From positions 2,114,001 through 2,178,000 of the forward strand of contig NZ_CP085988.1 in assembly GCF_020736365.1 (NCBI RefSeq): a stretch of 64,000 bases of DNA. Direction: 5' to 3'. The stretch comes from Clostridium sp. M62/1. Lineage in GTDB: Bacteria; Bacillota; Clostridia; Lachnospirales; Lachnospiraceae. Positions 1 through 64,000 of the stretch are shown here, piece by piece; within the stretch, counting starts at the first letter, position 1, and each line of letters begins with the position of its first letter. A program made the position numbers and the translations under genes. A model generated the notes under the pieces. The model was not told the origin of the DNA. It saw only the letters and a program-made list of their open reading frames with translations, and did not search any database.

Positions 1-390
1 AACAAGAAGTCCGGACTTCTCGGAATTTCCTGCTTATCCAGCGACGGACGCGACCTTGAGCAGGCAGCTGAGAAAGGCGACGACAAGGCTCAGGCAGCGC
101 TCGACATCTTCGCTTACCGCGTAATCAAGTACATCGGCGCTTATGCGGCAGCTATGAACGGCGTGGACGCTATCGCTTTCACAGCAGGTATCGGCGAGAA
201 CGACGCAAACTGCAGAAAGAATGTCTGCAAGAACCTGTCCTACCTGGGCGTAACCATTGACGAGGAGCTCAATAACTGCAGAGGCGTTGAGAGAGAAATC
301 TCCACACCGGATTCCAAGGTGAGAGTATTTGTGGTTCCGACAAACGAGGAGCTGGCTATCGCCAGAGAGACAATGGCTCTCGTAAAATAA
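1..390 (+). CDS. ackA: acetate kinase, C-terminal part (5' end outside window)
   Basis: This is the last 129 residues of acetate kinase, which converts acetyl phosphate and ADP to acetate and ATP at the end of the Pta-AckA fermentation route. The frame is open from base 1 and the start lies upstream of the window. The family signature FTAGIGEN, part of the acetate/propionate kinase nucleotide-binding fold, is followed by the usual NCRG...EISTPDS...VPTNEE tail and a TAA stop. The gene directly precedes yceD-rpmF, an arrangement common in Clostridia, but yceD has its own promoter. Identity is very secure despite truncation. Confidence 0.96.
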   Translation, partial: NKKSGLLGISCLSSDGRDLEQAAEKGDDKAQAALDIFAYRVIKYIGAYAAAMNGVDAIAFTAGIGENDANCRKNVCKNLSYLGVTIDEELNNCRGVEREISTPDSKVRVFVVPTNEELAIARETMALVK

Positions 391-423
391 ACCTGCGCAG
401 ACGGAGCGGAACATAGAGAAATT

Positions 424-463
424 GCACAGCATGAGCAGACTTCACTGGTTGCTCATGCTGTGC
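424..463 (+). terminator. stem-loop 3' of ackA, probable terminator
   Basis: A perfect 14-bp inverted repeat (424-437 pairs with 450-463) with a 12-base loop lies 33 bases after the ackA stop. No T-run follows, so it may stabilise the mRNA end or terminate inefficiently rather than act as a classic intrinsic terminator. Confidence 0.55.
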
Positions 464-608
464 TGCGTACAGAAAAGTCTGTTGGATGAAGCAGTAAGCC
501 GGGAGACAGGTGTAAAAATCTGACAGGGAGGGAGTTTTCTGCTCTGCTCAAAATCTGTTTTCTCCTGGGGTTTGTGGATAAAAAATGGAATAATATACAA
601 AATAACCA

Positions 609-637
609 TTGACAAAAAACAGACGTCTATGTATAAT
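609..637 (+). promoter_or_regulatory. sigma-70-type promoter of yceD-rpmF
   Basis: A perfect consensus TTGACA (609-614), a 17-base spacer and TATAAT (632-637) sit 27 bases before the yceD start. Transcription would begin near 644, giving a short leader that contains the AGGAG ribosome-binding site at 653-657. Confidence 0.9.
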
Positions 638-663
638 AGCATAGTGCGTATTAGGAGATTAAT

Positions 664-1191
664 ATGCTGATTAATTTATCTGAACTTTTTACCTGCGAAG
701 GCAAGAAAAAGGTTTATAACGCTGAGATAGGACTGACGGAGGTCAGTATGGGCAGAGAGACATACAGAATTGTGTCTAAAAGTCCATTTGATCTGACTGT
801 TACAAACACAGGGGCCAGAAAGTATTTTCTGGAGGGCAGCACAGAAGTGACAGTAGAGATTCCCTGTTCCAGATGTCTTGAACCGGTGGCCTATGTCTGT
901 GAGCTCACGCTTGACAGGGAACTGGAGACGGATAAACCGGAGGCCGGGCAGGCAGGAGATTTGGATGAACAACCTTATTTAAACGGTTATAATCTGGATG
1001 TAGACCAGTTAGTTCTCAGCGAGATCCTGATTGGTTTGCCTATGAAAGTCCTTTGCAGAGAAGATTGTAAGGGGATTTGCAATAGATGTGGAACGAATCT
1101 CAACTATGGGACTTGTACCTGCGACAGAACGTCGCTCGATCCACGGATGGCAGTTATCCAGGATATCTACAAACAATTTAAGGAGGTGTAA
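664..1191 (+). CDS. yceD: YceD/DUF177 family metal-binding protein
   Basis: A 175-residue DUF177 protein, typically encoded just before rpmF and linked in other bacteria to 23S rRNA accumulation. Cysteine pairs suggest zinc binding: CSRC at residues 68-71 and a four-Cys cluster at C131, C135, C139 and C142, followed by CTC near 153-155. The start is fixed by TTAGGAG at 652-658. The stop is 3 bases from rpmF, so the two genes are translated together from the 609-637 promoter. The cellular role is inferred from family knowledge; the identity is clear from the neighbour and cysteine pattern. Confidence 0.9.
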   Translation: MLINLSELFTCEGKKKVYNAEIGLTEVSMGRETYRIVSKSPFDLTVTNTGARKYFLEGSTEVTVEIPCSRCLEPVAYVCELTLDRELETDKPEAGQAGDLDEQPYLNGYNLDVDQLVLSEILIGLPMKVLCREDCKGICNRCGTNLNYGTCTCDRTSLDPRMAVIQDIYKQFKEV

Positions 1192-1194
1192 ACC

Positions 1195-1377
1195 ATGTCT
1201 ATCTGTCCAAAGAATAAATCTTCCAAAGCAAGAAGAGACAGCCGCAGAGCTAACTGGAAGATGAGTGCTCCAAACTTAGTAAAGTGCAGCAAGTGCGGCG
1301 CTTTAATGATGCCTCACAGAGTTTGCAAGGCTTGCGGTTCTTACAACAAGAAAGAGATCATCAAGGTTGAGGACTAA
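1195..1377 (+). CDS. rpmF: 50S ribosomal protein L32, zinc-ribbon form
   Basis: A 60-residue large-subunit ribosomal protein L32. The N-terminal basic stretch with SKARRDSRRANWK is diagnostic. C31, C34, C44 and C47 form a complete zinc ribbon, so this is the C+ (zinc-containing) paralogue rather than the zinc-independent one. The AAGGAGG site at 1180-1186 and the ATG at 1195 give the start. It is co-transcribed with yceD and followed by an intrinsic terminator. In many Clostridia plsX follows rpmF; here it is replaced by a repeat-containing intergenic region and selD. Confidence 0.97.
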   Translation: MSICPKNKSSKARRDSRRANWKMSAPNLVKCSKCGALMMPHRVCKACGSYNKKEIIKVED

Positions 1378-1394
1378 TTGAGAATGTGTTAAAG

Positions 1395-1431
1395 TCAAGG
1401 GGTTTCGCTTGTGAGTGCCCCTTGATTTTTT
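1395..1431 (+). terminator. intrinsic terminator of yceD-rpmF
   Basis: An 8-bp stem (1395-1402 with 1418-1425, TCAAGGGG/CCCCTTGA) is followed directly by six T residues, 18 bases after the rpmF stop. Confidence 0.8.
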
Positions 1432-1560
1432 ATTTAACAGGGAACTTCGTTCCCTGTTAAATAAAAACGCTCCGCGGGAACGCACTGCGGCGGAAAGGAA
1501 AAATGCCGCTTTCGCGACCCGCCGCAGGCGGAGAATCCTGCTTTGCAGGATTCTTTCTTG
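1427..1560. repeat. cluster of perfect hairpins, probable interspersed repeat
   Basis: Two near-perfect palindromes lie close together: 1427-1467 (19-bp stem, 3-base loop) and 1532-1554 (10-bp stem, 3-base loop). A longer-range pair (TGCGGCGG near 1485 with CCGCCGCA near 1519) lies between them. The first stem is A/T-bounded and could terminate transcription in either direction. No protein-coding signal is convincing here. The density of hairpins resembles REP/BOX-type intergenic repeats, but no second copy was found in this window. Confidence 0.45.
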
Positions 1561-1674
1561 TTTTCGGGGACAGCAGAGCAGGAGAGAAAATATCTGCCGC
1601 AGGCCCAATCAGCCAGCTTTTGTAAGAATATAAAGGGTTTATAAAATTTTATCTTTTAATTTTCCGATAAGAAT

Positions 1675-1715
1675 GATAGAATACGATCGATAGAAGTCGT
1701 ATTCTATCTTTTTTT
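1675..1715 (+). terminator. strong intrinsic terminator or attenuator upstream of selD
   Basis: A perfect 12-bp stem (1675-1686 with 1697-1708), 10-base loop and seven T residues (1709-1715). The nearest upstream gene, rpmF, already has its own terminator 250 bases earlier. This one therefore either ends an unseen short transcript or attenuates the selD leader. A second hairpin (1725-1754) follows immediately. Confidence 0.7.
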
Positions 1716-1724
1716 GCGCAGGAA

Positions 1725-1754
1725 GCGAAGGGACAGACGGGCGTCTCCTTTCGC
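1725..1754 (+). promoter_or_regulatory. stem-loop in the selD leader
   Basis: An imperfect hairpin: 1725-1732 pairs with 1747-1754 (one G·U), then a 2-base bulge and AGAC/GTCT (1735-1738 with 1743-1746) around a GGGC loop. It lies 16 bases upstream of the AAAGGAG ribosome-binding site of selD. Its function is unknown. Confidence 0.4.
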
Positions 1755-1784
1755 AGCCAATATTGAAAAGAAAGGAGAAGTCGT

Positions 1785-2828
1785 ATGAAAACAGAGGTAA
1801 AACTTACTGCACTCAGCAAGACATCGGGATGAGCGGCAAAGATAGGTCCTGAGACCCTTGCCCAGGTTCTGGGCAAGCTGCCGAAATTTCATGATGATAA
1901 CCTGCTGGTTGGAATTGAGACATCCGATGATGCGGCTATTTATAAGATAACTGATGAAATTGCAATGATACAGACCGTGGACTTTTTCACTCCTATTGTG
2001 GACGATCCCTACATGTTCGGTCAGATCGCAGCGGCAAATTCCCTGAGCGATGTATGGGCCATGGGAGGTGAGCCTGCTGTAGCGCTGAATATTGTAGGCT
2101 TTCCAAACTGTCTGGACCCGGCAATCCTGGGAGAGATCCTTGCCGGAGGCGCGGACAAGGTGAAGGAAGCGGGGGCTGTTCTGGTGGGAGGTCATTCTGT
2201 ACAGGATGATGAGCCTAAATACGGCCTGTGTGTGTCCGGCTTTGTACATCCGGATAAAATTTTCAAGAACTACGGCTGCAGGCCGGGAGACGTACTGGTG
2301 CTGACAAAGCAGATCGGAAGCGGCATTATCAACACGGCGATCAAGGCAGATATTGCTTCCGCTTCTGCTGTAAGAGAGGCGCAGACGGTTATGGCTTCAC
2401 TGAATAAGAAGGCCAAACGGGCTGCAGATGGCTGCCGAATCTCTGCATGTACGGATATTACGGGATTTGGCCTTCTAGGACACTGCGCAGAGATGGCCTC
2501 TGCCAGTGAGGTGACCTTCGAGCTGAAAGTCCGGGACATCGCCTATTTTGAAGATGCCATTGACTATGCTAAGATGGGGCTGGTTCCTGCCGGGACCTAC
2601 AAAAACAGGGGATACTCTGGGCAGAAGGTGGATGCTGGCTCCGTGGAGGAGTACTATCTGGACTTGCTGTACGATCCTCAGACGTCAGGAGGTCTTCTGT
2701 TCAGCGTGGCCAGAGAAGATCTGGGAACGCTCCTTCAGAATCTGGAAAAAGCAGGAATGGACACAGCAGTTTCTGTAATAGGGACAGTTGAACCAAAGAG
2801 CGATAAACTGATCCGGTTGTCTTTATAG
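1785..2828 (+). CDS. selD: selenide, water dikinase (selenophosphate synthetase), selenocysteine-containing
   Basis: SelD makes selenophosphate, the selenium donor for selenocysteine and selenouridine, from selenide and ATP. The 347-residue frame starts at ATG 1785 after AAAGGAG and contains one in-frame UGA at 1830-1832 (residue 16). It lies in the N-terminal loop LTALSKTSG-U-AAKIG, exactly where the family carries its catalytic Cys or Sec. A SECIS-like hairpin follows the UGA. Downstream the ATP-grasp/AIRS-like features are intact: VDFFTP, DVWAMGG, GGHS, TDITGFGLLGH and the DPQTSGGLL end. Automated calling would truncate it to an internal ATG at 1965. Its neighbour is a LysR regulator of a type seen with selenium genes. 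Confidence 0.96.
1830..1862 (+). promoter_or_regulatory. selenocysteine UGA codon with bacterial SECIS-like hairpin
   Basis: UGA at 1830-1832 is followed within 3 bases by a stem-loop. GGCAA (1835-1839) pairs with TTGCC (1858-1862), an internal loop follows, then GGTC (1845-1848) pairs with GACC (1853-1856) around a CTGA apical loop at 1849-1852. The apical loop is 17-20 bases from the UGA and contains a G, as expected for SelB-binding bacterial SECIS elements. Confidence 0.8.
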
Positions 2829-2996
2829 TATCGTGGAGAAAAGCGCAGTGAACCAGCCGTGGGCAGATGCAAAACGGAGAAGCAATAATGGAAGGCTTTG
2901 TGCGGCCGGGCATCTGAAAACAGCGTCTGGATAGCTGCAGAAGTCCGTATTGTTACGAGATGGCTGGCAGGGGAGAAAGCGAAAGGATACATACGG

Positions 2997-3911
2997 ATGA
3001 ATTTAAAACAGTTGGAAGCATTTGTAGAGGTTGCGCAGTCCGGCAGTTTTTCAAAGGCTGCCAGGCGCCTGTACCTTACTCAGCCCACCGTCAGCGCCCA
3101 TGTCCTGTCACTGGAAAAGGAGCTGGATGTGAGGCTGTTTGTGAGAAATACGAAGGAAGTGGGACTGACAGAAGAGGGGCAGAGATTATTTTTTCATGCA
3201 AAGCAGATGGTTGATCTGGAGAAGAAAATAGAGGAGGAGTTTGGTCAGTGGAGAGGAGAGGAAAAGCAGTGTGTTGCCATCGCTGCTTCTACGGTTCCGG
3301 CTCAGTACCTTCTGCCGCCTCTTTTAGCCAGATTTAACATGAAATACCCTGGAGAGCAGCTGAAGATTACGGAGATGGACAGCAGCCAGGTGGTAGAGCA
3401 GATTGCGGAGCGCAGGGCTGATATAGGCTTTACGGGAACTGTGCTGGAAAAGAAGCACTGCAAGTATCTTCCTTTTTACGGGGACGAGATGGTGATTATC
3501 ACGCCCAATACAGAAAAATACAGGAGTATAAAAAACACTTCAAAGGATATCTCCTGGATCAGGAAGGAACATATGATTCTGAGAGAGGAGGGCTCCGGCA
3601 CCAGAAAGGAGGCGGAAAAACAGTTCCGTTCTCTGGGAATTATGCCGGAGGAACTGAATGTTGTAGCCAGCATAGGAAACCAGGAGACAATTAAAAAATC
3701 AGTCATTCAGGGACTGGGAATTTCCGTGATTTCAAGCCTGGCCGTGAGAGAGGAGACGGAAAGCGGAAAAATTTTAGCCTTCCCCATCCCCAGCGAGAGG
3801 GCCGGGCGGGACATTAATGTGGTCTATAACAGGAATTGTCAGCTCTCCCGCTCTGCAAAGAGGTTTTTAAAGACTGTGAAAGAGGTATACAGAGTAAAAG
3901 GGGAAAAATAG
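2997..3911 (+). CDS. LysR-family regulator, selenium-metabolism-associated type
   Basis: A 304-residue LysR-type transcription factor. The winged HTH occupies residues 1-60 (FSKAARRLYLTQPTVSAHV), followed by a CysB-like effector domain of two alpha/beta lobes (AASTVPAQYLLPPLL near residue 95; REEGSGTR near 200). ATG 2997 follows AAAGGA at about 10 bases; the frame is open 99 bases upstream but that stretch does not look like LysR. It lies 168 bases after selD on the same strand. A LysR subfamily found next to selenium genes is recognised in databases, and this placement fits it. Its effector and targets are not shown; selD and the 4355-17517 cluster are natural candidates. Confidence 0.9.
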   Translation: MNLKQLEAFVEVAQSGSFSKAARRLYLTQPTVSAHVLSLEKELDVRLFVRNTKEVGLTEEGQRLFFHAKQMVDLEKKIEEEFGQWRGEEKQCVAIAASTVPAQYLLPPLLARFNMKYPGEQLKITEMDSSQVVEQIAERRADIGFTGTVLEKKHCKYLPFYGDEMVIITPNTEKYRSIKNTSKDISWIRKEHMILREEGSGTRKEAEKQFRSLGIMPEELNVVASIGNQETIKKSVIQGLGISVISSLAVREETESGKILAFPIPSERAGRDINVVYNRNCQLSRSAKRFLKTVKEVYRVKGEK

Positions 3912-3951
3912 GAGATACCTGAGATAACAAAAGATAAGCAAAGATAAAGTT

Positions 3952-4055
3952 TGTTATAATATAACAGGAAAATCAGAGTTATAAATCTGAAAAGACAGCA
4001 GAGACTCTGCAGAGGGAGAACGTGTTTTCCCGGGCTGCAGAGCCTCTGCTTTTTT
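3952..4055 (+). ncRNA. possible short RNA or attenuated leader (extended -10 plus terminator)
   Basis: TG-T-TATAAT at 3952-3960 resembles an extended -10 promoter without a clear -35. About 35 bases later a 15-bp stem with one mismatch (3998-4012 with 4035-4049) ends in six T residues (4050-4055). This could simply terminate lysR, or define a short transcript of roughly 85-90 bases. No gene is seen between 3912 and 4354 apart from these elements. Confidence 0.35.
3998..4055 (+). terminator. intrinsic terminator after lysR
   Basis: A 15-bp stem with one A/C mismatch (GCAGAGACTCTGCAG against CTGCAGAGCCTCTGC), 22-base loop, and T6 at 4050-4055. It separates selD-lysR from the downstream cluster. 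Confidence 0.8.
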
Positions 4056-4354
4056 GCGGAAAATAGCCCGTAAAAGTTCTGCAGTCCTTCTATGAAAATC
4101 AGATATTCTGATTTATAGAAAAAGTTTATAAAGAACATTTTTTATAGAAGTTATGAATTTGCTTTTGGACGGAATCCGAAATATAGTTATATAGTGATGC
4201 GGAAGAAAACAGTGCATCTGTACATATAAGAAAGCGAGAATAAAACACGATGCAGCAGACAGGAATAAAGAAAGCAGAGAAACCGTGACAGACAGAACGA
4301 AAAGGCAGCAGGACTCATCCTGCAAATGGCATGAAAATTAGAGGTTTAAATGCA

Positions 4355-5044
4355 ATGAACAGAAAAAAGATATGGATTTTTGCTGTCTGCATAGGGGCGG
4401 CTCTGATTATAGGGCGGCTGTCAGGAGGGGCAGAGCTGATTCAGAGCCAGAAGGCGGCAGCGATTCTTGAAAAAGCGGTGGAAGAGAACCTGCTTCTGGC
4501 GTCAGGGCTCTATCTTCTGTTCACAGTTTTCGGCAGTCTGTTTCTGGCTCTGCCGGGAGTTACCTTTGCGGTTCTGGCAGGTTTTCTGTTCGGCCCGGTT
4601 CTGGGAACTGCCCTCTGTGTAACAGCCGCCACGGCAGGGGCCTGCGCTGCCTTTCTGGCGGGACGTTTTTTCCTGAGGGACAGTATCCGGCCTCTGGCTG
4701 TGAAGAACAGGTATCTGAAAAAGTGGCTGTTTGACGAAAATGGACGAAATCAGATGTTTGTCCTGATGATCACGCGGCTGATCCCGGTTTTTCCATACAA
4801 TCTTCAGAATTTTGCCTATGGAGTCACAGATATGGGCTTTGTGCCCTATACGGTCGGGTCCTTTCTGTTCATGCTTCCCGGAACGGCAATGTACACAGTG
4901 GGAGTAGCCGGACTGGCAGATGGAAAAAACAGGGCGCTCTGCCTGGGGATAGCGGCCGGACTGGCGGCTTTCGCAGCTGTGGCAGGCTTTTATCTGAAAA
5001 AACGATATGTGGACGGAGAGAGTCGGGAAGAGACAGCAGGATAG
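4355..5044 (+). CDS. TVP38/TMEM64 (VTT-domain) membrane protein, YdjX/YdjZ-like
   Basis: A 229-residue integral membrane protein of the TVP38/TMEM64 (SNARE-associated/DedA-related) family. It has an N-terminal membrane anchor, the VTT-domain core LPGVTFAVLAGFLFGPVLG and the family motif RLIPVFPYNLQNFAYG near residues 140-155, followed by two more hydrophobic helices. ATG 4355 is preferred over ATG 4331 because only it has an AGAGG site (4340-4344). Members are thought to move lipids or small solutes, but no function is proven. It opens the 4355-17517 cluster; a second copy flanks the next gene on its other side, as in E. coli ydjX-ydjY-ydjZ. Confidence 0.88.
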   Translation: MNRKKIWIFAVCIGAALIIGRLSGGAELIQSQKAAAILEKAVEENLLLASGLYLLFTVFGSLFLALPGVTFAVLAGFLFGPVLGTALCVTAATAGACAAFLAGRFFLRDSIRPLAVKNRYLKKWLFDENGRNQMFVLMITRLIPVFPYNLQNFAYGVTDMGFVPYTVGSFLFMLPGTAMYTVGVAGLADGKNRALCLGIAAGLAAFAAVAGFYLKKRYVDGESREETAG

Positions 5045-5061
5045 GACAGGAGATAGGGCCC

Positions 5062-6048
5062 ATGAAGCAGCAGGAAACAACAGGCGCAGACGCCTGCATC
5101 CACTGCCATCTGTGCAGGGACAGGTGCGAATTTTTGAGAAAATACAACATAGATATCGGAGATACAGAGAGGCTGAGAGAGCTTGCCTACAGCTGCTTTC
5201 TGTGTGGAAAATGCTCGGAGATCTGTCCCCTGGGAATTGACGGGAGAAAGATTGTCCTGGATATGCGCAGAGAGCGGGTAGAACAGCAGGGAGGAAAGCT
5301 GAGGGAGAAGGGTACCGGGCTTCTGCTGTTTGAAAAAAAGAGGTATCTCTTTAAGAATTACAGGAATCAGACGGAGGGAAGCGTACTGTTCCCCGGATGC
5401 AATTTCCCGTCCTTCTATCCACAGACTACGAAATATCTCGCAGGACTTCTCAGAAGGGAGGCCGGAATGGGAACGGTATTTGACTGCTGCGGAAAGCCTC
5501 TGGCGGAGCTGGGGCTTGTGGCAGAGGAGGAACGGATTCTGCGGGAACTGGATACCAGGTTCAGGGACAGCAAGATTCAGGAAATCGTCACGCTCTGTCC
5601 CAACTGCTTCCACTTTTTAAAGGGCCGTCTCCATGTGAAGGTGACAGGGATCTATGAAAAGCTGAGAGAGCTGGGCCTCGGACGGCAGATAGAGGAAGAA
5701 CTTTCTGTCTTTCTGCCGTGCCCGGACAGAGCTGACAGGGAGCTTCTGGGGCAGATTTCCCATTTCCTGGACAAGCCTCCGGCCTCCTGCGGGCAGGGGC
5801 AGTGCTGCGGCCTGGGAGGCGGCGCATCCGGCCGCGAAAGGGAACTTTCAGACAGGATGGCAGGGAAACTGGGAGAGGGGAAACACCTGGCTGTCTACTG
5901 TGCCTCCTGCGCGGGAAGCCTGATCAGAAAGGGATACGGGGACACAGAACATATCCTGGTAAAAATACTCGGAACCGGAGAGAGGGCAGATACCGCCCAT
6001 TCTCTGGCAAACAGGATGAAATTTAAGTACTGGAAAGAGGACGTGTGA
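5062..6048 (+). CDS. [4Fe-4S] protein with CCG (HdrD/GlpC-like) domains
   Basis: A 328-residue cytoplasmic iron-sulfur protein. Two classic 4Fe-4S motifs are present at C12-C15-C18-C22 and C45-C48-C51-C55 (YSCFLCGKCSEICP). Two cysteine-rich CCG repeats follow: PGCNF...DCCGKPL near 110-155 and QCCGLGGG...CASC near 250-280. This is the architecture of heterodisulfide-reductase subunit D, GlpC and LutA-like electron carriers. It lies 17 bases after the first TVP38 gene and overlaps the second by one base (TGATG). In E. coli the equivalent position between ydjX and ydjZ is held by a ferredoxin-like protein (YdjY). Substrate unknown; a redox role acting on a thiol- or selenol-type substrate is inference. 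Confidence 0.85.
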   Translation: MKQQETTGADACIHCHLCRDRCEFLRKYNIDIGDTERLRELAYSCFLCGKCSEICPLGIDGRKIVLDMRRERVEQQGGKLREKGTGLLLFEKKRYLFKNYRNQTEGSVLFPGCNFPSFYPQTTKYLAGLLRREAGMGTVFDCCGKPLAELGLVAEEERILRELDTRFRDSKIQEIVTLCPNCFHFLKGRLHVKVTGIYEKLRELGLGRQIEEELSVFLPCPDRADRELLGQISHFLDKPPASCGQGQCCGLGGGASGRERELSDRMAGKLGEGKHLAVYCASCAGSLIRKGYGDTEHILVKILGTGERADTAHSLANRMKFKYWKEDV

Positions 6049-6749
6049 TGAAAAAGAGACGCAACTGGATAAAACGAATTTTGCTGCTGGCCGTAATTGC
6101 GGCCATAATTGGAGCCTGGGCTCTGATCCCTTCTGTGAAGCAGGGGGTGAATGAGGTGCTCTTTATGTTTGCCAGCGGGGATTTTACAGCAGTCAGGGAG
6201 TTTGTTGCATCCTACGGGGGATATGCGGCGCTTATATCCTTTCTGCTGATGGTTTTTCAGTCTGTGGCAGCGCCTCTTCCGGCCTTTCTGCTGACCTTTG
6301 CAAATGCCAGTCTCTTCGGATGGTGGCGGGGAGCTATTCTCTCCTGGACGAGTGCCATGGCGGGAGCGGCCGTCTGCTTTGTCATTGCCAGGGTACTTGG
6401 CAGAGACGCGGCTGAAAGGCTGACAAGCCGGACAGGCCTCAGGCAGATTGACACTTTTTTTGAGAAATATGGAAAAAATACCGTTCTCATCTGCCGCCTG
6501 CTGCCTTTTATGTCCTTTGACATTGTGAGCTATGCAGCGGGGCTTACCTCCATGTCTTTCGGAGCGTTTTTTATTGCCACCGGAATCGGGCAGCTTCCGG
6601 CGACTCTTGTCTATTCCTATGTAGGGGGAATGCTGACCGGAGGGGCAAAGCTGTTTGTCACAGGGCTGTTCATTCTGTTTGCCCTGTCAGCTCTGATTGT
6701 GCTGGCCCGCAATATCTATATGGACAGGCAGAAAAGAGAACAGGCATGA
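6048..6749 (+). CDS. second TVP38/TMEM64 (VTT-domain) membrane protein
   Basis: A 233-residue paralogue of the protein at 4355. An N-terminal basic segment and membrane helix are followed by the VTT domain (APLPAFLLTFANASLFGWW) and the motif CRLLPFMSFDIVSYAAGLTSM near residues 150-170, then two C-terminal helices. ATG 6048 overlaps the preceding stop (TGATG) and has AAAGAGG upstream; a GTG at 6045 is less likely. Its stop overlaps the next gene (ATGA), so the cluster is translationally coupled. Two TVP38 proteins around an Fe-S protein suggest a membrane complex or a transport step, but this is inference. Confidence 0.88.
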   Translation: MKKRRNWIKRILLLAVIAAIIGAWALIPSVKQGVNEVLFMFASGDFTAVREFVASYGGYAALISFLLMVFQSVAAPLPAFLLTFANASLFGWWRGAILSWTSAMAGAAVCFVIARVLGRDAAERLTSRTGLRQIDTFFEKYGKNTVLICRLLPFMSFDIVSYAAGLTSMSFGAFFIATGIGQLPATLVYSYVGGMLTGGAKLFVTGLFILFALSALIVLARNIYMDRQKREQA

Positions 6750-8080
6750 GACAGGCAATTATTATTTTCACGAGAATCCCAGTGCGGGGAAAGACGAAGA
6801 CCCGGATGATGCCTCATCTGACACCGGAACAGTGTGCCATGCTCCACTCCTGCTTTCTCAGAGATATTGTCAGGGTGTGCGAGTCTGGAAATGCTGAAAT
6901 CTTTGTGAGCTATGCGCCGGAGGATGGGGAGGTCCTGAGGCTTCAGAAACTGATGGGTAAGAAGAAGGAGTATCTTGTACAGCGCGGAAAAACTCTGGGG
7001 GAGAGGATGCTTCACGCCTTTGAGGATGTGTTTGAGAGAGGAGCACAGGCGGCTGTACTGATTGGCACAGATGTGCCGGAGATCGGGGAGAGCTGTATAA
7101 GAAAGGCATTCTGGACTCTTCAGGAAAAGGATCTTGTATTCGGCAGGACGGCCGATGGGGGATATTATCTGGTGGGGATGAAAAAACCTCACAGGGAGGC
7201 GTTTGGGCTTGGAGAGTACGGCCACGGCAGGGTGCTTGAGGAAACACTGAGAGAATTAAGGAGCGCAGGGCTGAGCGCCGGGTTCACGGAAACGCTGCAC
7301 GATTTGGATACTCCTGATGATTTGCGGGGCTTCAGGGAGAGAATGCGCAGGGAGGAAAGGCTGAAAAAAAGTGTGACAGGGCGTTATCTTGCAAAGATCA
7401 GCAAAATTTCTGTTATCGTTCCTGTTTACAATGAGAGAAAGACCATAGAGAGCCTGCAGAAGGAGCTGTGGCCGTATAGGAACAGCTGTGAAATCCTTTT
7501 TGTAGACGGTGGGAGCACAGACGGTACTGCAGAGATGATCTGGCCGGAATTTACTGTGCTTTGCTCCAAAAAAGGGCGGGCCGCCCAGATGAATGAGGGG
7601 GCGAAAAAGAGCAGCGGCGATATTTTGTTTTTCCTTCACTGCGACAGCGAGCTTCCTGAAAAGCCGTTGGAGGAGATACGGCGGGTGATGAGGGATTACC
7701 GGGCAGGATGCTTCGGCATTGCCTTTCATTCCAGGAATTTTTTCATGTTTACCTGCCGCGTGATCTCCAACCACCGGGTAAAGGACAGAAAGGTGATGTT
7801 TGGGGATCAGGGAATATTTGTAGACAGAGATCTGTTTTTTGAGGTGGGAATGTTCCCGGAGATCCCGATTATGGAAGACTATCAGTTTTCTCTGACCTTA
7901 AAGGAAAAGGGAGTCCGCCTGGGGATGGCAGGAAAACGAATTTACACCTCTGACAGAAGATTTCCCAAGGGAACGATTCCGAAACTGCGCGTGATGTGGA
8001 GCATGAACCGTCTGCGAAAAATGTACCGGGAGCAGGTGCCCATAGAGGAAATAGCCAGGCTGTACCGGGATGTGAGGTAA
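6746..8080 (+). CDS. fused DUF2064 (TIGR04282-like) and GT2 (TIGR04283-like) glycosyltransferase
   Basis: A 444-residue fusion. Residues 1-200 form a DUF2064/CofC-like nucleotide-binding domain (IIIFTRIPVRGKTKTRM, GTDVPEI, FGRTADGGYYLVG). Residues 215-440 form a GT-A family 2 glycosyltransferase (ISVIVPVYNERKTI, FVDGGSTDGT, and the metal-binding region LHCDSELP). Both halves resemble the families named in databases as arsenosugar-biosynthesis glycosyltransferases, usually separate neighbouring genes. No arsenosugar radical-SAM gene (arsS) is present here. The start overlaps the upstream stop (ATGA). Product unknown; a sugar conjugate of a toxic or scarce element is speculation. Confidence 0.87.
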   Translation: MRQAIIIFTRIPVRGKTKTRMMPHLTPEQCAMLHSCFLRDIVRVCESGNAEIFVSYAPEDGEVLRLQKLMGKKKEYLVQRGKTLGERMLHAFEDVFERGAQAAVLIGTDVPEIGESCIRKAFWTLQEKDLVFGRTADGGYYLVGMKKPHREAFGLGEYGHGRVLEETLRELRSAGLSAGFTETLHDLDTPDDLRGFRERMRREERLKKSVTGRYLAKISKISVIVPVYNERKTIESLQKELWPYRNSCEILFVDGGSTDGTAEMIWPEFTVLCSKKGRAAQMNEGAKKSSGDILFFLHCDSELPEKPLEEIRRVMRDYRAGCFGIAFHSRNFFMFTCRVISNHRVKDRKVMFGDQGIFVDRDLFFEVGMFPEIPIMEDYQFSLTLKEKGVRLGMAGKRIYTSDRRFPKGTIPKLRVMWSMNRLRKMYREQVPIEEIARLYRDVR

Positions 8081-8187
8081 GAAAAAAACGGGGGCAGCAG
8101 AAAAAAACAACCAAAGACAGCAGAAGAACAGCGAAAAAACAGCAAGAGAACAGCAGGAAAACAACAAGAGAACAGCAGAAGAATCAG
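8081..8187 (+). repeat. purine-rich low-complexity stretch with AACAGCA(A/G)-type repeats
   Basis: Between the glycosyltransferase stop and the kinase start lie 107 bases dominated by A, G and C, with the unit AACAGCAR repeated several times (for example near 8147, 8171). The kinase frame stays open through it, which would give a Lys/Gln/Arg-rich leader of no domain value. I treat it as untranslated spacer. Confidence 0.4.
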
Positions 8188-9333
8188 ATGATGAAGAGAT
8201 TAGAAGAAACGACAGTGGAAGAGACGAAAGAAGAACAGGAAAAAGAAAAGAAACCAAAGGAAACTGGGGCAGAGGAACAGTACAGGCCGCCTTGCGGGGA
8301 ACCTCTGTGGCCTTTGCAGGAGGCACTGGCTCCTCAGCTGTCTGCCTATGTAAAGAGGGCGAACTATCGGAACGCTCTGGGACTTCCTGGGGAGGTGACG
8401 GAGCGGTACAGGCCTTTAGCTCAGGGAGAGTACAATAAAAACTATTGGTTTATCCATCCGGTTACGGGAAAACGTCTGGTATTCCGCATTAACTTTGGAA
8501 GCCAGATGCATCTGGAGCGCCAGATAGAATATGAGGCCCATGCTCTTGAGCTTTTAAGCTCCTCGGGGCGTACGCCAAAGCCTCTCTATGCAGACGCAAG
8601 CCGGAGTGTTCTCTCAAACGGAGTGATGGTGATGGAATATCTTCCGGGCAAAGCGCTGGATTACAGAAGACATCTGCTGCAGGCAGCTGAATGCCTGGCA
8701 GATGTTCACAGCACAGCCATCCCGGCTGACCATGGGCTGATTGCACCGAAACAGCCTCTCAGGGCCATTCTTGACGAATGTGAGGAGATGGCCCGGATTT
8801 TCATGGAATCTTCGCTGGCCCCGGAGGATAAAAAGAAGAAGATAAGAAGGCTCCTGGATTTGGGATGGAAGAGTGCTGACGCTTTGGGAGAACCGCCTGT
8901 CCGGTGCTGTATTAACACAGAGCTGAATTCGACAAACTTCCTTGTGGGGGAAGACGGAGAAGAGACGTATCTGATTGACTGGGAAAAGCCTCTGTACGGC
9001 GATCCGGCCCAGGATCTGGGACATTTTCTGGCGCCTACCACCACCTTCTGGAAGACGGATGTGATCCTGGAAAGCCGTGAGATGGAAGACTTTGTATCCG
9101 GGTATATCCGCCGGGTAAACGGGCGGTTCGACACAGAGGGAATCCGGGAGAGGACGAGGGTGTACATTCCGGTGACCTGCCTTCGCGGCATTTCCTGGTG
9201 CGCAATGGCCTGGGTACAGTACAGACAGCCGGGAAAGGCCATTGTAAATGAAACTACGGCAAAAAAACTGGAGGCGTATCTGGACGATGGCTTTCTGGAA
9301 CAGATTGAGCGTCTGGTACAGGCAGCGAGGTAA
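8188..9333 (+). CDS. APH/choline-kinase-like phosphotransferase with atypical catalytic loop
   Basis: About 381 residues with an aminoglycoside-phosphotransferase fold. The small lobe has FRINFGSQMHLERQIEYEA (a Lys/Glu-type nucleotide site), the hinge VMEYLPGKALD, and the Mg-binding IDWEKP. The catalytic loop, normally HxDxxxxN, reads INTELNSTN here. The His and catalytic Asp are replaced by Asn and Glu while the downstream Asn is kept, so activity may be altered. The frame extends 192 bases upstream over low-complexity sequence and into the previous gene; ATG 8188 (or 8191) is chosen because homology starts after it. The next gene starts 4 bases after the stop. The small-molecule substrate is unknown. 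Confidence 0.75.
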   Translation: MMKRLEETTVEETKEEQEKEKKPKETGAEEQYRPPCGEPLWPLQEALAPQLSAYVKRANYRNALGLPGEVTERYRPLAQGEYNKNYWFIHPVTGKRLVFRINFGSQMHLERQIEYEAHALELLSSSGRTPKPLYADASRSVLSNGVMVMEYLPGKALDYRRHLLQAAECLADVHSTAIPADHGLIAPKQPLRAILDECEEMARIFMESSLAPEDKKKKIRRLLDLGWKSADALGEPPVRCCINTELNSTNFLVGEDGEETYLIDWEKPLYGDPAQDLGHFLAPTTTFWKTDVILESREMEDFVSGYIRRVNGRFDTEGIRERTRVYIPVTCLRGISWCAMAWVQYRQPGKAIVNETTAKKLEAYLDDGFLEQIERLVQAAR

Positions 9334-9337
9334 GGAC

Positions 9338-9928
9338 ATGGAAAAGAATACAACAAAACAGAGAGACAGAATCCGCTTTATGCGGGCGGCCGTGTTTGTG
9401 GCGGCTGCGTCAGTGATTACGGCAGTTACAGCGATTTTGCCGATGGTGGCATCTGTGGGAAAGCTGATCTATGCCAATAATGTTGCGGTGGTTTTAGTGA
9501 GTATGGGGCTTGGGCCGGTGGGAGGTGCATGCTACGCAGCGGCAGCCAGCGCTGTGCTCAACAACATCGGTATGGGAAGCGGCGTGATTCCCTATGTACT
9601 TTTATTTCAGATGGCGGAAGCGGCGGCAGTGGGCATCCTATGGCACGGAAAAAGATTCCACATTGTCCGGTACCTGCTGACCGTTCTGGGAGGGACTTTT
9701 CTGCTTAAGCCCCTTTCCTTTCTGCTCTATTACGGGTTTAACAGGCAGTTTCTGGGAGGACTCAGCCTCGGCGAATATATGGCGGGAAGCTATGAGAATT
9801 ATCTGAGGACAGGATGGACAGATACCCTTCTTTTGTACGCGACGGGACTTTTAACGGGATACCTGTTAAAATTACTCATAGATAACACTTTTGAAAAAAG
9901 GAACAAAACGAAAAATGAAAGGAGTTAG
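9338..9928 (+). CDS. ECF-transporter S-component-like membrane protein
   Basis: A 196-residue polytopic membrane protein with about five to six hydrophobic helices. A long N-terminal Ala/Val-rich helix (VFVAAASVITAVTAILP) is followed by the ECF-S-like segment MGLGPVGGACYAAAASAVLNN with its small-residue packing motif. ATG 9338 lies 4 bases after the kinase stop. No ECF ATPases are in the window, so it would share a general module encoded elsewhere or act alone. The following lipoprotein gene starts 6 bases later. The substrate cannot be read from the sequence; family assignment is moderate. Confidence 0.6.
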   Translation: MEKNTTKQRDRIRFMRAAVFVAAASVITAVTAILPMVASVGKLIYANNVAVVLVSMGLGPVGGACYAAAASAVLNNIGMGSGVIPYVLLFQMAEAAAVGILWHGKRFHIVRYLLTVLGGTFLLKPLSFLLYYGFNRQFLGGLSLGEYMAGSYENYLRTGWTDTLLLYATGLLTGYLLKLLIDNTFEKRNKTKNERS

Positions 9929-9934
9929 GAAACG

Positions 9935-11437
9935 ATGAGAAAGTGGAGAGTATTGATGGCAGCAGCAGCTTCGGCACTTGTGACGGCAGCATGCTCTGCT
10001 CCGGCGCCGGATTCCCAGACACAGGCGCAGGAGACGAAAGAGGCCCAGGAGGAGACACAAAGGGCTTTGGGAGAAGAAGAGGCCCAGGCAGAGACAGGAA
10101 CGGTTACAGCTGAGGAACTGGCAGATACGGAGGCTCAGATTATTGACATCCGTTCAGAGGAGCAGTATATCGGCTGGACGACAGAAGAAGGGCCCGGAGG
10201 ACATATTAGGGGTGCTGTGGACTTCCCTGAATCATGGCTTTCCATTGATCTGGAGAAGGATTCCGCTATAGGGACAACTATGGACAGGGAGCTGGAGCGC
10301 CGCGGACTGGATCCGGCAAAAGAGACGGTTCTGTACAGCAATTCTGCTGTATCTGAGGAGACTGTCCAAAAGTACAGGGAAATCGGTTTTGAGAATCTGT
10401 CTGTCCTGGAGGGCGGATATGAGGCTTATGTGGAGGCCGGAGGCGAAACAGAGAGCCTGGAGCATTATGAGATGTACGTACATCCTCAGTGGGTGCAGGA
10501 TCTGGCAGACGGAAAAACGCCGGAAACCTTTGACGGAGGAGACTTCCAGATTGTAGAGGTATCGCTGGCCAGTGAGGAGGGAGAGTATGACAAGGGCCAT
10601 ATCCCGGGAGCAATTAATGTGAATGCAGATGAGATCAATCATATTCCCGGCCCGAGAGCTCTTGCCGATTATGAGGTAATTCCCATGGAGGAGCAGCTCA
10701 AGTTCTGGAACCGCCCCTCTGACGAGGATCTTCAGAACATCCTCGAGGGACTGGGAATCACAAAAGATACCACAGTCGTGCTCTACGGAACAACGGCAGC
10801 GACGACAGCTGCTGCAAGAGCCGGACTGCTTATGAAATACGCAGGAGTGGAGGATGTGCGCCTGTTAAACGGTGGAAAGACGCTCTGGGCCCTGGAAGGC
10901 CGGGCCTGGGATACTGAGGCACATCAGCCGGAACAGGCAGATTTCGGCACAGAGGTTCCGGCTAACCCTGACATCATCTTCGATTATGAGGAGGAGCTTC
11001 AGGTGGTGAATGATGAAAATTCAGTGATCGCTTCTATCAGAAGCTGGGAGGAATATCTGGGAAATATAAGCGGCTACACCTATATCGGAGAGGCAGGCGA
11101 TATTGCAGGCTCCAGGTTTGGCTATGCCGGTTCTGATCCGTACAGCATGGAAGACTTCCGCAACGTGGACAATACGATGTTTAATTACGAGATGATGGAA
11201 GACAGATGGGAGCGCTGGGGAATTACGCCGGATAAGACGGTGGTATTCCACTGCGGAACAGGCTGGCGTGCAAGTGAGACGTATTTTTATGCCTATGCAA
11301 TGGGCTGGGAGGATATCCATATGTACGATGGAGGCTGGTACGAGTGGCATAAAAGACCTGAAAGCCCTGTAAAGGAGAAGGGCCTTCCGGAGGATGCGCC
11401 GGAGCAGGAGCCTCAGGAGTTCTTTATTGCGGAGTAA
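9935..11437 (+). CDS. YnjE-like triple-rhodanese lipoprotein (sulfurtransferase)
   Basis: A 500-residue exported lipoprotein with a signal peptide and lipobox ending at C20 (VTAAC), then an acidic, Gln-rich linker. Three rhodanese modules follow at about 60-150, 190-310 and 340-480. Only the third has an active-site Cys (C440 in HCGTGWRAS). The first has Ser (near S135) and the second Gly (near G285) at that position. This one-active-of-three pattern is that of E. coli YnjE, a thiosulfate:cyanide sulfurtransferase. The protein would sit outside the cytoplasmic membrane and handle sulfane sulfur or an analogous selenium species. An AAAGGAG site precedes the start. Confidence 0.88.
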   Translation: MRKWRVLMAAAASALVTAACSAPAPDSQTQAQETKEAQEETQRALGEEEAQAETGTVTAEELADTEAQIIDIRSEEQYIGWTTEEGPGGHIRGAVDFPESWLSIDLEKDSAIGTTMDRELERRGLDPAKETVLYSNSAVSEETVQKYREIGFENLSVLEGGYEAYVEAGGETESLEHYEMYVHPQWVQDLADGKTPETFDGGDFQIVEVSLASEEGEYDKGHIPGAINVNADEINHIPGPRALADYEVIPMEEQLKFWNRPSDEDLQNILEGLGITKDTTVVLYGTTAATTAAARAGLLMKYAGVEDVRLLNGGKTLWALEGRAWDTEAHQPEQADFGTEVPANPDIIFDYEEELQVVNDENSVIASIRSWEEYLGNISGYTYIGEAGDIAGSRFGYAGSDPYSMEDFRNVDNTMFNYEMMEDRWERWGITPDKTVVFHCGTGWRASETYFYAYAMGWEDIHMYDGGWYEWHKRPESPVKEKGLPEDAPEQEPQEFFIAE

Positions 11438-11446
11438 AAAGAAATA

Positions 11447-11488
11447 CCTATTGAAACGGTCTATAGCTATATCAGATATTTCAATAGG
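11447..11488 (+). promoter_or_regulatory. inverted repeat upstream of internal promoter
   Basis: A perfect 10-bp inverted repeat (CCTATTGAAA at 11447-11456 with TTTCAATAGG at 11479-11488) with a 22-base loop, only 8 bases before the -35 box of the next promoter. It has no T-run, so it is more likely an operator or weak terminator than an intrinsic terminator. Confidence 0.4.
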
Positions 11489-11495
11489 GACGGAC

Positions 11496-11524
11496 TTGAA
11501 GGTGAAACGGATAGCCCGTATAAT
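11496..11524 (+). promoter_or_regulatory. internal promoter before the double-rhodanese gene
   Basis: TTGAAG (11496-11501), 17-base spacer and TATAAT (11519-11524), 33 bases before the gene start. It could drive the rhodanese-YnjBCD part of the cluster separately from the upstream part. Confidence 0.65.
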
Positions 11525-11556
11525 CAATGAGGATAAAATTCAGGAGGAACTGTATC

Positions 11557-12471
11557 ATGAGAAAGAAATTAACAGCGGTTTTATTAGTATCTGCAGCGGC
11601 AGCAATGCTGGCCACAGGCTGCGGCTCTAAGGATGCCCAGAGTACGCAGGCAGTTTCCGCGGCGGAAACTGCGGCCCAGACAGCTTTAAAGGCACCGGAG
11701 AGCGAAGCACAGTCAGAGGCGGCAGGAGAGGAAAAGACAGCAGAGGGCAGCGAATACCAGTTTGTCGCTCCGGCTGATGCAGTGGAGGCTGCAAAGACAG
11801 GAGAAACCCATGTTCTTGATGTCAGGGAATGGGGAAATTATGTAGAAGGCAGAGTGGCAGGCTCCGAATGGTGCCCGATTTTCCCGCTGGAGGATGAATC
11901 CCTTGCCGAGAATATGACTGCCTACGCTAAGGAGAATCTGTCTGACGGAAAAGAGATTTATATTATCTGCAACAGCGGACAGAGGGGCGCTCAGAAAGCC
12001 ACAGGAGTTCTGGAGGATGCAGGAATTGACGCTTCTCTGATCTATACGGTAGAGGGAGGCGCTAAGGCTCTGGCTAAGGAGAAGGACGCGCTTACCACAA
12101 ACCGCACAGAGGAAAGTATCGACTGGCAGTATGTGACAGGAAAGGAAGCAGTGGAGGCTGTGGGAAATTCTGATATTCAGATTCTCGACGTCCGCGATGA
12201 TGATACCTATGCAAAAGGACATCTGGAGGGCTCCCTTCAGGTTGGATTAAAGGAGATCGAGGATTCCAAGGCTCAGACAGAGATGTATGAGCTGGCAGTA
12301 AATGAGATGAACAAGGAAAAACCAGTTTATCTGCTCTGCTACAGCGGAAATAACTGCGCCAAGACAGCTGTCTCTGTCATGAAGGATGCAGGTTTTGACA
12401 CAAATAATCTGTTTATTATCGAAAATGGCGCGAAGGATGCCGATGTACAGGCAGCCTTTGTGACAGAATAA
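11557..12471 (+). CDS. lipoprotein with two catalytic rhodanese domains
   Basis: A 304-residue lipoprotein (lipobox ATGC, lipidated C22) with a low-complexity Ala/Glu linker and two single rhodanese domains. Both carry a Cys at the active-site position: C138 in YIICNSGQRGAQ and C261 in YLLCYSGNNCAKTA. Each also shows the VLDVRxxxxY entry motif. Start ATG 11557 follows CAGGAGG. It lies between the triple-rhodanese lipoprotein and the ABC binding protein, and has its own promoter. Together the two proteins place four to five rhodanese modules on the outer face of the membrane beside an importer, which points to persulfide- or perselenide-type chemistry (inference). Confidence 0.87.
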   Translation: MRKKLTAVLLVSAAAAMLATGCGSKDAQSTQAVSAAETAAQTALKAPESEAQSEAAGEEKTAEGSEYQFVAPADAVEAAKTGETHVLDVREWGNYVEGRVAGSEWCPIFPLEDESLAENMTAYAKENLSDGKEIYIICNSGQRGAQKATGVLEDAGIDASLIYTVEGGAKALAKEKDALTTNRTEESIDWQYVTGKEAVEAVGNSDIQILDVRDDDTYAKGHLEGSLQVGLKEIEDSKAQTEMYELAVNEMNKEKPVYLLCYSGNNCAKTAVSVMKDAGFDTNNLFIIENGAKDADVQAAFVTE

Positions 12472-12486
12472 GATGAGACAGCGGAA

Positions 12487-13797
12487 ATGAAAAAAACAAC
12501 GGAAATGAAAAAGACTGCTGCAGGATGGATTCTGACTGCTGTTCTGGGACTTCTGGCGCTTACAGGCTGTTCAGGGACAGGGAAAACAGAGCTTGCAGAC
12601 AGCGGCAAAGCAGGCACAGAGGCATCAGTAAAAGCGTCGGGGGAAGAGAGCCTTCCGGCTCTTGAGGACATGAGCTTTGAAGAAATGAAGGAGGCTGCCA
12701 GAGGCACAACCGTCACCTTTTATGGATGGGGCGGAGATGAAAAACTCAACGACTGGCTGGACCATTCCTTTGCCCCTGTGATGAAGGAGAAATACGACAT
12801 CACCATGGAGCGTGTCCCCATGGACATTGATCAGGTGCTGAGCCAGCTTGCCGGAGAAATCCAGGCAGGCGGGGAAAACGGAAGCATTGACATGATCTGG
12901 ATTAACGGAGAAAACTTCCAGTCAGCAAGGGAAAACAATCTGCTGTACGGCCCCTTTACGGACAGACTGCCTAATTTCTGCGAATATGTGGACGAAACAT
13001 CCAAGGATGTGACTCTTGATTTTGCTTACCCTGTGGAAGGATATGAAGCCCCCTACGGGAAAGCGCAGATGGTGCTGATTGCCGACACGGCGGTAACCCC
13101 TGATTTGCCGGGGAATGCCAGGGAGTTTAAAGAATTTGTCCAGAAATATCCCGGCATGGTGACGTATCCGGCCCTTCCCGACTTTACGGGCAGCGTGTTC
13201 GTCAGAAACATCATCTATGAAATCTGCGGCTATGAACCTTTTCTAACCATGGAGGCAGATAAGGAAACGGTGCGGGAGGCTGTCAGGCCGGCGATGGAAT
13301 ATTTGAGGGAGCTGAATCCCTGGCTGTGGAATCAGGGTCAGACCTTCCCCGACTCCTCTACCACCCTCGACAACATGTTTGCCGATGGGGAGGTTGTCCT
13401 GAGCATGACCTATGACGCCTACAGCACAGCGCTGAAAATTGAGGACGGCACCTACACAGAGACGACAAAGAGCTTTCTGTTTGACGGGGGAACCATCGGA
13501 AACACAAACTTTATGGCCATTGCCGCCAATTCCGGCAATAAGGCCGGGGCCATGGTCGCCATTAACGAGATGCTTTCTCCTGAAATACAGGCGGATCGCT
13601 ATGAAACGCTGAGGGTGATTCCGGTTCTGGATTACGAAAAGCTGTCAGAGGAGCAGAGGGCAGCCTTTGACGGGGCAGAGCTGGGAGAGGGGATCATTCC
13701 CCAGGATGAGCTCTTGTCAAGGCGGCTTCCGGAAATGCCGGCGCAGCTGGTTCCCATTATTGAGGAAATCTGGATGGAGGAAGTAGTAGGAAAGTAA
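12487..13797 (+). CDS. YnjB-like ABC transporter substrate-binding lipoprotein
   Basis: A 436-residue extracellular solute-binding lipoprotein. The lipobox ALTGC gives lipidated C28 (or C22 if the ATG at 12505 is used). The mature part begins with TVTFYGWGGDEKLNDWL and continues with IDMIWINGENF and APYGKAQMVLIAD, features of the COG4134/YnjB branch of the binding-protein fold rather than thiamine or spermidine binders. It lies 15 bases after the rhodanese gene and overlaps the permease by one base (TAATG). The ligand of YnjB is not established. The start has a weak ribosome-binding site, so translation may be coupled. Confidence 0.85.
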   Translation: MKKTTEMKKTAAGWILTAVLGLLALTGCSGTGKTELADSGKAGTEASVKASGEESLPALEDMSFEEMKEAARGTTVTFYGWGGDEKLNDWLDHSFAPVMKEKYDITMERVPMDIDQVLSQLAGEIQAGGENGSIDMIWINGENFQSARENNLLYGPFTDRLPNFCEYVDETSKDVTLDFAYPVEGYEAPYGKAQMVLIADTAVTPDLPGNAREFKEFVQKYPGMVTYPALPDFTGSVFVRNIIYEICGYEPFLTMEADKETVREAVRPAMEYLRELNPWLWNQGQTFPDSSTTLDNMFADGEVVLSMTYDAYSTALKIEDGTYTETTKSFLFDGGTIGNTNFMAIAANSGNKAGAMVAINEMLSPEIQADRYETLRVIPVLDYEKLSEEQRAAFDGAELGEGIIPQDELLSRRLPEMPAQLVPIIEEIWMEEVVGK

Positions 13798-14723
13798 TGA
13801 AAAACAAGCTGGCACCATATTTATTGCTGGCTCCGCAGATCCTGCTTGCCATACTGTTTGTGGCAGGCCTGATAGCTGGAATCACCCAGAGTTTTGGGGT
13901 GATTCCAGCTTTTGGGTTGACGGAGCCGACACTTCGGTATTACCGGGAGATCTTTCTGAGGCCGGATCTGATGGAGTCTGTCCTCTTCAGCCTGAAAACT
14001 GCCGGGCTTTCTGCGCTTCTTGCAACTGCAGGAGGCGTATTTTTCTGCGGGCTCTGTGTGATGGGAGGGAAAACCAGGGGACTTTCCATGAGGGTGATAG
14101 AGCTTCCCATCATTGTCCCCCATGCAGTGACGGCGCTGTTTCTCATAAGCCTTCTGTCGAAAAACGGCATTGCAGCCCGCATCTTATACAGTTTCGGGTG
14201 GATAGAAAACCAGCAGCAGTTTCCCGCCCTGATCTATGATCAGAACGGAGCAGGCATTATTCTGGGCTATCTGTGGAAGGAGCTCCCGTTTATGATCTAT
14301 TTTGTTATCTCACTGATGGCAAATATCAACAGGAGTCTTGGAGAGGCTGCCGTCAACCTGGGAGCGGCGCCCCGGACTGCCTTTTTCAAAATTACCCTTC
14401 CGCTGTGCAGGAATACGATCATGAGCGGATTTCTGATTATCTTTGTGTTCGCTCTGGGGGCCTATGAGCTGCCTATGCTGCTTGGCGCCACAAAGCCCAG
14501 GGCTCTGCCTGTACTGGCCTATCAGCAGTATCTTCACCCGGATCTGAGAAACCGCCCCTATGCCATGGCGCTGAACGGGATTATTATCGTTATCTCACTG
14601 CTGAGCGCAGCTCTGTATTATGCACTGATGAACGGGCAGATGCGAAGGCTGAAGCTCTCGGGGGAACAGAGAAGGACTTCAGGCGGGAGAGGGGGGAGGA
14701 GCAGATGGATAAAGCCCAGATAA
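13797..14723 (+). CDS. ABC transporter permease, first YnjC-like half
   Basis: A 308-residue binding-protein-dependent permease with about six membrane helices. The ATPase-contact EAA loop is visible as GEAAVNLGAAPRTAFFKITL near residues 183-202. ATG 13797 overlaps the stop of the binding-protein gene. E. coli YnjC is a single protein made of two fused permease halves; here they are separate genes, this being the first. A strong GGAGGAG site for the next permease lies inside its 3' end. The Arg/Gly-rich C-terminus is cytoplasmic. Confidence 0.88.
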   Translation: MKNKLAPYLLLAPQILLAILFVAGLIAGITQSFGVIPAFGLTEPTLRYYREIFLRPDLMESVLFSLKTAGLSALLATAGGVFFCGLCVMGGKTRGLSMRVIELPIIVPHAVTALFLISLLSKNGIAARILYSFGWIENQQQFPALIYDQNGAGIILGYLWKELPFMIYFVISLMANINRSLGEAAVNLGAAPRTAFFKITLPLCRNTIMSGFLIIFVFALGAYELPMLLGATKPRALPVLAYQQYLHPDLRNRPYAMALNGIIIVISLLSAALYYALMNGQMRRLKLSGEQRRTSGGRGGRSRWIKPR

Positions 14724-15562
14724 ATAAAATGCAGATGGATAAAACACAGATGAAAAAGAGGCCGGGAATTGTCACGAACAGCCTGACTGCAGTTCTAATG
14801 GCAGTGATACTGATTCCGGCTCTGACGCTTCCTGTCTGGATTTTTGCAGAGCGGTGGGCCTGGCCTGACCTGGTTCCCCAGGTATTTTCTCTTCGGTCTG
14901 TGAGGGAGGTCTTTGGACGCGGAGGAGAGCTGGGGCGTCTCATGCTCTCCAGTGTCCTCCTGTCGGCATCAGTGGCCTTTCTGTCAGCTGTCATAGGGAC
15001 TATGACGGCCAGAGCCCTTGTATTTTACAGCTTTCGCGGCAAGGCTCTGGTGAGCTTTCTGACAGTTCTGCCGTTTATGGTACCGTCTACGGTGTTCGCC
15101 ATGGGTGTTCAGCTCCTGTTCATCCGAATGGGACTGAACAATACTGCTGCAGGGGTGGCCATCTCCCATCTGATCTGTTCCCTGCCCTATGCAGTGCGTC
15201 TGATTGCAGAGGGGACAAAGGCCGCAGGGCGTTCCCTGGAAGAGCAGGCGCGGACTCTCGGGGCATCGCCCTGGCAGGCATTCCGGCGGATCTCTCTGCC
15301 GGTTATGGCCCCGGTGATCCTGTCTGCAGCCGGCATGGCTTACATTGTTTCCTTCAGCCAGTATTTCCTCACACTGCTGATTGGAGGCGGTCAGGTCAGG
15401 ACTTTTTCAGTTGTCATGGTCCCCTATCTGCAGAGCGGGGACCGGAATATGGCCGCCATCTACAGCGCGCTGTTTCTGGCAGTGACGCTTCTCGTGTTCG
15501 GGCTGTTTGAGCGGATTGCCAGACGGATGGCAGGAGACATGGAGGGAGGTTTTTATGAATAG
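14705..15562 (+). CDS. ABC transporter permease, second YnjC-like half
   Basis: A 285-residue permease overlapping the previous gene by 19 bases. The start at 14705 is supported by GGGAGGAGC just upstream, although further ATGs follow within the repetitive N-terminus (MDKAQINKMQMDKTQMKK). About six helices are seen, with the EAA-loop EEQARTLGASPWQAFRRISL near residues 180-199. It forms the translocation pore with the preceding subunit and pairs with the ATPase that follows, which overlaps it by 8 bases. Confidence 0.88.
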   Translation: MDKAQINKMQMDKTQMKKRPGIVTNSLTAVLMAVILIPALTLPVWIFAERWAWPDLVPQVFSLRSVREVFGRGGELGRLMLSSVLLSASVAFLSAVIGTMTARALVFYSFRGKALVSFLTVLPFMVPSTVFAMGVQLLFIRMGLNNTAAGVAISHLICSLPYAVRLIAEGTKAAGRSLEEQARTLGASPWQAFRRISLPVMAPVILSAAGMAYIVSFSQYFLTLLIGGGQVRTFSVVMVPYLQSGDRNMAAIYSALFLAVTLLVFGLFERIARRMAGDMEGGFYE

Positions 15563-16580
15563 AGAAGACAGCGGGCTGTCGGTGGAACAGCTCAGGGTCA
15601 GCCTTCAGGGAGAGGAAATTCTCCGCGGACTCAGCCTGAGGGCGGAGCGGGGCGCCTTTGTTTCTCTGCTGGGCGAGTCCGGCTGCGGGAAAAGTACGCT
15701 TTTAAAGAGCATCGCCGGTCTTATAGAGGCCGCGTCAGGGGAAATACGGCTGGACGGAAGATCCCTTCTCACTGTCTCCCCTGAAAAGCGGGGAACGGTA
15801 ATTGTATTTCAGGATTTAAGACTGTTTCCACACATGACGGTGGAGAAAAACATCGCCTTTCCCATGGAGCTTCGCGGCCTTTCGAGAGAACAGCGGAAGA
15901 AGGAGGCTGAGAGGCTGTTAGATGAGGTGCAGCTTACCGGGTATGGGAGGAGAAAGATCAGGGAACTTTCCGGCGGGCAGATGCAGCGGGTAGCTCTGGC
16001 GCGGGCGCTGGCAGCGGAGCCGTCCGTTCTACTCCTGGACGAACCCTTTTCCGGTCTGGACGAGAGGCTGAGAGCCGAGATGGGAAGCCTGGTAAGAAGG
16101 ATCCACCGGGAAAGGAAAATTACGACCATCCTCGTTACCCATGACAGCAGGGAGGCTCTCCAGATGTCAGACAGAATCGTGCTGATGAAAGAAGGGAGTG
16201 TCCTTCAGTGTGGTACCCCTGAAGAGCTTTTCTGGCGCCCGGCGTCCTGGGAAGCGGCAGAATACTTCGGACGGGCAAATTATCTGAGGGGAACTGCGCA
16301 GGGAGGAATCTTTGACTGCGGCTTTTTAAAGGCCCCTTTGTCTGCTTCCGGCAGGGAAGGGGAGTGCGAGGCAATGGTCCGGCCCTTCTCAATTAAGCTG
16401 ACAGGGCAGGGGGATTTCCTTATTCGCGAGATTATTTTTATGGGAGAGACGGCGGAAATTCTCCTTGACACGCCTCAGGGGGAGATCCGCAGTCAGATGA
16501 TGAGCCGGGAGTTTGAGCGGCTCGGTTTAAAAAAAGGAAGCAGGGCAGGGATAGAAATTGAAGAAGCGTATTGTATTTGA
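15555..16580 (+). CDS. ABC transporter ATP-binding protein, YnjD-like
   Basis: A 341-residue ATPase. Walker A is GESGCGKST (40-48), the Q-loop is VFQDLR, the signature is LSGGQMQRVALARAL, Walker B is VLLLDEPFSGLDE and the switch is VTHDSREAL. A C-terminal regulatory (TOBE-like) region follows residue 240. ATG 15555 follows GGAGGT; the longer upstream frame overlaps the permease and is not needed. This completes a binding protein, two permeases and an ATPase. It is longer than E. coli YnjD because of the C-terminal domain. Confidence 0.92.
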   Translation: MNREDSGLSVEQLRVSLQGEEILRGLSLRAERGAFVSLLGESGCGKSTLLKSIAGLIEAASGEIRLDGRSLLTVSPEKRGTVIVFQDLRLFPHMTVEKNIAFPMELRGLSREQRKKEAERLLDEVQLTGYGRRKIRELSGGQMQRVALARALAAEPSVLLLDEPFSGLDERLRAEMGSLVRRIHRERKITTILVTHDSREALQMSDRIVLMKEGSVLQCGTPEELFWRPASWEAAEYFGRANYLRGTAQGGIFDCGFLKAPLSASGREGECEAMVRPFSIKLTGQGDFLIREIIFMGETAEILLDTPQGEIRSQMMSREFERLGLKKGSRAGIEIEEAYCI

Positions 16581-17517
16581 CTGTGACTGTACCATGGGAG
16601 TTGAAGGATGTGATGTGGACGACGGCCTGGCTCTTCTCTATCTGCTGGGATGTCCGGAGGCAGAGCTGCTTGGAATTACAGCTTCCTACGGAAACAGCAG
16701 GATGGATGTGGTATGGGACACAATAGGAACCGTGGTGAGAGAGACTGGTCTGACCGGAATTCCGGTCAGGAGGGGGGCAGAGACAGCCGGCTGCAGCGGC
16801 AGTGAGGCTGCCGATTTCCTGGCCGAGACGGTGAACCGCTATCCGGGGGAGGTATCAGTTCTTGCAACCGGCTCCCTTACAAATCTGATGGGAGCGTGGA
16901 AGCGGGATCCCGGATTTTTTGAAAAGGCGGGAGAGATTGTGCTGATGGGAGGGATCACAGAGCCTCTTCTGTTTGAGAAAAAGAAGATGGATGAGCTGAA
17001 CTTTTCCTGCGACCCCCAGGCTGCCTTTCTCGTTCTGACGGAAGGGAAGCGGGTGTCTGTCATAACCGGGAATAACTGTCTGAAAGTATTGTTTACAAAA
17101 GAGGATTACCGGGACAATCTGTTTCTGGAGACAGAGGGCGCGGCAGAATACATCAGAAAAAAGACGGATTACTGGTTTCAGTATAATGAGGAAGACTACG
17201 GGATACAGGGATTTTACAACTGGGACGTGACGGCGGCTGTCTACCTGATGCGCCCGGAGCTGTTTGAGGACAGCCGGGAAACATTCTGCCTTTCAGCCGG
17301 GGATTTGAAAACCGGATATTTAAGAAGGGAAGGAATGGAAACAGAAGAAAACACCGGGGACTGCAAAAGCAGGGCAGAGGAAGATAAAAGGGAGAGAAAA
17401 AAGAAGTGCCTGTTAAATCTTCCGGCTATCCGGGAGGAGAGGGCCTTTAAGAATGAGATATACAGAGCCTGGAAGCAGGTGAGAATGCCGGCGGGGAATG
17501 CCGGGCACACGGAATAG
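16558..17517 (+). CDS. inosine/uridine-preferring nucleoside hydrolase family protein
   Basis: A 319-residue IUNH-fold protein that would cleave an N-glycosidic bond to ribose. The Ca-binding entry motif, usually DxDxGxDDxxAL, is interrupted: DCDCTMGVEGCDVDDGLAL (residues 8-26). Downstream LATGSLTNL, EIVLMGG and the FSCDPQAA metal-site region are present. The start is a TTG at 16558 inside the end of the ATPase gene; the later ATG would delete the first Asp pair. About 50 C-terminal residues are highly charged. Being last in the importer operon, it may hydrolyse an imported nucleoside-like ligand. Substrate uncertain because of the altered motif. Confidence 0.8.
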   Translation: MKKRIVFDCDCTMGVEGCDVDDGLALLYLLGCPEAELLGITASYGNSRMDVVWDTIGTVVRETGLTGIPVRRGAETAGCSGSEAADFLAETVNRYPGEVSVLATGSLTNLMGAWKRDPGFFEKAGEIVLMGGITEPLLFEKKKMDELNFSCDPQAAFLVLTEGKRVSVITGNNCLKVLFTKEDYRDNLFLETEGAAEYIRKKTDYWFQYNEEDYGIQGFYNWDVTAAVYLMRPELFEDSRETFCLSAGDLKTGYLRREGMETEENTGDCKSRAEEDKRERKKKCLLNLPAIREERAFKNEIYRAWKQVRMPAGNAGHTE

Positions 17518-17540
17518 CCGGAACCGGCCATTCCGTGTGC
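17505..17540. terminator. hairpin at the end of the cluster, probable bidirectional terminator
   Basis: GCACACGGAAT-A-GCCGG and CCGGC-C-ATTCCGTGTGC (17505-17540) form a long stem overlapping the nucleoside hydrolase stop. A convergent gene ends at 17619, so it may serve both strands. No immediate T-run on the + strand. Confidence 0.55.
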
Positions 17541-17618
17541 TGCAGAGAAAGATTGATTTTCTCCGTCTTTGTCTCTGTTTTATGTCCGCGGCACTCCGCT
17601 GTTTTTGCCGGACCGTTA

Positions 17619-18725
17619 TCAGATAGTAATGAGATTGTACTCTCTCGTACCGATTCCGAGCTTTTCGGCATGCTCTAATGCCACCATCCAGTTGGTTTCA
17701 GGGTGCACGTCTGTAAAGTGATCGTGGTGGCAGTGTTCCCTCTCGCTCAGCACGCTTCCCGCCATAACCGGCTGCCTGTTGACTGCATCTGCACAGGCCA
17801 TATCCAGGGCAACCGGATCGAAGGATGCGAACATGCCCACATTCGGCACGATGGGCACGTCATTTTCTGCGTGGCAGTCGCAGTATGGAGATACGTCCAC
17901 TACAAGGCTGACGTGGAAGTGGGGGCGTCCCTTGAGCACGGCCAGCGTGTACTCGGCGATTTTTTTGTTCAGAATATCATTGGACTCATCACAGTGGTTT
18001 GCTACTGCGTCTACCGGACAGACGCCGATGCAGCGGCCGCAGCCAACGCACTTGCTCTCGTCGATGAAAGCCTTCTTTTCCGGGAAGGAGATGGCGCCGT
18101 GGGCGCAGTCCCTCTCGCAGGCATGGCAGCCAATACACTGATCCTGAAGGATGAAGGGACTTGTGGCGTTGTGCATCTCCATTTTTCCGGCCCGGGAGCC
18201 GCAGCCCATTCCGATATTTTTGAGAGCTCCTCCGAACCCTGTTGACTCATGGCCTTTAAAATGGTTCAGAGAGATGAAGATATCGGCATCCATAATGGCG
18301 CGGCCGATCTTGGCTTCTTTTACATACTCCCCGTCAACTGGAACGAGAATGTCATCAGTTCCCTTGAGTCCGTCTGCGATCAGGACGTGGCAGCCGATGG
18401 CAAATGGATTGTAGCCGTTCATATAGGCAGAATCCAGATGATCCAGCGCATTCTTGCGGCCGCCCACATAGAGGGTATTGCAGTCTGTCAGGAAGGGCTT
18501 GCCGCCATTTTTCTTAATCAGATCGACGAGAACTCTGGAATAGTTCGGGCGAAGATAGGCCAGATTTCCCGGCTCACCGAAATGGATTTTAATGGCAGCG
18601 TACTTGTTGCTGAAATCGATCTGATCCAGCATGCCGGCCTTTTTTACAAGGCGCTCCAGCTTCTGGAGCAGGTTTTCGTGGAATGTGGTTCTGAATGTGG
18701 TAAAATAGACATTTGACGGTGTCAT
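17619..18725 (-). CDS. DUF362 protein with two [4Fe-4S] clusters
   Basis: A 368-residue protein read leftward from ATG 18723-18725 behind TAAGGAGG. The DUF362 domain (residues 1-185: KIHFGEPGNLAYLRP, FLTDCNTLY, ISLNHFKGHESTGFGGALKN) is followed by two 2x[4Fe-4S] ferredoxin motifs, CIGCHACERDC and CVGCGRCIGVC near 190-240. Proteins of this design are common in anaerobes; their function is not settled. It is the only minus-strand gene in the first 44 kb and forms a single-gene unit converging on the upstream cluster. Confidence 0.9.
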   Translation of the reverse strand: MTPSNVYFTTFRTTFHENLLQKLERLVKKAGMLDQIDFSNKYAAIKIHFGEPGNLAYLRPNYSRVLVDLIKKNGGKPFLTDCNTLYVGGRKNALDHLDSAYMNGYNPFAIGCHVLIADGLKGTDDILVPVDGEYVKEAKIGRAIMDADIFISLNHFKGHESTGFGGALKNIGMGCGSRAGKMEMHNATSPFILQDQCIGCHACERDCAHGAISFPEKKAFIDESKCVGCGRCIGVCPVDAVANHCDESNDILNKKIAEYTLAVLKGRPHFHVSLVVDVSPYCDCHAENDVPIVPNVGMFASFDPVALDMACADAVNRQPVMAGSVLSEREHCHHDHFTDVHPETNWMVALEHAEKLGIGTREYNLITI

Positions 18726-18780
18726 GGTTTCCTCCTTATCTGGTCTGCCGTGTCTGTATGGACAGAGGCAGGAAATTTGC

Positions 18781-18831
18781 CGCCAGCGGCTCGGCGCAGG
18801 TATAATGCCCGCTCTGCGGCTATTATACCAT
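18781..18831. repeat. partial copy of interspersed palindromic repeat (copy A1)
   Basis: 51 bases identical at 49 positions to 18981-19031. It contains the palindrome GGTATAATGCCCGCTCTGCGGCTATTATACC in shortened form, that is, opposed TATAAT-like ends around a GC stem. Confidence 0.8.
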
Positions 18832-18910
18832 CTCGACTAGCGTCTCGATGGAGCTGCTCGTCAAATGCATGCTCATGCAAGCATGGCATGCGCCTTCCTC
18901 GCCATTATAC

Positions 18911-19031
18911 CATATCCTCCGGATATGTATCTCTCCGAGGGATGCGCACTCGCCGCAGGAGTGTTTTGGCTCCCTTCGGGCGCCAGCGGCTCGGCGCAGG
19001 TATAATAACCGCTCTGCGGCTATTATACCAT
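18911..19031. repeat. interspersed palindromic repeat, full copy A2
   Basis: A 121-base element built from several palindromes: ATATCC-GGA-GGATAT at one end, a GCGCC/GGCGC stem in the middle and a 14-bp TATAAT-bounded stem at the other. Its reverse complement matches 55931-56050, inside priA, with 8 substitutions and one 1-base gap (about 93% identity). The 79 bases between A1 and A2 (18832-18910) are different and themselves rich in GCATGC-type inverted repeats, so the region is a mosaic. Confidence 0.9.
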
Positions 19032-19068
19032 AAATTAAAACTCCGGGACAGACGGAAGGGGAAATTAT

Positions 19069-19097
19069 TTGCGGTTTTCGGACAGGGATGATATAAT
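19069..19097 (+). promoter_or_regulatory. promoter of S66 peptidase gene
   Basis: TTGCGG (19069-19074), 17-base spacer, and TGA-TATAAT (TATAAT at 19092-19097, extended -10 TG at 19089-19090). It starts about 35 bases upstream of the gene. Confidence 0.7.
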
Positions 19098-19131
19098 TTC
19101 CTGAAAAATGGAGCACAGGGAGGCGAGCGGG

Positions 19132-20169
19132 ATGGTGAAAACAGTTGGAATTGTCAGCCTGTCCAGCGGAATGCTAGGGGAGGCTTTTGTCAGACATGAG
19201 CTGAGGCTTGGAATCAGGCGGCTGGAACAATACGGGCTGGAAGTCCGGTTTATGGAACATGCAAAAAAAGGAATTGATTATATCAGGGAACATCCGGAAA
19301 AGCGGGCCGAGGATCTGCTTGCGGCGTTTCGCGATCCGGCGATCGATATGATTCTGTGCGCCATAGGGGGCGATGACACCTACAGGCTCCTCCCTTATCT
19401 GTTTGAGCATGATGAGCTGAAGAGGGCAGTCGGGGATAAGATCTTTCTCGGTTTTTCAGATTCCACTATGAATCACTTTATGCTGAACAAAATGGGGCTT
19501 AAAACCTTTTACGGCCAGTCTTTTCTCACGGATGTCTGTGAGCTGGAGCCCGAGATGCTCCCCTATACCAGACAGTACTTTGAAGAGCTGATTGAAACGG
19601 GAGGAATCAAAGAGATCAGTCCCAGCAGGGTGTGGTATGAGAGCAGAACAGATTTTGGGGAGGAGCAGATGGGAGTCCGATTAAAACAGCATCCCGACAG
19701 AGGATTTGAGCTGCTGCAGGGAAACGCTGTTTTTTCAGGAAAAATTCTCGGCGGATGTCTCGATACCATATTTGACATGTTCGACGGGGGGAGGTATGCA
19801 GATTCGCCAAAGCTCTGCACACGGTACGGTCTGTTTCCGGCAGCCAGTGAGTGGAAGGGAAAAATTCTGTTTCTGGAGACAAGCGAGGAAAAGATGGCGC
19901 CGGAGAAGTATCAGAGAGCAGTCACTGCATCAAAGGATACCGGAGTGTTCGGGGCAGTGAGCGGAGTGATAGTCGGAAAACCCATGGACGAGACATATTA
20001 TGAAGCGTATAAGCGGATTCTGGCTGAATGTATAGACAATCCGCTTCTTCCGGTGGTGTACAATGTCAATGCAGGCCACGCCCTTCCCCGCTGCATCATC
20101 CCCTTTGGAGTGGATGCGGTCGTGGATGCGGAAAGCCAGAAAATCACTTTTGGGGAAAGGCGGCTTTGA
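19132..20169 (+). CDS. peptidase S66 family (LD-carboxypeptidase / MccF-like)
   Basis: A 345-residue serine peptidase of the S66 family, which trims L,D-peptides of murein or inactivates microcin-C-like compounds. The nucleophile elbow is GFSDST near residues 106-111, preceded by CAIGGDDTYRLLPYL. The conserved C-terminal His region is NAGHALPRCIIPFG near 315-328. ATG 19132 follows GGGAGG by 8 bases; an earlier in-frame ATG at 19108 lacks a site. LD-carboxypeptidase versus MccF cannot be told apart by eye; the 'YRLLPYL' type and lack of peptidoglycan neighbours lean to MccF-like. Confidence 0.86.
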   Translation: MVKTVGIVSLSSGMLGEAFVRHELRLGIRRLEQYGLEVRFMEHAKKGIDYIREHPEKRAEDLLAAFRDPAIDMILCAIGGDDTYRLLPYLFEHDELKRAVGDKIFLGFSDSTMNHFMLNKMGLKTFYGQSFLTDVCELEPEMLPYTRQYFEELIETGGIKEISPSRVWYESRTDFGEEQMGVRLKQHPDRGFELLQGNAVFSGKILGGCLDTIFDMFDGGRYADSPKLCTRYGLFPAASEWKGKILFLETSEEKMAPEKYQRAVTASKDTGVFGAVSGVIVGKPMDETYYEAYKRILAECIDNPLLPVVYNVNAGHALPRCIIPFGVDAVVDAESQKITFGERRL

Positions 20170-20253
20170 GGGAACCTGAATGTACATCTTTTGGCGGCCG
20201 TGCTGTCCTCAAAAACGGCTTCGCTGTTCAGGCGGAAGCGTGTGTTTTAAGGA

Positions 20254-20282
20254 TTGCTATTTTTTATCTGGAAGATTATAAT
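20254..20282 (+). promoter_or_regulatory. promoter of hxlR-type gene
   Basis: TTGCTA (20254-20259), 17-base spacer, TATAAT (20277-20282). A leader of about 75 bases precedes the gene. Nothing else is seen in 20170-20363. Confidence 0.7.
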
Positions 20283-20363
20283 AGCTCTATAATTTCATTT
20301 GTGCTGTAAGCGTTTTTTTGCGCTGTAGTTGCCAAAAGGAAACTATTGAAGGGAAGTGGTAAA

Positions 20364-20705
20364 ATGCAGGCAGCAAAGGAACTGCCGGCCTGTCCGGTAG
20401 AAACGACGCTCATGTTAATCGGAGATAAATGGAAGGTTCTCATTCTGCGGGATTTAATGCCCGGAACAAAGCGGTTCGGGGAATTGAAAAGATCCATTGG
20501 CAGCGTATCCCAGAAAGTGCTGACTGCACAGCTGAGGGATATGGAGGAAAAAGGGCTGGTGAGCCGCCGCGTCTATGCAGAAGTTCCGCCGCGGGTGGAG
20601 TACAGCCTGACTGAGCTGGGCCGCAGCCTGAAACCGATTCTGGATGCTATGTGGATATGGGGAGAAGGATATCAGGCGAAAAGCAAAGGTTCAGAGGCAC
20701 AGTAA
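20364..20705 (+). CDS. HxlR-family transcriptional regulator
   Basis: A 113-residue winged-helix protein. CPVETTLMLIGDKWKVLILR (residues 11-30) with a near-N-terminal Cys is the HxlR/YodB-type signature, followed by GTKRFGELKRSIGSVSQKVL (recognition helix) and the wing RVYAEVPPRVEYSLTELG. The conserved Cys can sense electrophiles in some relatives. ATG 20364 is preceded by GAAGGGAAG; an upstream TTG at 20346 is less likely. No partner gene is adjacent, so the regulated target is not apparent. Confidence 0.93.
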   Translation: MQAAKELPACPVETTLMLIGDKWKVLILRDLMPGTKRFGELKRSIGSVSQKVLTAQLRDMEEKGLVSRRVYAEVPPRVEYSLTELGRSLKPILDAMWIWGEGYQAKSKGSEAQ

Positions 20706-20785
20706 GGCGCAGTAAGAGCTGTTTCAGCTTCCGTTTCGCCTGTCTCTTTTGCAGGCAGAAATCCGGGGAAATGCTGGGCTGTCTA

Positions 20786-20814
20786 TTGACATTCCCGAAA
20801 GGGTCAGATAAGAT
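20786..20814 (+). promoter_or_regulatory. promoter of the M42 peptidase gene
   Basis: TTGACA (20786-20791), 17-base spacer and TAAGAT (20809-20814), giving a leader of about 110 bases. Confidence 0.75.
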
Positions 20815-20932
20815 CAGATAGGCAGAATCTGCTGTCCGGCTGTGACAATGAAAGGAAACGGGAGAGCAGATCAGGAAAATGCCGGCAGACAAAAGAGATA
20901 TCTGCTGATGACAGAAATCAGGAGGAGGAGTA

Positions 20933-21916
20933 ATGGAAAACGAAGCATTTTTAAAAGAACTTCTGGATGCCGTGACTGTTTCAGGCGCCATCAGTCTGGG
21001 AAGCCAGGCGGTAAAGCGGGAGATGGAGGGCTGTGCAGACGAGGTGATCACAGACATTCTCGACGACACGATCGCAGTGCTCAACCCGCAGGCCGAGAAA
21101 AGAATTCTCGTGACAGCCCATCTGGATGAAATCGGCCTTGTGATCACGACAGCGGATGAGAACGGGTACTTATATGCGATTGACAGGGGAGGAGTGATTC
21201 CACAGACTTATCCGGGACACAGAGTCCAGATTCACACAGAGAAAGGCATTGTGAAAGGCGTTGTAAACGGAGCGAGGGAGCTGTGCAGAAAGGAAAAGCT
21301 GGAGGTGACAGACCTGGCCATCGACATAGGAGCCGGTTCTAAAAAAGAGGCTCTGGAGCTTGTAAGGCCCGGCGATACCGTTACCTTTGACGCTGGCTTT
21401 GAAAAGCTCTCTGGGGGCAGATTTGCAGGCCGTGCGCTGGATGACCGCCTGGGCGTATTCATCATCATGGAAGCATTCAAGCGGGCTAAGGCAGCAGGCG
21501 CTAAAAACGGGCTCTACTGCGTTGCCACAGCGGGAGAGGAGACGACGAAAAACGGCGCCTACTTTACTGCGGGAAGGGTGAAGCCGGATCTGGCCATTGT
21601 GGTGGATGTTACCTACTGTACGGATTATCCCTTTGGATATACAGAAAAGGATGCCGGAGCGGTAAGGCTCGGCGCAGGTCCGGTGCTGTGCCACAGCCCG
21701 ATCGTTCCGGAGTCTCTTAACCGCAGGGCTCAGGAAGATGAATATGGTGGATGCAGATGTAAAGGAGAACGGCGGCAGTGTAGTGCTGGAGTTCTGCGGA
21801 CAGAGCATTACCCTGGACGCAAAGAGAGCGGCTGTCTTAAAGGAGAAGGGTTACATCGGCAAGAAGATTACTCTGGGAATCCGTCCGGAGGATCTGCACG
21901 ACGAGACAGACATTGA
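20933..21916 (+). pseudogene. M42 family aminopeptidase, 3' end replaced by fusion to a UgpC/MsmK remnant
   Basis: Residues 1 to about 267 are a normal M42 (glutamyl/FrvX-type) metalloaminopeptidase: TAHLDEIGLV (metal His near 63), GRALDDRLGV (bridging Asp), TAGEETTKNGA (catalytic and ligand Glu), VVDVTY (ligand Asp) and GPVLCHSPIV. The family then needs about 70 more residues including the last metal-ligand His. Instead the frame runs out of register into the 3' part of an ABC ATPase gene, adding about 60 meaningless residues to a stop at 21916. The junction is near 21725-21738. Enzyme activity is unlikely. A good promoter and GGAGGAG site remain, so a protein is probably made. Confidence 0.82.
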
Positions 21917-22133
21917 GCGTGCAAACAAGGATGCCTGCCTCCATGCAACCATCCGCGTATACGAGATGCTGGGAGCTGAAACCTTCCTGTACTTCGATAT
22001 GGACAGTGCAACCTGGACGGCAAGAGTAAATCCTTCTGTCCGTGTAAAACCGGGCGACAGCGTTAACCTGTATATGGATACAGAGAAACTGCATGCCTTT
22101 GACATTGAAACAGAGAACGCAATTTTTAATTAA
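21738..22133 (+). pseudogene. C-terminal remnant of UgpC/MsmK-type ABC ATPase (TOBE region)
   Basis: 131 codons encode only the C-terminal regulatory domain of a carbohydrate-importer ATPase: MNMVDADV, then ITLGIRPEDLHDE, VYEMLGAETFLYFD, TARVNPSVRVKPGD and DTEKLHAFD, as in UgpC/MsmX. The whole nucleotide-binding domain (Walker A, signature, Walker B) is missing; the upstream sequence belongs to the M42 gene. A deletion between two originally separate genes, or an assembly join, explains it. A terminator follows at 22183. The sequence is otherwise undecayed, so the event looks recent. Confidence 0.85.
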
Positions 22134-22182
22134 CAGCGCAGGAAAGAGGCGCGCGCAGGCGTGCGCCTTGCAAGCGCAGGGG

Positions 22183-22215
22183 GAGGATGCCGCCGGGGAG
22201 GCGGTGTCCTCTTTT
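22183..22215 (+). terminator. intrinsic terminator after the ATPase remnant
   Basis: A 12-bp stem with two G·U pairs (22183-22194 with 22200-22211) followed by TTTT, then a second short T run. Confidence 0.7.
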
Positions 22216-22316
22216 GCGGTTTTGCGTCTGCCATAAAAATTCACCTCTTTGTCCCTTTTCTCATAGTATAAGGTAAAGCTGGACGAACCAGCTTGATGAA
22301 TGAGGAGGATATTTTT

Positions 22317-23717
22317 ATGGGAATTATAAATGCAAATAAGAGGGTGAGTGAGGAAAGAATTGAGTGCGGCGGAACCGTTAAGGTAACCCTGTCACTGGCA
22401 GCCTGTCCCTGTATCGGCAAGGAATCTCATGACATTGTATTTGCAATCGACCGTTCCGCGAAAATGGAAGGGTCGGCTCTTGAGGCTGCGAAAAAGGGGA
22501 TCAAGGCCTTTATTGAGACTCTGGAGAGAGAGTCTGCACAGCCGGAGGGATATGCAGGAGAAAAGAGAGTGGGGCTTGTGAGCTTCTCTGATACTGCAAC
22601 CGTGAACTCTATGCTTTCTCCTGTTGTGGAGCAGGCGGCAAGGGCGGCAGAGGGACTGACTGCCGGCGGAAAATCCAACCAGGCAGAGGCGATCCGGGCA
22701 GCTGTGAAGCTGCTGGATATGAAAACGCCTGGTGAAAAAATGCTTTTCCTGATTACAGACGGGCAGACGCCGTTCAGGAGTCAGACTGACAGCGCAGCTG
22801 CTGAGGCCAGACAGGCGGGAGTTACTGTTTACTGTATCGGAATTGCCGCCCCTGACGGGGTAAACCGGGAAGCACTCCGCTCGTGGGCTTCAGGGCCGTC
22901 CGATTCCCATATCATCGAGATTCGGGAGCTGGGTGAAGCCCAGACAGCATTTGAGCGCCTTATGAAAAATGGCTGCAGGCACGGGGCCACAAAGATTGTA
23001 ATTAACGAGGAAGTAAACAGCGACTTTGCCATTACGAGCATTCTGACACCGACCAAGGGAACGGCCACCATGATCAACACGACCACACTCCAGTGGAAGA
23101 TTGACAGTCTGGGCTGCCGCAAATGTGAGGGGGCGGTTCTGGAGTTCTATATCAGAGACGTGTCCCAGGAAGGAGGCCGGAAATTCGTCAACCACTGCAT
23201 CAGATACTGCGATGCAGAGGGAAATGAAGTGTCATTCCCGAATCCATGTGTTCACGTGGAGTGCTGCGGGGAGGTAAGGCCCGATCACTTTCCTGAGGCA
23301 GTGGATTTCACAATCGACGGATGTCAGGACGTGGAGGTAGTAGATGTGGGGAGAATCTGCCAGGAAGGACTTGGAAGAATCGTAGAGCTGAATGCAACTG
23401 TCAGAAACGTATGCCCCGGAAAGAGGACCGCGCTGGCAGCCATTCTCACCGAAATCGGCATGAACGGAGAAGAGTGCGAGCGCGGAATGAAAATTTTTAC
23501 TATCCCGGCACAGAACGGGAAAAAATGCTGTGATATTCAGGTGAAGGGAATCCGGTTTGTACTCCCGGAAGATGTGAATGACTGCGGAGGGGATTCGATA
23601 TGCAGAAAGAGAAGGCTGAGAGCCAGACTGATTGCCCACAGCATTGACAGCGGGTTTAGCTGCGGTGATGCAGAGACAAACAGGGGAGGCGGATGCAGGG
23701 AAAGCCTTCTGGATTAA
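22317..23717 (+). CDS. cytoplasmic VWA-domain protein, Cys-rich, function unknown
   Basis: A 466-residue protein with no signal peptide or membrane helix. Residues 38-215 form a von Willebrand A domain (DIVFAIDRSAKM, LITDGQ, GVTVYCIGI). The MIDAS motif is DxSxK (D45, S47, K49) instead of DxSxS, so metal binding may differ. Residues 215-460 form an uncharacterised beta-rich region with many Cys (for example NPCVHVECCGE, NDCGGDSICRKR). ATG 22317 follows GAGGAGG. The downstream regulator follows in close order. I do not recognise a pathway; vWA proteins often scaffold complexes. Confidence 0.75.
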   Translation: MGIINANKRVSEERIECGGTVKVTLSLAACPCIGKESHDIVFAIDRSAKMEGSALEAAKKGIKAFIETLERESAQPEGYAGEKRVGLVSFSDTATVNSMLSPVVEQAARAAEGLTAGGKSNQAEAIRAAVKLLDMKTPGEKMLFLITDGQTPFRSQTDSAAAEARQAGVTVYCIGIAAPDGVNREALRSWASGPSDSHIIEIRELGEAQTAFERLMKNGCRHGATKIVINEEVNSDFAITSILTPTKGTATMINTTTLQWKIDSLGCRKCEGAVLEFYIRDVSQEGGRKFVNHCIRYCDAEGNEVSFPNPCVHVECCGEVRPDHFPEAVDFTIDGCQDVEVVDVGRICQEGLGRIVELNATVRNVCPGKRTALAAILTEIGMNGEECERGMKIFTIPAQNGKKCCDIQVKGIRFVLPEDVNDCGGDSICRKRRLRARLIAHSIDSGFSCGDAETNRGGGCRESLLD

Positions 23718-23764
23718 AAGAAGCAGGCAGGATAAAAAACAGAGGCACAGGCAGGAGGAAGAGG

Positions 23765-24868
23765 TTGAATTCAAACAGCACATTTCAAACGACACTGGAA
23801 GAAATAAAGAAAATAACAGGGATAGAGCTGATGCTGCTGCGGCCGGGAGGTGGGATGACGGCGTTCACCTGCCCTCCCGGCCGGGAGGATACTGAACGGG
23901 CGGAACAGTTTGCCGCCTCAGGCGCAGATTTTCAGAGTTTTGGAGAGCTCTGCTTGGTAAAGGTTGCTGACAGAGGAAAGACAGAATTTGTTCTGGCTGG
24001 ACGGGGAAGCGGAGATGTTCTCACCTGTCTGCGCCTGGCTGCTCTCCAGATTTCAGGGCTAATCCGCTTCCAGAAAGACAGATTTGACAGGGAAAACTTT
24101 ATAAAGCGTGTGGTTCTCGGACACCTTCTCCCGGTCGATGTGGACGATCAGGCAAAACGGTTTCGGCTGGACGGCAGAGTGTCAAGAACGGTATTTTTGA
24201 TAGAAACCAGAGAGGACGGCGGGGATTCGGACGTGATTCTTCAGATTCTTCGCCCCCTCTACGGGGAAACGGCAGGCGGCTTTCTGTTTAAGACAGCCCA
24301 CAGAAAGTATGTCTACGTAAGAACGATGCGGGAGGGAGAGAGCACAGAGGGGCTGGAGGAGATAGGGCGCAATATCGTCGACGTGATCAATACGGAGGGG
24401 ATGCAGGATGCCTGTCTCTCCTTTGGGACTCCTACCAAAAAGCTGAGCGGACTTTCCGAATCCTACAGAGAGGCCTGTCTGGCAATGAGAATCGGGCGTA
24501 TCTTCAGCAGGGAAAGCCATGTGGTGGCCTACGACCGGCTGGGGATGGGGAGGCTGATTTACAGCCTCCCTATGCCTCTGTGCAGGAAGTTTCTGGACGA
24601 GGTATTTGCCTGTGCAGGGCCCGACGAGCTGGACGAGGAAGCTCTGATGACGATCCGCCAGTTCTTTGACGACTCCTTAAACATTGCAGAAACGGCCAGA
24701 CATCTCTATATTCACAGAAATACTCTGGTTTACCGGCTGGACAAGCTGCAGAAACTGCTGGGACTGAATATCAGAAATTTTGAGGACGCCATGCTGCTGA
24801 GGCTGGGACTTATGGTGCACGAGTATGTGAAGGAGAAGGCGGAAAATATTGAGGAAGAAGACATATAA
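23765..24868 (+). CDS. CdaR/PucR-type transcriptional regulator with C-terminal HTH
   Basis: About 367 residues. The N-terminal sensory part starts STFQTTLEEIKKITGIELML, a GGDEF-like middle region follows (VVLGHLLPVDVDD...SFGTPTKKLSGLSESYREA), and the PucR C-terminal helix-turn-helix ends it (FFDDSLNIAETARHLYIHRN, TLVYRLDKLQ). The start is taken as TTG 23765 after AGGAGGAAGAGG because homology begins there; an ATG at 23693 would add a basic 24-residue leader overlapping the VWA gene. Such regulators sense sugar diacids or purine breakdown signals; the ligand here is unknown. Confidence 0.82.
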   Translation: MNSNSTFQTTLEEIKKITGIELMLLRPGGGMTAFTCPPGREDTERAEQFAASGADFQSFGELCLVKVADRGKTEFVLAGRGSGDVLTCLRLAALQISGLIRFQKDRFDRENFIKRVVLGHLLPVDVDDQAKRFRLDGRVSRTVFLIETREDGGDSDVILQILRPLYGETAGGFLFKTAHRKYVYVRTMREGESTEGLEEIGRNIVDVINTEGMQDACLSFGTPTKKLSGLSESYREACLAMRIGRIFSRESHVVAYDRLGMGRLIYSLPMPLCRKFLDEVFACAGPDELDEEALMTIRQFFDDSLNIAETARHLYIHRNTLVYRLDKLQKLLGLNIRNFEDAMLLRLGLMVHEYVKEKAENIEEEDI

Positions 24869-24956
24869 AAACGCACCGCAGCGGCTGTACATGCCTGAAT
24901 GAGGGAAAGCAAAAGACAGCTGCAGGGATTAGAGAAAAGAAAATGAGGGAAAAACG

Positions 24957-25676
24957 ATGATAGAGCGTATTTTTGACACAGACAATGGATTCTGGCAGAC
25001 GGTCGGAAGGGTGGGCGACCTGATTCTTCTGACGCTTCTGACCTTTGTCTGCTGCATTCCGGTTATCACAGCAGGGGCATCCCTGTGCGCCATGCACTAT
25101 GTGTGCTTTAAGATGATGGAAAACGACAACAGCAGTACAATAAAAAATTTTTTTCACAGCTTCAGACAGAATCTAGCTCAGGGAGCTGTCATGACCCTGA
25201 TTATGGGGGCGGTCGGATTCCTGCTCTGGTATGACGGATGGTTTCTCCGGCAGATCTCCGGCACGCCGCTTGGGAGCGGAATTCTGTTCTTTGCAGGCTG
25301 GGCGCTTTATATTTACCTGCTGTTTGTCTATGTTGTGCTGTTTTTGTATCTGTTTCCACTCCAGGCGAGGTTCTACAACCCTCTCGCCGCGACGTTTAAA
25401 AACGCAGTGATAGCCGGATTTAAAAATCTTCCGAAGACGGTGATGATGCTCATCGGTGATGGATGCGTATTTCTGATCATAGTTCTCTGCTTTGTCTATT
25501 TTCCGCAGATAGCCTTCCTTCCTCCTCTCATTGCCCTGCCCCTCTGTGCCTGGTACAATGCCTGGGTACTCAGGGGACTGCTGGGGCTTGTTCCTGGAAA
25601 GCTTGACTTGCCTGTGCCGGACGGCGGCGATGTTAAAGAGCCGAAGACCCGGGAGCAGAGAGAGGATGAAAAGTAG
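24957..25676 (+). CDS. DUF624/YesL-like membrane protein
   Basis: A 239-residue membrane protein with about five helices. The N-terminal DUF624 hallmark is present: FWQTVGRVGDLILLTLLTFVCCIPVITAGAS (residues 12-42, described here by its position), then the Cys/Pro-rich first helix and an amphipathic TFKNAVIAGFKNLPKT segment. YesL-type proteins are usually linked to carbohydrate ABC importers and two-component genes; none is next to this copy. GAGGG is 9 bases before ATG 24957. It forms an apparent operon with the two following genes. Confidence 0.82.
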   Translation: MIERIFDTDNGFWQTVGRVGDLILLTLLTFVCCIPVITAGASLCAMHYVCFKMMENDNSSTIKNFFHSFRQNLAQGAVMTLIMGAVGFLLWYDGWFLRQISGTPLGSGILFFAGWALYIYLLFVYVVLFLYLFPLQARFYNPLAATFKNAVIAGFKNLPKTVMMLIGDGCVFLIIVLCFVYFPQIAFLPPLIALPLCAWYNAWVLRGLLGLVPGKLDLPVPDGGDVKEPKTREQREDEK

Positions 25677-25692
25677 GGGGAGGGAGAAATAA

Positions 25693-27738
25693 ATGAACCA
25701 TTCATCAGCAGAGGAATACAAGAAAGCCAGACGTGCGGGGCTTAAGGCATTTCGGGAGGCAGCCGGAAAGGGAAGGTATCCCTACCTGCCGGCTCTGGAC
25801 GAGATGCTCGCCCACACGAAGACAGCGGGAAGAATACCCATAGGCGTGTTTGAGATTCCCCTTTCCCGGGTGACGGGCACAAAGACGGCAGCCCGCTCGG
25901 AGAGCTTTGCATGTAATTTTATGCCGATACTGTCGGAAAAGACAGAGTTTTCCAGCAAATGGGAGCAGCTCTATATGGCTCAGCTTTCAGAGGGAATCCG
26001 CGACCCCATTAAAGTCTACGAGTATATGAACCATTTCTATGTCCGGGAGGGAAATAAGCGGGCCAGCGTCATGAAGTATGTGGGGGCCGCGGGAATTGCA
26101 GCCGAGATTATCCGCATTCTGCCTAGGAGGGACGGAAAGAAGGAGACGGAAGCCTTTTATCAGTATGCGGAATTTAACCGCGTGACAGGAATTTTTGATC
26201 TTCTCTTTTCAGAGCCGGAGTCCTACCGGAGACTGGCAGACTGGTTCGACGAGGATCTGGTGAGCAACTGGAAGGAGGCCCATGTGAGGGAGCTTCGCGC
26301 TGCCTTTGCCCGGTTCTGCAGCTGTTATCAGAAAAAGGCGGGAAAAGAGGAACTGAGCGAGGAGAGCGATGCATTCATAACCTATCTGCAGATTTTTGGC
26401 TACGGCGGACTTCTGGAGGAGAGCGACGGGGAGATCCGGGCCAGGATTGAGAGGGTATGGCAGGAGCTGGAGCTTGCAAAGAAGGAAAAAAAGGTGGCCC
26501 TTATCGAAGATGAGGAGGTGGTGGAACGGGACGGAAAGCGCGAAAGGGACAGGGGAGGCCTCTTCGGCTATCTGCTCCCCGGCGCAGAGCAGAAGAAAGA
26601 GTTCCGCGTCGCCTTTATCAATGACAAGGAGCCGGAAACTTCAGCCTGGGCCTATGGGCATGAGCTGGGCTGGCAGGCTCTGAAGGCAAAGTACGGAAAC
26701 CGAATATCCGTTTCAGTGTTTAACAACTGCGGCAGCGAAGAGGCGGTCAAAGATGCGCTGGCAAAGGCGGTGCTCCAGAAAAACGACATGATCTTCACCA
26801 CCTCTGCGCAGATGCGCAGCCAGGCTCTGGAGGCTGCGGTCAACCATCCGGAGGTTAAGATCCTGAACTGTTCGGTCAACGCTTCCTACCGCTCCATCAG
26901 AAGCTATTATGCGAGAATGTATGAGGCCAAGTTTATCCTTGGCATGATCGCCGCATCCATGGCTGAGGACAGCCGGATCGCTTATGTGGCAGACTATCCC
27001 GTTTACGGCGCCGTGGCGAATATCAATGCCTTTGCTATCGGAGCCCAGATGATCCGGCCTGATGCAAAGGTTTACCTGAAATGGTCAAACCTTAAGAAAA
27101 CCGGGTGGAAGAGGGAGATCCGAAAGGGCAGATTTTCGATTGTATCCGGCCCGGATCTCAAGCTGCCCGCAGAGGAGAGCCGCATGTTCGGCCTTTTGCG
27201 GTACAACCGGAAAAAGGAAGTATTTGAAAATCTGGCCATGCCGTTTATCGACTGGGGAAGGTATTACTCCCTGCTTGTGGACTCTGTGATGGACGGGAAT
27301 TTTAACTCAAAGGAGATCACAGGCAGCGGCAGGGCTGTCAACTATTTCCTTGGAATGTCTGCCGGCGTGGTGAGCGTCCTTCTCTCATCCAGAATCCCCT
27401 ACGGGACGAAAAAAATGATTGATCTGTTTGAGAAGGAGATTGTGCAGGGGAATCTGTCGCCTTTTGACGGGGAGATACGCACCAGAAAGGGAAAGCTGAA
27501 AGGAGAGGGAAGCGGTCCACTGAGCGCTTTTCAGATCGTCAAGATGGACTGGCTCAATGAAAATGTAGTCGGGCGGATCCCTTCAGTGGACGAATTCAAG
27601 GATGATGCAAGAGCATTTCTGGAGGCTCTCGGAGTAGAGGTGGAGGAGCCGGAGGAGACAGACGGAAATGATGCGACGGACAGCCGGGAGGCAGAAGGAA
27701 GGAGCGAAAATAATGAGGGTTCTGATTATCGCGGATGA
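25693..27738 (+). CDS. cytoplasmic fusion of a ParB-like domain and a BMP-type ligand-binding domain
   Basis: A 681-residue protein with no signal peptide or lipobox. Residues 45-150 resemble a ParB/Srx-type fold (IPIGVFEIPLSRV, DPIKVYEYMNHFYVREGNKR, with EGNKRASV at 119-126). Residues about 150-290 are helical and charged. Residues about 300-620 are a basic-membrane-protein (BMP/PBP1) ligand-binding domain (VAFINDKEPETSAWAYGHELG, FTTSAQMRSQALEAA, AYVADYPVYGA, DWGRYYSLLVDSVM). BMP domains normally bind nucleosides outside the cell on lipoproteins; here the domain must be cytoplasmic, suggesting an intracellular ligand sensor. The last 25 codons overlap the next gene. Confidence 0.78.
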   Translation: MNHSSAEEYKKARRAGLKAFREAAGKGRYPYLPALDEMLAHTKTAGRIPIGVFEIPLSRVTGTKTAARSESFACNFMPILSEKTEFSSKWEQLYMAQLSEGIRDPIKVYEYMNHFYVREGNKRASVMKYVGAAGIAAEIIRILPRRDGKKETEAFYQYAEFNRVTGIFDLLFSEPESYRRLADWFDEDLVSNWKEAHVRELRAAFARFCSCYQKKAGKEELSEESDAFITYLQIFGYGGLLEESDGEIRARIERVWQELELAKKEKKVALIEDEEVVERDGKRERDRGGLFGYLLPGAEQKKEFRVAFINDKEPETSAWAYGHELGWQALKAKYGNRISVSVFNNCGSEEAVKDALAKAVLQKNDMIFTTSAQMRSQALEAAVNHPEVKILNCSVNASYRSIRSYYARMYEAKFILGMIAASMAEDSRIAYVADYPVYGAVANINAFAIGAQMIRPDAKVYLKWSNLKKTGWKREIRKGRFSIVSGPDLKLPAEESRMFGLLRYNRKKEVFENLAMPFIDWGRYYSLLVDSVMDGNFNSKEITGSGRAVNYFLGMSAGVVSVLLSSRIPYGTKKMIDLFEKEIVQGNLSPFDGEIRTRKGKLKGEGSGPLSAFQIVKMDWLNENVVGRIPSVDEFKDDARAFLEALGVEVEEPEETDGNDATDSREAEGRSENNEGSDYRG

Positions 27739-28390
27739 GGAGTCCAGGGCGCTTTATGATCACTATGACAGTTCCAGGCTGCGGGATGTGGACCTGATCC
27801 TCTCCTGCGGAGATCTGAGCGCCTCCTACCTGGAATTTCTTGTGACAATGGGACATGCCCCTGTGGTCTACATTATGGGAAACCATGACGACCGGTTCCG
27901 CGCACATCCGCCGGAGGGCTGCATCTGCGTGGAGGAGCGGGTGTTCAACTATAAGGGGCTTCGCATTGCCGGGCTGGGGGGAAGCCTGCGGTACAAGCCG
28001 GACGGCATTTACATGTACACGGAGGAGGAGCAGAAAAAGAGAGTCCAGAAGCTGAAGCGTCAGATTCAGAAATACCACGGGATCGACGTATTCCTGACCC
28101 ATGCCCCTGCCAGGGGGCTGGGGGACGGAGAGGATTTCCCTCACCGGGGCTTTGAATGTTTTCACGAGATCCTGGACGAGTTCCACCCAAAATATATGTT
28201 TCACGGACACCAGCATCTGAATTACGGCTCTGGGACCAGAGAAAACAGAAAGAACGATACGAGAATTATCAACGGCTATCAGTCCTGCAGGGTGGAGATC
28301 GGGCCGGAGGAATACCCGGCTGAGTATGAAAATACGGGTTCTCTGATTTTTGATCTCTACAATAAGCTGAAGCGGCAGGGAAAGCAGTAA
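27713..28390 (+). CDS. calcineurin-like metallophosphoesterase
   Basis: A 225-residue metallophosphoesterase. Metal-binding motifs are SCGDLS, MGNHDDRF, THAPARGLGDGEDFPHRGF and HGHQHL. The first motif, usually DxH, appears as IIADEES, so one metal ligand is changed to an acidic residue, as in some ICC-like members. ATG 27713 lies inside the 3' end of the preceding gene behind AAGGAGCG, showing translational coupling. It probably hydrolyses a phosphodiester or nucleotide; substrate unknown. Confidence 0.88.
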   Translation: MRVLIIADEESRALYDHYDSSRLRDVDLILSCGDLSASYLEFLVTMGHAPVVYIMGNHDDRFRAHPPEGCICVEERVFNYKGLRIAGLGGSLRYKPDGIYMYTEEEQKKRVQKLKRQIQKYHGIDVFLTHAPARGLGDGEDFPHRGFECFHEILDEFHPKYMFHGHQHLNYGSGTRENRKNDTRIINGYQSCRVEIGPEEYPAEYENTGSLIFDLYNKLKRQGKQ

Positions 28391-28421
28391 AAGCTCCGGG
28401 GCATCTCCTTTGAATCCCCTC

Positions 28422-28450
28422 TTGCCGCCAACTGCATTTTGTGATAGACT
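28422..28450 (+). promoter_or_regulatory. promoter of the sulfhydrylase leader
   Basis: TTGCCG (28422-28427), 17-base spacer, TAGACT (28445-28450). Transcription would start near 28457, leaving about 155 bases of leader. Confidence 0.55.
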
Positions 28451-28479
28451 AAAACAAGTTTGAACATTCATTTCGGCCG

Positions 28480-28590
28480 CTTCTGCGCCGCAGACGGAGT
28501 ATGATGTCCGTGGGCAGAAGGGAAGAAAGATAAGGTACTACGGGCAGTGAGGGTTCAGACTGCGCTAGGAAGTAGAAAGGCCTCAGGGCC
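28480..28590 (+). promoter_or_regulatory. structured 5' leader of O-acetylhomoserine sulfhydrylase
   Basis: Three helices can be drawn: CTTCTGC/GCAGAAG (28480-28486 with 28514-28520) enclosing ACGGA/TCCGT; TACT/AGTA (28536-28539 with 28571-28574) enclosing GCAGT/ACTGC (28544-28548 with 28559-28563); and GGCC-TCAG-GGCC (28579-28590). The GAGGG loop of the second could pair with CCTC of the third. It does not match the SAM-I, SAM-II or SAM-III layouts that I know. Confidence 0.45.
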
Positions 28591-28613
28591 GGACAGAGGA
28601 GGAAGACATAAGT

Positions 28614-29894
28614 ATGAGCAAAAAGCGTTCAATCGAGACAACGTGTATTCAGGGAGGATGGCAGCCGGAGAACGGAGAGGCAAGAATCCTTCCGATTTAC
28701 CAGAGCACGACATTTAAGTATTCCACCAGCGAACAGATGGGACGTCTTTTCGATCTGGAAGAGAACGGATACTTTTACACCAGGCTTGCCAACCCGACGA
28801 ATGATACAGTGGCAAACAAGATCTGTGAGATGGAGGGCGGCGTGGCAGCCATGCTGACTTCTTCCGGACAGGCGGCAAACTTCTACTCTGTATTCAATAT
28901 CTGCTCGGCAGGGGACCATTTTATCTGCGCAGCTACCGTTTACGGGGGCACTTCAAACCTCTTTACTGTCACCATGAAAAAAATGGGCATCGATGTAACA
29001 CTGGTGGATCCGGATGCCTCTGAGGAGGAGCTGGATGCAGCCTTCCGCCCCAATACCAAATGCGTTTTCGGCGAGTCCATCGCCAATCCGGCCCTGGTGG
29101 TGCTGGACATTGAGAAGTTCGCCAAGGCGGCTCACAGCCACGGCGTTCCGCTGATCATTGACAACACCTTTCCCACGCCGATCAACTGCCGTCCCTTTGA
29201 GTGGGGAGCCGATATTGTCACACACTCTACCACGAAATATATGGACGGCCACGCCATGACCGTGGGCGGCTGTATCGTGGACAGCGGAAATTTCGACTGG
29301 GAGGCTCACAAGGACAAGTTCCCGGGCCTTACCACCCCGGATGCCTCCTACCATGGAATTATCTATACGGAGAAATTCGGAAAGGGCGCATATATTACAA
29401 AGGCTACCGCACAGGTGATGAGGGACCTGGGTTCCATTCAGGCTCCGATGAATGCCTTCCTGCTGAATATCGGCCTGGAGACGCTTCACCTGAGAATGCC
29501 GCGCCACTGTGAAAATGCCTTAAAGGTGGCTGAATACTTAAAATCCAGAGAGGACGTGGCCTGGGTCAATTATCCGGGGCTTGAAGGAGACAAGTATTAC
29601 GAGCTGGCGAAAAAATATATGCCAGGCGGAACGTGCGGCGTAATCTCCTTCGGGTTAAAGGGAGGAAGAGAGGCAGCATCTGTCTTCATGGATAAATTAA
29701 AGCTGGCAGCGATTGTGACACATGTGGCTGATGCGCGCACCTGCGTCCTGCATCCGGCCAGCCATACACACCGCCAGCTTACAGACGAGCAGCTTGTGGA
29801 GGCGGGAGTGGATCCGGCTATGATCCGCTTCAGTGTAGGCATTGAAAATGCAGACGATATTATTGAGGATATTCGCCAGGCTCTTGAGGACTAG
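28614..29894 (+). CDS. O-acetylhomoserine aminocarboxypropyltransferase (sulfhydrylase)
   Basis: A 426-residue PLP-dependent Cys/Met-metabolism enzyme joining O-acetylhomoserine to sulfide (or methanethiol) to make homocysteine (or methionine). Features: QGGWQPENGEARILPIYQST, the Tyr/Arg phosphate-binding YFYTRLANPTND, SSGQAANF, IDNTFPTP, the PLP lysine K208 in HSTTKYMDGH, and the C-terminal RFSVGIENADDIIEDI. Length and the GxxxGWxP-type N-terminus favour the sulfhydrylase over methionine gamma-lyase or cystathionine enzymes. AGGAGGA precedes ATG 28614. It has its own promoter and folded leader. Since the enzyme also accepts selenide in related bacteria, it fits the window's S/Se theme only loosely. 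Confidence 0.9.
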   Translation: MSKKRSIETTCIQGGWQPENGEARILPIYQSTTFKYSTSEQMGRLFDLEENGYFYTRLANPTNDTVANKICEMEGGVAAMLTSSGQAANFYSVFNICSAGDHFICAATVYGGTSNLFTVTMKKMGIDVTLVDPDASEEELDAAFRPNTKCVFGESIANPALVVLDIEKFAKAAHSHGVPLIIDNTFPTPINCRPFEWGADIVTHSTTKYMDGHAMTVGGCIVDSGNFDWEAHKDKFPGLTTPDASYHGIIYTEKFGKGAYITKATAQVMRDLGSIQAPMNAFLLNIGLETLHLRMPRHCENALKVAEYLKSREDVAWVNYPGLEGDKYYELAKKYMPGGTCGVISFGLKGGREAASVFMDKLKLAAIVTHVADARTCVLHPASHTHRQLTDEQLVEAGVDPAMIRFSVGIENADDIIEDIRQALED

Positions 29895-29947
29895 GAGGGG
29901 AGCAGGGAGAAAATCTCAGCTGAGGATATGAGAAGTAAGGCAGAGAG

Positions 29948-29983
29948 AACGGGGAGCGGCTTGAAGGCGCGCCCCGTTCCTTT
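29948..29983 (+). terminator. probable terminator after the sulfhydrylase gene
   Basis: AACGGGG (29948-29954) pairs with CCCCGTT (29972-29978), with inner GCG/CGC pairs, followed by a weak CCTTT run. Confidence 0.5.
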
Positions 29984-30040
29984 GAATTTCCGCACAGGAA
30001 GGGCCTGAGGGGAAAGGCGGATATACAGGAGAAAAGAGAG

Positions 30041-31591
30041 ATGAAAAAGAGAAAAAAACTGCTGAGAATCGTGTTTGGAAGAACGACCTTTGTGGTTCTG
30101 TTCCTGCTGATTCAGGTGGCTGTCCTGCTTTTGGGAATTTCGTGGCTGGAAGATTATACGCTCTATTTCTATGGAGCTTCGGTGATTCTGAGCGCAGTGG
30201 TTCTGATCTATATCATCAGCGCAGATGAGAGCAGTACCATCAAGCTGTCATGGGTAGTGCCTATCCTGGTGTTTCCTGTGTTCGGAGTTCTGTTTTATCT
30301 GTTTGTGAAGCTGCAGGTGGGTACCAAACTGATAGGGCTCAGGCTCCAGGTGACGGCAGCCGAGACAGCTCCCTATCTGAAACAGGATGAGGCCACGGCA
30401 CTGCGCTTTAATGAGATAAGCTCCAGCCAGGGAAATCTGGTGAAGTATATGAACCGGTATGCCGGCGTTCCCGTATATGCCGACACGGCTGCCAAGTATT
30501 TTCCTCTCGGAGAGGACATGTTCGAGGAGATGAAGCGGGAGCTGAAACAGGCTGAGCACTTTATCTTTATGGAATATTTTATTGTGGAGCGGGGAGAGAT
30601 GTGGAACAGTCTTCTGGAAATCCTGGAGGAGAAGGTGAAGGAGGGAGTGGAAGTCCGGGTTATGTACGACGGCATGTGCTGCCTGATGCTGCTTCCCTAT
30701 GCCTACCCCAAGACGCTTCGGGAGAAAGGAATCAAGTGCAAGATGTTTTCTCCTATCCGTCCGGCTCTGTCCACCCATCAGAACAACAGGGATCACCGGA
30801 AAATCTGTGTGATTGACGGCCATACGGCTTTTACGGGAGGCGTAAACCTGGCTGACGAATACATCAACAGGAAGGAGCGGTTTGGTCACTGGAAGGATAC
30901 GGCCGTCATGCTGAAGGGCGAGGCGGTGACAGGATTTACGATGATGTTTCTGCAGATGTGGAATGTGACGGAGTGGGAGAAAGAAGATTATGATCGTTAC
31001 CTGAGGAAGCCTGAGTACGAATTTTTGCCGAATCTCGACCGTTCCGGCTTCGTCATCCCCTATGGCGACAGCCCTCTTGACAAAGAGAATGTGGGAGAGC
31101 AGGTGTACCTGGATATACTGGGGCATGCCAAGAGGTATGTGCACATTATGACGCCGTATCTGATTCTGGATGACCAGATGATCAATGCCCTGCAGTATTC
31201 GGCCAAGAGAGGCGTGGAAACCGTGATTATTATGCCTCATATACCAGATAAGAAGTCGGCCTACCTGCTGGCCCGCTCCTATTATGAGGAGCTTCTGAGA
31301 GCCGGGGTGAGAATCTATGAGTACACGCCTGGTTTTGTACATGCGAAAGTTTTCACCTCCGATGATGAGAAAGCTGTGGTGGGAACTATCAATCTGGACT
31401 TCAGAAGCCTTTACCTTCATTTTGAGTGTGCTTCCTACTTCTACAAGCATCCGGTAGTGGCTGAGGTGGAGACGGATTTTAAACGTACTCTGGAAAAATG
31501 CAGGGAAATTACAGTGGCTGACTGCCATAATTACCCTTTTATCAAGAGGTTTGCGGGAAAGGCTCTGAGGCTGGCTGCACCTCTTATGTAA
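30041..31591 (+). CDS. cls: cardiolipin synthase
   Basis: A 516-residue phospholipase-D-family enzyme that condenses two phosphatidylglycerols to cardiolipin. Two N-terminal membrane helices (residues 15-70) are followed by two HKD motifs: H252-K254-D259 (DHRKICVIDG) and H434-K436-D441 (VHAKVFTSDD), with GGVNLADEY after the first and GTINLDFRSL after the second. Length is normal for Cls. GAGAAAAGAGAG precedes the ATG. It stands alone between the sulfhydrylase terminator and the patatin gene. Confidence 0.95.
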   Translation: MKKRKKLLRIVFGRTTFVVLFLLIQVAVLLLGISWLEDYTLYFYGASVILSAVVLIYIISADESSTIKLSWVVPILVFPVFGVLFYLFVKLQVGTKLIGLRLQVTAAETAPYLKQDEATALRFNEISSSQGNLVKYMNRYAGVPVYADTAAKYFPLGEDMFEEMKRELKQAEHFIFMEYFIVERGEMWNSLLEILEEKVKEGVEVRVMYDGMCCLMLLPYAYPKTLREKGIKCKMFSPIRPALSTHQNNRDHRKICVIDGHTAFTGGVNLADEYINRKERFGHWKDTAVMLKGEAVTGFTMMFLQMWNVTEWEKEDYDRYLRKPEYEFLPNLDRSGFVIPYGDSPLDKENVGEQVYLDILGHAKRYVHIMTPYLILDDQMINALQYSAKRGVETVIIMPHIPDKKSAYLLARSYYEELLRAGVRIYEYTPGFVHAKVFTSDDEKAVVGTINLDFRSLYLHFECASYFYKHPVVAEVETDFKRTLEKCREITVADCHNYPFIKRFAGKALRLAAPLM

Positions 31592-31703
31592 AACCATGAA
31601 CCATATGCCTTCCTGCCTCATAGTATGGCGGTGAGAGCCTGCTGGGAGCCGGGCGGGCAGATGGGAGGAAATGAAAGACTGGAGAGCTTAGAGGAAGATG
31701 ACA

Positions 31704-32561
31704 ATGACAGAAGGAGCACTGGTACTGGAGGGAGGATCCCTGCGCAGCATGTTCACCGCCGGGGTCCTGGACGTACTGACAGAAGAAAAGATTGTGATGT
31801 CCTATGTAAACGGAGTATCTGCCGGGACAATGGCCGGCATGAACTACATTACCGGACAGAAGGGAAGGATGCTTCGGATTAATGAGGAGTTTCTCCACGA
31901 TAAGCGGTACATGGGGATGAGAAGCCTGCTCAAAAACAGGCTGGTCTTTAACTTTGATTTTGTCTTTGGGGAGCTGTCTAATCAGCTGATTCCCTTTGAT
32001 TACCAGGCATTTTTTGCCTCGCCTCAGAAATTCGAGGCGGTTGCCACCAGATGCAGGACGGGAAAACCGGAGTTTTTCGAGAAAAGCCGTTGCGGGGAGA
32101 TGATAAAGGCAGTGCAGGCTTCCGCCAGCATGCCGCTTCTGTCGCGGATGGTGACAGTGAACCACAGAAAGTATCTGGACGGCGGAATTTCCCTTCCCAT
32201 CGCCTATCAGAGGGCCATGGACCTGGGGTATGAGAAAGTGGTTCTCGTGCTTACGAGAAACAAAGGATACAGAAAAAAGCCCCTGAGCCGGATGACTGTC
32301 CGCGCCTATGAGCGCTATTTTGCGCCTCTGCCAAAACTTCTGGATTCCCTCTATGAGGTACCGGAGCGCTATAACCGGATGCAGGAGGAAATTGACCGGC
32401 TGGAGGAAACTGGGAGAATCTTTGTGATCCGGCCGGAGCAGCCGGTGCGCGTCTCCAGGCTTGAGCAGAATCTCGGAAAGCTGCGGGCCCTTCACAGAGA
32501 AGGGATCGAGACGGCAAAAAAGAGGCTTCCTGCGCTCCGCGCCTACCTGGAGATCGGCTGA
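31704..32561 (+). CDS. patatin-like phospholipase (RssA/YjjU type)
   Basis: A 285-residue patatin-fold lipid hydrolase. The oxyanion Gly-rich loop is LEGGSLRSMFTAG, the nucleophile S39 sits in GVSAG, and the catalytic Asp is D159 in LDGG, making the Ser-Asp dyad complete. The DUF-type C-terminal region (RAYERYFAPLPKLLDSLYEV) is that of the YjjU subgroup. ATG 31704 is favoured over ATG 31698 because GAGGA is then 8 bases away. It lies downstream of cls; both act on phospholipids, but no overlap forces an operon. Confidence 0.9.
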   Translation: MTEGALVLEGGSLRSMFTAGVLDVLTEEKIVMSYVNGVSAGTMAGMNYITGQKGRMLRINEEFLHDKRYMGMRSLLKNRLVFNFDFVFGELSNQLIPFDYQAFFASPQKFEAVATRCRTGKPEFFEKSRCGEMIKAVQASASMPLLSRMVTVNHRKYLDGGISLPIAYQRAMDLGYEKVVLVLTRNKGYRKKPLSRMTVRAYERYFAPLPKLLDSLYEVPERYNRMQEEIDRLEETGRIFVIRPEQPVRVSRLEQNLGKLRALHREGIETAKKRLPALRAYLEIG

Positions 32562-32618
32562 GCCCTTGGCTGAAAAGTCCGTCAGACCAGAAAAGGCGAT
32601 CTTGCAGCCTGTCTCTGG

Positions 32619-32647
32619 TTGCCGTTCCCGGCTGTTCATGCTACAAT
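32619..32647 (+). promoter_or_regulatory. promoter of the dipeptidase gene
   Basis: TTGCCG (32619-32624), 17-base spacer, TACAAT (32642-32647), 31 bases before the start codon. Confidence 0.7.
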
Positions 32648-32678
32648 CAGTGTATAGTGTGAACAGGAGGAAGGACGT

Positions 32679-33671
32679 ATGAAATATATTGATATGCACT
32701 GTGATACCCTTACACGTCTCTACGATCTTGGGGCGGAAAATACAGGGGAATCACTGAGAAAAAACAGCGGCCATCTGGATTTGGAGAGGATGAGGGCTGG
32801 GGAAGCGCTTATTCAGTGCTTTGCGATTTTTACGAATCTGAAAACCCAGCCGGATCCCTACAGATACAGTATGGCCGTTTGTGATCTGTTCTGGAGGGAG
32901 ATGGAAAAAAACAGGGATGTGATTTCTCCGGTCCTGTCGGCTGAGGATCTTTTAAAAAACGAGAATCAGGGGAAGATGTCCGCCCTTCTGACTATAGAGG
33001 AGGGAGCAGTGTGCCGGGGAGAGACAGAGATTTTACGGGAATTTTACGAAAGGGGAGCCAGGATGATGACTCTGACCTGGAATTACCCCAACGATCTGGC
33101 CTGGCCCAACAGGATTGACTTTGAGAGAGGAATCATGGAGCCGGAGACAGAAAAGGGGCTGACTAAAAAGGGCATCGCTTTTCTGGAGGAGATGGAGAGA
33201 CTGGGAATGATTATCGATGTGTCGCACCTGGGAGATGCGGGCTTTTTTGAGGTGGCAGAGCACACGAAAAGACCTTTTATCGCCAGCCACTCCAATGCCA
33301 GGGGGGCGGCTGGCAATGTGAGGAATCTGACAGATGAGATGATACGTCTCCTGGCTGACCGGGGAGGGGTTATGGGAATCAATTTCTGTCCGGCCTTTTT
33401 AAGTGCCAGCCAGTCTATGCAAAAAGGGGACGGGCAGAGCTTTGTGAGGGATATGGTGTCACAGATGAAATATATCAGGAATGTGGGAGGAATTGAGTGC
33501 ATCGGCCTTGGATCAGATTTTGACGGCATCACGGGAGAACTGGAAGTGGATTCGCCGGCGGCCTTTTGGAAAATTGCAGATGAGATGCACCGCCAGGGAT
33601 TTGCGGCTTCTGAGATCGAGGCGGTGTTTTACAGGAACGCCAGACGCGTTTTTACAGAAATTTTACATTAA
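32679..33671 (+). CDS. membrane dipeptidase family (peptidase M19)
   Basis: A 330-residue zinc dipeptidase (renal-dipeptidase family). Metal ligands are in DMHCDTL (residues 4-10), TIEEGAV (bridging Glu), DVSHLGDAGF and ASHSNARG; GLGSDFDGI is the C-terminal signature. There is no signal peptide, so it is likely cytoplasmic and splits dipeptides, including D-residue dipeptides. AGGAGGAAGG precedes ATG 32679 and a good promoter lies just upstream. Identity is secure. Confidence 0.94.
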   Translation: MKYIDMHCDTLTRLYDLGAENTGESLRKNSGHLDLERMRAGEALIQCFAIFTNLKTQPDPYRYSMAVCDLFWREMEKNRDVISPVLSAEDLLKNENQGKMSALLTIEEGAVCRGETEILREFYERGARMMTLTWNYPNDLAWPNRIDFERGIMEPETEKGLTKKGIAFLEEMERLGMIIDVSHLGDAGFFEVAEHTKRPFIASHSNARGAAGNVRNLTDEMIRLLADRGGVMGINFCPAFLSASQSMQKGDGQSFVRDMVSQMKYIRNVGGIECIGLGSDFDGITGELEVDSPAAFWKIADEMHRQGFAASEIEAVFYRNARRVFTEILH

Positions 33672-33749
33672 GCTGTGAGCGGACTTTACATAGAACTGAT
33701 ATAGTTAGAACATACTTTTTACAATAGATTTTACAATAAAAGTTTTACA
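33662..33749 (+). promoter_or_regulatory. five TTTACA direct repeats before the Na/Pi cotransporter gene
   Basis: TTTACA occurs at 33662, 33685, 33718, 33730 and 33744; the last three are spaced 12 and 14 bases apart, just upstream of the GGGGAG ribosome-binding site. A TGA-TATAGT extended -10 lies at 33697-33705. The repeats resemble the TT(A/T)ACA half-sites of Firmicute PhoP, which would fit the phosphate genes that follow. Binding is not demonstrated and the position so close to the start is unusual. Confidence 0.4.
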
Positions 33750-33765
33750 ATAGGGGAGAAAAATC

Positions 33766-35427
33766 ATGTCCATATCAGATTTGGGGATGCTGTTTCAATT
33801 TGCCGGAGGCCTTGGGATGTTCCTCTACGGAATGGCAACCATGGCCGACGGCCTTCAGAGAACTGCCGGCAGCCGTATGCAGCACATGCTGGGAGTCCTC
33901 ACAAATAACCGGCTGCTTGGAGTGCTTGCCGGAGCAATCGTGACCGCCATTATCCAGAGCAGCTCTGCCACTACGGTTATGGTAGTGGGATTTGTAAATG
34001 CAGGGCTCATCAATCTGCTCCAGGCCACTGGAATTATTATGGGTGCCAATATCGGCACCACGATCACCAGCTGGATTGTATCCATGAGCGAGTGGGGGGA
34101 GGTGCTGAAACCGGAATTTTTTGCTCCGTTTTTATTTTTCATCGGAGCTTTCCTTGTGATGTTCACGAAAAGCCACAAAAAGAAGGAGGGCGGTGAGATC
34201 CTGATAGGGTTTGCCCTTCTGTTTATCGGCCTTTCCTTCATGTCCTCATCCATTGAGCCCTACAGGGATGCGCCTGTTTTTTCTCAGGCCTTCCAGACCC
34301 TTGGACAGAATCCTCTCCTGGGGGTTCTCGTGGGTCTTGTGGTAACCGCTATTATCCAGAGCAGCTCCGCATCTGTGGGAATCCTTCAGACTCTGGCGCT
34401 GAACGGGATGGTAAACTGGCAGTCAGCCGTATTTATTACCCTGGGCCAGAATATCGGAACCTGTGTCACGGCTCTGCTCTCCTCAGTGGGAGCCAGCCGT
34501 ACGGCAAAAAGGGCGGCAGTGATTCATCTGCTGTTTAATGTATTCGGAACGATCCTCTTTGGAACGATCATGTTTATTGTGTTCCTCCTGAACCCGTCCT
34601 TTGCGGCTTCCAGTGCGGACAGTGTGGGGATCTCGATTTTTCACACCATTTTCAATGTGTCCAACACGATTATCCTGTTCCCGTTTGCAGGGCTTCTCGT
34701 AAAGACCGCCTGCGCCATTGTCAAGGAAAAGAAGAGTGAGCGGACCGAGGACGATGTGGAGACAGATATTCTGCGCCATCTGGACGACAGACTGTTAGAG
34801 TCTCCGTCTTTTGCCATTGACACGGCTGAGAAGGAAGTTATCAATATGGGAAAGGTTGCCATCGCTAACCTTAAGATTGCCACGGCAGCCCTGACAGACA
34901 GGAACGAGGCCTTCTGCAACGAGGTTTTTGAAAATGAGAAAAAGCTGAACCACCTGGATACGGTTCTCACAGACTACCTGGTTAAGATCAACAATCTTTC
35001 CCTGAACGACAGCCAGCACCTGCTGGTAAAGAATCTGTTCTACACAATCGGAGATATTGAGCGTATCGGCGATCACGCGGAAAATCTGGCAGAGCTGGCC
35101 CAGACAGTCATCAGAACAGGCAGTCCCTTCTCAGAGAGCGGGGAGGAGGATTTAAAGAAGATTTCCGGAGCAGCCCTGCAGTCTGTCGAGACGGCTGTGG
35201 AATCCAGAGAACACAAGGAACTTTCAAAAGTACGCCAGGCCGCACGGTATGAGGAGGCGGTGGACAGCCTTGAGGAAGAGTTAAAGGAGCTTCACATGGA
35301 GCGTCTTTCCAACCGGGAATGCAGCACCGAGAGCGGAGTGATCTTCCTCGATGCTATCAGCAACTACGAGAGAATTGCCGATCATGCCAGAAATATTGCA
35401 GGCTATGTGAAAGAGGAGATACAGTAA
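33766..35427 (+). CDS. Na/Pi cotransporter family protein with C-terminal PhoU-like domain
   Basis: A 553-residue protein. Residues 1-310 contain two inverted Na/Pi-cotransporter repeats, each with the QSSSA motif (IIQSSSATTVM near 66 and IIQSSSASVGI near 196). Residues 345-550 are a PhoU-like helical bundle (FYTIGDIERIGDHAENLAEL; FLDAISNYERIADHARNIAG). It should import phosphate with Na+, or regulate phosphate signalling as YjbB-type proteins do. The response-regulator gene starts 1 base after the stop. Confidence 0.94.
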   Translation: MSISDLGMLFQFAGGLGMFLYGMATMADGLQRTAGSRMQHMLGVLTNNRLLGVLAGAIVTAIIQSSSATTVMVVGFVNAGLINLLQATGIIMGANIGTTITSWIVSMSEWGEVLKPEFFAPFLFFIGAFLVMFTKSHKKKEGGEILIGFALLFIGLSFMSSSIEPYRDAPVFSQAFQTLGQNPLLGVLVGLVVTAIIQSSSASVGILQTLALNGMVNWQSAVFITLGQNIGTCVTALLSSVGASRTAKRAAVIHLLFNVFGTILFGTIMFIVFLLNPSFAASSADSVGISIFHTIFNVSNTIILFPFAGLLVKTACAIVKEKKSERTEDDVETDILRHLDDRLLESPSFAIDTAEKEVINMGKVAIANLKIATAALTDRNEAFCNEVFENEKKLNHLDTVLTDYLVKINNLSLNDSQHLLVKNLFYTIGDIERIGDHAENLAELAQTVIRTGSPFSESGEEDLKKISGAALQSVETAVESREHKELSKVRQAARYEEAVDSLEEELKELHMERLSNRECSTESGVIFLDAISNYERIADHARNIAGYVKEEIQ

Positions 35428-35428
35428 A

Positions 35429-36115
35429 ATGAAGCACCTGATTTATGTGACAGAAGACGACGAAAATATCAGAAACCTGATCTGCGTGGCGCTGGAGAGC
35501 TTTGGATACCAGACGCGCTCATTCGAAACAGCTGAGGAGGCTCTGGAAGCGGTGAAGGAGGCCCAGGGGGATCTCCCCTCCCTCTTTGTCTTTGACTGGA
35601 TGCTGCCGGGAATGGACGGGATGGCTGCAGTGGGAAAACTCAAGGCTGCTGCAGAGACAAAGAAAATTCCCGTTATGATGCTGACGGCCAAGGACAGCGA
35701 GCTGGATGTGGTGGCAGGACTGGACGGGGGAGCAGACGACTATATGACAAAGCCCTTTGGAATTCTGGAGTTTTCTGCGCGTATCAGGAACCTGCTGAAA
35801 CGTTTCAGCGACGACAAGCAGGAGGAAAAAAACCTGTCTGTGGGAGATATTTCCATCGATCTGGAGAAGCGGGAGGTCAGGATGCGCGGCCAGGAGGTGG
35901 AGCTCACCCTGAAGGAATACGAGCTTCTCTGCTATCTGATGGAAAATACCAGCAGAGTTGTGACAAGGGAGGAGCTCCTCGATCGAATCTGGGGCTATGA
36001 TTATGACGGAGAGACGAGAACGCTCGACATGCATATTAAGACTCTCAGGCAGAAGCTGGGGGAGGCAGGACACAGTATAAAGACGGTCCGGGGCGTTGGG
36101 TACCGGATCAGCTGA
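35429..36115 (+). CDS. OmpR/PhoB-family response regulator
   Basis: A 228-residue two-component regulator. The receiver has acidic D11/D12 (TEDDEN), phospho-acceptor D56 (FDWMLPGMDG), a T near 83 (MLTAKD) and K (TKPFG). The winged-helix effector domain has the recognition segment GETRTLDMHIKTLRQKLG and ends VRGVGYRI. GAGGAG in the end of the transporter gene serves as its ribosome-binding site. With the transporter and the kinase it forms a phosphate-type operon, probably responding to Pi (inferred from context). Confidence 0.95.
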   Translation: MKHLIYVTEDDENIRNLICVALESFGYQTRSFETAEEALEAVKEAQGDLPSLFVFDWMLPGMDGMAAVGKLKAAAETKKIPVMMLTAKDSELDVVAGLDGGADDYMTKPFGILEFSARIRNLLKRFSDDKQEEKNLSVGDISIDLEKREVRMRGQEVELTLKEYELLCYLMENTSRVVTREELLDRIWGYDYDGETRTLDMHIKTLRQKLGEAGHSIKTVRGVGYRIS

Positions 36116-36157
36116 CGGCAGACTGCAGAAGTGCGGGAAAATCGGGGGAAAGACAGA

Positions 36158-37564
36158 ATGAAAACGGCGATATTCAGAAAATTTATTCAGCTTCTCATAA
36201 TGGCTCTGGCACTGAACAGCGTGATTCTCTACATAGTGACGAGCAGCGTAATCCTGAAAAACAGCAGGGAAGATATGGAATTCACTCTGGAAACCATGGA
36301 CAGCGCCCTGGAGTATGAGGGAGATCTGAAGGCTCAGGCAGAGAAATTTACGAGGGCCGCCAGTCTGAACAACAGCCGTCTGACGATCATCCGGCCCGAT
36401 GGCGTGGTCGAGGCTGACACTGGGGTAAGGGATGCATCAGAGCTGGACAACCACATGCAGAGGGAGGAGATTCAGGAAGCCCTGCAGGATGGGGTGGGAG
36501 ACGCAAGACGCCGCTCCAAAACCCTGGGACAGGAAATGCTCTATGTAGCTATTCAGTCCTCTTACTCAGACTGTATTCTCAGACTGGCAGTTCCCTATAC
36601 GGGAATGAGGGAGTATACGATCATGCTTCTTCCGGCTATTCTTCTGAGCTTTACGGTTGCCCTCATAGGCTCTGTGCTGGAGGCGGATCGGTTTTCCCAG
36701 TCCATCACCAAGCCCCTTCTGGAAATATCCAGAGAGATGATAAAGGTGAACGGAGATTACACGGATTTTCATTTTGAAAAATGCGAATACCCGGAGATCA
36801 ATGTGATCGCGGACACAACGACCCGTATGTCGACAAATGTTCGGGAGTATCTCAACCGCCTGGAACAGGAAAAGCAGATTCGCCAGGAGTTTTTCAGCAA
36901 TGCGTCCCATGAGCTGAAAACGCCGATCACCTCCATCCGCGGGTATGTGGAGCTTCTGGACACTCCCATGGCTGACAATGCGGAAATGCGGAAGGATTTC
37001 CTTAGCAGGATCAAGAAAGAGGCAGTCCGCATGACTCGTCTGATTGACGATATTCTCATGATTTCCCGCCTGGAGTCGGGGGGAGCGCAGGCGGAGCTTA
37101 AAGATATCCGTACCCTGGAAATTGCCAGGGAGGCAGCTTCCTCTGTGGAGGGGATGGCCAAAGAGAGGCGGATTCAGGTGGAGACAGATGCAGATGACTT
37201 CCTGATCTGTGCCGATGCAAGGCAGATGGAAGAACTGTTTACAAACCTGCTCAGCAATGCGGTCAAATACAATCTGGACGGGGGAAGGGTGTGGCTTTCC
37301 CTGAAAAAAGAGCGGAAGGATATGGTTCTGATCGTTTCAGACAACGGAGTGGGAATTCCGAAGGAGAGCCTTGGGCGGATTTTTGAGCGTTTCTACCGGG
37401 TGGACAAGGGAAGAAGCCGCAAGCAGGGCGGCACGGGTCTCGGCCTTTCCATTGTAAAACACATTGTGAATTTTTATCACGGTACTGTTAAGGTTGTCTC
37501 CAGTCAGGAGGAGGGAAAGAGAGGCACCAGCTTTATTGTGCGGCTTCCCATCGCAAAAGAATAG
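36158..37564 (+). CDS. PhoR-like sensor histidine kinase
   Basis: A 468-residue membrane kinase. Two membrane helices (about residues 8-28 and 150-175) flank an extracellular sensor of roughly 120 residues. The H-box is SNASHELKTPITS with H251, followed by N-box LLSNAVKYN, G1 DNGVGIP and G2 GGTGLGLSIVK. ATG 36158 is preceded by GGGGGAAAG; a GTG at 36131 is less likely. The last gene of the operon ends before a strong terminator. Confidence 0.94.
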   Translation: MKTAIFRKFIQLLIMALALNSVILYIVTSSVILKNSREDMEFTLETMDSALEYEGDLKAQAEKFTRAASLNNSRLTIIRPDGVVEADTGVRDASELDNHMQREEIQEALQDGVGDARRRSKTLGQEMLYVAIQSSYSDCILRLAVPYTGMREYTIMLLPAILLSFTVALIGSVLEADRFSQSITKPLLEISREMIKVNGDYTDFHFEKCEYPEINVIADTTTRMSTNVREYLNRLEQEKQIRQEFFSNASHELKTPITSIRGYVELLDTPMADNAEMRKDFLSRIKKEAVRMTRLIDDILMISRLESGGAQAELKDIRTLEIAREAASSVEGMAKERRIQVETDADDFLICADARQMEELFTNLLSNAVKYNLDGGRVWLSLKKERKDMVLIVSDNGVGIPKESLGRIFERFYRVDKGRSRKQGGTGLGLSIVKHIVNFYHGTVKVVSSQEEGKRGTSFIVRLPIAKE

Positions 37565-37573
37565 ACAGGGAGA

Positions 37574-37633
37574 GGGAAGAAAGTTTTTGGCTTCACAGCA
37601 ACAGCAGCTGCCAAAAGCTTTCTTCCCTTTTTT
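37574..37633 (+). terminator. intrinsic terminator of the phosphate two-component operon
   Basis: GGGAAGAAAG (37574-37583) pairs with CTTTCTTCCC (37618-37627), extended by TTTTGGC/GCCAAAA, then T6 (37628-37633). The remainder of 37634-37887 holds no gene that I can support. Confidence 0.9.
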
Positions 37634-37887
37634 GCCAGAGCTGACCCGGCAGACTTATCAGGTGTAAGAACTTCGTCTGAACTTTTCGGGATTTTTTATG
37701 GTTTGTACCGGGGATTTTCAGGATATGAGATCCCGGACGGCTGCAGAGGGGCGGGCAAAATCTGAGGCGGTGGGGCAGGTACATAAAACCTGTTGTTATT
37801 TTACACAAAAACAGGCACCTGAAATTATGCAAAATGCTGATTTTGTGCTTTAACGCGTTGATTTCGTGGGATATTAAAGAAATAAAA

Positions 37888-37916
37888 TTGACGCGGCGGA
37901 AAATGTGTAGTAAGAT
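37888..37916 (+). promoter_or_regulatory. promoter of the ABC transporter operon
   Basis: TTGACG (37888-37893), 17-base spacer, TAAGAT (37911-37916). The leader of about 70 bases is too short for a T-box. Confidence 0.75.
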
Positions 37917-37992
37917 TGCGGTAAACCTGAAAACGAAAAAAGAATTCTGGAGAAAAGAAACTGGGAATGCCAGTTGGAATGGAGGAGATGTT

Positions 37993-39036
37993 ATGAGAAA
38001 AACAGGAAAAATGCTTGCGGCGGCCATGGCGGGAGTGATGGCTCTTTCTATGGCGGGCTGCTCGGGAAATACAGGTTCAGGCACAGAGAGCGGCAGCGCC
38101 GCCCCGGAGACGAAGCAGGAGGCGTCGTCTGAGGGCAAGGCAGGGGAAGGAGCCTCTGATTCAGGTGAGGAGTTCAAGATTGGCGTGCTTCAGCTCACCC
38201 AGCATACGGCCCTTGACAAAGTAAACGAAGGCTTTGTAGCAGCCATTGAGGATTCAGGGCTCAACGTGCAGCTCGATCAGCAGAATGCTTCCGGAGATCA
38301 GTCTGCCTGCCAGACGATTGCGCAGATGCTGGTGGACAGCGGAAACGATCTGATCTTTGCCATTGCGACTCCTGCGGCACAGGCTGTGGCAGGAATGACG
38401 GACGAGATCCCGATTGTGGTCAGCGCAGTGACAGATCCGGCAGAGTCGGGTCTTGTGGAATCCAACGAAAAGCCAAACTGCAACGTGACAGGAACCTCCG
38501 ATCTGACTCCCGTAAAGGCCCAGATCGATCTGCTCCAGAAGCTCCTGCCCGATGCCAGGACAGTGGGAATCCTCTACAGCAGCGCAGAGGCCAACTCCGA
38601 GATTCAGGCAGAGATGGCAAAGGAGGCTTTAGAGGAGGCGGGAATCCAGTACAAGGATTACACAGTTTCCAGCACCAATGAGATCCAGACTGTGGTGGAG
38701 TCCATGATAGGAAATGTGGATGCTATCTACACGCCAACGGATAATACTATTGCTTCCGGATATGCGACGGTAGCCATGATTGCCAATGAGAACAAGATCC
38801 CGACGATCTGCGGAGAGAGCGGTCAGGTGGATGAGGGCGGCCTTGTCACCTACGGAGTGGATTACTATGAGCTGGGCTATATGGCAGGCGAGCAGGCAGT
38901 TGACATCCTTGCAAACGGGGCAGACATTGCTTCCATGCCGATTGAATACATGGACAATGCAGACTGTGAGCTGAAGATTAACGAGGACACGGCTGCAGAG
39001 CTTGGAATCGATATGTCTGTGCTGGAGGAAGAGTAG
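37993..39036 (+). CDS. ABC transporter substrate-binding lipoprotein (TrpX / ABC_sub_bind family)
   Basis: A 347-residue lipoprotein (lipobox SMAGC, then a Gly/Ser/Glu linker). The ABC_sub_bind fold is visible from FKIGVLQLTQHTALDKVNEG onward, with QQNASGDQSACQTIAQ, IVVSAVTDPAESGLV, VGILYSSAEANS, YTPTDNTIASG and GVDYYELGYMAGEQA. In this family the ligand is often an aromatic amino acid (TrpX) but other ligands are known. ATG 37993 follows GGAGGAGATG; the longer frame upstream has no signal. The permease starts 1 base after its stop. Confidence 0.93.
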   Translation: MRKTGKMLAAAMAGVMALSMAGCSGNTGSGTESGSAAPETKQEASSEGKAGEGASDSGEEFKIGVLQLTQHTALDKVNEGFVAAIEDSGLNVQLDQQNASGDQSACQTIAQMLVDSGNDLIFAIATPAAQAVAGMTDEIPIVVSAVTDPAESGLVESNEKPNCNVTGTSDLTPVKAQIDLLQKLLPDARTVGILYSSAEANSEIQAEMAKEALEEAGIQYKDYTVSSTNEIQTVVESMIGNVDAIYTPTDNTIASGYATVAMIANENKIPTICGESGQVDEGGLVTYGVDYYELGYMAGEQAVDILANGADIASMPIEYMDNADCELKINEDTAAELGIDMSVLEEE

Positions 39037-39037
39037 T

Positions 39038-39958
39038 ATGGCAGGTATTCTCTCATCCCTTCAGGGAGCGGTGGGACAGGGCATTCTGTGGGGAATCATG
39101 GTTCTTGGAATTTATATTACCTTCCGCCTGATGGACATTGCGGATTTAACCGTAGACGGCAGCTTCGCTCTGGGAGGGAGCGTCTGCGCAGCCATGGTGG
39201 TAGATAAGGGGATGAATCCGGTGGCGGCCCTCGTTATCTGCCTGATTGCCGGAATGATTGCCGGAGCGGTGACGGGAATTCTGCATACGGTGTTTGAGAT
39301 ACCGGCGATTCTGGCGGGAATCCTCACTCAGATTTCTCTCTGGTCGGTAAACCTGAAGGTCATGGGAAAGAGCAACATGAACCTGGGAAAGGCAGAAACG
39401 CCGTTCTCCTGGCTGAAGGAGACTCTGGGGATCAGCCAGAGCCAGTCCATGATTCTGGCAGGACTGGTAGTGACGGTATTAGTCATTGTGTTCCTCTACT
39501 GGTTTTTCGGTACAGAGCTGGGAAGCGCCATGAGGGCAACCGGAAACAACGAGGATATGGTGCGGGCTCTGGGGGGCAACACAAACCGCTACAAGCTGCT
39601 GGCCCTGACGGTGAGCAATGGCCTGGTGGGCCTTTCAGGCGGCCTTGTCTGCCAAGGACAGGGATATGCGGATATCCAGATGGGAACAGGAGCCATTGTC
39701 ATCGGCCTGGCGGCCATTATTATCGGAGAGGTGCTTCTCGGAAGGCTGGTGCCGTTCTACTGGAAGCTGATCGCCGTGGTGGCAGGCTCTGTTATCTACC
39801 AGATTATCAGGGCTGTCGTTCTGAGACTCGGCTTTGACTCGGACAATATGAAAGCCCTCACAGCCATTATCGTGGTGGTCGCTCTGGCGATCCCCGTCCT
39901 GATGGCCAGATACAGGCAGAAAATGGCCTACACGGAAGGAGGAGAGGAAGAGTGCTGA
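39038..39958 (+). CDS. ABC transporter permease (TrpY type)
   Basis: A 306-residue BPD_transp_2-type permease with about eight helices. Features are GILWGIMVLGIYITFRLMDIA near the start, DLTVDGSFALGG, RATGNNEDMVRALGGN and GLSGGLVCQGQG. ATG 39038 is chosen after GGAGGAAGAG; the earlier in-frame ATG at 39002 lies inside the binding-protein gene. It is translated with the ATPase, which overlaps it by 7 bases. Confidence 0.93.
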   Translation: MAGILSSLQGAVGQGILWGIMVLGIYITFRLMDIADLTVDGSFALGGSVCAAMVVDKGMNPVAALVICLIAGMIAGAVTGILHTVFEIPAILAGILTQISLWSVNLKVMGKSNMNLGKAETPFSWLKETLGISQSQSMILAGLVVTVLVIVFLYWFFGTELGSAMRATGNNEDMVRALGGNTNRYKLLALTVSNGLVGLSGGLVCQGQGYADIQMGTGAIVIGLAAIIIGEVLLGRLVPFYWKLIAVVAGSVIYQIIRAVVLRLGFDSDNMKALTAIIVVVALAIPVLMARYRQKMAYTEGGEEEC

Positions 39959-40749
39959 CCATCACAAAGGTGAGAAAGACCTTCAACAAAGGGACAATCA
40001 ATGAAAAAAAGGCCTTGAACGGCATAGATCTCCATCTGGACGAGGGAGATTTCTGTACAATCATCGGCGGCAACGGAGCCGGAAAATCTACTATGCTCAA
40101 TATGATTGCCGGCGTCTATCCCATTGACTGCGGAAAGATCGTGATTGACGGGGTGAATATTTCCAGGGAGCCGGAGTTTCGGCGGGCCAAATATATCGGC
40201 CGCGTGTTTCAGGATCCCATGAGAGGGACGGCGGCCAACATGGAAATTCAGGAAAATCTGGCTCTGGCCTACCGCAGAGGGCAGAAGAGAGGCCTTGGCT
40301 GGGGGATCAGGAGCCGTGAGAAGGAGCTCTACCGAGAGCTTCTGGCTCAGCTCGGTCTGGGACTTGAGGACCGGATGACAAGCAAGGTGGGACTTCTTTC
40401 CGGCGGACAGAGGCAGGCTCTCACCCTTCTTATGGCTACGCTTCAGAGGCCAAAGCTCCTTCTTCTGGATGAGCACACAGCGGCCCTGGATCCCAAGACG
40501 GCGGCCAAGGTGCTGGAGCTGACAGAGCAGATGGTGGCAGGTCAGAAGCTGACTGCCATGATGGTAACCCACAATATGAAGGATGCCATCCACATCGGAA
40601 ACCGCCTGATTATGATGCATGAGGGAAAGATTATCTACAATGTGGCGGGAGAAGAAAAGAAACATTTAAAGGTAGAGGACCTGTTGAGGAAGTTTGAGCA
40701 GGCCAGCGGCGGCGAGTTCGCAAATGACAGGATGATGCTGGCCAGATAG
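39952..40749 (+). CDS. ABC transporter ATP-binding protein (TrpZ type)
   Basis: A 265-residue ATPase with Walker A GGNGAGKST, Q-loop VFQDP, signature LSGGQRQALTL, Walker B LLLLDEHTAALDP and switch VTHNMKDA. GTG 39952 is the start, overlapping the permease stop, with GGAGGAGAGG upstream. The DEH (not DEP) after Walker B is typical of this TrpZ/YtrB-like subgroup. Completes a three-gene importer. Confidence 0.94.
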   Translation: MLTITKVRKTFNKGTINEKKALNGIDLHLDEGDFCTIIGGNGAGKSTMLNMIAGVYPIDCGKIVIDGVNISREPEFRRAKYIGRVFQDPMRGTAANMEIQENLALAYRRGQKRGLGWGIRSREKELYRELLAQLGLGLEDRMTSKVGLLSGGQRQALTLLMATLQRPKLLLLDEHTAALDPKTAAKVLELTEQMVAGQKLTAMMVTHNMKDAIHIGNRLIMMHEGKIIYNVAGEEKKHLKVEDLLRKFEQASGGEFANDRMMLAR

Positions 40750-40831
40750 GGAATGGGAAGGCGCAGAAAAACTGCAGCAGATGAAAGACATTCGAAGGAT
40801 TAAAGCGCAAAAGGCAGGTCTTACAGGCAGC

Positions 40832-40888
40832 GGCGGCCGGAAACCACGCAGAGGAAAAGATGCGGGGGTTTCCGGCCGCCCTTGTTTT
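40832..40888 (+). terminator. intrinsic terminator of the TrpXYZ-type operon
   Basis: A 14-bp perfect stem (40832-40845 with 40867-40880, GGCGGCCGGAAACC/GGTTTCCGGCCGCC) followed by CTTGTTTT. Confidence 0.85.
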
Positions 40889-40954
40889 GACGTTCCCGGA
40901 CCTGTCTTTGTCCGCTCCGAATCTTTTGAGGAAAAAGAATCACTGCCGGGATGC

Positions 40955-40980
40955 AGGAGGGAAAAATCCTCCTCTTTTTT
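40955..40980 (+). terminator. second, short intrinsic terminator
   Basis: AGGAGG (40955-40960) pairs with CCTCCT (40968-40973), then C and T6. A fail-safe after the first terminator. Confidence 0.55.
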
Positions 40981-40981
40981 G

Positions 40982-41010
40982 TTGGCAACAGGCCGGATTA
41001 ATGATATAAT
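40982..41010 (+). promoter_or_regulatory. promoter of the first NlpC/P60 gene
   Basis: TTGGCA (40982-40987), 17-base spacer, TGA-TATAAT (TATAAT 41005-41010) with an extended -10 TG at 41002-41003. Confidence 0.8.
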
Positions 41011-41088
41011 CATACGCAGCAATCTGCCCTGTGAGTGCAGGGAAAAGAAAAACCGTGGACCAATTTGAGACAGGAACGGAGAATATAA

Positions 41089-42921
41089 ATGAATGATAAA
41101 CAGGATTTGGAAAATTTAGAGGAAACAATCCAGGAGGAGTCAGGAAAGCCGGAGGAGTCAGGAAAGCTGGGGGATGCAGCAGGCGGCGGCAGTGCAGCAG
41201 ACATCCATGAGCAGGAAAGCAGCACAGACGAGCTGGATCTGGACACTCTGGTTCTGGAGGATCTGGATCTGGAGGGAGAAGAGGAGACGGCCCCTAACGG
41301 CGGCCGGCCGGAGCGCCGTATTTTCAAACGTCCTGCAGAGGAGGATTTGGGCGGTCAGTCCTCAGAGAGCAGCGCCGGCATCCTTCAGAGCATGGACCGC
41401 AGCATCAGTAAGAAAAATAAAAAACGCAGGGGACTGTATCGGGAGTATGCCCTCATCGGGATTGCGGCTGTCGTGATCCTGGCGGGAATTCTGTTTGCAG
41501 GAAGCCGCCTTCTGGGAAAGAGAGAGGGTCAGGTGGTAAACCCAGGGGGAAATGCTGCAGAGGAGACTCTCTCGCAGGAGGAGATAAAAAAAGTGGAGGA
41601 GCAGGCACTGAAAGAGGCAGTGATTGCATCCTACCAGAACCTGGGTATGGTTCAGGTAACCGGTTACCTGAATGTCAGAGAGACGGCCAGCACAGACGCC
41701 GATGTAATCGGCAAGCTCCAGGACGGCGGAGCCTGCGAGATCCTGGATGATTCCACAGAGGGCTGGTATCATATTTCCTCCGGCGGGATTGAGGGATATA
41801 TCAGCTCGGAGTATGTGCTGACCGGAGAAGAGGCAAAGAAGAAAGCCATGGAGGAGGTTGCGCTCCGGGCTACAATTACCGCAGACTCGCTGAATATCAG
41901 GAAAGAGCCCAGCACAGAGTCCGATGTGGTGGGACAGGCCCTTGAAAATGAGCGGTATCTGGTGGAAAGTCAGGAGGACGGATGGATTAAGATCTCAAAC
42001 GGATATATCTCTGCCGACTATGCGACAGTTGCCTATGATCTCAATGAGGCCAGAAAGCTGGATATGAAATCCATGGTTTTAAACCTCTATGATCACCTGG
42101 GAATTTCCAGCGTGGACAGCTATCTGAACATCCGCAAGGAGCCCAGCGAGGACGGCGAGATCATCGGCAAGATGACCAGCAAATCAGCCGGTGAAATCCT
42201 GGAAACCACAGAGGACGGAAAATGGCATAAGATCAAATCCGGCCCCGTCACGGGCTATGTGAGCGCCGACTACATTCTCACAGGCCAGGCGGCGAAGGAT
42301 GAGGCTTTAAAGGTGGCGGAGCTGATGGCCATCGTCTCCACAGACCGCCTGAATGTCAGGGAACAGCCGTCTCAGGATTCTAAAATCTGGACGCAGATTT
42401 CCAACAACGAGAGATATCCTGTCACAGAGCAGTTAGACGGCTGGGTGGGAATCGAGCTGGATACCTCCACAGCCTATGTTTCCACTGACTATGTGGATGT
42501 GCGCTATGCGCTGCCGGAGGCAGTCAAGTTCAGCCCTCTGGACGGAAACCAGTCCCTGAGAAACAAGATGGTAAACTACGGGCTGCAGTTTGTGGGAAAC
42601 CGCTATGTGTGGGGCGGAAACGATCCCCATACGGGAGCCGACTGCTCTGGCTTCGTAAAGTATGTCTACAGCCATGTGGCGGGAATTACGCTTCCGAGAA
42701 CCTCAAGGGAGCAGGCAAGACAGGGCACGCCCATCAAGTCTTCCCAGATGAGGCCCGGAGACCTGATTTTTTATGCAAACAGCGGAGGAACTGTCAACCA
42801 CGTGGCCATGTACATCGGAAACGGCCAGATTGTCCACGCAGCCAGCAGGAGGAGCGGAATCAAGATTTCCACCTGGAATTACAGAACTCCGTACCGCATT
42901 GTGAATATGCTGGGAGACTGA
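41089..42921 (+). CDS. membrane-anchored SH3b / NlpC-P60 cell-wall hydrolase
   Basis: A 610-residue protein. The N-terminal 120 residues are acidic and cytoplasmic, one helix spans about 122-145 (LIGIAAVVILAGILFAGS), and the rest is outside. Four bacterial SH3 repeats lie at about 180-250, 260-320, 340-405 and 415-475 (each with LN(V/I)RxxPSxD...G(Y/W)). A NlpC/P60 domain ends the protein with C519 (GADCSGF), His in NHVAMYIG and a third polar His in IVHAA. It should cleave peptidoglycan stem peptides. An imperfect duplication (EESGKPEESGKL) sits near the N-terminus. A paralogue follows at 43173. Confidence 0.93.
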   Translation: MNDKQDLENLEETIQEESGKPEESGKLGDAAGGGSAADIHEQESSTDELDLDTLVLEDLDLEGEEETAPNGGRPERRIFKRPAEEDLGGQSSESSAGILQSMDRSISKKNKKRRGLYREYALIGIAAVVILAGILFAGSRLLGKREGQVVNPGGNAAEETLSQEEIKKVEEQALKEAVIASYQNLGMVQVTGYLNVRETASTDADVIGKLQDGGACEILDDSTEGWYHISSGGIEGYISSEYVLTGEEAKKKAMEEVALRATITADSLNIRKEPSTESDVVGQALENERYLVESQEDGWIKISNGYISADYATVAYDLNEARKLDMKSMVLNLYDHLGISSVDSYLNIRKEPSEDGEIIGKMTSKSAGEILETTEDGKWHKIKSGPVTGYVSADYILTGQAAKDEALKVAELMAIVSTDRLNVREQPSQDSKIWTQISNNERYPVTEQLDGWVGIELDTSTAYVSTDYVDVRYALPEAVKFSPLDGNQSLRNKMVNYGLQFVGNRYVWGGNDPHTGADCSGFVKYVYSHVAGITLPRTSREQARQGTPIKSSQMRPGDLIFYANSGGTVNHVAMYIGNGQIVHAASRRSGIKISTWNYRTPYRIVNMLGD

Positions 42922-43030
42922 TTCCGTGGGGAGACTGAGCCTGTGCCGTCTGTTTTGCGGTAAGATGCCGGAAAGACAGCGGCGTTTATAATAAATTTAT
43001 TTTTTTACAGTCGCTTTTATCGACAAGATA

Positions 43031-43172
43031 TGATATAATTCCCTGTAGATGTTTTGAGATTGTAATAATTTCGTAACATATTAAAAAACAGAAGCAGCGC
43101 TTCTGGCCTTTCGCGCAGGATTGGCCGCGAGATGGCTCGATAGTCAAGACTACAGTAAATGGAGCGATAAGA
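43031..43172 (+). promoter_or_regulatory. extended -10 promoter and folded leader of second NlpC/P60 gene
   Basis: TGA-TATAAT (TATAAT 43034-43039) without a convincing -35. The leader contains CAGAAG/CTTCTG (near 43089 and 43100) and GGCC/GGCC hairpins before a GGAGCGATAAG site. It does not show the conserved core of the c-di-AMP (ydaO) riboswitch that often precedes such hydrolases. Confidence 0.5.
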
Positions 43173-44861
43173 ATGGGAATTAACAAACCGGATGACTACG
43201 CTGCCAGGCTGAAGAAAGCCAGGAGGAAAAGAAACGGAAAAGATCCGTTTAAATACTTTCTGATTGCAGCGGGATGTGTGATTGTGATCCTGCTCATTGT
43301 GCTGGCAGGCAAGATTGCAAAAGGAGGAAGGATTGAGCTGGGGACGAGACGCTCGGCTGACAGTTCGAACATTGAGGGAGTCTTCGAGAGCGCGGGGACG
43401 GATGAAACAGAGGCCGCAGCTTTAGAGGGCGAGCTGATGGAGGAGGACGAGGAGCAGAAGAAAATTGACGAGCAGAAGGCCTCCGTCGTAGAGTCCTACG
43501 AAAATCTGGGAATTGTCCAGGTAACCGGCTATCTGAATATGCGGGAGAGCCCGGATCAGAATGCGGACATTATCGGAAAACTGCTGGACGGAAGCGCCTG
43601 CGAGATTCTGGATGATTCCACAGAAGGATGGTATCAGGTTACTTCCGGCGGGCTGACCGGGTACATCAGCTCTGAATATGTGCTGACCGGGGAGGAGGCG
43701 AAGACAGCGGCCTTTGATCTGGTAGACGAGATGGCCGTGATCACGGCAGATAAGCTGAACGTGAGAAGCGAGCCGAATCAGGATGCTCAGGTGCTGGAAC
43801 AGGTGCTGAGAAATGAGCGCTACACCATAGAGGAGGAGCAGGACGGGTGGATCAAGATTCCGGCCGGCTATATTTCCTCCGAGTATGTGCAGCAGCGGTA
43901 TGCCCTCAATGAGGCGAGAAAGCTGGATCTGCGCACCATGGTTCTGAATATGTATGACAACATTGGTATTTCCAATGTGAACAATTATCTGAATATCAGA
44001 CAGGAGCCGAAGGAGGACGGAAAGATCATCGGTAAGATGACAAGCAAATCCGCCGGTGAAATCCTGGAGACCACGGAGGACGGAAAATGGTACAAGATTA
44101 AATCCGGCCCGGTAACAGGATATGTAAGCTCCGAGTACATTCTCACAGGACAGGCTGCCAAGGATGAGGCCCTGCAGGAGGCCAAACTGATGGCCATTGT
44201 CTCCACAGACAGACTGAATGCCAGAACAGAGCCGACGACGGACGCCCCCATCTGGACCCAGATTTCCAACAGTGAGAGGTATAATGTATTAAGCCAGCAG
44301 GACGGCTGGGTGGAAATCGAGCTGGATACAACCTCCGCCTACGTGGCGACCGAATATGTGGATGTGCGCTATGCATTAAACGAAGCCATTGAGTTCACTC
44401 CTATGGAGGAGAGCTCGGGAAGCTCCGGAGGCAAGGGAAGCTCCGGCACAGGCAGCTCGGGAAGCAAGGGAGGTTCCAGTTCAGGCACTACTTCCTCAAA
44501 GAGAACACAGATTGCCAACTATGCAACTCAGTTCCTGGGAAATCCATATGTATGGGGAGGCACCAGCCTTACAAACGGCGCCGACTGTTCCGGATTTACC
44601 ATGGCGGTTATGTCACACTTCGGTGTCAGCCTGCCGCACCACTCCGGTTCACAGGCAAGCTGCGGAAGAGCGATCTCTTCCTCGGAAAAGAGACCGGGCG
44701 ATCTGATCTTCTACACTGACAGCAGCGGAACGATCAACCATGTAGCTCTTTATATCGGCAATGGACAGGTAGTCCATGCATCCAACCCGAGCAGCGGAAT
44801 CAAGATCTCCAACTGGAATTACCGCACGCCTGCAAAGATTGTCAACGTGCTTGGAGACTAA
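43173..44861 (+). CDS. second SH3b / NlpC-P60 cell-wall hydrolase, paralogue of 41089
   Basis: A 562-residue paralogue with a short basic N-terminus, one membrane helix at about 27-48, four SH3 repeats, a Gly/Ser-rich linker at about 410-445 and a NlpC/P60 domain with C472 (GADCSGF), NHVALYIG and VVHAS. The third SH3 repeat shares the stretch KMTSKSAGEILETTEDGKW with the first protein, and DNA in this segment is nearly identical, suggesting gene duplication or conversion. The Gly/Ser linker is absent from the first copy. A bidirectional terminator follows. Confidence 0.93.
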   Translation: MGINKPDDYAARLKKARRKRNGKDPFKYFLIAAGCVIVILLIVLAGKIAKGGRIELGTRRSADSSNIEGVFESAGTDETEAAALEGELMEEDEEQKKIDEQKASVVESYENLGIVQVTGYLNMRESPDQNADIIGKLLDGSACEILDDSTEGWYQVTSGGLTGYISSEYVLTGEEAKTAAFDLVDEMAVITADKLNVRSEPNQDAQVLEQVLRNERYTIEEEQDGWIKIPAGYISSEYVQQRYALNEARKLDLRTMVLNMYDNIGISNVNNYLNIRQEPKEDGKIIGKMTSKSAGEILETTEDGKWYKIKSGPVTGYVSSEYILTGQAAKDEALQEAKLMAIVSTDRLNARTEPTTDAPIWTQISNSERYNVLSQQDGWVEIELDTTSAYVATEYVDVRYALNEAIEFTPMEESSGSSGGKGSSGTGSSGSKGGSSSGTTSSKRTQIANYATQFLGNPYVWGGTSLTNGADCSGFTMAVMSHFGVSLPHHSGSQASCGRAISSSEKRPGDLIFYTDSSGTINHVALYIGNGQVVHASNPSSGIKISNWNYRTPAKIVNVLGD

Positions 44862-44940
44862 AGGAAAAGAAGCTGAGAGAGAAGACAGGCAGCAGAGCGG
44901 CAAAAGACGCAAAGCTGAAAGAGAATATGCAGAAAAGAGA

Positions 44941-44969
44941 GAAGCCGGAGCTTTTTTAGCTCCGGCTTC
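44941..44969. terminator. bidirectional terminator between convergent genes
   Basis: A perfect 12-bp stem GAAGCCGGAGCT/AGCTCCGGCTTC (44941-44952 with 44958-44969), loop TTTTT, between the + strand hydrolase and the minus strand citC-like gene. T-rich on the + strand and A-rich upstream, as expected for use from both sides. Confidence 0.75.
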
Positions 44970-44991
44970 TTCAGTTACAGCAGACGGTTTC

Positions 44992-46104
44992 TTAATAATG
45001 CCTGACCTGTGCAGCGCTCTGAATAGCCTGGATGACGGGGGCTGCCTCAGGGGAGAGCAGGTAGCGCAGAGTGGTTTCCGGCACAAGGCTCTGAAGCTCT
45101 TGAAACCGGCCTTCCTTGATCAGGCTCCTGACCTGGGATGCGCTCACAGGAGCCCCTTCGCTTTCCAGGCGGGGCAGGATCACAAGGCGGCAGCCTTTTC
45201 CCGCCTTTTCCTGACACCGTGATTCTTCCAGAAGAACCTCGTTGTAGATTCCGGTTACATGGCTGAGGGGTTCATCTCCTACGAAGCGGACAGAAATGGA
45301 GAGAGCATCGGCGATAGAGGAAAACAGCTCTGCGTCAAGCCTGGCGTGGGAACGTATGGCACTCTCCTCGTCCTGCAGAAAATAGGAGGGAAAGGTGGCG
45401 TTTGAGATCAGATAGCTGCCTGTGGAATGAAAGATCACATTGCCCAGGCGGGAGCATCCCTCCTTTACCAGCCGGTACCGGACAGAAAAGGGGAAGAGGG
45501 ACACATCCTCTGACACTACAAACACATGCAGGACGCCGCAGGAGGAGCTGGCCTGCTTAAGCAGATACTGATGCCCCAGCGTAAAGGGGTTGGCATTCAG
45601 GACAACGGCTCCGGCGGGCAGCTGCTCTCCAGGTTTCTGAAAAGCCTGCGTCTGTGCCGGAAGATCCGCGAGGGCTTCCTTTGTCTCCCTGACCAGATTC
45701 TCCAGATAGCCCTTAAAGCCGCTGCGCCGGTTTTCCATAAACACGGCCTCCCCTCTGGCCCGTGCAATTTCGTAAAAGCCAAGGCTCTCAAAAAAGGCGG
45801 CTTTGCTGTACTTTGTGTATAAAAAAAGGCGGATGTTCCCCCTTCTGTACTGAAAATCCACAAGGTGGGTGACAAGCTGGTTTAACAGCCCCTCTCCCTG
45901 AAAGGCGGAATCCACCGCCATGCAGCGCAGTGTGCTGCCGAAGCAGGCTCCTGCGGCTGCCAGGTGATAGTCCTCATCATAGAGCCCGGCAATGTAGTCA
46001 AGATTTTTATCTCTCCGAATCCCCTCTTTTCGCAGCAGAGAGTCGAACTGAGCCAGAGCACGGCTGTCTGTCTGGCGGATTTCGCTGATCTGGTATTCTG
46101 CCAT
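44992..46104 (-). CDS. [citrate (pro-3S)-lyase] ligase-like protein (CitC family)
   Basis: A 370-residue protein read leftward from ATG 46102-46104 behind GGGAGA. Residues 1-125 are a GNAT acetyltransferase-like domain (MAVDSAFQGEGLLNQLVTHL). Residues 150-350 are a cytidylyltransferase-like fold with the nucleotidyl motif NANPFTLGHQYLL and APVSASQVRSLI. CitC acetylates the prosthetic group of citrate lyase. No citD/E/F/G gene is nearby, so this is an orphan and its substrate could be another acyl-carrier or phosphopantetheine group. Confidence 0.85.
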   Translation of the reverse strand: MAEYQISEIRQTDSRALAQFDSLLRKEGIRRDKNLDYIAGLYDEDYHLAAAGACFGSTLRCMAVDSAFQGEGLLNQLVTHLVDFQYRRGNIRLFLYTKYSKAAFFESLGFYEIARARGEAVFMENRRSGFKGYLENLVRETKEALADLPAQTQAFQKPGEQLPAGAVVLNANPFTLGHQYLLKQASSSCGVLHVFVVSEDVSLFPFSVRYRLVKEGCSRLGNVIFHSTGSYLISNATFPSYFLQDEESAIRSHARLDAELFSSIADALSISVRFVGDEPLSHVTGIYNEVLLEESRCQEKAGKGCRLVILPRLESEGAPVSASQVRSLIKEGRFQELQSLVPETTLRYLLSPEAAPVIQAIQSAAQVRHY

Positions 46105-46378
46105 GGTTATCTCCCTTCTTTAAAGCTGTTTCTTCCTATTATATCGGAATCTTCTGAAAAGATCGAATATGAAAATTCCTATGCCTCCCATAAGAAAAGC
46201 TGCAGTATACCTGACGTCATCTGGGAATAAAAAAAATTCTGCGGGGAAGAATAATCCGGAAAAGCTGAGGCAGCAGAAGTCTCGCTTCAGCTTAGAAGGC
46301 TGAGAGGAAAAAGGATGCTGTAATTGAAAAACAGGCCAGCTCCATTCAGCTGAAGAAAACAAAAATGGAGGGATGGAA

Positions 46379-47167
46379 ATGGACTACTTAAACGAGAGGG
46401 AAACTATCTGCCTGCCGAGCAGAAAAGAGGGCAGAGAGAGGATGCGGGCGCAGGATTCGTCCGTTTCAGATTCAGAGGAGAGGAGCAGCCTGGACGAACA
46501 GCTGAAAACAGAGGAGGAGCGGATACAGGAAACGGGACAGGTGCTCTTAAGCGACAACAGGAGAAAGAACAGAATTCACCTGCTCTCTGTGATAGGGGAG
46601 ATCGAGGGACATGAGAATCTGTCCAGCAATACGAAGACTACGAAGTACGAGCATATTCTGCCAAAGCTTGCGGAGATTGAGGATGACGATCAGGTGGACG
46701 GGATGCTGATCCTGATCAACACGGTGGGAGGGGATGTGAGCTGCGGCCTGGCTCTGGCGGAGATGATCGCATCTCTCAGCCGGCCTACGGTGTCCCTGGT
46801 CATCGGGGACAGCCATTCCATCGGAGTGCCCCTGGCTGTGGCTTCCGACTATTCCTTTATTGTGCCTACGGGAACCATGATGATCCATCCGGTTCGGATG
46901 ACGGGTATGGTCATCGGAGCAGTTCAGACCTATGACTATTTTGAGATGATACAGGATCGGATTCTGAGCTTTGTGTCAGAGCATGCAAGGATTGCCTATG
47001 ACCAGCTGAAAGGGCTGATGCTGAACACGAAGATGCTGACCAAGGATCTGGGAACAGTCCTGGTGGGCGAGGAGGCAGTGAAGGAAGGACTGATCGATGA
47101 GGTTGGAGGAATCCATGAAGCATTGACAAAATTGAATGAATTAATTGAAAAAAAGAAAAAATTTTAA
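46379..47167 (+). CDS. tepA: ClpP-like serine protease TepA
   Basis: About 262 residues. The ClpP/crotonase-like fold shows GGDVSCGLALAEMIA, VIGDSHSIGVPLAVAS (nucleophile Ser region) and MMIHPVRMTGMVIGA (catalytic His region), and ends EVGGIHEAL. A 60-residue charged N-terminus precedes it. ATG 46379 fits GGAGGG at 46367-46372; ATG 46373 overlaps that site. The tepA-ftsK/spoIIIE neighbourhood is conserved in Firmicutes, where TepA has been linked to protein translocation. Nothing supportable lies in 46105-46378 apart from the minus-strand promoter region of citC. Confidence 0.88.
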   Translation: MDYLNERETICLPSRKEGRERMRAQDSSVSDSEERSSLDEQLKTEEERIQETGQVLLSDNRRKNRIHLLSVIGEIEGHENLSSNTKTTKYEHILPKLAEIEDDDQVDGMLILINTVGGDVSCGLALAEMIASLSRPTVSLVIGDSHSIGVPLAVASDYSFIVPTGTMMIHPVRMTGMVIGAVQTYDYFEMIQDRILSFVSEHARIAYDQLKGLMLNTKMLTKDLGTVLVGEEAVKEGLIDEVGGIHEALTKLNELIEKKKKF

Positions 47168-47171
47168 TGCG

Positions 47172-47200
47172 TTGCATTTTCGCCTAAATTTATGTATACT
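47172..47200 (+). promoter_or_regulatory. promoter of ftsK
   Basis: TTGCAT (47172-47177), 17-base spacer, TATACT (47195-47200), 120 bases before the GTG start. Confidence 0.65.
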
Positions 47201-47320
47201 TATTTAAGCGTGTGAGCATTCACAGAAGAGAGCCGCAGCAAATTGGCTCGGTTTCCCGAAAATGCTGCAGTCTGGAGCAGAGGGAAATGATAAAGAAATA
47301 GAATCTGGAGGCTTAGATAA

Positions 47321-50300
47321 GTGGCAGGTACGAGCAGGAAACGACAGGAGACATCAGAAAGTCCAAGATCGAGAGCGAAAAACAGCAGAGGGCGGGCGGG
47401 ATCGTCCGGCCGGGAAAGCTCTGCAAAAACAGATAGAAAGACAGGAAAGAAAACAGGAGGGAGCGGAGCCAGAGGCTCTTCCTCCAAAACAGACTCAGGA
47501 GCCAGGGGGACAAGCCGCCGAAAGGGAGCGCAGCAGGAACCGGAGGAAAACAGTTTTATTGTGACAGAAGTGGCGATTATCGCTGTATTTGCGGTATCGG
47601 TGCTTCTGTTTTTGAGCAATTTTCACCTTTGCGGCGTGGTGGGCGATTTCTGCCGGGAGGCCATGTTGGGAATATTCGGAAAGCTGGGGTATGTGTTCCC
47701 CGTCCTTCTGTGCGTGGGAAGCTGTTTTTATGCTTCCAACAGGGGAAACAGGAGAGCCGCGATCAAGCTGGCGGCCTCCGTGCTGACCTTAGTTGCCCTC
47801 TGCGGTCTGGCCCAGATGATCTTTGGCGGAGGCTACGCAAAAGAGCTGGGACTTCTCGACTATTTTAAGCAGGATGCAGTTTCAGGAAAGTGCGGCGGCC
47901 TTGTGGGAGGCGCCCTTGTTCTGCTGCTGGGGTCTACGGTGGGAACCATCGGCGCATACCTTATTCTGCTGGTTCTGTTTGCCATCGGCGTGGTGTGCAT
48001 TACGGAGAAATCCCTGGTGGGAGCTGTGAAAAAGGGAAGCGGGCGTGCCTACAGGTATGCGAGAGATGATATGGACCGCCGTCTGGAGCTCTATGAGGAA
48101 AGACGGGAGGAGCGCAGGGAAGAGCGCAGGCGCATGAGGGAGGAGAAGGCCCGGGGCATTGACCTGGATGCCGTTACCCTCACAGGCTATCCGGAGCATA
48201 TGGACTACGGCGGTGATCAGGAAGAGGAGTACGAAGGACGGGCAGACAGATACAGCCCTGAATATGAAGAGGAATATGACTCTGAATACGGCCGAGGCTA
48301 TGAAGAGGAGCCGGAGGATTACATCCTGGAGCCGGAGGAACGGGAACCTTTAGATTCGGCCGATATTTTCCGGGGAAGTATTACCATGCCGGGGCAGCAG
48401 GCGGACAGGCCGGCAGCTTTCGGCGGAGTGGAGGCCTTCTCGGAGAAGAACGGAAAGCCGGACAGGGAGACAGACTCTTACATACAGGAGGAAGAGAAGG
48501 AAAACGCCTTCAGGCCGCTAAAAGGCAGCGAAAGACAGGAGGCCTGGGAAGAGAGAGAGGATATTCCGTCCTTTGAACCAGAAGAGAAAACGCGCCCCGG
48601 CCATGAGGAGTCCGGAGAGAGAGAGAGAAAGGAAGCCAGTTCAAGGCCTCTGATGAGTCGGAGAAAGGATTCTCCTCATGCCAGGGAATTATTTAAGGAG
48701 ATGCAGGAAAACGAGGCGGAGAATTTCCAGGATGATACAGTCACTTCATACCCGGATGCCCGTTATCAGGACACTCCGGCCAGAGAGGAAGCGCTTTTAA
48801 AGAGTATCTATGCAGACAGAGACACCAGAACCTTCGCTGAGATGAGTATTGCGGACGATACCCTATATTCCGGCGGGGAGGATGTCTGCTACGAACCGAT
48901 AGACGAAGAACCGGAAAGCAGCAGAGAAGAGGAGACAGACTTTGACAGCGGGGATCTGGCCGGAAGGGATGCGCTCTTCGCTGTCCGGGATCATCTGAGC
49001 CGGGAGAACGAAGAGGAGAAGTCTGACGGGGCCGCGCCACAGCCGCGCACTACCTTTTTCATTCCGGAGGAAGCAGAGCCGGTGGTTACGGCATCCGGCA
49101 AGGTGATAGAGACAGACACAGAGGAGATCCGAAAAACCATCGAAAAGAAGCGGGCGGAATACAGCCGCATCCCGGATGAAGAACTGAGTGTCCGGGAGCA
49201 GATGGATCGCAGAAAGAGCAGGGAAGCTGCGGCGCCGCCAAAGAAAGAGCCGGAGAAAAAGCCGTATGTCTTTCCTCCGCTTGATCTCTTAAAGAAGGGA
49301 AAACCCCTGGCGGGACGCTCCGAGCAGGTGTATAAGGATACCGCTATCAAGCTGCAGCAGACCCTGAGAAACTTCGGCGTCGGTGTTACAGTTACCAATA
49401 TCAGCTGCGGGCCGGCTGTCACCAGATATGAGCTGCACCCGGAACAGGGTGTTAAGGTCAGCAAGATCGTGTCCCTGTCCGACGACATCAAGCTCAACCT
49501 GGCTGCCGCGGACATCCGAATCGAGGCTCCCATTCCGGGCAAGGCGGCAGTGGGAATCGAGGTTCCGAACAAGGAAACGGAAACAGTGCTTTTAAGAGAT
49601 CTTCTGGAATCAGAGGAATTCAAGCGGGCGTCCTCCAAGCTGTCCTTTGCAGTGGGAAAAGACATTGCGGGGCAGACAGTTGTGACCGATATTGCAAAAA
49701 TGCCTCACCTCCTGATCGCGGGAGCCACAGGCTCCGGTAAGTCCGTCTGCATCAATACGCTGATTATGAGCGTGATCTATAAGGCGGATCCGGAGGATGT
49801 GAAGCTGATCATGATCGACCCGAAGGTGGTGGAGTTAAGCGTATACAATGGAATCCCCCACCTTCTGATTCCGGTAGTCACAGACCCGAAGAAGGCCTCC
49901 AGCGCCCTCAACTGGGCAGTGGCCGAGATGACAGAGCGCTACCAGAAATTTGCAAAGTACAATGTCCGTGACCTGAAGGGCTACAATGAAAAAATCAAAT
50001 CCATTGAGGATATTGAGGACGAAAACAAGCCGAAAAAGCTGCCGCAGATTATCATTATCGTGGATGAGCTTGCCGATCTGATGATGGTGGCTCCGGGAGA
50101 GGTGGAGGATGCCATCTGCCGTCTGGCCCAGCTTGCAAGGGCAGCCGGAATCCACCTGGTAATCGCTACCCAGAGACCGTCTGTCAATGTCATCACCGGA
50201 CTGATCAAGGCAAACATTCCGTCAAGAATTGCCTTTTCTGTGTCCTCCGGCGTGGATTCCAGGACGATCATCGATATGAACGGGGCCGAGAAGCTCCTGG

Positions 50301-50719
50301 GGAAGGGCGATATGCTCTTCTATCCTCAGGGAATCCAGAAGCCTCAGCGTGTCCAGGGCGCCTTTGTATCTGACCAGGAGGTCTCCAGAGTTGTGGAGTT
50401 TCTGGCAGAGCAGGGGATGACTACAGAGTACGATCCCGAGGTGGAAAAGAAGATGAATGCTCCGGCAGCCGGGGCAGGGCCTGACGGCGCAAATGACAGA
50501 GATGCCTATTTTGAGCAGGCGGCCAGGTTTATTATTGAGAAGGACAAGGCTTCCATCGGAATGCTTCAGAGGATGTTAAAGATCGGATTTAACCGGGCGG
50601 CCCGCATCATGGATCAGCTGGCTGAGGCCGGAGTAGTGGGAGAGGATGAAGGCACGAAGCCGCGGAAGGTTCTGATGAGCATGGAGCAGTTCGAGGAGCT
50701 CCTGGAGCAGGGCTACTAG
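47321..50719 (+). CDS. ftsK: DNA translocase FtsK/SpoIIIE
   Basis: An 1132-residue dsDNA pump for clearing chromosomes through the septum. The basic, Ser-rich N-terminus (residues 1-75) precedes four membrane helices (75-235), then a very long acidic/Arg-rich linker (235-650). The motor has the FtsK alpha/beta region (PGKAAVGIEVPNKE) and Walker A GATGSGKSV at 801-809, Walker B IIIVDELADLMMVAPGEVED and the RPSVNVITGLIKANIP segment. A winged-helix gamma domain (RAARIMDQLAEAGVVG) closes the protein. GTG 47321 is used, with GGAGG upstream. Linker length is above average. Confidence 0.97.
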   Translation: MAGTSRKRQETSESPRSRAKNSRGRAGSSGRESSAKTDRKTGKKTGGSGARGSSSKTDSGARGTSRRKGAQQEPEENSFIVTEVAIIAVFAVSVLLFLSNFHLCGVVGDFCREAMLGIFGKLGYVFPVLLCVGSCFYASNRGNRRAAIKLAASVLTLVALCGLAQMIFGGGYAKELGLLDYFKQDAVSGKCGGLVGGALVLLLGSTVGTIGAYLILLVLFAIGVVCITEKSLVGAVKKGSGRAYRYARDDMDRRLELYEERREERREERRRMREEKARGIDLDAVTLTGYPEHMDYGGDQEEEYEGRADRYSPEYEEEYDSEYGRGYEEEPEDYILEPEEREPLDSADIFRGSITMPGQQADRPAAFGGVEAFSEKNGKPDRETDSYIQEEEKENAFRPLKGSERQEAWEEREDIPSFEPEEKTRPGHEESGERERKEASSRPLMSRRKDSPHARELFKEMQENEAENFQDDTVTSYPDARYQDTPAREEALLKSIYADRDTRTFAEMSIADDTLYSGGEDVCYEPIDEEPESSREEETDFDSGDLAGRDALFAVRDHLSRENEEEKSDGAAPQPRTTFFIPEEAEPVVTASGKVIETDTEEIRKTIEKKRAEYSRIPDEELSVREQMDRRKSREAAAPPKKEPEKKPYVFPPLDLLKKGKPLAGRSEQVYKDTAIKLQQTLRNFGVGVTVTNISCGPAVTRYELHPEQGVKVSKIVSLSDDIKLNLAAADIRIEAPIPGKAAVGIEVPNKETETVLLRDLLESEEFKRASSKLSFAVGKDIAGQTVVTDIAKMPHLLIAGATGSGKSVCINTLIMSVIYKADPEDVKLIMIDPKVVELSVYNGIPHLLIPVVTDPKKASSALNWAVAEMTERYQKFAKYNVRDLKGYNEKIKSIEDIEDENKPKKLPQIIIIVDELADLMMVAPGEVEDAICRLAQLARAAGIHLVIATQRPSVNVITGLIKANIPSRIAFSVSSGVDSRTIIDMNGAEKLLGKGDMLFYPQGIQKPQRVQGAFVSDQEVSRVVEFLAEQGMTTEYDPEVEKKMNAPAAGAGPDGANDRDAYFEQAARFIIEKDKASIGMLQRMLKIGFNRAARIMDQLAEAGVVGEDEGTKPRKVLMSMEQFEELLEQGY

Positions 50720-50790
50720 GTTTATAGAATATCATTCACACGTGCGCCTTATGAGGCATTCCCGCGTATGATAAAAAGGGAGGAAAAAAG

Positions 50791-52254
50791 ATGTTTTGCG
50801 ACTGGTTAAAGGAACTGAAATATGAGCTGGTTCAGGGAGAGCTGGATGTGCCGGCAGAGGATGTGGTCTACGATTCCAGGAAGGCCGGAAAGGATACGGT
50901 TTTTGTCTGCATGAAGGGGACCAATGTGGATTCTCACGACTTCATCCCCGATGTTCTGAAGGCAGGGACAAAGATCCTGGTGGTTGAGAGGGAGGTTTCT
51001 GAAATTCCGGAGGATGTGACGGTTATTCGGGTGGAGAACGGACGGAATGCCCTGGCTCTCCTCTCAGCCGCCCGCTTTGGCTATCCGGCAGGGAAGATGG
51101 TCACCATCGGTGTGACGGGCACAAAGGGAAAAACTACCACTACCTACATGATTAAATCCATTCTGGAGGCCTGCGGAAAAAAGGTGGGTCTGATCGGCAC
51201 AAACGGGGCAGTGATCGGAGACAAACACTATGCCACAAAAAATACCACCCCTGAGTCCTATCTGCTGGAGCAGTATTTCGATGAGATGGTGAAGGCCGGC
51301 TGTGAATACATGGTGATGGAGGTCTCCTCACAGAGCTATCTGATGCACCGGGTGGACGGCCTGACCTTCGACTACGGCCTGTTCTTAAATATCTCCAATG
51401 ATCATATCGGTCCGGGAGAGCACGCAGATTTTGAGGAGTACCTTCACTATAAGAAGCAGCTCTTAAAGAACTGCAAGACGGCCATTGTCAATGAGGATGA
51501 CGAGCATTTTGAGGAGATCATAAGGGGAGCCCAGGCCAAAATCCACACCTTTTCCCTTGAGCGGCCGGCAGACTTTGAGGCTTCCGGCATCCGCTATGTG
51601 TCGGGAAGCGACTTTGTGGGCCTTGTGTTCCAGGTGATGGGAAATTATGAGATGGAGGTCAAGGTGAACGTGCCGGGACGCTTTAATGCAGCCAACGCCC
51701 TGGCATCCGTTGCCCTGTGCAGCTTCTTAGATCTTCCGAAGCCGAAGGTGGCCCATGGGCTTGAACATTTAAAGATTGACGGCAGGATGGAGATCGTCTA
51801 CAAGTCCTCCAAGATGACGGTGATTGTGGACTACGCCCACAACGCAGTCAGCATGGAGAGCCTGCTTAAAACCCTCCGGGATTATAAGCCGAAACGCCTG
51901 GTCTGCGTCTTCGGATGCGGCGGAAACCGGGCCAAGGAGAGGCGGTATTCCATGGGAGAGATCGGCGGAAATCTGGCAGATTTCTGCATTATCACAGAGG
52001 ACAATTCCAGATATGAGGATGTGAATGACATCCTGACGGATATTAAGGTAGGGCTTTCCATGACAAGCGGAACGTATATCGAGATCCCGGACAGGAGAAG
52101 GGCCATTGAATTTGCCATCTCCCATGCCCATGACGGGGATATGATCGCCATTATCGGAAAGGGACACGAGGACTACCAGGAGATCCGGGGTGTCCGCTAT
52201 CCCTTCTTAGACAGGCAGGTAGTGCTGGAGACGGTTGAGAAGCTGGGACTGTAG
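50791..52254 (+). CDS. murE: UDP-N-acetylmuramoyl-tripeptide synthetase MurE
   Basis: A 487-residue Mur ligase adding the third stem-peptide residue. The P-loop is GTKGKTTTTYM starting at G110; TTPESYLLEQ, EVSSQSYLMHRVDGL (carbamylated-Lys region) and HFNAANALAS-type LNA motif follow. The substrate-recognition motif reads EDNSRYED: the DNxR of meso-diaminopimelate enzymes is kept with Ser for Pro, which points to DAP rather than lysine. AAAGGGAGG precedes the ATG. It is followed by murF 71 bases on. Confidence 0.95.
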   Translation: MFCDWLKELKYELVQGELDVPAEDVVYDSRKAGKDTVFVCMKGTNVDSHDFIPDVLKAGTKILVVEREVSEIPEDVTVIRVENGRNALALLSAARFGYPAGKMVTIGVTGTKGKTTTTYMIKSILEACGKKVGLIGTNGAVIGDKHYATKNTTPESYLLEQYFDEMVKAGCEYMVMEVSSQSYLMHRVDGLTFDYGLFLNISNDHIGPGEHADFEEYLHYKKQLLKNCKTAIVNEDDEHFEEIIRGAQAKIHTFSLERPADFEASGIRYVSGSDFVGLVFQVMGNYEMEVKVNVPGRFNAANALASVALCSFLDLPKPKVAHGLEHLKIDGRMEIVYKSSKMTVIVDYAHNAVSMESLLKTLRDYKPKRLVCVFGCGGNRAKERRYSMGEIGGNLADFCIITEDNSRYEDVNDILTDIKVGLSMTSGTYIEIPDRRRAIEFAISHAHDGDMIAIIGKGHEDYQEIRGVRYPFLDRQVVLETVEKLGL

Positions 52255-52267
52255 GCGGATTTATGAG

Positions 52268-52292
52268 GCTCTGCCCGGAAACCCGGCAGAGT
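52268..52292 (+). terminator. hairpin between murE and murF
   Basis: GCTCTGCC (52268-52275) pairs with GGCAGAG (52285-52291), followed by TCTTTACA. Weak; may only reduce readthrough. Confidence 0.3.
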
Positions 52293-52325
52293 CTTTACAG
52301 GTTATGATACAGGATGGTAGAAGCG

Positions 52326-53756
52326 ATGCAGAATATATTTGTCAGAGATGCGGTGAAGGCCAGCCACGGACGGCTGCTTTCCGGAGATGCAGACGCACAG
52401 CTTGCTTACATAAGCATAGATTCCCGCACAGCCGGAAAGAAGGCTCTGTTCGTTCCGCTGATCGGGGAGAAGCAGGACGGCCACCGCTTTATTATGGCGG
52501 CCCTTGAGCAGGGGGCGGCTGCCGTATTTACTTCAGAACACAGCGAGGAATCCGAGGAGGTGAAGGCTGCAGCCAAAAGGTGGCCCGGGGCAGCCTTTAT
52601 CCAGGTGGATGATACAAGGAGGGCTCTACAGGAGCTGGGAGCCTATATCAGGAGCCGCCTGACGATTCCGTTAGTGGGAATCACAGGAAGCGTCGGCAAG
52701 ACAACAACCAGGGAGATGGTGGCAGCGGCTCTCTCTGCGGGTTTTCACGTGTTTAAGACCCCTGCCAATCACAACAGCCAGGTGGGAGTGCCTCTCACCC
52801 TCTCCCAGATCTCAGACACAGACGAGATCGGAGTTCTGGAGCTTGGCATGAGCGAGCCGGGAGAGATGACGGTGATTGCCCAGATTGCCGCGGTAGATAT
52901 GGCTGTGATTACAAACGTGGGGGTAACCCATATTGAAAACCTCGGCACCCGGGAAAACATCCTCAGGGAAAAACTGAAGATCCAGGACGGCATGAGGGCA
53001 GACGGCCCTGTTTTCCTGAATGGGGACAATGATCTGCTGGGCATAAGCAGGGCCAGGGAGGGCCATAAAACCGTGTATTTCGGAACGGGAGAGAATGCCG
53101 ACTACCGGGCAGTGGACATCAGGCTGGAGCGGGGCTGCCCGTCTTTTACCATGGTTCACGGTGAGCGCCGCATTCCCGTCACCCTCTCTGTTATGGGAGA
53201 GCACAATGTTCTGAACGCCCTGGCAGCTCTGGCTGTGGCGGACTATAACGGAGTTCCCCTGGAGGCCGCGGCGGAAAAGCTCAGGGAGTTTACCGGCTTT
53301 AAAAACCGCCAGCAGATCAGGGAAAAGCAGGGGATCACGGTCATCGACGATACCTACAACGCAAGCCCCGATTCCATGAAGGCGGCCCTTCGCGTGCTGT
53401 CCTCCTTCGGGCAGGCCAGGCGCAGGGTGGCTGTGCTGGCCGATATGAAGGAGCTTGGACCCGACGAGAGAAGGTTCCACCGGGAGGTGGGAGAGTTTCT
53501 GGCCGGGGAGAAGGTGGAGCTTCTCGTCACCTTCGGAGAGCTGGCCGGGGAGATCGGTGAGGGAGCCAGGGAGAGAAGGCCCTCTCTCCAAACGGCAGCC
53601 TTTACGGACAGGGAGAAGATGACAGAATTCTTAAAGAGGGAGCTATCTGCCGGGGACTGCGTTCTCTTTAAAGGCTCCAACAGCATGAAACTGGGAGAGA
53701 CGGCTCTTCTCTTTTACGGGGAGAATGACGGCGGCAGACAGCAGACGGAAGGCTGA
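52326..53756 (+). CDS. murF: UDP-N-acetylmuramoyl-tripeptide-D-Ala-D-Ala ligase MurF
   Basis: A 476-residue Mur ligase attaching D-Ala-D-Ala. Motifs are ITGSVGKTTTREM (P-loop), NHNSQVGVPLTL, ELGMSEPGEMTVI, NVGVTHIENLGTRENI, INDTYN-type IDDTYNASPDSMKAAL and KGSNSMKLG. Family alignment places the start at MQNIFVRDAV (52326); an ATG at 52314 is possible but has no spaced ribosome-binding site. It overlaps the possible upstream frame of priA. Identity is certain. Confidence 0.95.
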   Translation: MQNIFVRDAVKASHGRLLSGDADAQLAYISIDSRTAGKKALFVPLIGEKQDGHRFIMAALEQGAAAVFTSEHSEESEEVKAAAKRWPGAAFIQVDDTRRALQELGAYIRSRLTIPLVGITGSVGKTTTREMVAAALSAGFHVFKTPANHNSQVGVPLTLSQISDTDEIGVLELGMSEPGEMTVIAQIAAVDMAVITNVGVTHIENLGTRENILREKLKIQDGMRADGPVFLNGDNDLLGISRAREGHKTVYFGTGENADYRAVDIRLERGCPSFTMVHGERRIPVTLSVMGEHNVLNALAALAVADYNGVPLEAAAEKLREFTGFKNRQQIREKQGITVIDDTYNASPDSMKAALRVLSSFGQARRRVAVLADMKELGPDERRFHREVGEFLAGEKVELLVTFGELAGEIGEGARERRPSLQTAAFTDREKMTEFLKRELSAGDCVLFKGSNSMKLGETALLFYGENDGGRQQTEG

Positions 53757-53763
53757 TGAGCAT

Positions 53764-56187
53764 ATGAAGCACACCTTCGCAAACATTATCATCGATATTT
53801 CCCATGAAAAGGTAGACCGCACCTTTCAGTACATCATCCCGGAGCAGCTTAAGTCCCTTGTCAGGGCCGGCGTCCAGGTGGAAATCCCTTTCGGAAAGGG
53901 AAATTCTATCCGCCGGGGGTTTGTGGTGGAGGTGACGGACACACCGGAATTTGATATTTCGCGGATGAAGGAGATAGCTGGGGTTTCGGCTGACCGATTG
54001 TCAGTCCAATCCCAGCTAATTGAGCTTGCCTGGGAGATGAAGCGCCTCTACGGCGCCACCATGAATCAGACCCTGAAAACCGTGCTTCCGGTAAAGCAGA
54101 AGATTAAGGCCAGAGAAAAGCGGACCATTCGCTGCCTGCTTTCGGAGGAAGAGCTTTTAAGAGCCCTCTCCGAGGCCAGAAAAAAGAGTTACCGCGCCCG
54201 CATCCGCCTCTATGAGGCCTTTCTGGAGGAGCCGGAGATTCCGGCGCAGGTGCTGGAAAACCAGTTAAATATAACCGCGTCCTCCCTGAAGCCTCTGATT
54301 GAGAAGGGTGTGGTGGAGGTGGTGAGGGAGGAAATCAGCAGAAATCCCGTAGAGGGAGAAGGGACTTCCTCCAATATCCTGCCTTTAAACGAAGAACAGA
54401 AAAGAGCCGTGGAGGAATTCTGGGGTTCCTACCGGGAAAGACACGGGGACTGTCAGGCACCGTCAGAGGGCCGGGAGAAAACGTGGCTGCTCTATGGAAT
54501 TACAGGAAGCGGCAAGACGGAAGTGTATATGGAAATGCTGTCGAGAGTTCTTGCCATGGGGCGGCAGGCCATTGTGCTCATACCGGAGATTGCCCTGACC
54601 TACCAGACGGTTATGCGGTTTTACCGGAGGTTCGGCAGCAGGATCTCCATTATCAATTCCAGACTGTCCCAGGGAGAGCGGTATGATCAGTGGGAGAGGG
54701 CCATGAAGGGAGAGGTGGACATTATGATCGGCCCCCGCTCGGCTCTCTTCACCCCCTTTTCCAACCTGGGACTGATTATCATTGACGAGGAGCACGAGGG
54801 GGCCTATAAGAGTGAAACCATGCCCCGCTACCATGCCAGGGAGGTGGCCGGACTGCGCGCCCGCCTTTGCGGAGCAGATGTGGTGTTAGGCTCCGCAACC
54901 CCTTCTGTGGAATCCTTTACGAGGGCTCTTCAGGGAGAGTACGGGCTTTTAAGGCTTACCAGGCGGGCGGCAGAAAACAGCCGCCTGCCGCAGGTGGAGA
55001 CGGTGGATCTGCGGGAGGAGCTGAAAGCAGGGAACAAGACCATGTTCAGCAGGCGGCTGACAGAGCTGATGGAGGACAGGCTTGGCCGCGGGGAACAGAT
55101 GATGCTTTTTATGAACCGGAGAGGCTACTCAAACTTTGTGTCCTGCCGCTCCTGCGGGGAGGCCGTCAAATGTCCTCACTGCGATGTGTCGCTGACCCTT
55201 CACAATAACGGAAGACTCTGCTGCCACTACTGCGGCTACTCCGTTCCCATGCCTGAGAAATGCCCGTCCTGCGGCTCTCCCTATATCGCCGGCTTTGGAA
55301 CGGGAACTCAGAAGCTGGAGGAGATGACAAAGAGACTGTTTCCGGGGGCAAAGGTACTCAGAATGGATGCAGATACCACGTCAAAAAAGGGAGGCCATGA
55401 AGAGATTCTCTCGGCCTTTGCCGGCGGAGAGGCAGATATTCTGATCGGAACCCAGATGATTGTGAAGGGCCACGATTTCAGGAATGTGACCCTGGTGGGA
55501 ATCATGGCGGCGGATCTGTCCCTGAACACGCCGGACTACCGCTGCGCCGAGCGCACCTTTCAGCTTCTGGTGCAGGCGGCCGGGAGGGCCGGACGGGGAG
55601 AGCGGGGAGGAAATGTGGTAATCCAGACCTACAGTCCGGACCACTACAGTATTGAGGCGGCGGCCAGACAGGATTACGAGGCCTTCTACCGCAGGGAGAT
55701 TGCCTACAGGAGAATGATGAATTATCCGCCTGTCTGCCGGATGTCGGCAGTTCTCTTTGCAGCCAGGGACGAGGCGCTCCTTGAAGCCTTCACAGAGGCA
55801 GCTCTAAGCAGGGCCGAAGAGATTCTCTCCCGCCGCCGGGTGCCGTTCCAGCTGATCGGCCCGGTCAACGCGCCGGTTTACAAAGTTAATGATATATACA
55901 GAAAAATTTTATATATTAAGAGTCAAAGTTATGATATAATGGCCGCAGAGCGGCATTATATCTGCGCCGAGCCGCCGGCGCCCGAAGGGAGCCTGAACAC
56001 TCCTGCGGCGAGTGCGCATCCCTCGGAGAGATGCATATCCGGAGGATATGACGGGATGGACGTTTGCGGACAGAGGCCGTCTGAGCCTGTGTACGGCGAA
56101 ATCGGCGGGATACGGGAATGTATCGATTCCCTGCAGAAATCAAATCCCCGGTTCAGCTCCGTGTCCGTGCAGTATGATGTATGGTAG
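53764..56187 (+). CDS. priA: primosomal replication helicase PriA, with in-frame repeat insertion near the C-terminus
   Basis: An 807-residue restart helicase. The N-terminal 3'BD domain (NIIIDISHEKVDRTFQYIIP) is followed by Walker A GITGSGKTEVY (near 245), DEEH box near 341-344, a zinc-binding set of paired Cys at 461-505 (CRSCG, CPHC, CCHYCG, CPSCG), and QAAGRAGRGERGG (motif VI). At about residues 723-763 the frame runs through a full interspersed repeat (55931-56050), then resumes with family-like SLQKSNPRFSSVSVQYDVW. PriA in relatives is about 60 residues shorter. The ATP-binding core is untouched, so the protein is probably active. ATG 53764 is preferred to an earlier in-frame ATG at 53725. 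Confidence 0.94.
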   Translation: MKHTFANIIIDISHEKVDRTFQYIIPEQLKSLVRAGVQVEIPFGKGNSIRRGFVVEVTDTPEFDISRMKEIAGVSADRLSVQSQLIELAWEMKRLYGATMNQTLKTVLPVKQKIKAREKRTIRCLLSEEELLRALSEARKKSYRARIRLYEAFLEEPEIPAQVLENQLNITASSLKPLIEKGVVEVVREEISRNPVEGEGTSSNILPLNEEQKRAVEEFWGSYRERHGDCQAPSEGREKTWLLYGITGSGKTEVYMEMLSRVLAMGRQAIVLIPEIALTYQTVMRFYRRFGSRISIINSRLSQGERYDQWERAMKGEVDIMIGPRSALFTPFSNLGLIIIDEEHEGAYKSETMPRYHAREVAGLRARLCGADVVLGSATPSVESFTRALQGEYGLLRLTRRAAENSRLPQVETVDLREELKAGNKTMFSRRLTELMEDRLGRGEQMMLFMNRRGYSNFVSCRSCGEAVKCPHCDVSLTLHNNGRLCCHYCGYSVPMPEKCPSCGSPYIAGFGTGTQKLEEMTKRLFPGAKVLRMDADTTSKKGGHEEILSAFAGGEADILIGTQMIVKGHDFRNVTLVGIMAADLSLNTPDYRCAERTFQLLVQAAGRAGRGERGGNVVIQTYSPDHYSIEAAARQDYEAFYRREIAYRRMMNYPPVCRMSAVLFAARDEALLEAFTEAALSRAEEILSRRRVPFQLIGPVNAPVYKVNDIYRKILYIKSQSYDIMAAERHYICAEPPAPEGSLNTPAASAHPSERCISGGYDGMDVCGQRPSEPVYGEIGGIRECIDSLQKSNPRFSSVSVQYDVW
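55931..56050. repeat. interspersed palindromic repeat inside priA (copy B)
   Basis: 120 bases matching the reverse complement of 18911-19031 with 8 substitutions and one gap (about 93%). Within priA it is read without stop as IMAAERHYICAEPPAPEGSL followed by about 20 more residues ending SGGYDG. The 1-base gap relative to the intergenic copy changes the reading frame through the element. Confidence 0.92.
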
Positions 56188-56246
56188 GATCTATGTTCCA
56201 GACAAGATTCAGATAAGATAAAGCAGAAAAAGGAGAGAGTTTAGAT

Positions 56247-56726
56247 ATGGCAATCAGAGAAATCAGAACCATTGGCGATGAAATCCTCAGAAAAGAGTGC
56301 AAGCCGGTAAAGGAGATGACCCCCCATACGGCAGAGCTTATCGAGGATATGTTTGACACCATGTACGAGGCAAACGGCGTGGGGCTTGCGGCTGTGCAGG
56401 TCGGCGTCAGAAAGCAGATTGTGGTCATTGATGTGGAGGACGGAAATCAGTATGTGCTGATTAACCCGGAGATCCTCGAGACGTCAGGAAGCCAGACAGG
56501 GCCTGAGGGCTGTCTGAGTGTTCCGGGAAAATCCGGCACCGTCACAAGGCCTGACTATGTGAAGGTGAAGGCTCTCAATGAAAAGATGGAGGAGTTTGTG
56601 CTGGAGGGAGAGGGACTGCTTGCAAGAGCCATCTGCCACGAATGCGATCACCTCTATGGAGTCCTCTATGTGGACAAGGTAGAGGGAGAGCTTGAGGATG
56701 TAAATGCAGATTTCGAGGAAGAATAA
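56247..56726 (+). CDS. def: peptide deformylase
   Basis: A 159-residue metallo-deformylase removing N-formyl groups from new proteins. Three motifs are complete: GVGLAAVQVG (family usually GxGLAAxQ), EGCLSVPG and HECDH at 131-135 (HExxH with Cys in between as ligand partner motif). Length is typical of the short type. AGGAGAG precedes the ATG. It is followed closely by fmt; the pair handles the formyl cycle at translation initiation. Confidence 0.96.
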   Translation: MAIREIRTIGDEILRKECKPVKEMTPHTAELIEDMFDTMYEANGVGLAAVQVGVRKQIVVIDVEDGNQYVLINPEILETSGSQTGPEGCLSVPGKSGTVTRPDYVKVKALNEKMEEFVLEGEGLLARAICHECDHLYGVLYVDKVEGELEDVNADFEEE

Positions 56727-56791
56727 AGCAGAGGCAGGACGGGGAAAATCCCGGACTGAACCTGACAGAAGGCTAAGGAGTTGGTAAGCTT

Positions 56792-57730
56792 ATGAAACTT
56801 GTATATATGGGAACGCCGGACTTTGCAGTTCCCCCCCTTACGGCACTGGTAGAGGCGGGGCATGAGGTGGCGGCTGTGGTGACACAGCCCGACAAGCCAA
56901 AGGGCAGAGGAAAGGCAGTCCTGATGACTCCCGTGAAGGAGAAGGCTCTCTCCTACGGGATTCCGGTCTACCAGCCGGCGAGGATAAAGAAAGACGAAGA
57001 ATTTTTAAAGACGCTCAGAGAGATAAACCCGGACGCCATCGTGGTGGCTGCCTTCGGGCAGATTCTGCCAAAGGAGATCCTGGAGCTTCCGAAATATGGC
57101 TGTGTCAATATCCACGCATCTCTGCTCCCCAAATACAGAGGAGCGGCCCCGATTCAGTGGGCGGTGATTGACGGCGAAAAGGAGAGCGGCATTACCACCA
57201 TGATGATGGATGTAGGCCTTGACACAGGCGATATGCTGGACCGGACAGTGATTCCCCTGGCGGAGGATGAGACGGGAGGAAGCCTGTTTGAAAAGCTCTC
57301 CAGGGCAGGAGGGCCGCTGATCTTAAAAACTCTCGAAGCCCTGGAAAACGGAACGGCTGTCCGCACGAAGCAGCCTGAGGAGGGGGCGACCTACGCAGGC
57401 ATGCTTGACAAGTCCCTGGGCAATATTGACTGGACGCAGAGCGCGGCAAAGATTGAGCGCCTGATCCGCGGGCTGAATCCGTGGCCCAGCGCTTATACAG
57501 GCTACAAGGGAAAAACCATGAAGCTGTGGGCCGCTGATGTGCTGGAAGGGACATTTGAGGGAGTTCCCGGAGAGATTATAAAGGTGGAAAAGGAGCGTTT
57601 TCTCGTCAGGACGGGAGATGGCGCTCTGGCAGTAAAGGAGCTTCAGCTCGAGGGCAAGAAGCGCATGGACGCGGCGTCCTTCCTTCGGGGATTTTCCTTA
57701 GAAGAAGGGGAGATCCTCTGTCAGGGATAA
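56792..57730 (+). CDS. fmt: methionyl-tRNA formyltransferase
   Basis: A 312-residue enzyme formylating initiator Met-tRNA from 10-formyl-THF. The N-terminal hydrolase fold shows VYMGTPDFAVPPL, the catalytic Asn-His pair in NIHASLLPKYRGAAPIQWA, and the Asp region DVGLDTGDML. The C-terminal OB-like domain spans about 205-312 (IERLIRGLNPWPSAYT). AAGGAGTTGG precedes the ATG. Confidence 0.97.
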   Translation: MKLVYMGTPDFAVPPLTALVEAGHEVAAVVTQPDKPKGRGKAVLMTPVKEKALSYGIPVYQPARIKKDEEFLKTLREINPDAIVVAAFGQILPKEILELPKYGCVNIHASLLPKYRGAAPIQWAVIDGEKESGITTMMMDVGLDTGDMLDRTVIPLAEDETGGSLFEKLSRAGGPLILKTLEALENGTAVRTKQPEEGATYAGMLDKSLGNIDWTQSAAKIERLIRGLNPWPSAYTGYKGKTMKLWAADVLEGTFEGVPGEIIKVEKERFLVRTGDGALAVKELQLEGKKRMDAASFLRGFSLEEGEILCQG

Positions 57731-57824
57731 ATTTTGAGCCATAGGGGAAAATGAGTAGAAAGCTGGGAAAGCAGGGCCGCAGGCGGCAGTAAATGATTTA
57801 GTTGAGAAAAGGAGTCTTTCATCT

Positions 57825-58541
57825 ATGTACTATGGTTATGGGTATTACCCGTTTTTTGATCCGACAATGATACTGGTTTTAATTGGCGTAATCCTCTCGC
57901 TGGCGGCTTCGGCCAAGGTCAAAAGCACCTTTGCCAGGTATTCGAAGGTGCGCTCCATGACAGGGATGACGGGAGCGGAGGCGGCCCAGAGGCTTTTAAA
58001 CAGCCAGGGGATTTACGATGTGACAGTCCGCCGCGTGCCGGGAAGCCTGTCGGATCACTATGATCCCCGGACCAAAACGGTGAATCTGTCAGATGACGTC
58101 TACAGCTCCACCTCAGTGGCAGCTATCGGAGTCGCAGCCCATGAGTGCGGTCATGCCATTCAGCATGCAGTCGGCTACGCCCCCTTAAATTTCAGAAGCG
58201 CGCTGGTGCCGATTGCCAATTTCGGCTCACAGATTTCCTGGCCGCTGATTTTGATTGGAATCCTTATCGGAGGCTTTGGTTCCCCCATCGTCCAGCTGGG
58301 AATTATCCTGTTTTCGCTGGCAGTTCTGTTTCAGCTTGTCACCCTTCCGGTTGAGTTCAACGCATCCTCCAGGGCAGTCAGGCTGCTGGACTCCACAGGG
58401 ATTCTTTCCGGAAATGAGGTGGACGGGACAAGACGCGTTCTGGGAGCGGCTGCCCTGACCTATGTTGCGGCAGCGGCAGGTTCGATTCTCCAGCTTCTGC
58501 GCCTTATCATACTGTTTGGAGGAAGAAGAAATAATGACTAG
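57825..58541 (+). CDS. YugP-like zinc metallopeptidase
   Basis: A 238-residue membrane protein of the YugP/PF04298 family. An N-terminal helix is followed by the zinc motif H106-E-C-G-H110 (AHECGHAIQHA), then three or four hydrophobic helices and the third-ligand region FNASSRA. It is placed between fmt and rsmB, as in many Clostridia. Substrate unknown. The gene's last 8 bases overlap the start of rsmB. Confidence 0.92.
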   Translation: MYYGYGYYPFFDPTMILVLIGVILSLAASAKVKSTFARYSKVRSMTGMTGAEAAQRLLNSQGIYDVTVRRVPGSLSDHYDPRTKTVNLSDDVYSSTSVAAIGVAAHECGHAIQHAVGYAPLNFRSALVPIANFGSQISWPLILIGILIGGFGSPIVQLGIILFSLAVLFQLVTLPVEFNASSRAVRLLDSTGILSGNEVDGTRRVLGAAALTYVAAAAGSILQLLRLIILFGGRRNND

Positions 58542-59952
58542 ACCGGGAAGCAGAAAGCCGGAAAACGGAAAGCAGAGAGAAGGGAAGAAGGCCGGGAGCC
58601 CGCAGAGAATGCCGGATGCAAGAGAGATTGCCGCCGACATTCTCATGGAGGTGCTGGAAAAGAAACAGTACAGCCACGTGGTTCTCCTGAATGCCCTGAA
58701 AAAATATCAGTATCTGGAAAAGCAGGAGCGCTCCTTTATCAAGAGAGTGGTAGACGGGACGCTGGAGCGGCTGATGCAGATAGACTTTATCATTGAGTCA
58801 TTTTCAAGCACCCCTCTGCGTAAGATGAAACCGACCGTGCGCACGATCCTCAGGATGGGGGTGTACCAGATCTGCTACATGGACCGGGTTCCGGATTCGG
58901 CGGCCTGCAATGAGGCGGTGAAGCTGACAGTAAAAAGAGGCTTCTCAGGTCTTAAGGGCTTTGTAAACGGAGTTCTCAGGAATATTGCCCGGAAGAAAGA
59001 GGAGATAAGCTGGCCTGACGACAGCGTCAGATACTGTCTGCCCCAGTGGATTCTCGGCCAGTGGGAGCCGGAATACGGCAGGAAGGCTGTTCAGGTGATG
59101 GCGGAGAGCTTCCTGAGAGAGAGACCTCTCACAGTGAGGATGAATCTGAACCAGGCCCCCAGGGAGGAAATTTTGGAATCTTTGAGGGAACAGGGGGTGG
59201 AGGTCATTGAGAGCGGCTACTCAGATCAGGTGGTATTCTTAAAAAATGTGGATTATCTGGAAGGGCTGGACGCCTTTGCAGACGGCTTTCTGCAGGTGCA
59301 GGATCTCAGCTCCTCCCTGGCCGGGGACGCGGCAGGGGTTAAGGAGGGCAGCCATGTCATTGACGTCTGCGGAGCTCCGGGAGGGAAAAGCCTTCATATC
59401 GCGGAGCTTTTGAACGGTACAGGGATGGTGGAGGTCCGGGACCTGAGTGAGTCAAAGATTGCGTTGGTGGAGGATAATATCCGCCGCTCCGGACTTTTCA
59501 ACATAGAGGCCAGGGTTCAGGATGCCCTGGAATTTGACAGAGATTCTGAGGAGACAGCGGATCTGCTTATTGCGGATCTGCCCTGCTCCGGACTTGGAAT
59601 TATGGGCCGCAAGCCGGACATCCGCTACAATATGACCAGGGAGCAGACCCTTGCCCTGGCCGGGCTTCAGAGGGAGATCCTGTCGGTTGTCTGGCGCTAT
59701 GTCAAGCCGGGGGGGACGATGGTCTACAGCACCTGTACCATTGACCGGGCGGAAAATGAGGAAAATGCGGCCTGGATACTGGAAAATCTGCCCTTTGAGC
59801 CGGTGGATCTGACGGAGCGGATCGGGGAGGAGCTGGCAAAAACCCTCTGCCGCGATACGAGAAAAGAGGGATATGTGCAGCTTCTTCCTGGGTTTTACCC
59901 GGGAGACGGCTTTTTTATCTCCGTATTCAGGCGGAAGGAAGAGGGCAGGTAA
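58534..59952 (+). CDS. rsmB: 16S rRNA (cytosine-967-C5)-methyltransferase RsmB
   Basis: A 472-residue RNA m5C methyltransferase. Residues 30-165 are a NusB-like RNA-binding domain (RSFIKRVVDGTLER). The SAM-binding core has DVCGAPGGKSLH, and the two catalytic Cys lie in DLPCSGLG and YSTCTI. ATG 58534 follows GGAGGA and overlaps the YugP gene by 8 bases. A longer frame upstream lies inside that gene and is rejected. rsmB is followed by rlmN, both for rRNA modification. Confidence 0.95.
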   Translation: MTRPGSRKPENGKQREGKKAGSPQRMPDAREIAADILMEVLEKKQYSHVVLLNALKKYQYLEKQERSFIKRVVDGTLERLMQIDFIIESFSSTPLRKMKPTVRTILRMGVYQICYMDRVPDSAACNEAVKLTVKRGFSGLKGFVNGVLRNIARKKEEISWPDDSVRYCLPQWILGQWEPEYGRKAVQVMAESFLRERPLTVRMNLNQAPREEILESLREQGVEVIESGYSDQVVFLKNVDYLEGLDAFADGFLQVQDLSSSLAGDAAGVKEGSHVIDVCGAPGGKSLHIAELLNGTGMVEVRDLSESKIALVEDNIRRSGLFNIEARVQDALEFDRDSEETADLLIADLPCSGLGIMGRKPDIRYNMTREQTLALAGLQREILSVVWRYVKPGGTMVYSTCTIDRAENEENAAWILENLPFEPVDLTERIGEELAKTLCRDTRKEGYVQLLPGFYPGDGFFISVFRRKEEGR

Positions 59953-59953
59953 A

Positions 59954-59975
59954 CGGCAGGACTTAAGGCCTGCCG
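59954..59975 (+). terminator. hairpin between rsmB and rlmN
   Basis: CGGCAGG (59954-59960) pairs with CCTGCCG (59969-59975), followed by CATTTAG. Weak T-run; perhaps partial terminator. Confidence 0.35.
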
Positions 59976-60006
59976 CATTTAGACGGACAGAGGACAGGTA
60001 GAAAAG

Positions 60007-61137
60007 ATGAGTGAGAACAGGAAGGAAATTTTAGCAGAAGGATTTCTGACAGAAGGACAAAAAAACGAAAAACAGGAGTCCGAAGGCAGAACGGTTTCAG
60101 AGACAGATATCAAGTCCATGACGCTTCCGGAGCTGGAAGCGTATCTGAAGGAGATGGGAGAGAAGCCCTTTCGGGCAAAGCAGCTCTACCAGTGGATGCA
60201 TGTCAAGCTGGCAGCCTCCTTTGACGAGATGACGAACCTCTCCAAGGGACTGAGGGAGACGCTTGGAAGGCAGTGCTTTTACGCCTCACTGACGCCGGTG
60301 GATGTGCGTATCTCGGCTGTGGACGGAACCAGAAAATACCTGTTTGAGCTCTCTGACGGAAACGTGATCGAGAGCGTGCTGATGCGCTATAAGCATGGGA
60401 ACTCTGTCTGTATTTCCTCTCAGGTGGGCTGCCGGATGGGCTGCCGCTTCTGTGCGTCAACCCTTGACGGCCTGGAGAGAAATCTGAAGCCTTCCGAGAT
60501 GCTGGAACAGATCTACAGGATACAGAGGGATACGGGAGAGCGGGTTTCCAATGTGGTAGTGATGGGCTCAGGAGAGCCTATGGACAATTACGACAATCTG
60601 ATTCGCTTCATCCATCTTCTGACTGATGAGAATGGTCTGAATATCAGCCAGAGAAATGTGACGGTTTCCACCTGCGGCATTGTGCCGCGCATCCGCCAGT
60701 TTGCCGAGGAGGGGCTGCAGGTGACTCTGGCCCTGTCTCTTCACGCGCCGAACGACGAGGTGCGAAAGACCCTGATGCCTGTGGCAAAGAGCTATGCCCT
60801 CCGGGATGTGCTGGATGCCTGTCATTACTATTTTGAGAAGACCGGCAGAAGACTGACCTTCGAGTACAGCCTTGTAAAGGGTGTCAACGACAACCTGGAA
60901 GAGGCCAGGGCTCTGGCAGAGCTAATAAAAGACCAGCACGGCCACGTAAACCTGATTCCGGTAAACCCGATCAAGGAGAGAGATTATAAGCAGTCTGACC
61001 GGAAGGCCATAGAGGACTTTAAGAATTATCTGGAAAGGCGGGGCATCAATGTGACCGTGCGCCGAGAGATGGGCCGCGACATTGACGGGGCCTGCGGGCA
61101 GCTTCGCAAAAGTTATATTGAGAAGGAAAGGACGTAA
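60007..61137 (+). CDS. rlmN: 23S rRNA (adenine-2503-C2)-methyltransferase RlmN
   Basis: A 376-residue radical-SAM methyltransferase acting on A2503 of 23S rRNA and on some tRNAs. The Fe-S motif is C142-x3-C146-x2-C149 (GCRMGCRFC), with GSGEPMDNYDNL and GVNDNLEEA later. Compared with relatives the N-terminus is about 33 residues longer (charged, MSENRKEIL...VSETD). The homologous part begins IKSMTLPELEAYL. The ATG at 60118 is an alternative. The PP2C gene starts 5 bases after. Confidence 0.95.
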   Translation: MSENRKEILAEGFLTEGQKNEKQESEGRTVSETDIKSMTLPELEAYLKEMGEKPFRAKQLYQWMHVKLAASFDEMTNLSKGLRETLGRQCFYASLTPVDVRISAVDGTRKYLFELSDGNVIESVLMRYKHGNSVCISSQVGCRMGCRFCASTLDGLERNLKPSEMLEQIYRIQRDTGERVSNVVVMGSGEPMDNYDNLIRFIHLLTDENGLNISQRNVTVSTCGIVPRIRQFAEEGLQVTLALSLHAPNDEVRKTLMPVAKSYALRDVLDACHYYFEKTGRRLTFEYSLVKGVNDNLEEARALAELIKDQHGHVNLIPVNPIKERDYKQSDRKAIEDFKNYLERRGINVTVRREMGRDIDGACGQLRKSYIEKERT

Positions 61138-61142
61138 GGAAG

Positions 61143-61889
61143 ATGAAAGCCTGCGCTTTGACGGACATCGGGCGGGTGCGGTCAGTGAATCAGGATTCGC
61201 GCTTTGCCACAACGGAACCGATTGGACCTCTTTCAAATTTGTTTATCGTTGCAGACGGCATGGGCGGCCACAGGGCCGGCGACCGCGCATCCAGGCTTCT
61301 CATTGACAGCCTGACGGATTACATAGGAAACTGCGGCGACCAGACGGCGGTGGCGGCTTTAAATAACGGCATTGCCGAGGCCAACCGGAAAATCTATGAG
61401 GCAGCTGCGGCAGACCAGAGCTTAAGCGGAATGGGAACTACTCTGGTGGCAGCTACCATAGAGGGGGCTACCCTCTATGTGGCCAACGTGGGAGACAGCC
61501 GTCTCTACCTGATTGAGAGAGAGGGGATCCGCCAGGTAACACGGGATCACTCCTATGTGGAGGAGATGGTTTCCCTGGGGCAGATGAACCGGGGAAGCGC
61601 CGCGTACAGAGAACAGAAAAACATTATCACGAGGGCAGTGGGAATTGCAGACCATGTGGATGTGGACTTTTTTGAGGTGAGCCTGAAGGCGGGAGATTAT
61701 ATTCTCCTGTGCTCTGACGGGCTTTCCAACATGGTGGACAATTCTGCCATTTTCCGTCTGGTGCTCCTTCCCGGCCCTCTTGAGAGCAAGGCCAGAGCGC
61801 TTATTGCGTTAGCCAATCAGAACGGGGGAAAGGACAACATTGCAGTGGTCCTGATCGATCCCCAGATAAGTGAGGTGGACGGATTATGA
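61143..61889 (+). CDS. PP2C-type Ser/Thr phosphatase (Stp1/PrpC)
   Basis: A 248-residue metal-dependent phosphatase. Motifs: TDIGRVRSVNQD, VADGMGGHRAGD, GMGTTLVAA, ANVGDSRLYL, LCSDGLSNMV and GGKDNIAVVL. It removes phosphate from kinase targets, including the PASTA kinase encoded next. Its stop overlaps the kinase start. Identity is secure; the name Stp/PrpC follows the operon. Confidence 0.95.
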   Translation: MKACALTDIGRVRSVNQDSRFATTEPIGPLSNLFIVADGMGGHRAGDRASRLLIDSLTDYIGNCGDQTAVAALNNGIAEANRKIYEAAAADQSLSGMGTTLVAATIEGATLYVANVGDSRLYLIEREGIRQVTRDHSYVEEMVSLGQMNRGSAAYREQKNIITRAVGIADHVDVDFFEVSLKAGDYILLCSDGLSNMVDNSAIFRLVLLPGPLESKARALIALANQNGGKDNIAVVLIDPQISEVDGL

Positions 61890-64000
61890 TGCTTAGACCG
61901 GGAATGTACCTTCAGGATCGATATGAGATTCTTGAACAGATTGGATCCGGCGGAATGTCAGAGGTCTACCGGGCGAAGTGCCACAAGCTCAACAGGCTGG
62001 TGGCCATCAAGGTTTTAAAAGAAGAATTCAGTTCCGACGCAGGCTTTGTGAAGAAGTTCAAGATGGAAGCCCAGGCGGCGGCAGGACTCTCCCATCCAAA
62101 TATTGTGAGTGTCTATGACGTTGTGGACGAGGGAAGCATCCATTACATTGTCATGGAGCTGATTGAGGGGATCACCTTAAAAAGCTATATTACGAAAAAG
62201 GGAAGGCTCGGCTCCAAGGAGGCCATCGGGATTGCGCTCCAGGTGGCTCAGGGAATTGCAGCCGCCCACGATCAGCATATTGTCCACCGGGACATCAAGC
62301 CTCAGAATATGATTATCTCCAGGGACGGGAAGGTAAAGGTGGCAGATTTCGGCATTGCCAGGGCTGTCACCACCCAGACCATCGGGGCGACGGCTGTGGG
62401 CTCTGTGCACTATATCTCGCCGGAGCAGGCGAGAGGAGGCTTCAGCGATTCCAGAACGGATATTTACTCTCTTGGAATTACCATGTATGAGATGGTGACG
62501 GGAACCGTTCCCTTCGACGGAGACAATACGGTGAGCATAGCGCTGGCCCATCTGGAACAGCCCATCACCCCGCCTTCCAGGCTGAATCCCGAGGTACCGG
62601 TAAGCCTGGAGCGCATTATCATGAAATGCACTCAGAAGAAGCCGGAAAAGCGGTATGCAGATGTCTATGAGCTGATCTCCGATCTGCGCCATGCCCTTGT
62701 GGATCCGGATGACGACTTCGTGGCTCAGGAGCCGGAGGTGGATACCTCCTCGCCTACGATGGTGATCTCCGGGGATGAGCTGAGCCAGATTAAGAGCGCG
62801 CCCAGGCGCAGTACCGGCCCCATTGTCATGAGCGGCCAGAGCAACAGTCTCCGGGATGTGCCGGGTTCCGGCGGGCAGCATGAGAGAAGAGGCGACAGGG
62901 AGCACGGCTATGACAGAAGGAAGGAGCCGGAAAGCGGCCGAGAACTGAAACACAGCGGCTATGATAAGGAGTATGACAGAGATTACGAGCGGGGGCGCTC
63001 CGGCGGCTACGGACGCCAGGATGCCGCGGAGGACGGACGGAGCCTGGACTATGACTATGAGGAGGACTACGGCTATGACAGGGGCCGCAGCTCAGGCTAC
63101 GGCGGTTCCGGCTCCAGCCGGACTTTGGGAGGCAAAAAGGGCGGCAGAGGAGGAAAAAGCGCAGATGTAAACCCCCAGATTGAAAAACTGCTCACCACGG
63201 TCGGCGTGGCAGTGGCCATCATCATCGTGGCAGTGCTGGTTGTGATCTTTGCAAAGCTTGGTGGGATTTTTAATTCCGGTTCCCACACAGAGCTGACGCT
63301 TCCGGCGGTGGAGTCCGGCGAAAGCGATTCAGGGCTTAAGGACACGGAAACAAGGGTTCCGGACTTCGTTGGAATGACAGAGGATGAGGCGGAGGAGAAG
63401 GCGAAGGAGAACCATCTGAAGCTGAGCTACAGCTATACTGCGTCGGAAGAGGAGAAGAAAGGGCTCGTGGTGGAGCAGAAGACAGAAGAGGGCACTGTGG
63501 TGGATAAGCAGTCCACAATCAGAGTTGTCGTAGGTGAGGGCGGAATGGAGTCCTCCACAGAGGAAGAGACAGATGCGTCACAGATCGATCTGACTGCCCT
63601 GGGACTTGAGGCTCTGGATGGAACAAATGCCAAAAACCTTCTTGAAGCCAAAGGCCTTAAGGTATCGCTTCAGTCTGAAAACAGCGACACCATCATAAAG
63701 GATCAGGTGATCCGGTACGAGCCGACGAGTGCCTCTCCCGGAAGCGAGATCCGTCTGTATGTAAGCTCAGGCCCTGCTGTTACTATGGTGCCGGTGCCTG
63801 ATCTGACCGGAAAAACAGAGGAGGAGGCGGCACAGCTTCTGGAAGCGGCAGGCCTTACAGTAGCGCCAAAGGAGCAGATTCTCACACAGAAGAGTGATAC
63901 GGTTTCCAGGGGAAAGATCATCAGCCAGATTCCGCTGAAGGATGAGGAGGTGCCTGAGGGAAGCGCAGTCAGCTATGTTGTAAGTATAGGCAAGGGGACA
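61889..64000 (+). CDS. prkC: PASTA-domain Ser/Thr protein kinase PrkC (3' end outside window)
   Basis: At least 704 residues with no stop before the window ends. The kinase domain is at 1-265: GSGGMSEVYRAK, HRDIKPQN with catalytic D135, DFGIARA and VHYISPEQARGG. A Tyr/Asp/Arg/Gly-rich linker follows (about 270-430), then a membrane helix near 433-455 (VAVAIIIVAVLVVIFA). At least three PASTA repeats follow the helix (VPDFVGMTEDEAEEKAKENH near 490; a second near 570; VPDLTGKTEEEAAQLLEAAG near 640), binding muropeptides outside the cell. The start overlaps the PP2C stop; ATG 61886 is a possible alternative. Typical stp-prkC pair. Confidence 0.96.
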   Translation, partial: MLRPGMYLQDRYEILEQIGSGGMSEVYRAKCHKLNRLVAIKVLKEEFSSDAGFVKKFKMEAQAAAGLSHPNIVSVYDVVDEGSIHYIVMELIEGITLKSYITKKGRLGSKEAIGIALQVAQGIAAAHDQHIVHRDIKPQNMIISRDGKVKVADFGIARAVTTQTIGATAVGSVHYISPEQARGGFSDSRTDIYSLGITMYEMVTGTVPFDGDNTVSIALAHLEQPITPPSRLNPEVPVSLERIIMKCTQKKPEKRYADVYELISDLRHALVDPDDDFVAQEPEVDTSSPTMVISGDELSQIKSAPRRSTGPIVMSGQSNSLRDVPGSGGQHERRGDREHGYDRRKEPESGRELKHSGYDKEYDRDYERGRSGGYGRQDAAEDGRSLDYDYEEDYGYDRGRSSGYGGSGSSRTLGGKKGGRGGKSADVNPQIEKLLTTVGVAVAIIIVAVLVVIFAKLGGIFNSGSHTELTLPAVESGESDSGLKDTETRVPDFVGMTEDEAEEKAKENHLKLSYSYTASEEEKKGLVVEQKTEEGTVVDKQSTIRVVVGEGGMESSTEEETDASQIDLTALGLEALDGTNAKNLLEAKGLKVSLQSENSDTIIKDQVIRYEPTSASPGSEIRLYVSSGPAVTMVPVPDLTGKTEEEAAQLLEAAGLTVAPKEQILTQKSDTVSRGKIISQIPLKDEEVPEGSAVSYVVSIGKGT

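Follow-up and report, generated by a model that had tools for sequence, protein, structure and literature searches.

The window analyzed here, a 64,000-nucleotide stretch of the Clostridium sp. M62/1 genome, carries near its start a selD gene for selenophosphate synthetase (1785..2828, + strand) with an in-frame UGA at codon 16. The encoded SelD scored 388 bits against TIGR00476 when the TGA was read through, and 327 bits when the first 60 residues were removed (cut-off 125). A hairpin was found 3' of this UGA at 1857-1877, although the folding of this stretch was no better than that of shuffled sequences (z -1.1). SelB was found in the source genome (359 bits, cut-off 242), which thus has the selenocysteine-decoding trait. 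Adjoining selD is a regulator gene (3000..3911, + strand) whose product belongs to NF040786, the 'selenium metabolism-associated LysR' family (LysR_Se; 414.5 bits, cut-off 250). The 443 bp that follow (3912..4354, + strand) contain a terminator-like site at 4032-4049 and a promoter-like site at 4166-4195, both being consensus matches only. An operator common to several sites was considered and rejected; the perfect palindrome upstream of selD (1678-1705) is present as a single copy in the window. Rfam and tRNA scans of the whole window gave no matches, and base composition along the window had no sharp island border.

Thirteen genes, all on the + strand, follow selD and the LysR_Se gene and make up the module at 4355-17517, with predicted functions in import, in the handling of sulfur or selenium, and in the chemistry of sugars or lipids. 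The first three encode a YdjX-like TVP38/VTT protein (4355..5044, 34% identity to YdjX), a Fer4 and CCG iron-sulfur protein (5062..6048) with a partial match to NF045663 (99 bits, cut-off 530), and a second, YdjZ-like TVP38/VTT protein (6045..6749). In some other genomes the iron-sulfur protein forms a fusion with an NAD(P)H oxidoreductase. The next gene (6746..8080) encodes a fusion of a DUF2064 nucleotidyltransferase-like domain and a GT2 domain, which matched TIGR04282 (190 bits, cut-off 134) and TIGR04283 (231 bits, cut-off 182). It is followed by an APH-fold protein (8059..9333, start codon uncertain), in which a Glu replaces the usual Asp of the catalytic loop, and by a 197-aa membrane protein of no family (9335..9928), ECF S-component-like by eye only.

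The remaining genes encode two predicted lipoproteins with rhodanese domains, an importer and a hydrolase. The triple-rhodanese lipoprotein is YnjE/EanB-like (9935..11437, loop CGTGWRASE), and the double-rhodanese lipoprotein (11527..12471) has a Cys in both loops, as judged by eye. The YnjB-type solute-binding lipoprotein (12487..13797) scored 454.7 bits against NF008633 (cut-off 203), and a PDB sequence search with it gave 4edp alone, as a weak match. Two ABC permeases, each like half of YnjC (13797..14723 and 14705..15562), and a YnjD-like ABC ATPase (15555..16580, 36% over 198 aa) complete the importer. Against the Sao transporter family NF040729 (SaoA), the ATPase scored 179 bits, under the cut-off of 360. 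The last gene encodes a nucleoside hydrolase (16558..17517, PF01156) with its Asp motif kept. The earlier note had placed all of the genes that it named on one strand, and every one of them was indeed present on the + strand; it had missed the DUF2064-GT2, APH-fold, 197-aa membrane protein and nucleoside hydrolase genes. The one-base overlap that it described is seen at a single junction, the measured overlaps being, in order, 4, 4, about 22, 1, 19, 8 and 23 bases.

The module is not a genus-wide feature, as YnjB was found in 0 of 7 congeners. In the congener stretches near yceD, the selD, importer and rhodanese genes were unmatched and just a weak LysR and ATPase-superfamily match was seen, one of the seven stretches being uninformative in that it stops about 450 bases past yceD. 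The presence of SelD nevertheless goes with that of ynjB, as the earlier note had anticipated. In a 299-genome sample of the phylum, SelD was found in 24 of the 26 ynjB genomes (source genome included) vs 174 of the 273 others, and in the family of Facklamia hominis in 8/8 genomes with ynjB vs 16/68; the sampling lay outside the Gammaproteobacteria, and the counts ignore phylogeny. SelD was also present in 40 of 42 genomes having the module type with the GT, APH and nucleosidase genes, and in 43 of 50 named genomes with YnjB. The nine YnjB genomes without an over-cutoff SelD were G169, G268, G466, G469, G489, G497, G498, G502 and G503; several of the last seven are MAGs, and in G502 part of a SelD was seen where a contig ends.

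The same sample bears on a reading of the module as arsenosugar-type biosynthesis, after the NCBI names of TIGR04282 and TIGR04283. Like the arsenosugar system (ArsM/ArsS), the module has both of these transferase-family domains above cut-off, and the nucleosidase, kinase-fold and glycosyltransferase proteins could fit an adenosyl-sugar route. However, ArsS (TIGR04167) was above cut-off in only 6 of the 299 genomes, none of them among the 26 with YnjB, and the source genome has no over-cutoff ArsS (best E 1.4e-8). Because ArsS is missing, we reject this pathway as highly improbable.

To place the module among its relatives, 108 distinct YnjB loci were compared in stretches of up to 10 kb on each side (67 stretches were at least 19 kb long); at two loci, L035 and L036, the YnjB-like genes were under the family cut-off. 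Conserved adjacency of selD was ruled out at this range, since selD was inside the stretch at 0 of the 108 loci, yet 7/8 genomes of the F. hominis family have selD and ynjB on one contig, 12-50 kb apart. Selenium genes in general, by contrast, were found beside YnjB clusters in several lineages: selenium-linked markers, with LysR left out, occurred at 22/108 loci vs 0/40 random regions (p=0.001), although these counts overstate independence because the positive loci include close kin (four Facklamia, two Aerococcus and three C. clostridioforme-like). The gene-neighbourhood expectation of the earlier note was therefore borne out for selenium genes but not for selD itself. The markers were YedF (6), split YedE-like (7), Sec-lyase-like (8), PrdB-like (6), SelA (2) and SelB (1), and 86 of the 108 loci had none. 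YedF at L058 was identified by HMM (219.5 bits, cut-off 110), the YedE-like matches were under cut-off and TsuA (thiosulfate) was matched too, and LysR_Se was at or above cut-off in five of the six neighbours tested. The genomic association of YnjB loci with selenium genes is thus above background.

In Facklamia, ynjE-ynjB is accompanied by a Sec-lyase-like gene and by LysR_Se (300 bits, L111 and L124), and selD-yedF-selB-selA is found 14-50 kb from the module, on the module's strand. In the Aerococcus MAGs G493 and G495, a single strand carries selD-yedF-selB-selA-GT-APH-PrdB-like(UGA)-rhodanese-YdjZ-YdjX-GT-YnjE-YnjB. The importer also occurs in other company: Peptoclostridium has nucleoside hydrolase-YnjBCCD alone, a Sinorhizobium plasmid has ynjBCD alone, and two alphaproteobacterial plasmids have YnjBCD with a CDP-alcohol transferase, neither selenium nor rhodanese genes being annotated within 8-10 kb. 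Selenium is thus not necessarily what the importer core carries.

The PrdB/GrdB-like protein with an in-frame TGA, found at 6/108 loci (Facklamia L111, L122 and L124, Aerococcus L123 and L125, and Tissierella L131), raises the possibility that the module depends on selenium and does not provide it. Its read-through is conserved (SPG-U-YICHQS), and it scored 180 bits (L111) and 157 bits (L123) against TIGR04483, under the cut-off of 300. The module would then import and reduce the substrate of a selenoenzyme, this one or another, and selenium genes would travel with it because the selenoenzyme needs selenocysteine; a reductase would suit the Fe-S/NAD(P)H oxidoreductase and the importer. We consider this unlikely, as the PrdB-like protein is absent from the stretch at the window module and at 102/108 loci (a locus-level look only), loci that lack it do have YedF, YedE-like and LysR_Se genes, and the exported rhodaneses are left unexplained.

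Alternatively, the module might acquire thiosulfate or sulfane sulfur for thiolation, for example of molybdopterin, and the selenium link would arise secondarily, because S and Se share much of their chemistry or because the genes are neighbours in blocks that move horizontally. Rhodaneses and YeeE/TsuA-like neighbours suit sulfur equally. E. coli YnjE is annotated as a molybdopterin synthase sulfurtransferase, ydjXYZ-ynjABCD and ynjE are included in an FNR regulon table, and MobA/MobB/MoeA-like genes were identified by eye upstream at L008. The recurrence of the selenium-only markers SelA, SelB, YedF and LysR_Se, together with the SelD co-occurrence above background, makes this explanation rather improbable.

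What the sequence data show is the gene content, the conservation of the block and its recurrent link to selenium genes, both in genomic position and in occurrence across genomes. We propose, with moderate confidence, that in Bacillota the module at 4355-17517 is accessory to the selenium-utilisation trait and most likely helps to acquire or traffic a reduced chalcogen (selenium, perhaps together with sulfur) for use by SelD. On the outer side of the membrane, the exported rhodaneses would take over sulfane-type Se/S; the TVP38 proteins, together with the YnjBCD importer, would carry it, or an organic carrier of it, inward, and the Fe-S/CCG protein would reduce it to selenide, which SelD would convert to selenophosphate; LysR_Se may tune expression. 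A scheme of capture, import and reduction had been suggested in the earlier note, and its selenium linkage is supported in Bacillota, but it gives no account of the nucleoside hydrolase, the APH-fold protein and the transferase. In our proposal, the nucleoside hydrolase, APH-fold and DUF2064-GT2 proteins may build or break down the organic carrier.

A more specific version, a dedicated bacterial system in which Se (or Se/S) is taken up on a special lipid, is quite doubtful. This lipid, with a polar head group, would be made by either of two routes that exclude each other, namely a CDP-alcohol phosphatidyltransferase, or the nucleoside hydrolase, APH-fold protein, DUF2064 transferase and GT2 acting in that order. 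The exported rhodaneses would load sulfane-type Se/S onto the lipid, which would be flipped by the paired TVP38/DedA proteins; in the cytosol, an Fe-S/NAD(P)H reductase would release selenide from it to SelD, under the control of LysR_Se.

Some published observations do not favor the proposed accessory set. COG0398 DedA proteins have been described as linked to aerobic metabolism (PMC10127716), which gives no pointer to a role in anaerobes. According to passages of a study of M. maripaludis (PMC11097638), five putative transporter loci were deleted and none was required for any selenium species tested, with some mild effects; one of the five is a PgtC/PhnU-type operon. The same 2024 study says that a dedicated selenium transporter is not known from any organism, and two reviews note that a specific, high-affinity system for selenium transport has yet to be identified in prokaryotes (PMC9312934, PMC13188914). 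The importer, rhodanese, TVP38 and Fe-S block is a concrete, testable gene set and a candidate for this missing bacterial selenium uptake. The block is conserved and accompanies selD, selA, selB, yedF and LysR_Se in groups as far apart as Clostridia and Aerococcaceae. It also suggests what the E. coli ydjXYZ-ynjABCDE genes, mostly annotated without a function, and TVP38/DedA proteins might do.

The closest known arrangement is the E. coli ydjXYZ-ynjABCDE(-ynjF) cluster, whose order had been given correctly in the earlier note. Homologues of YdjX, YdjZ, YnjB, YnjC, YnjD and YnjE occur together in the module, and as judged from blastp (E 1e-3) the homology is specific: the second TVP38 protein shares 58% identity with YdjZ (232 aa aligned), the triple rhodanese 36% with YnjE (426 aa), and YnjB 35% with its E. 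coli counterpart (373 aa). YdjY and YnjA had no match among 15 window proteins at the same threshold, which rules out YdjY as the identity of the module's Fe-S protein. E. coli thus has YdjY, YnjA and a CDP-alcohol transferase (YnjF) that the module block lacks, whereas the module has the CCG Fe-S protein, DUF2064-GT2, APH-fold protein, second rhodanese and nucleoside hydrolase instead, and its permease is encoded by two genes rather than one ynjC. The E. coli selD does lie a few genes away, six after ynjE, but on the opposite strand, and the claim that linkage was kept in two distant phyla was overstated.

The triple rhodanese matches both YnjE (2WLR, 278 bits) and EanB (6H98, 248 bits), the anaerobic ergothioneine synthase, and the CGTGWR loop is common to them. 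Unlike EanB, it is a predicted exported lipoprotein with a higher score to YnjE, and its likeness to EanB is one of overall similarity only.

Among the titles, abstract beginnings and passages covered by a literature search, the cluster was not found named as a selenium system. The LysR_Se, YedE, YedF and DUF3343 set is that of Lin et al. 2015 (PMC5322559), whose available passages leave YnjBCD, TVP38 and the nucleosidase and APH proteins unnamed, and whose STRING table pairs one glycosyltransferase with YedE. As in the set described in those passages, LysR_Se adjoins selD in the window, and YedF and YedE-like genes lie beside related modules.

The genes that the earlier note had assigned to a candidate selenium or sulfur acquisition island were all confirmed, at their positions and on the plus strand. 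Its gene list was incomplete, as four of the thirteen module genes (4355-17517) were not mentioned: a DUF2064-GT2 fusion (GT; 6746-8080), an APH-fold protein (8059-9333), a 197-aa membrane protein without a family and a nucleoside hydrolase. The LysR regulator belongs to the curated selenium metabolism-associated family NF040786 (LysR_Se), with a score of 414.5 bits against a cut-off of 250. Since the 443-bp gap between the LysR gene and the module has a terminator-like and a promoter-like site (consensus matches only), they may be transcribed separately. The in-frame TGA of the window selD is codon 16. Selenocysteine decoding is expected in this genome, because a hairpin lies 3' of the selD UGA codon, in a stretch whose folding is no better than that of shuffled sequences (z -1.1), and SelB is encoded in the genome according to a profile search. 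The region 1640-1790 also contains a long, perfect hairpin (z -4.9) with T7 directly after it; it is situated upstream of selD, past a promoter-like site, and could be an attenuator or the terminator of an upstream transcript.

YnjB over the cut-off was sparse in the phylum (26/299 genomes, the window's own genome counted). Within the family, 5/150 genomes had it, every one of a different genus, and within the genus one of eight. All eight carry yceD. No matches to selD, the importer or the rhodanese genes were found near yceD in the congener stretches, one of which ends just past yceD, and the two matches obtained there (LysR and ATPase) were ordinary superfamily hits. SelD exceeded the cut-off in three of the eight, own genome included, and in the other two it was at sites without the module. 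Hence, among these eight genomes the block is particular to that of the window.

Neighbourhoods of YnjB, reaching at most 10 kb in either direction, were taken from 31 stretches of sampled genomes and the best 80 of 248 named ones, and their genes were labelled by blastp and tblastn. Counts refer to 108 distinct loci, 67 of them with stretches of at least 19 kb; Gammaproteobacteria were outside the sample. None of the 108 stretches examined contained selD, which counts against the simplest form of the earlier claim. The expected neighbourhood association was nevertheless recovered with other genes, since selenium genes other than selD recur beside YnjB. At least one selenium marker besides LysR was found in 22 of 108 loci, a count inflated by close relatives, compared to 0 of 40 random 20-kb regions drawn from eight contigs only (p=0.001). 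These markers were YedF (6 loci; L058 by HMM, 219.5 bits against a cut-off of 110), Sec-lyase-like genes (8 loci; in L072, 423 bits for TIGR01977 against 377, and 375 for SclA against 525), split YedE-like genes (7 loci; those of L011 score under the family cut-off), selA (2 loci), selB (1 locus) and a PrdB-like gene with an in-frame TGA and conserved read-through (6 loci). LysR_Se at or over the cut-off stood beside YnjB in L111, L124, L011, L083 and L099, while the LysR of L012 was under it.

The read-through motif of the PrdB/GrdB-like gene is SPG-U-YICHQS (L111:19163-19879, L122, L124, L123, L125 and L131). Its hosts are Facklamia, Aerococcus and Tissierella, and the two proteins scored were both under the PrdB cut-off. 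The YedE/YeeE-like transporter is encoded as two adjacent genes in L009-L012, L014, L015 and L020; in L011 and L020 the next genes on that strand are those of an oxidoreductase/Fe-S protein, over the NF045663 cut-off in L011, and of the YnjB operon. One study describes orphan selD genes that have an ABC ATPase gene and a gene resembling cysteine desulfurases in their vicinity (PMC5029168), and Table 1 of another lists the Methanococcus maripaludis operon MMJJ_09770-09790, with a PgtC-like binding protein and a PhnU-like permease, as ~4-6 log2 up on selenium depletion (PMC11097638).

Linkage to selenium genes is clearest within the F. hominis family, which NCBI calls Aerococcaceae. Two Aerococcus MAGs carry selD-yedF-selB-selA-GT-APH-PrdB-like-rhodanese-YdjZ-YdjX-GT-YnjE-YnjB on one strand. 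In F. lactis and F. languida, selD-yedF-selB-selA lies at the opposite end from LysR_Se and a Sec-lyase-like gene. The selD-to-ynjB distances in seven genomes of this family are 12, 12, 14, 18, 26, 27 and 50 kb; in the eighth (G553) the genes are ~420 kb apart and both apparently interrupted. In comparisons that all ignore phylogeny, SelD exceeded the cut-off in 8/8 YnjB genomes of this family versus 16/68 others (p=4e-5), and in 24/26 YnjB genomes of the phylum sample versus 174/273 others (p=0.002). It was also present in 43 of the 50 named YnjB genomes checked out of 80.

Two gene-set types were distinguished. YnjB was accompanied by two or all three of GT, APH and nucleoside hydrolase in 61 of 108 loci, with TVP38 in 54 of these, the Fe-S protein, alone or fused to an oxidoreductase, in 45 and a rhodanese in 28. 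A CDP-alcohol phosphatidyltransferase replaces this set in 19 other loci; the two were never together (0/108, Fisher p 1e-8), and 28 loci had neither. By type, in 50 named and 25 phylum-sample genomes, SelD was found in 40/42 genomes with the GT/APH/nucleosidase set, 15/18 with the CDP-alcohol type and 11/15 with neither; the first differs from the 174/273 at p=1e-5, again ignoring phylogeny and with the two sets drawn differently. CDP-alcohol-type neighbours of YnjB are annotated in Ilyobacter, Cetobacterium, Metabacillus, Roseivivax, Aliiroseovarius and Klebsiella plasmid records. Two alphaproteobacterial plasmids have YnjBCD and the CDP-alcohol transferase but lack any annotated rhodanese or selenium gene in the surrounding 8-10 kb, and therefore membership in the YnjBCD family does not imply an importer specific for selenium. 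Other neighbours of YnjB were a TVP38/FAD-oxidoreductase fusion next to IS26 and resistance genes (L200, a Salmonella plasmid record with a YnjB-like gene), MobA-, MobB- and MoeA-like genes, recognised by eye, immediately upstream of the operon (L008:5122-8625), and a 147-aa small membrane protein without a family near the YnjE-like gene (L059:3663-4106; about six loci).

Rhodaneses are able to carry sulfane S or Se, and rhodanese perselenide supplies SelD in vitro. The exported triple rhodanese of the window keeps its Cys loop, as do most of 44 relatives in a pattern scan. The GT2 half of the DUF2064-GT2 protein weakly resembles sugar transferases that act on polyprenyl phosphate (ArnC, DPMS). 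The usual catalytic-loop residue of the APH fold is Asp; in this subfamily Glu ([N/S]TE[L/V]N) stands at that position in 49/49 aligned rows (47 distinct), so the protein may have unusual chemistry. In the nucleoside hydrolase, the Asp pair is conserved in 51/51 rows (49 distinct). A nucleoside hydrolase, a kinase fold, a nucleotidyltransferase-like domain and a glycosyltransferase, for which a CDP-alcohol transferase can stand in, suggest that a lipid head group is involved. Together with the paired TVP38 proteins, this leads to a novel, speculative scheme in which the gene set would make the head group of a lipid carrier and the TVP38 pair would take part. YdjZ is taken to be in the COG0398 DedA subfamily, whose members are proposed phospholipid scramblases that in some cases form fusions with pyridine nucleotide-disulfide oxidoreductases; the same source describes a tie between them and aerobic metabolism (PMC10127716), which offers no suggestion of a role in anaerobes.

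The ydjXYZ-ynjABCDE block of E. coli K-12 is as the earlier note gave it, and selD there lies on the opposite strand, six genes past ynjE. An FNR regulon table includes ydjXYZ-ynjABCD and ynjE, and direct activation is stated for ynjE (PMC3688515). In sequence comparison with E. coli, YdjY and YnjA had no counterpart among the module proteins of the window. The window homologues are 58% identical to YdjZ, 34% to YdjX, 35% to YnjB and 36% to YnjD, and the triple rhodanese, which has the CGTGWR loop, is 36% identical to YnjE across 426 aa. In E. coli the gene adjoining ynjE, ynjF, carries a CDP-alcohol-type annotation.
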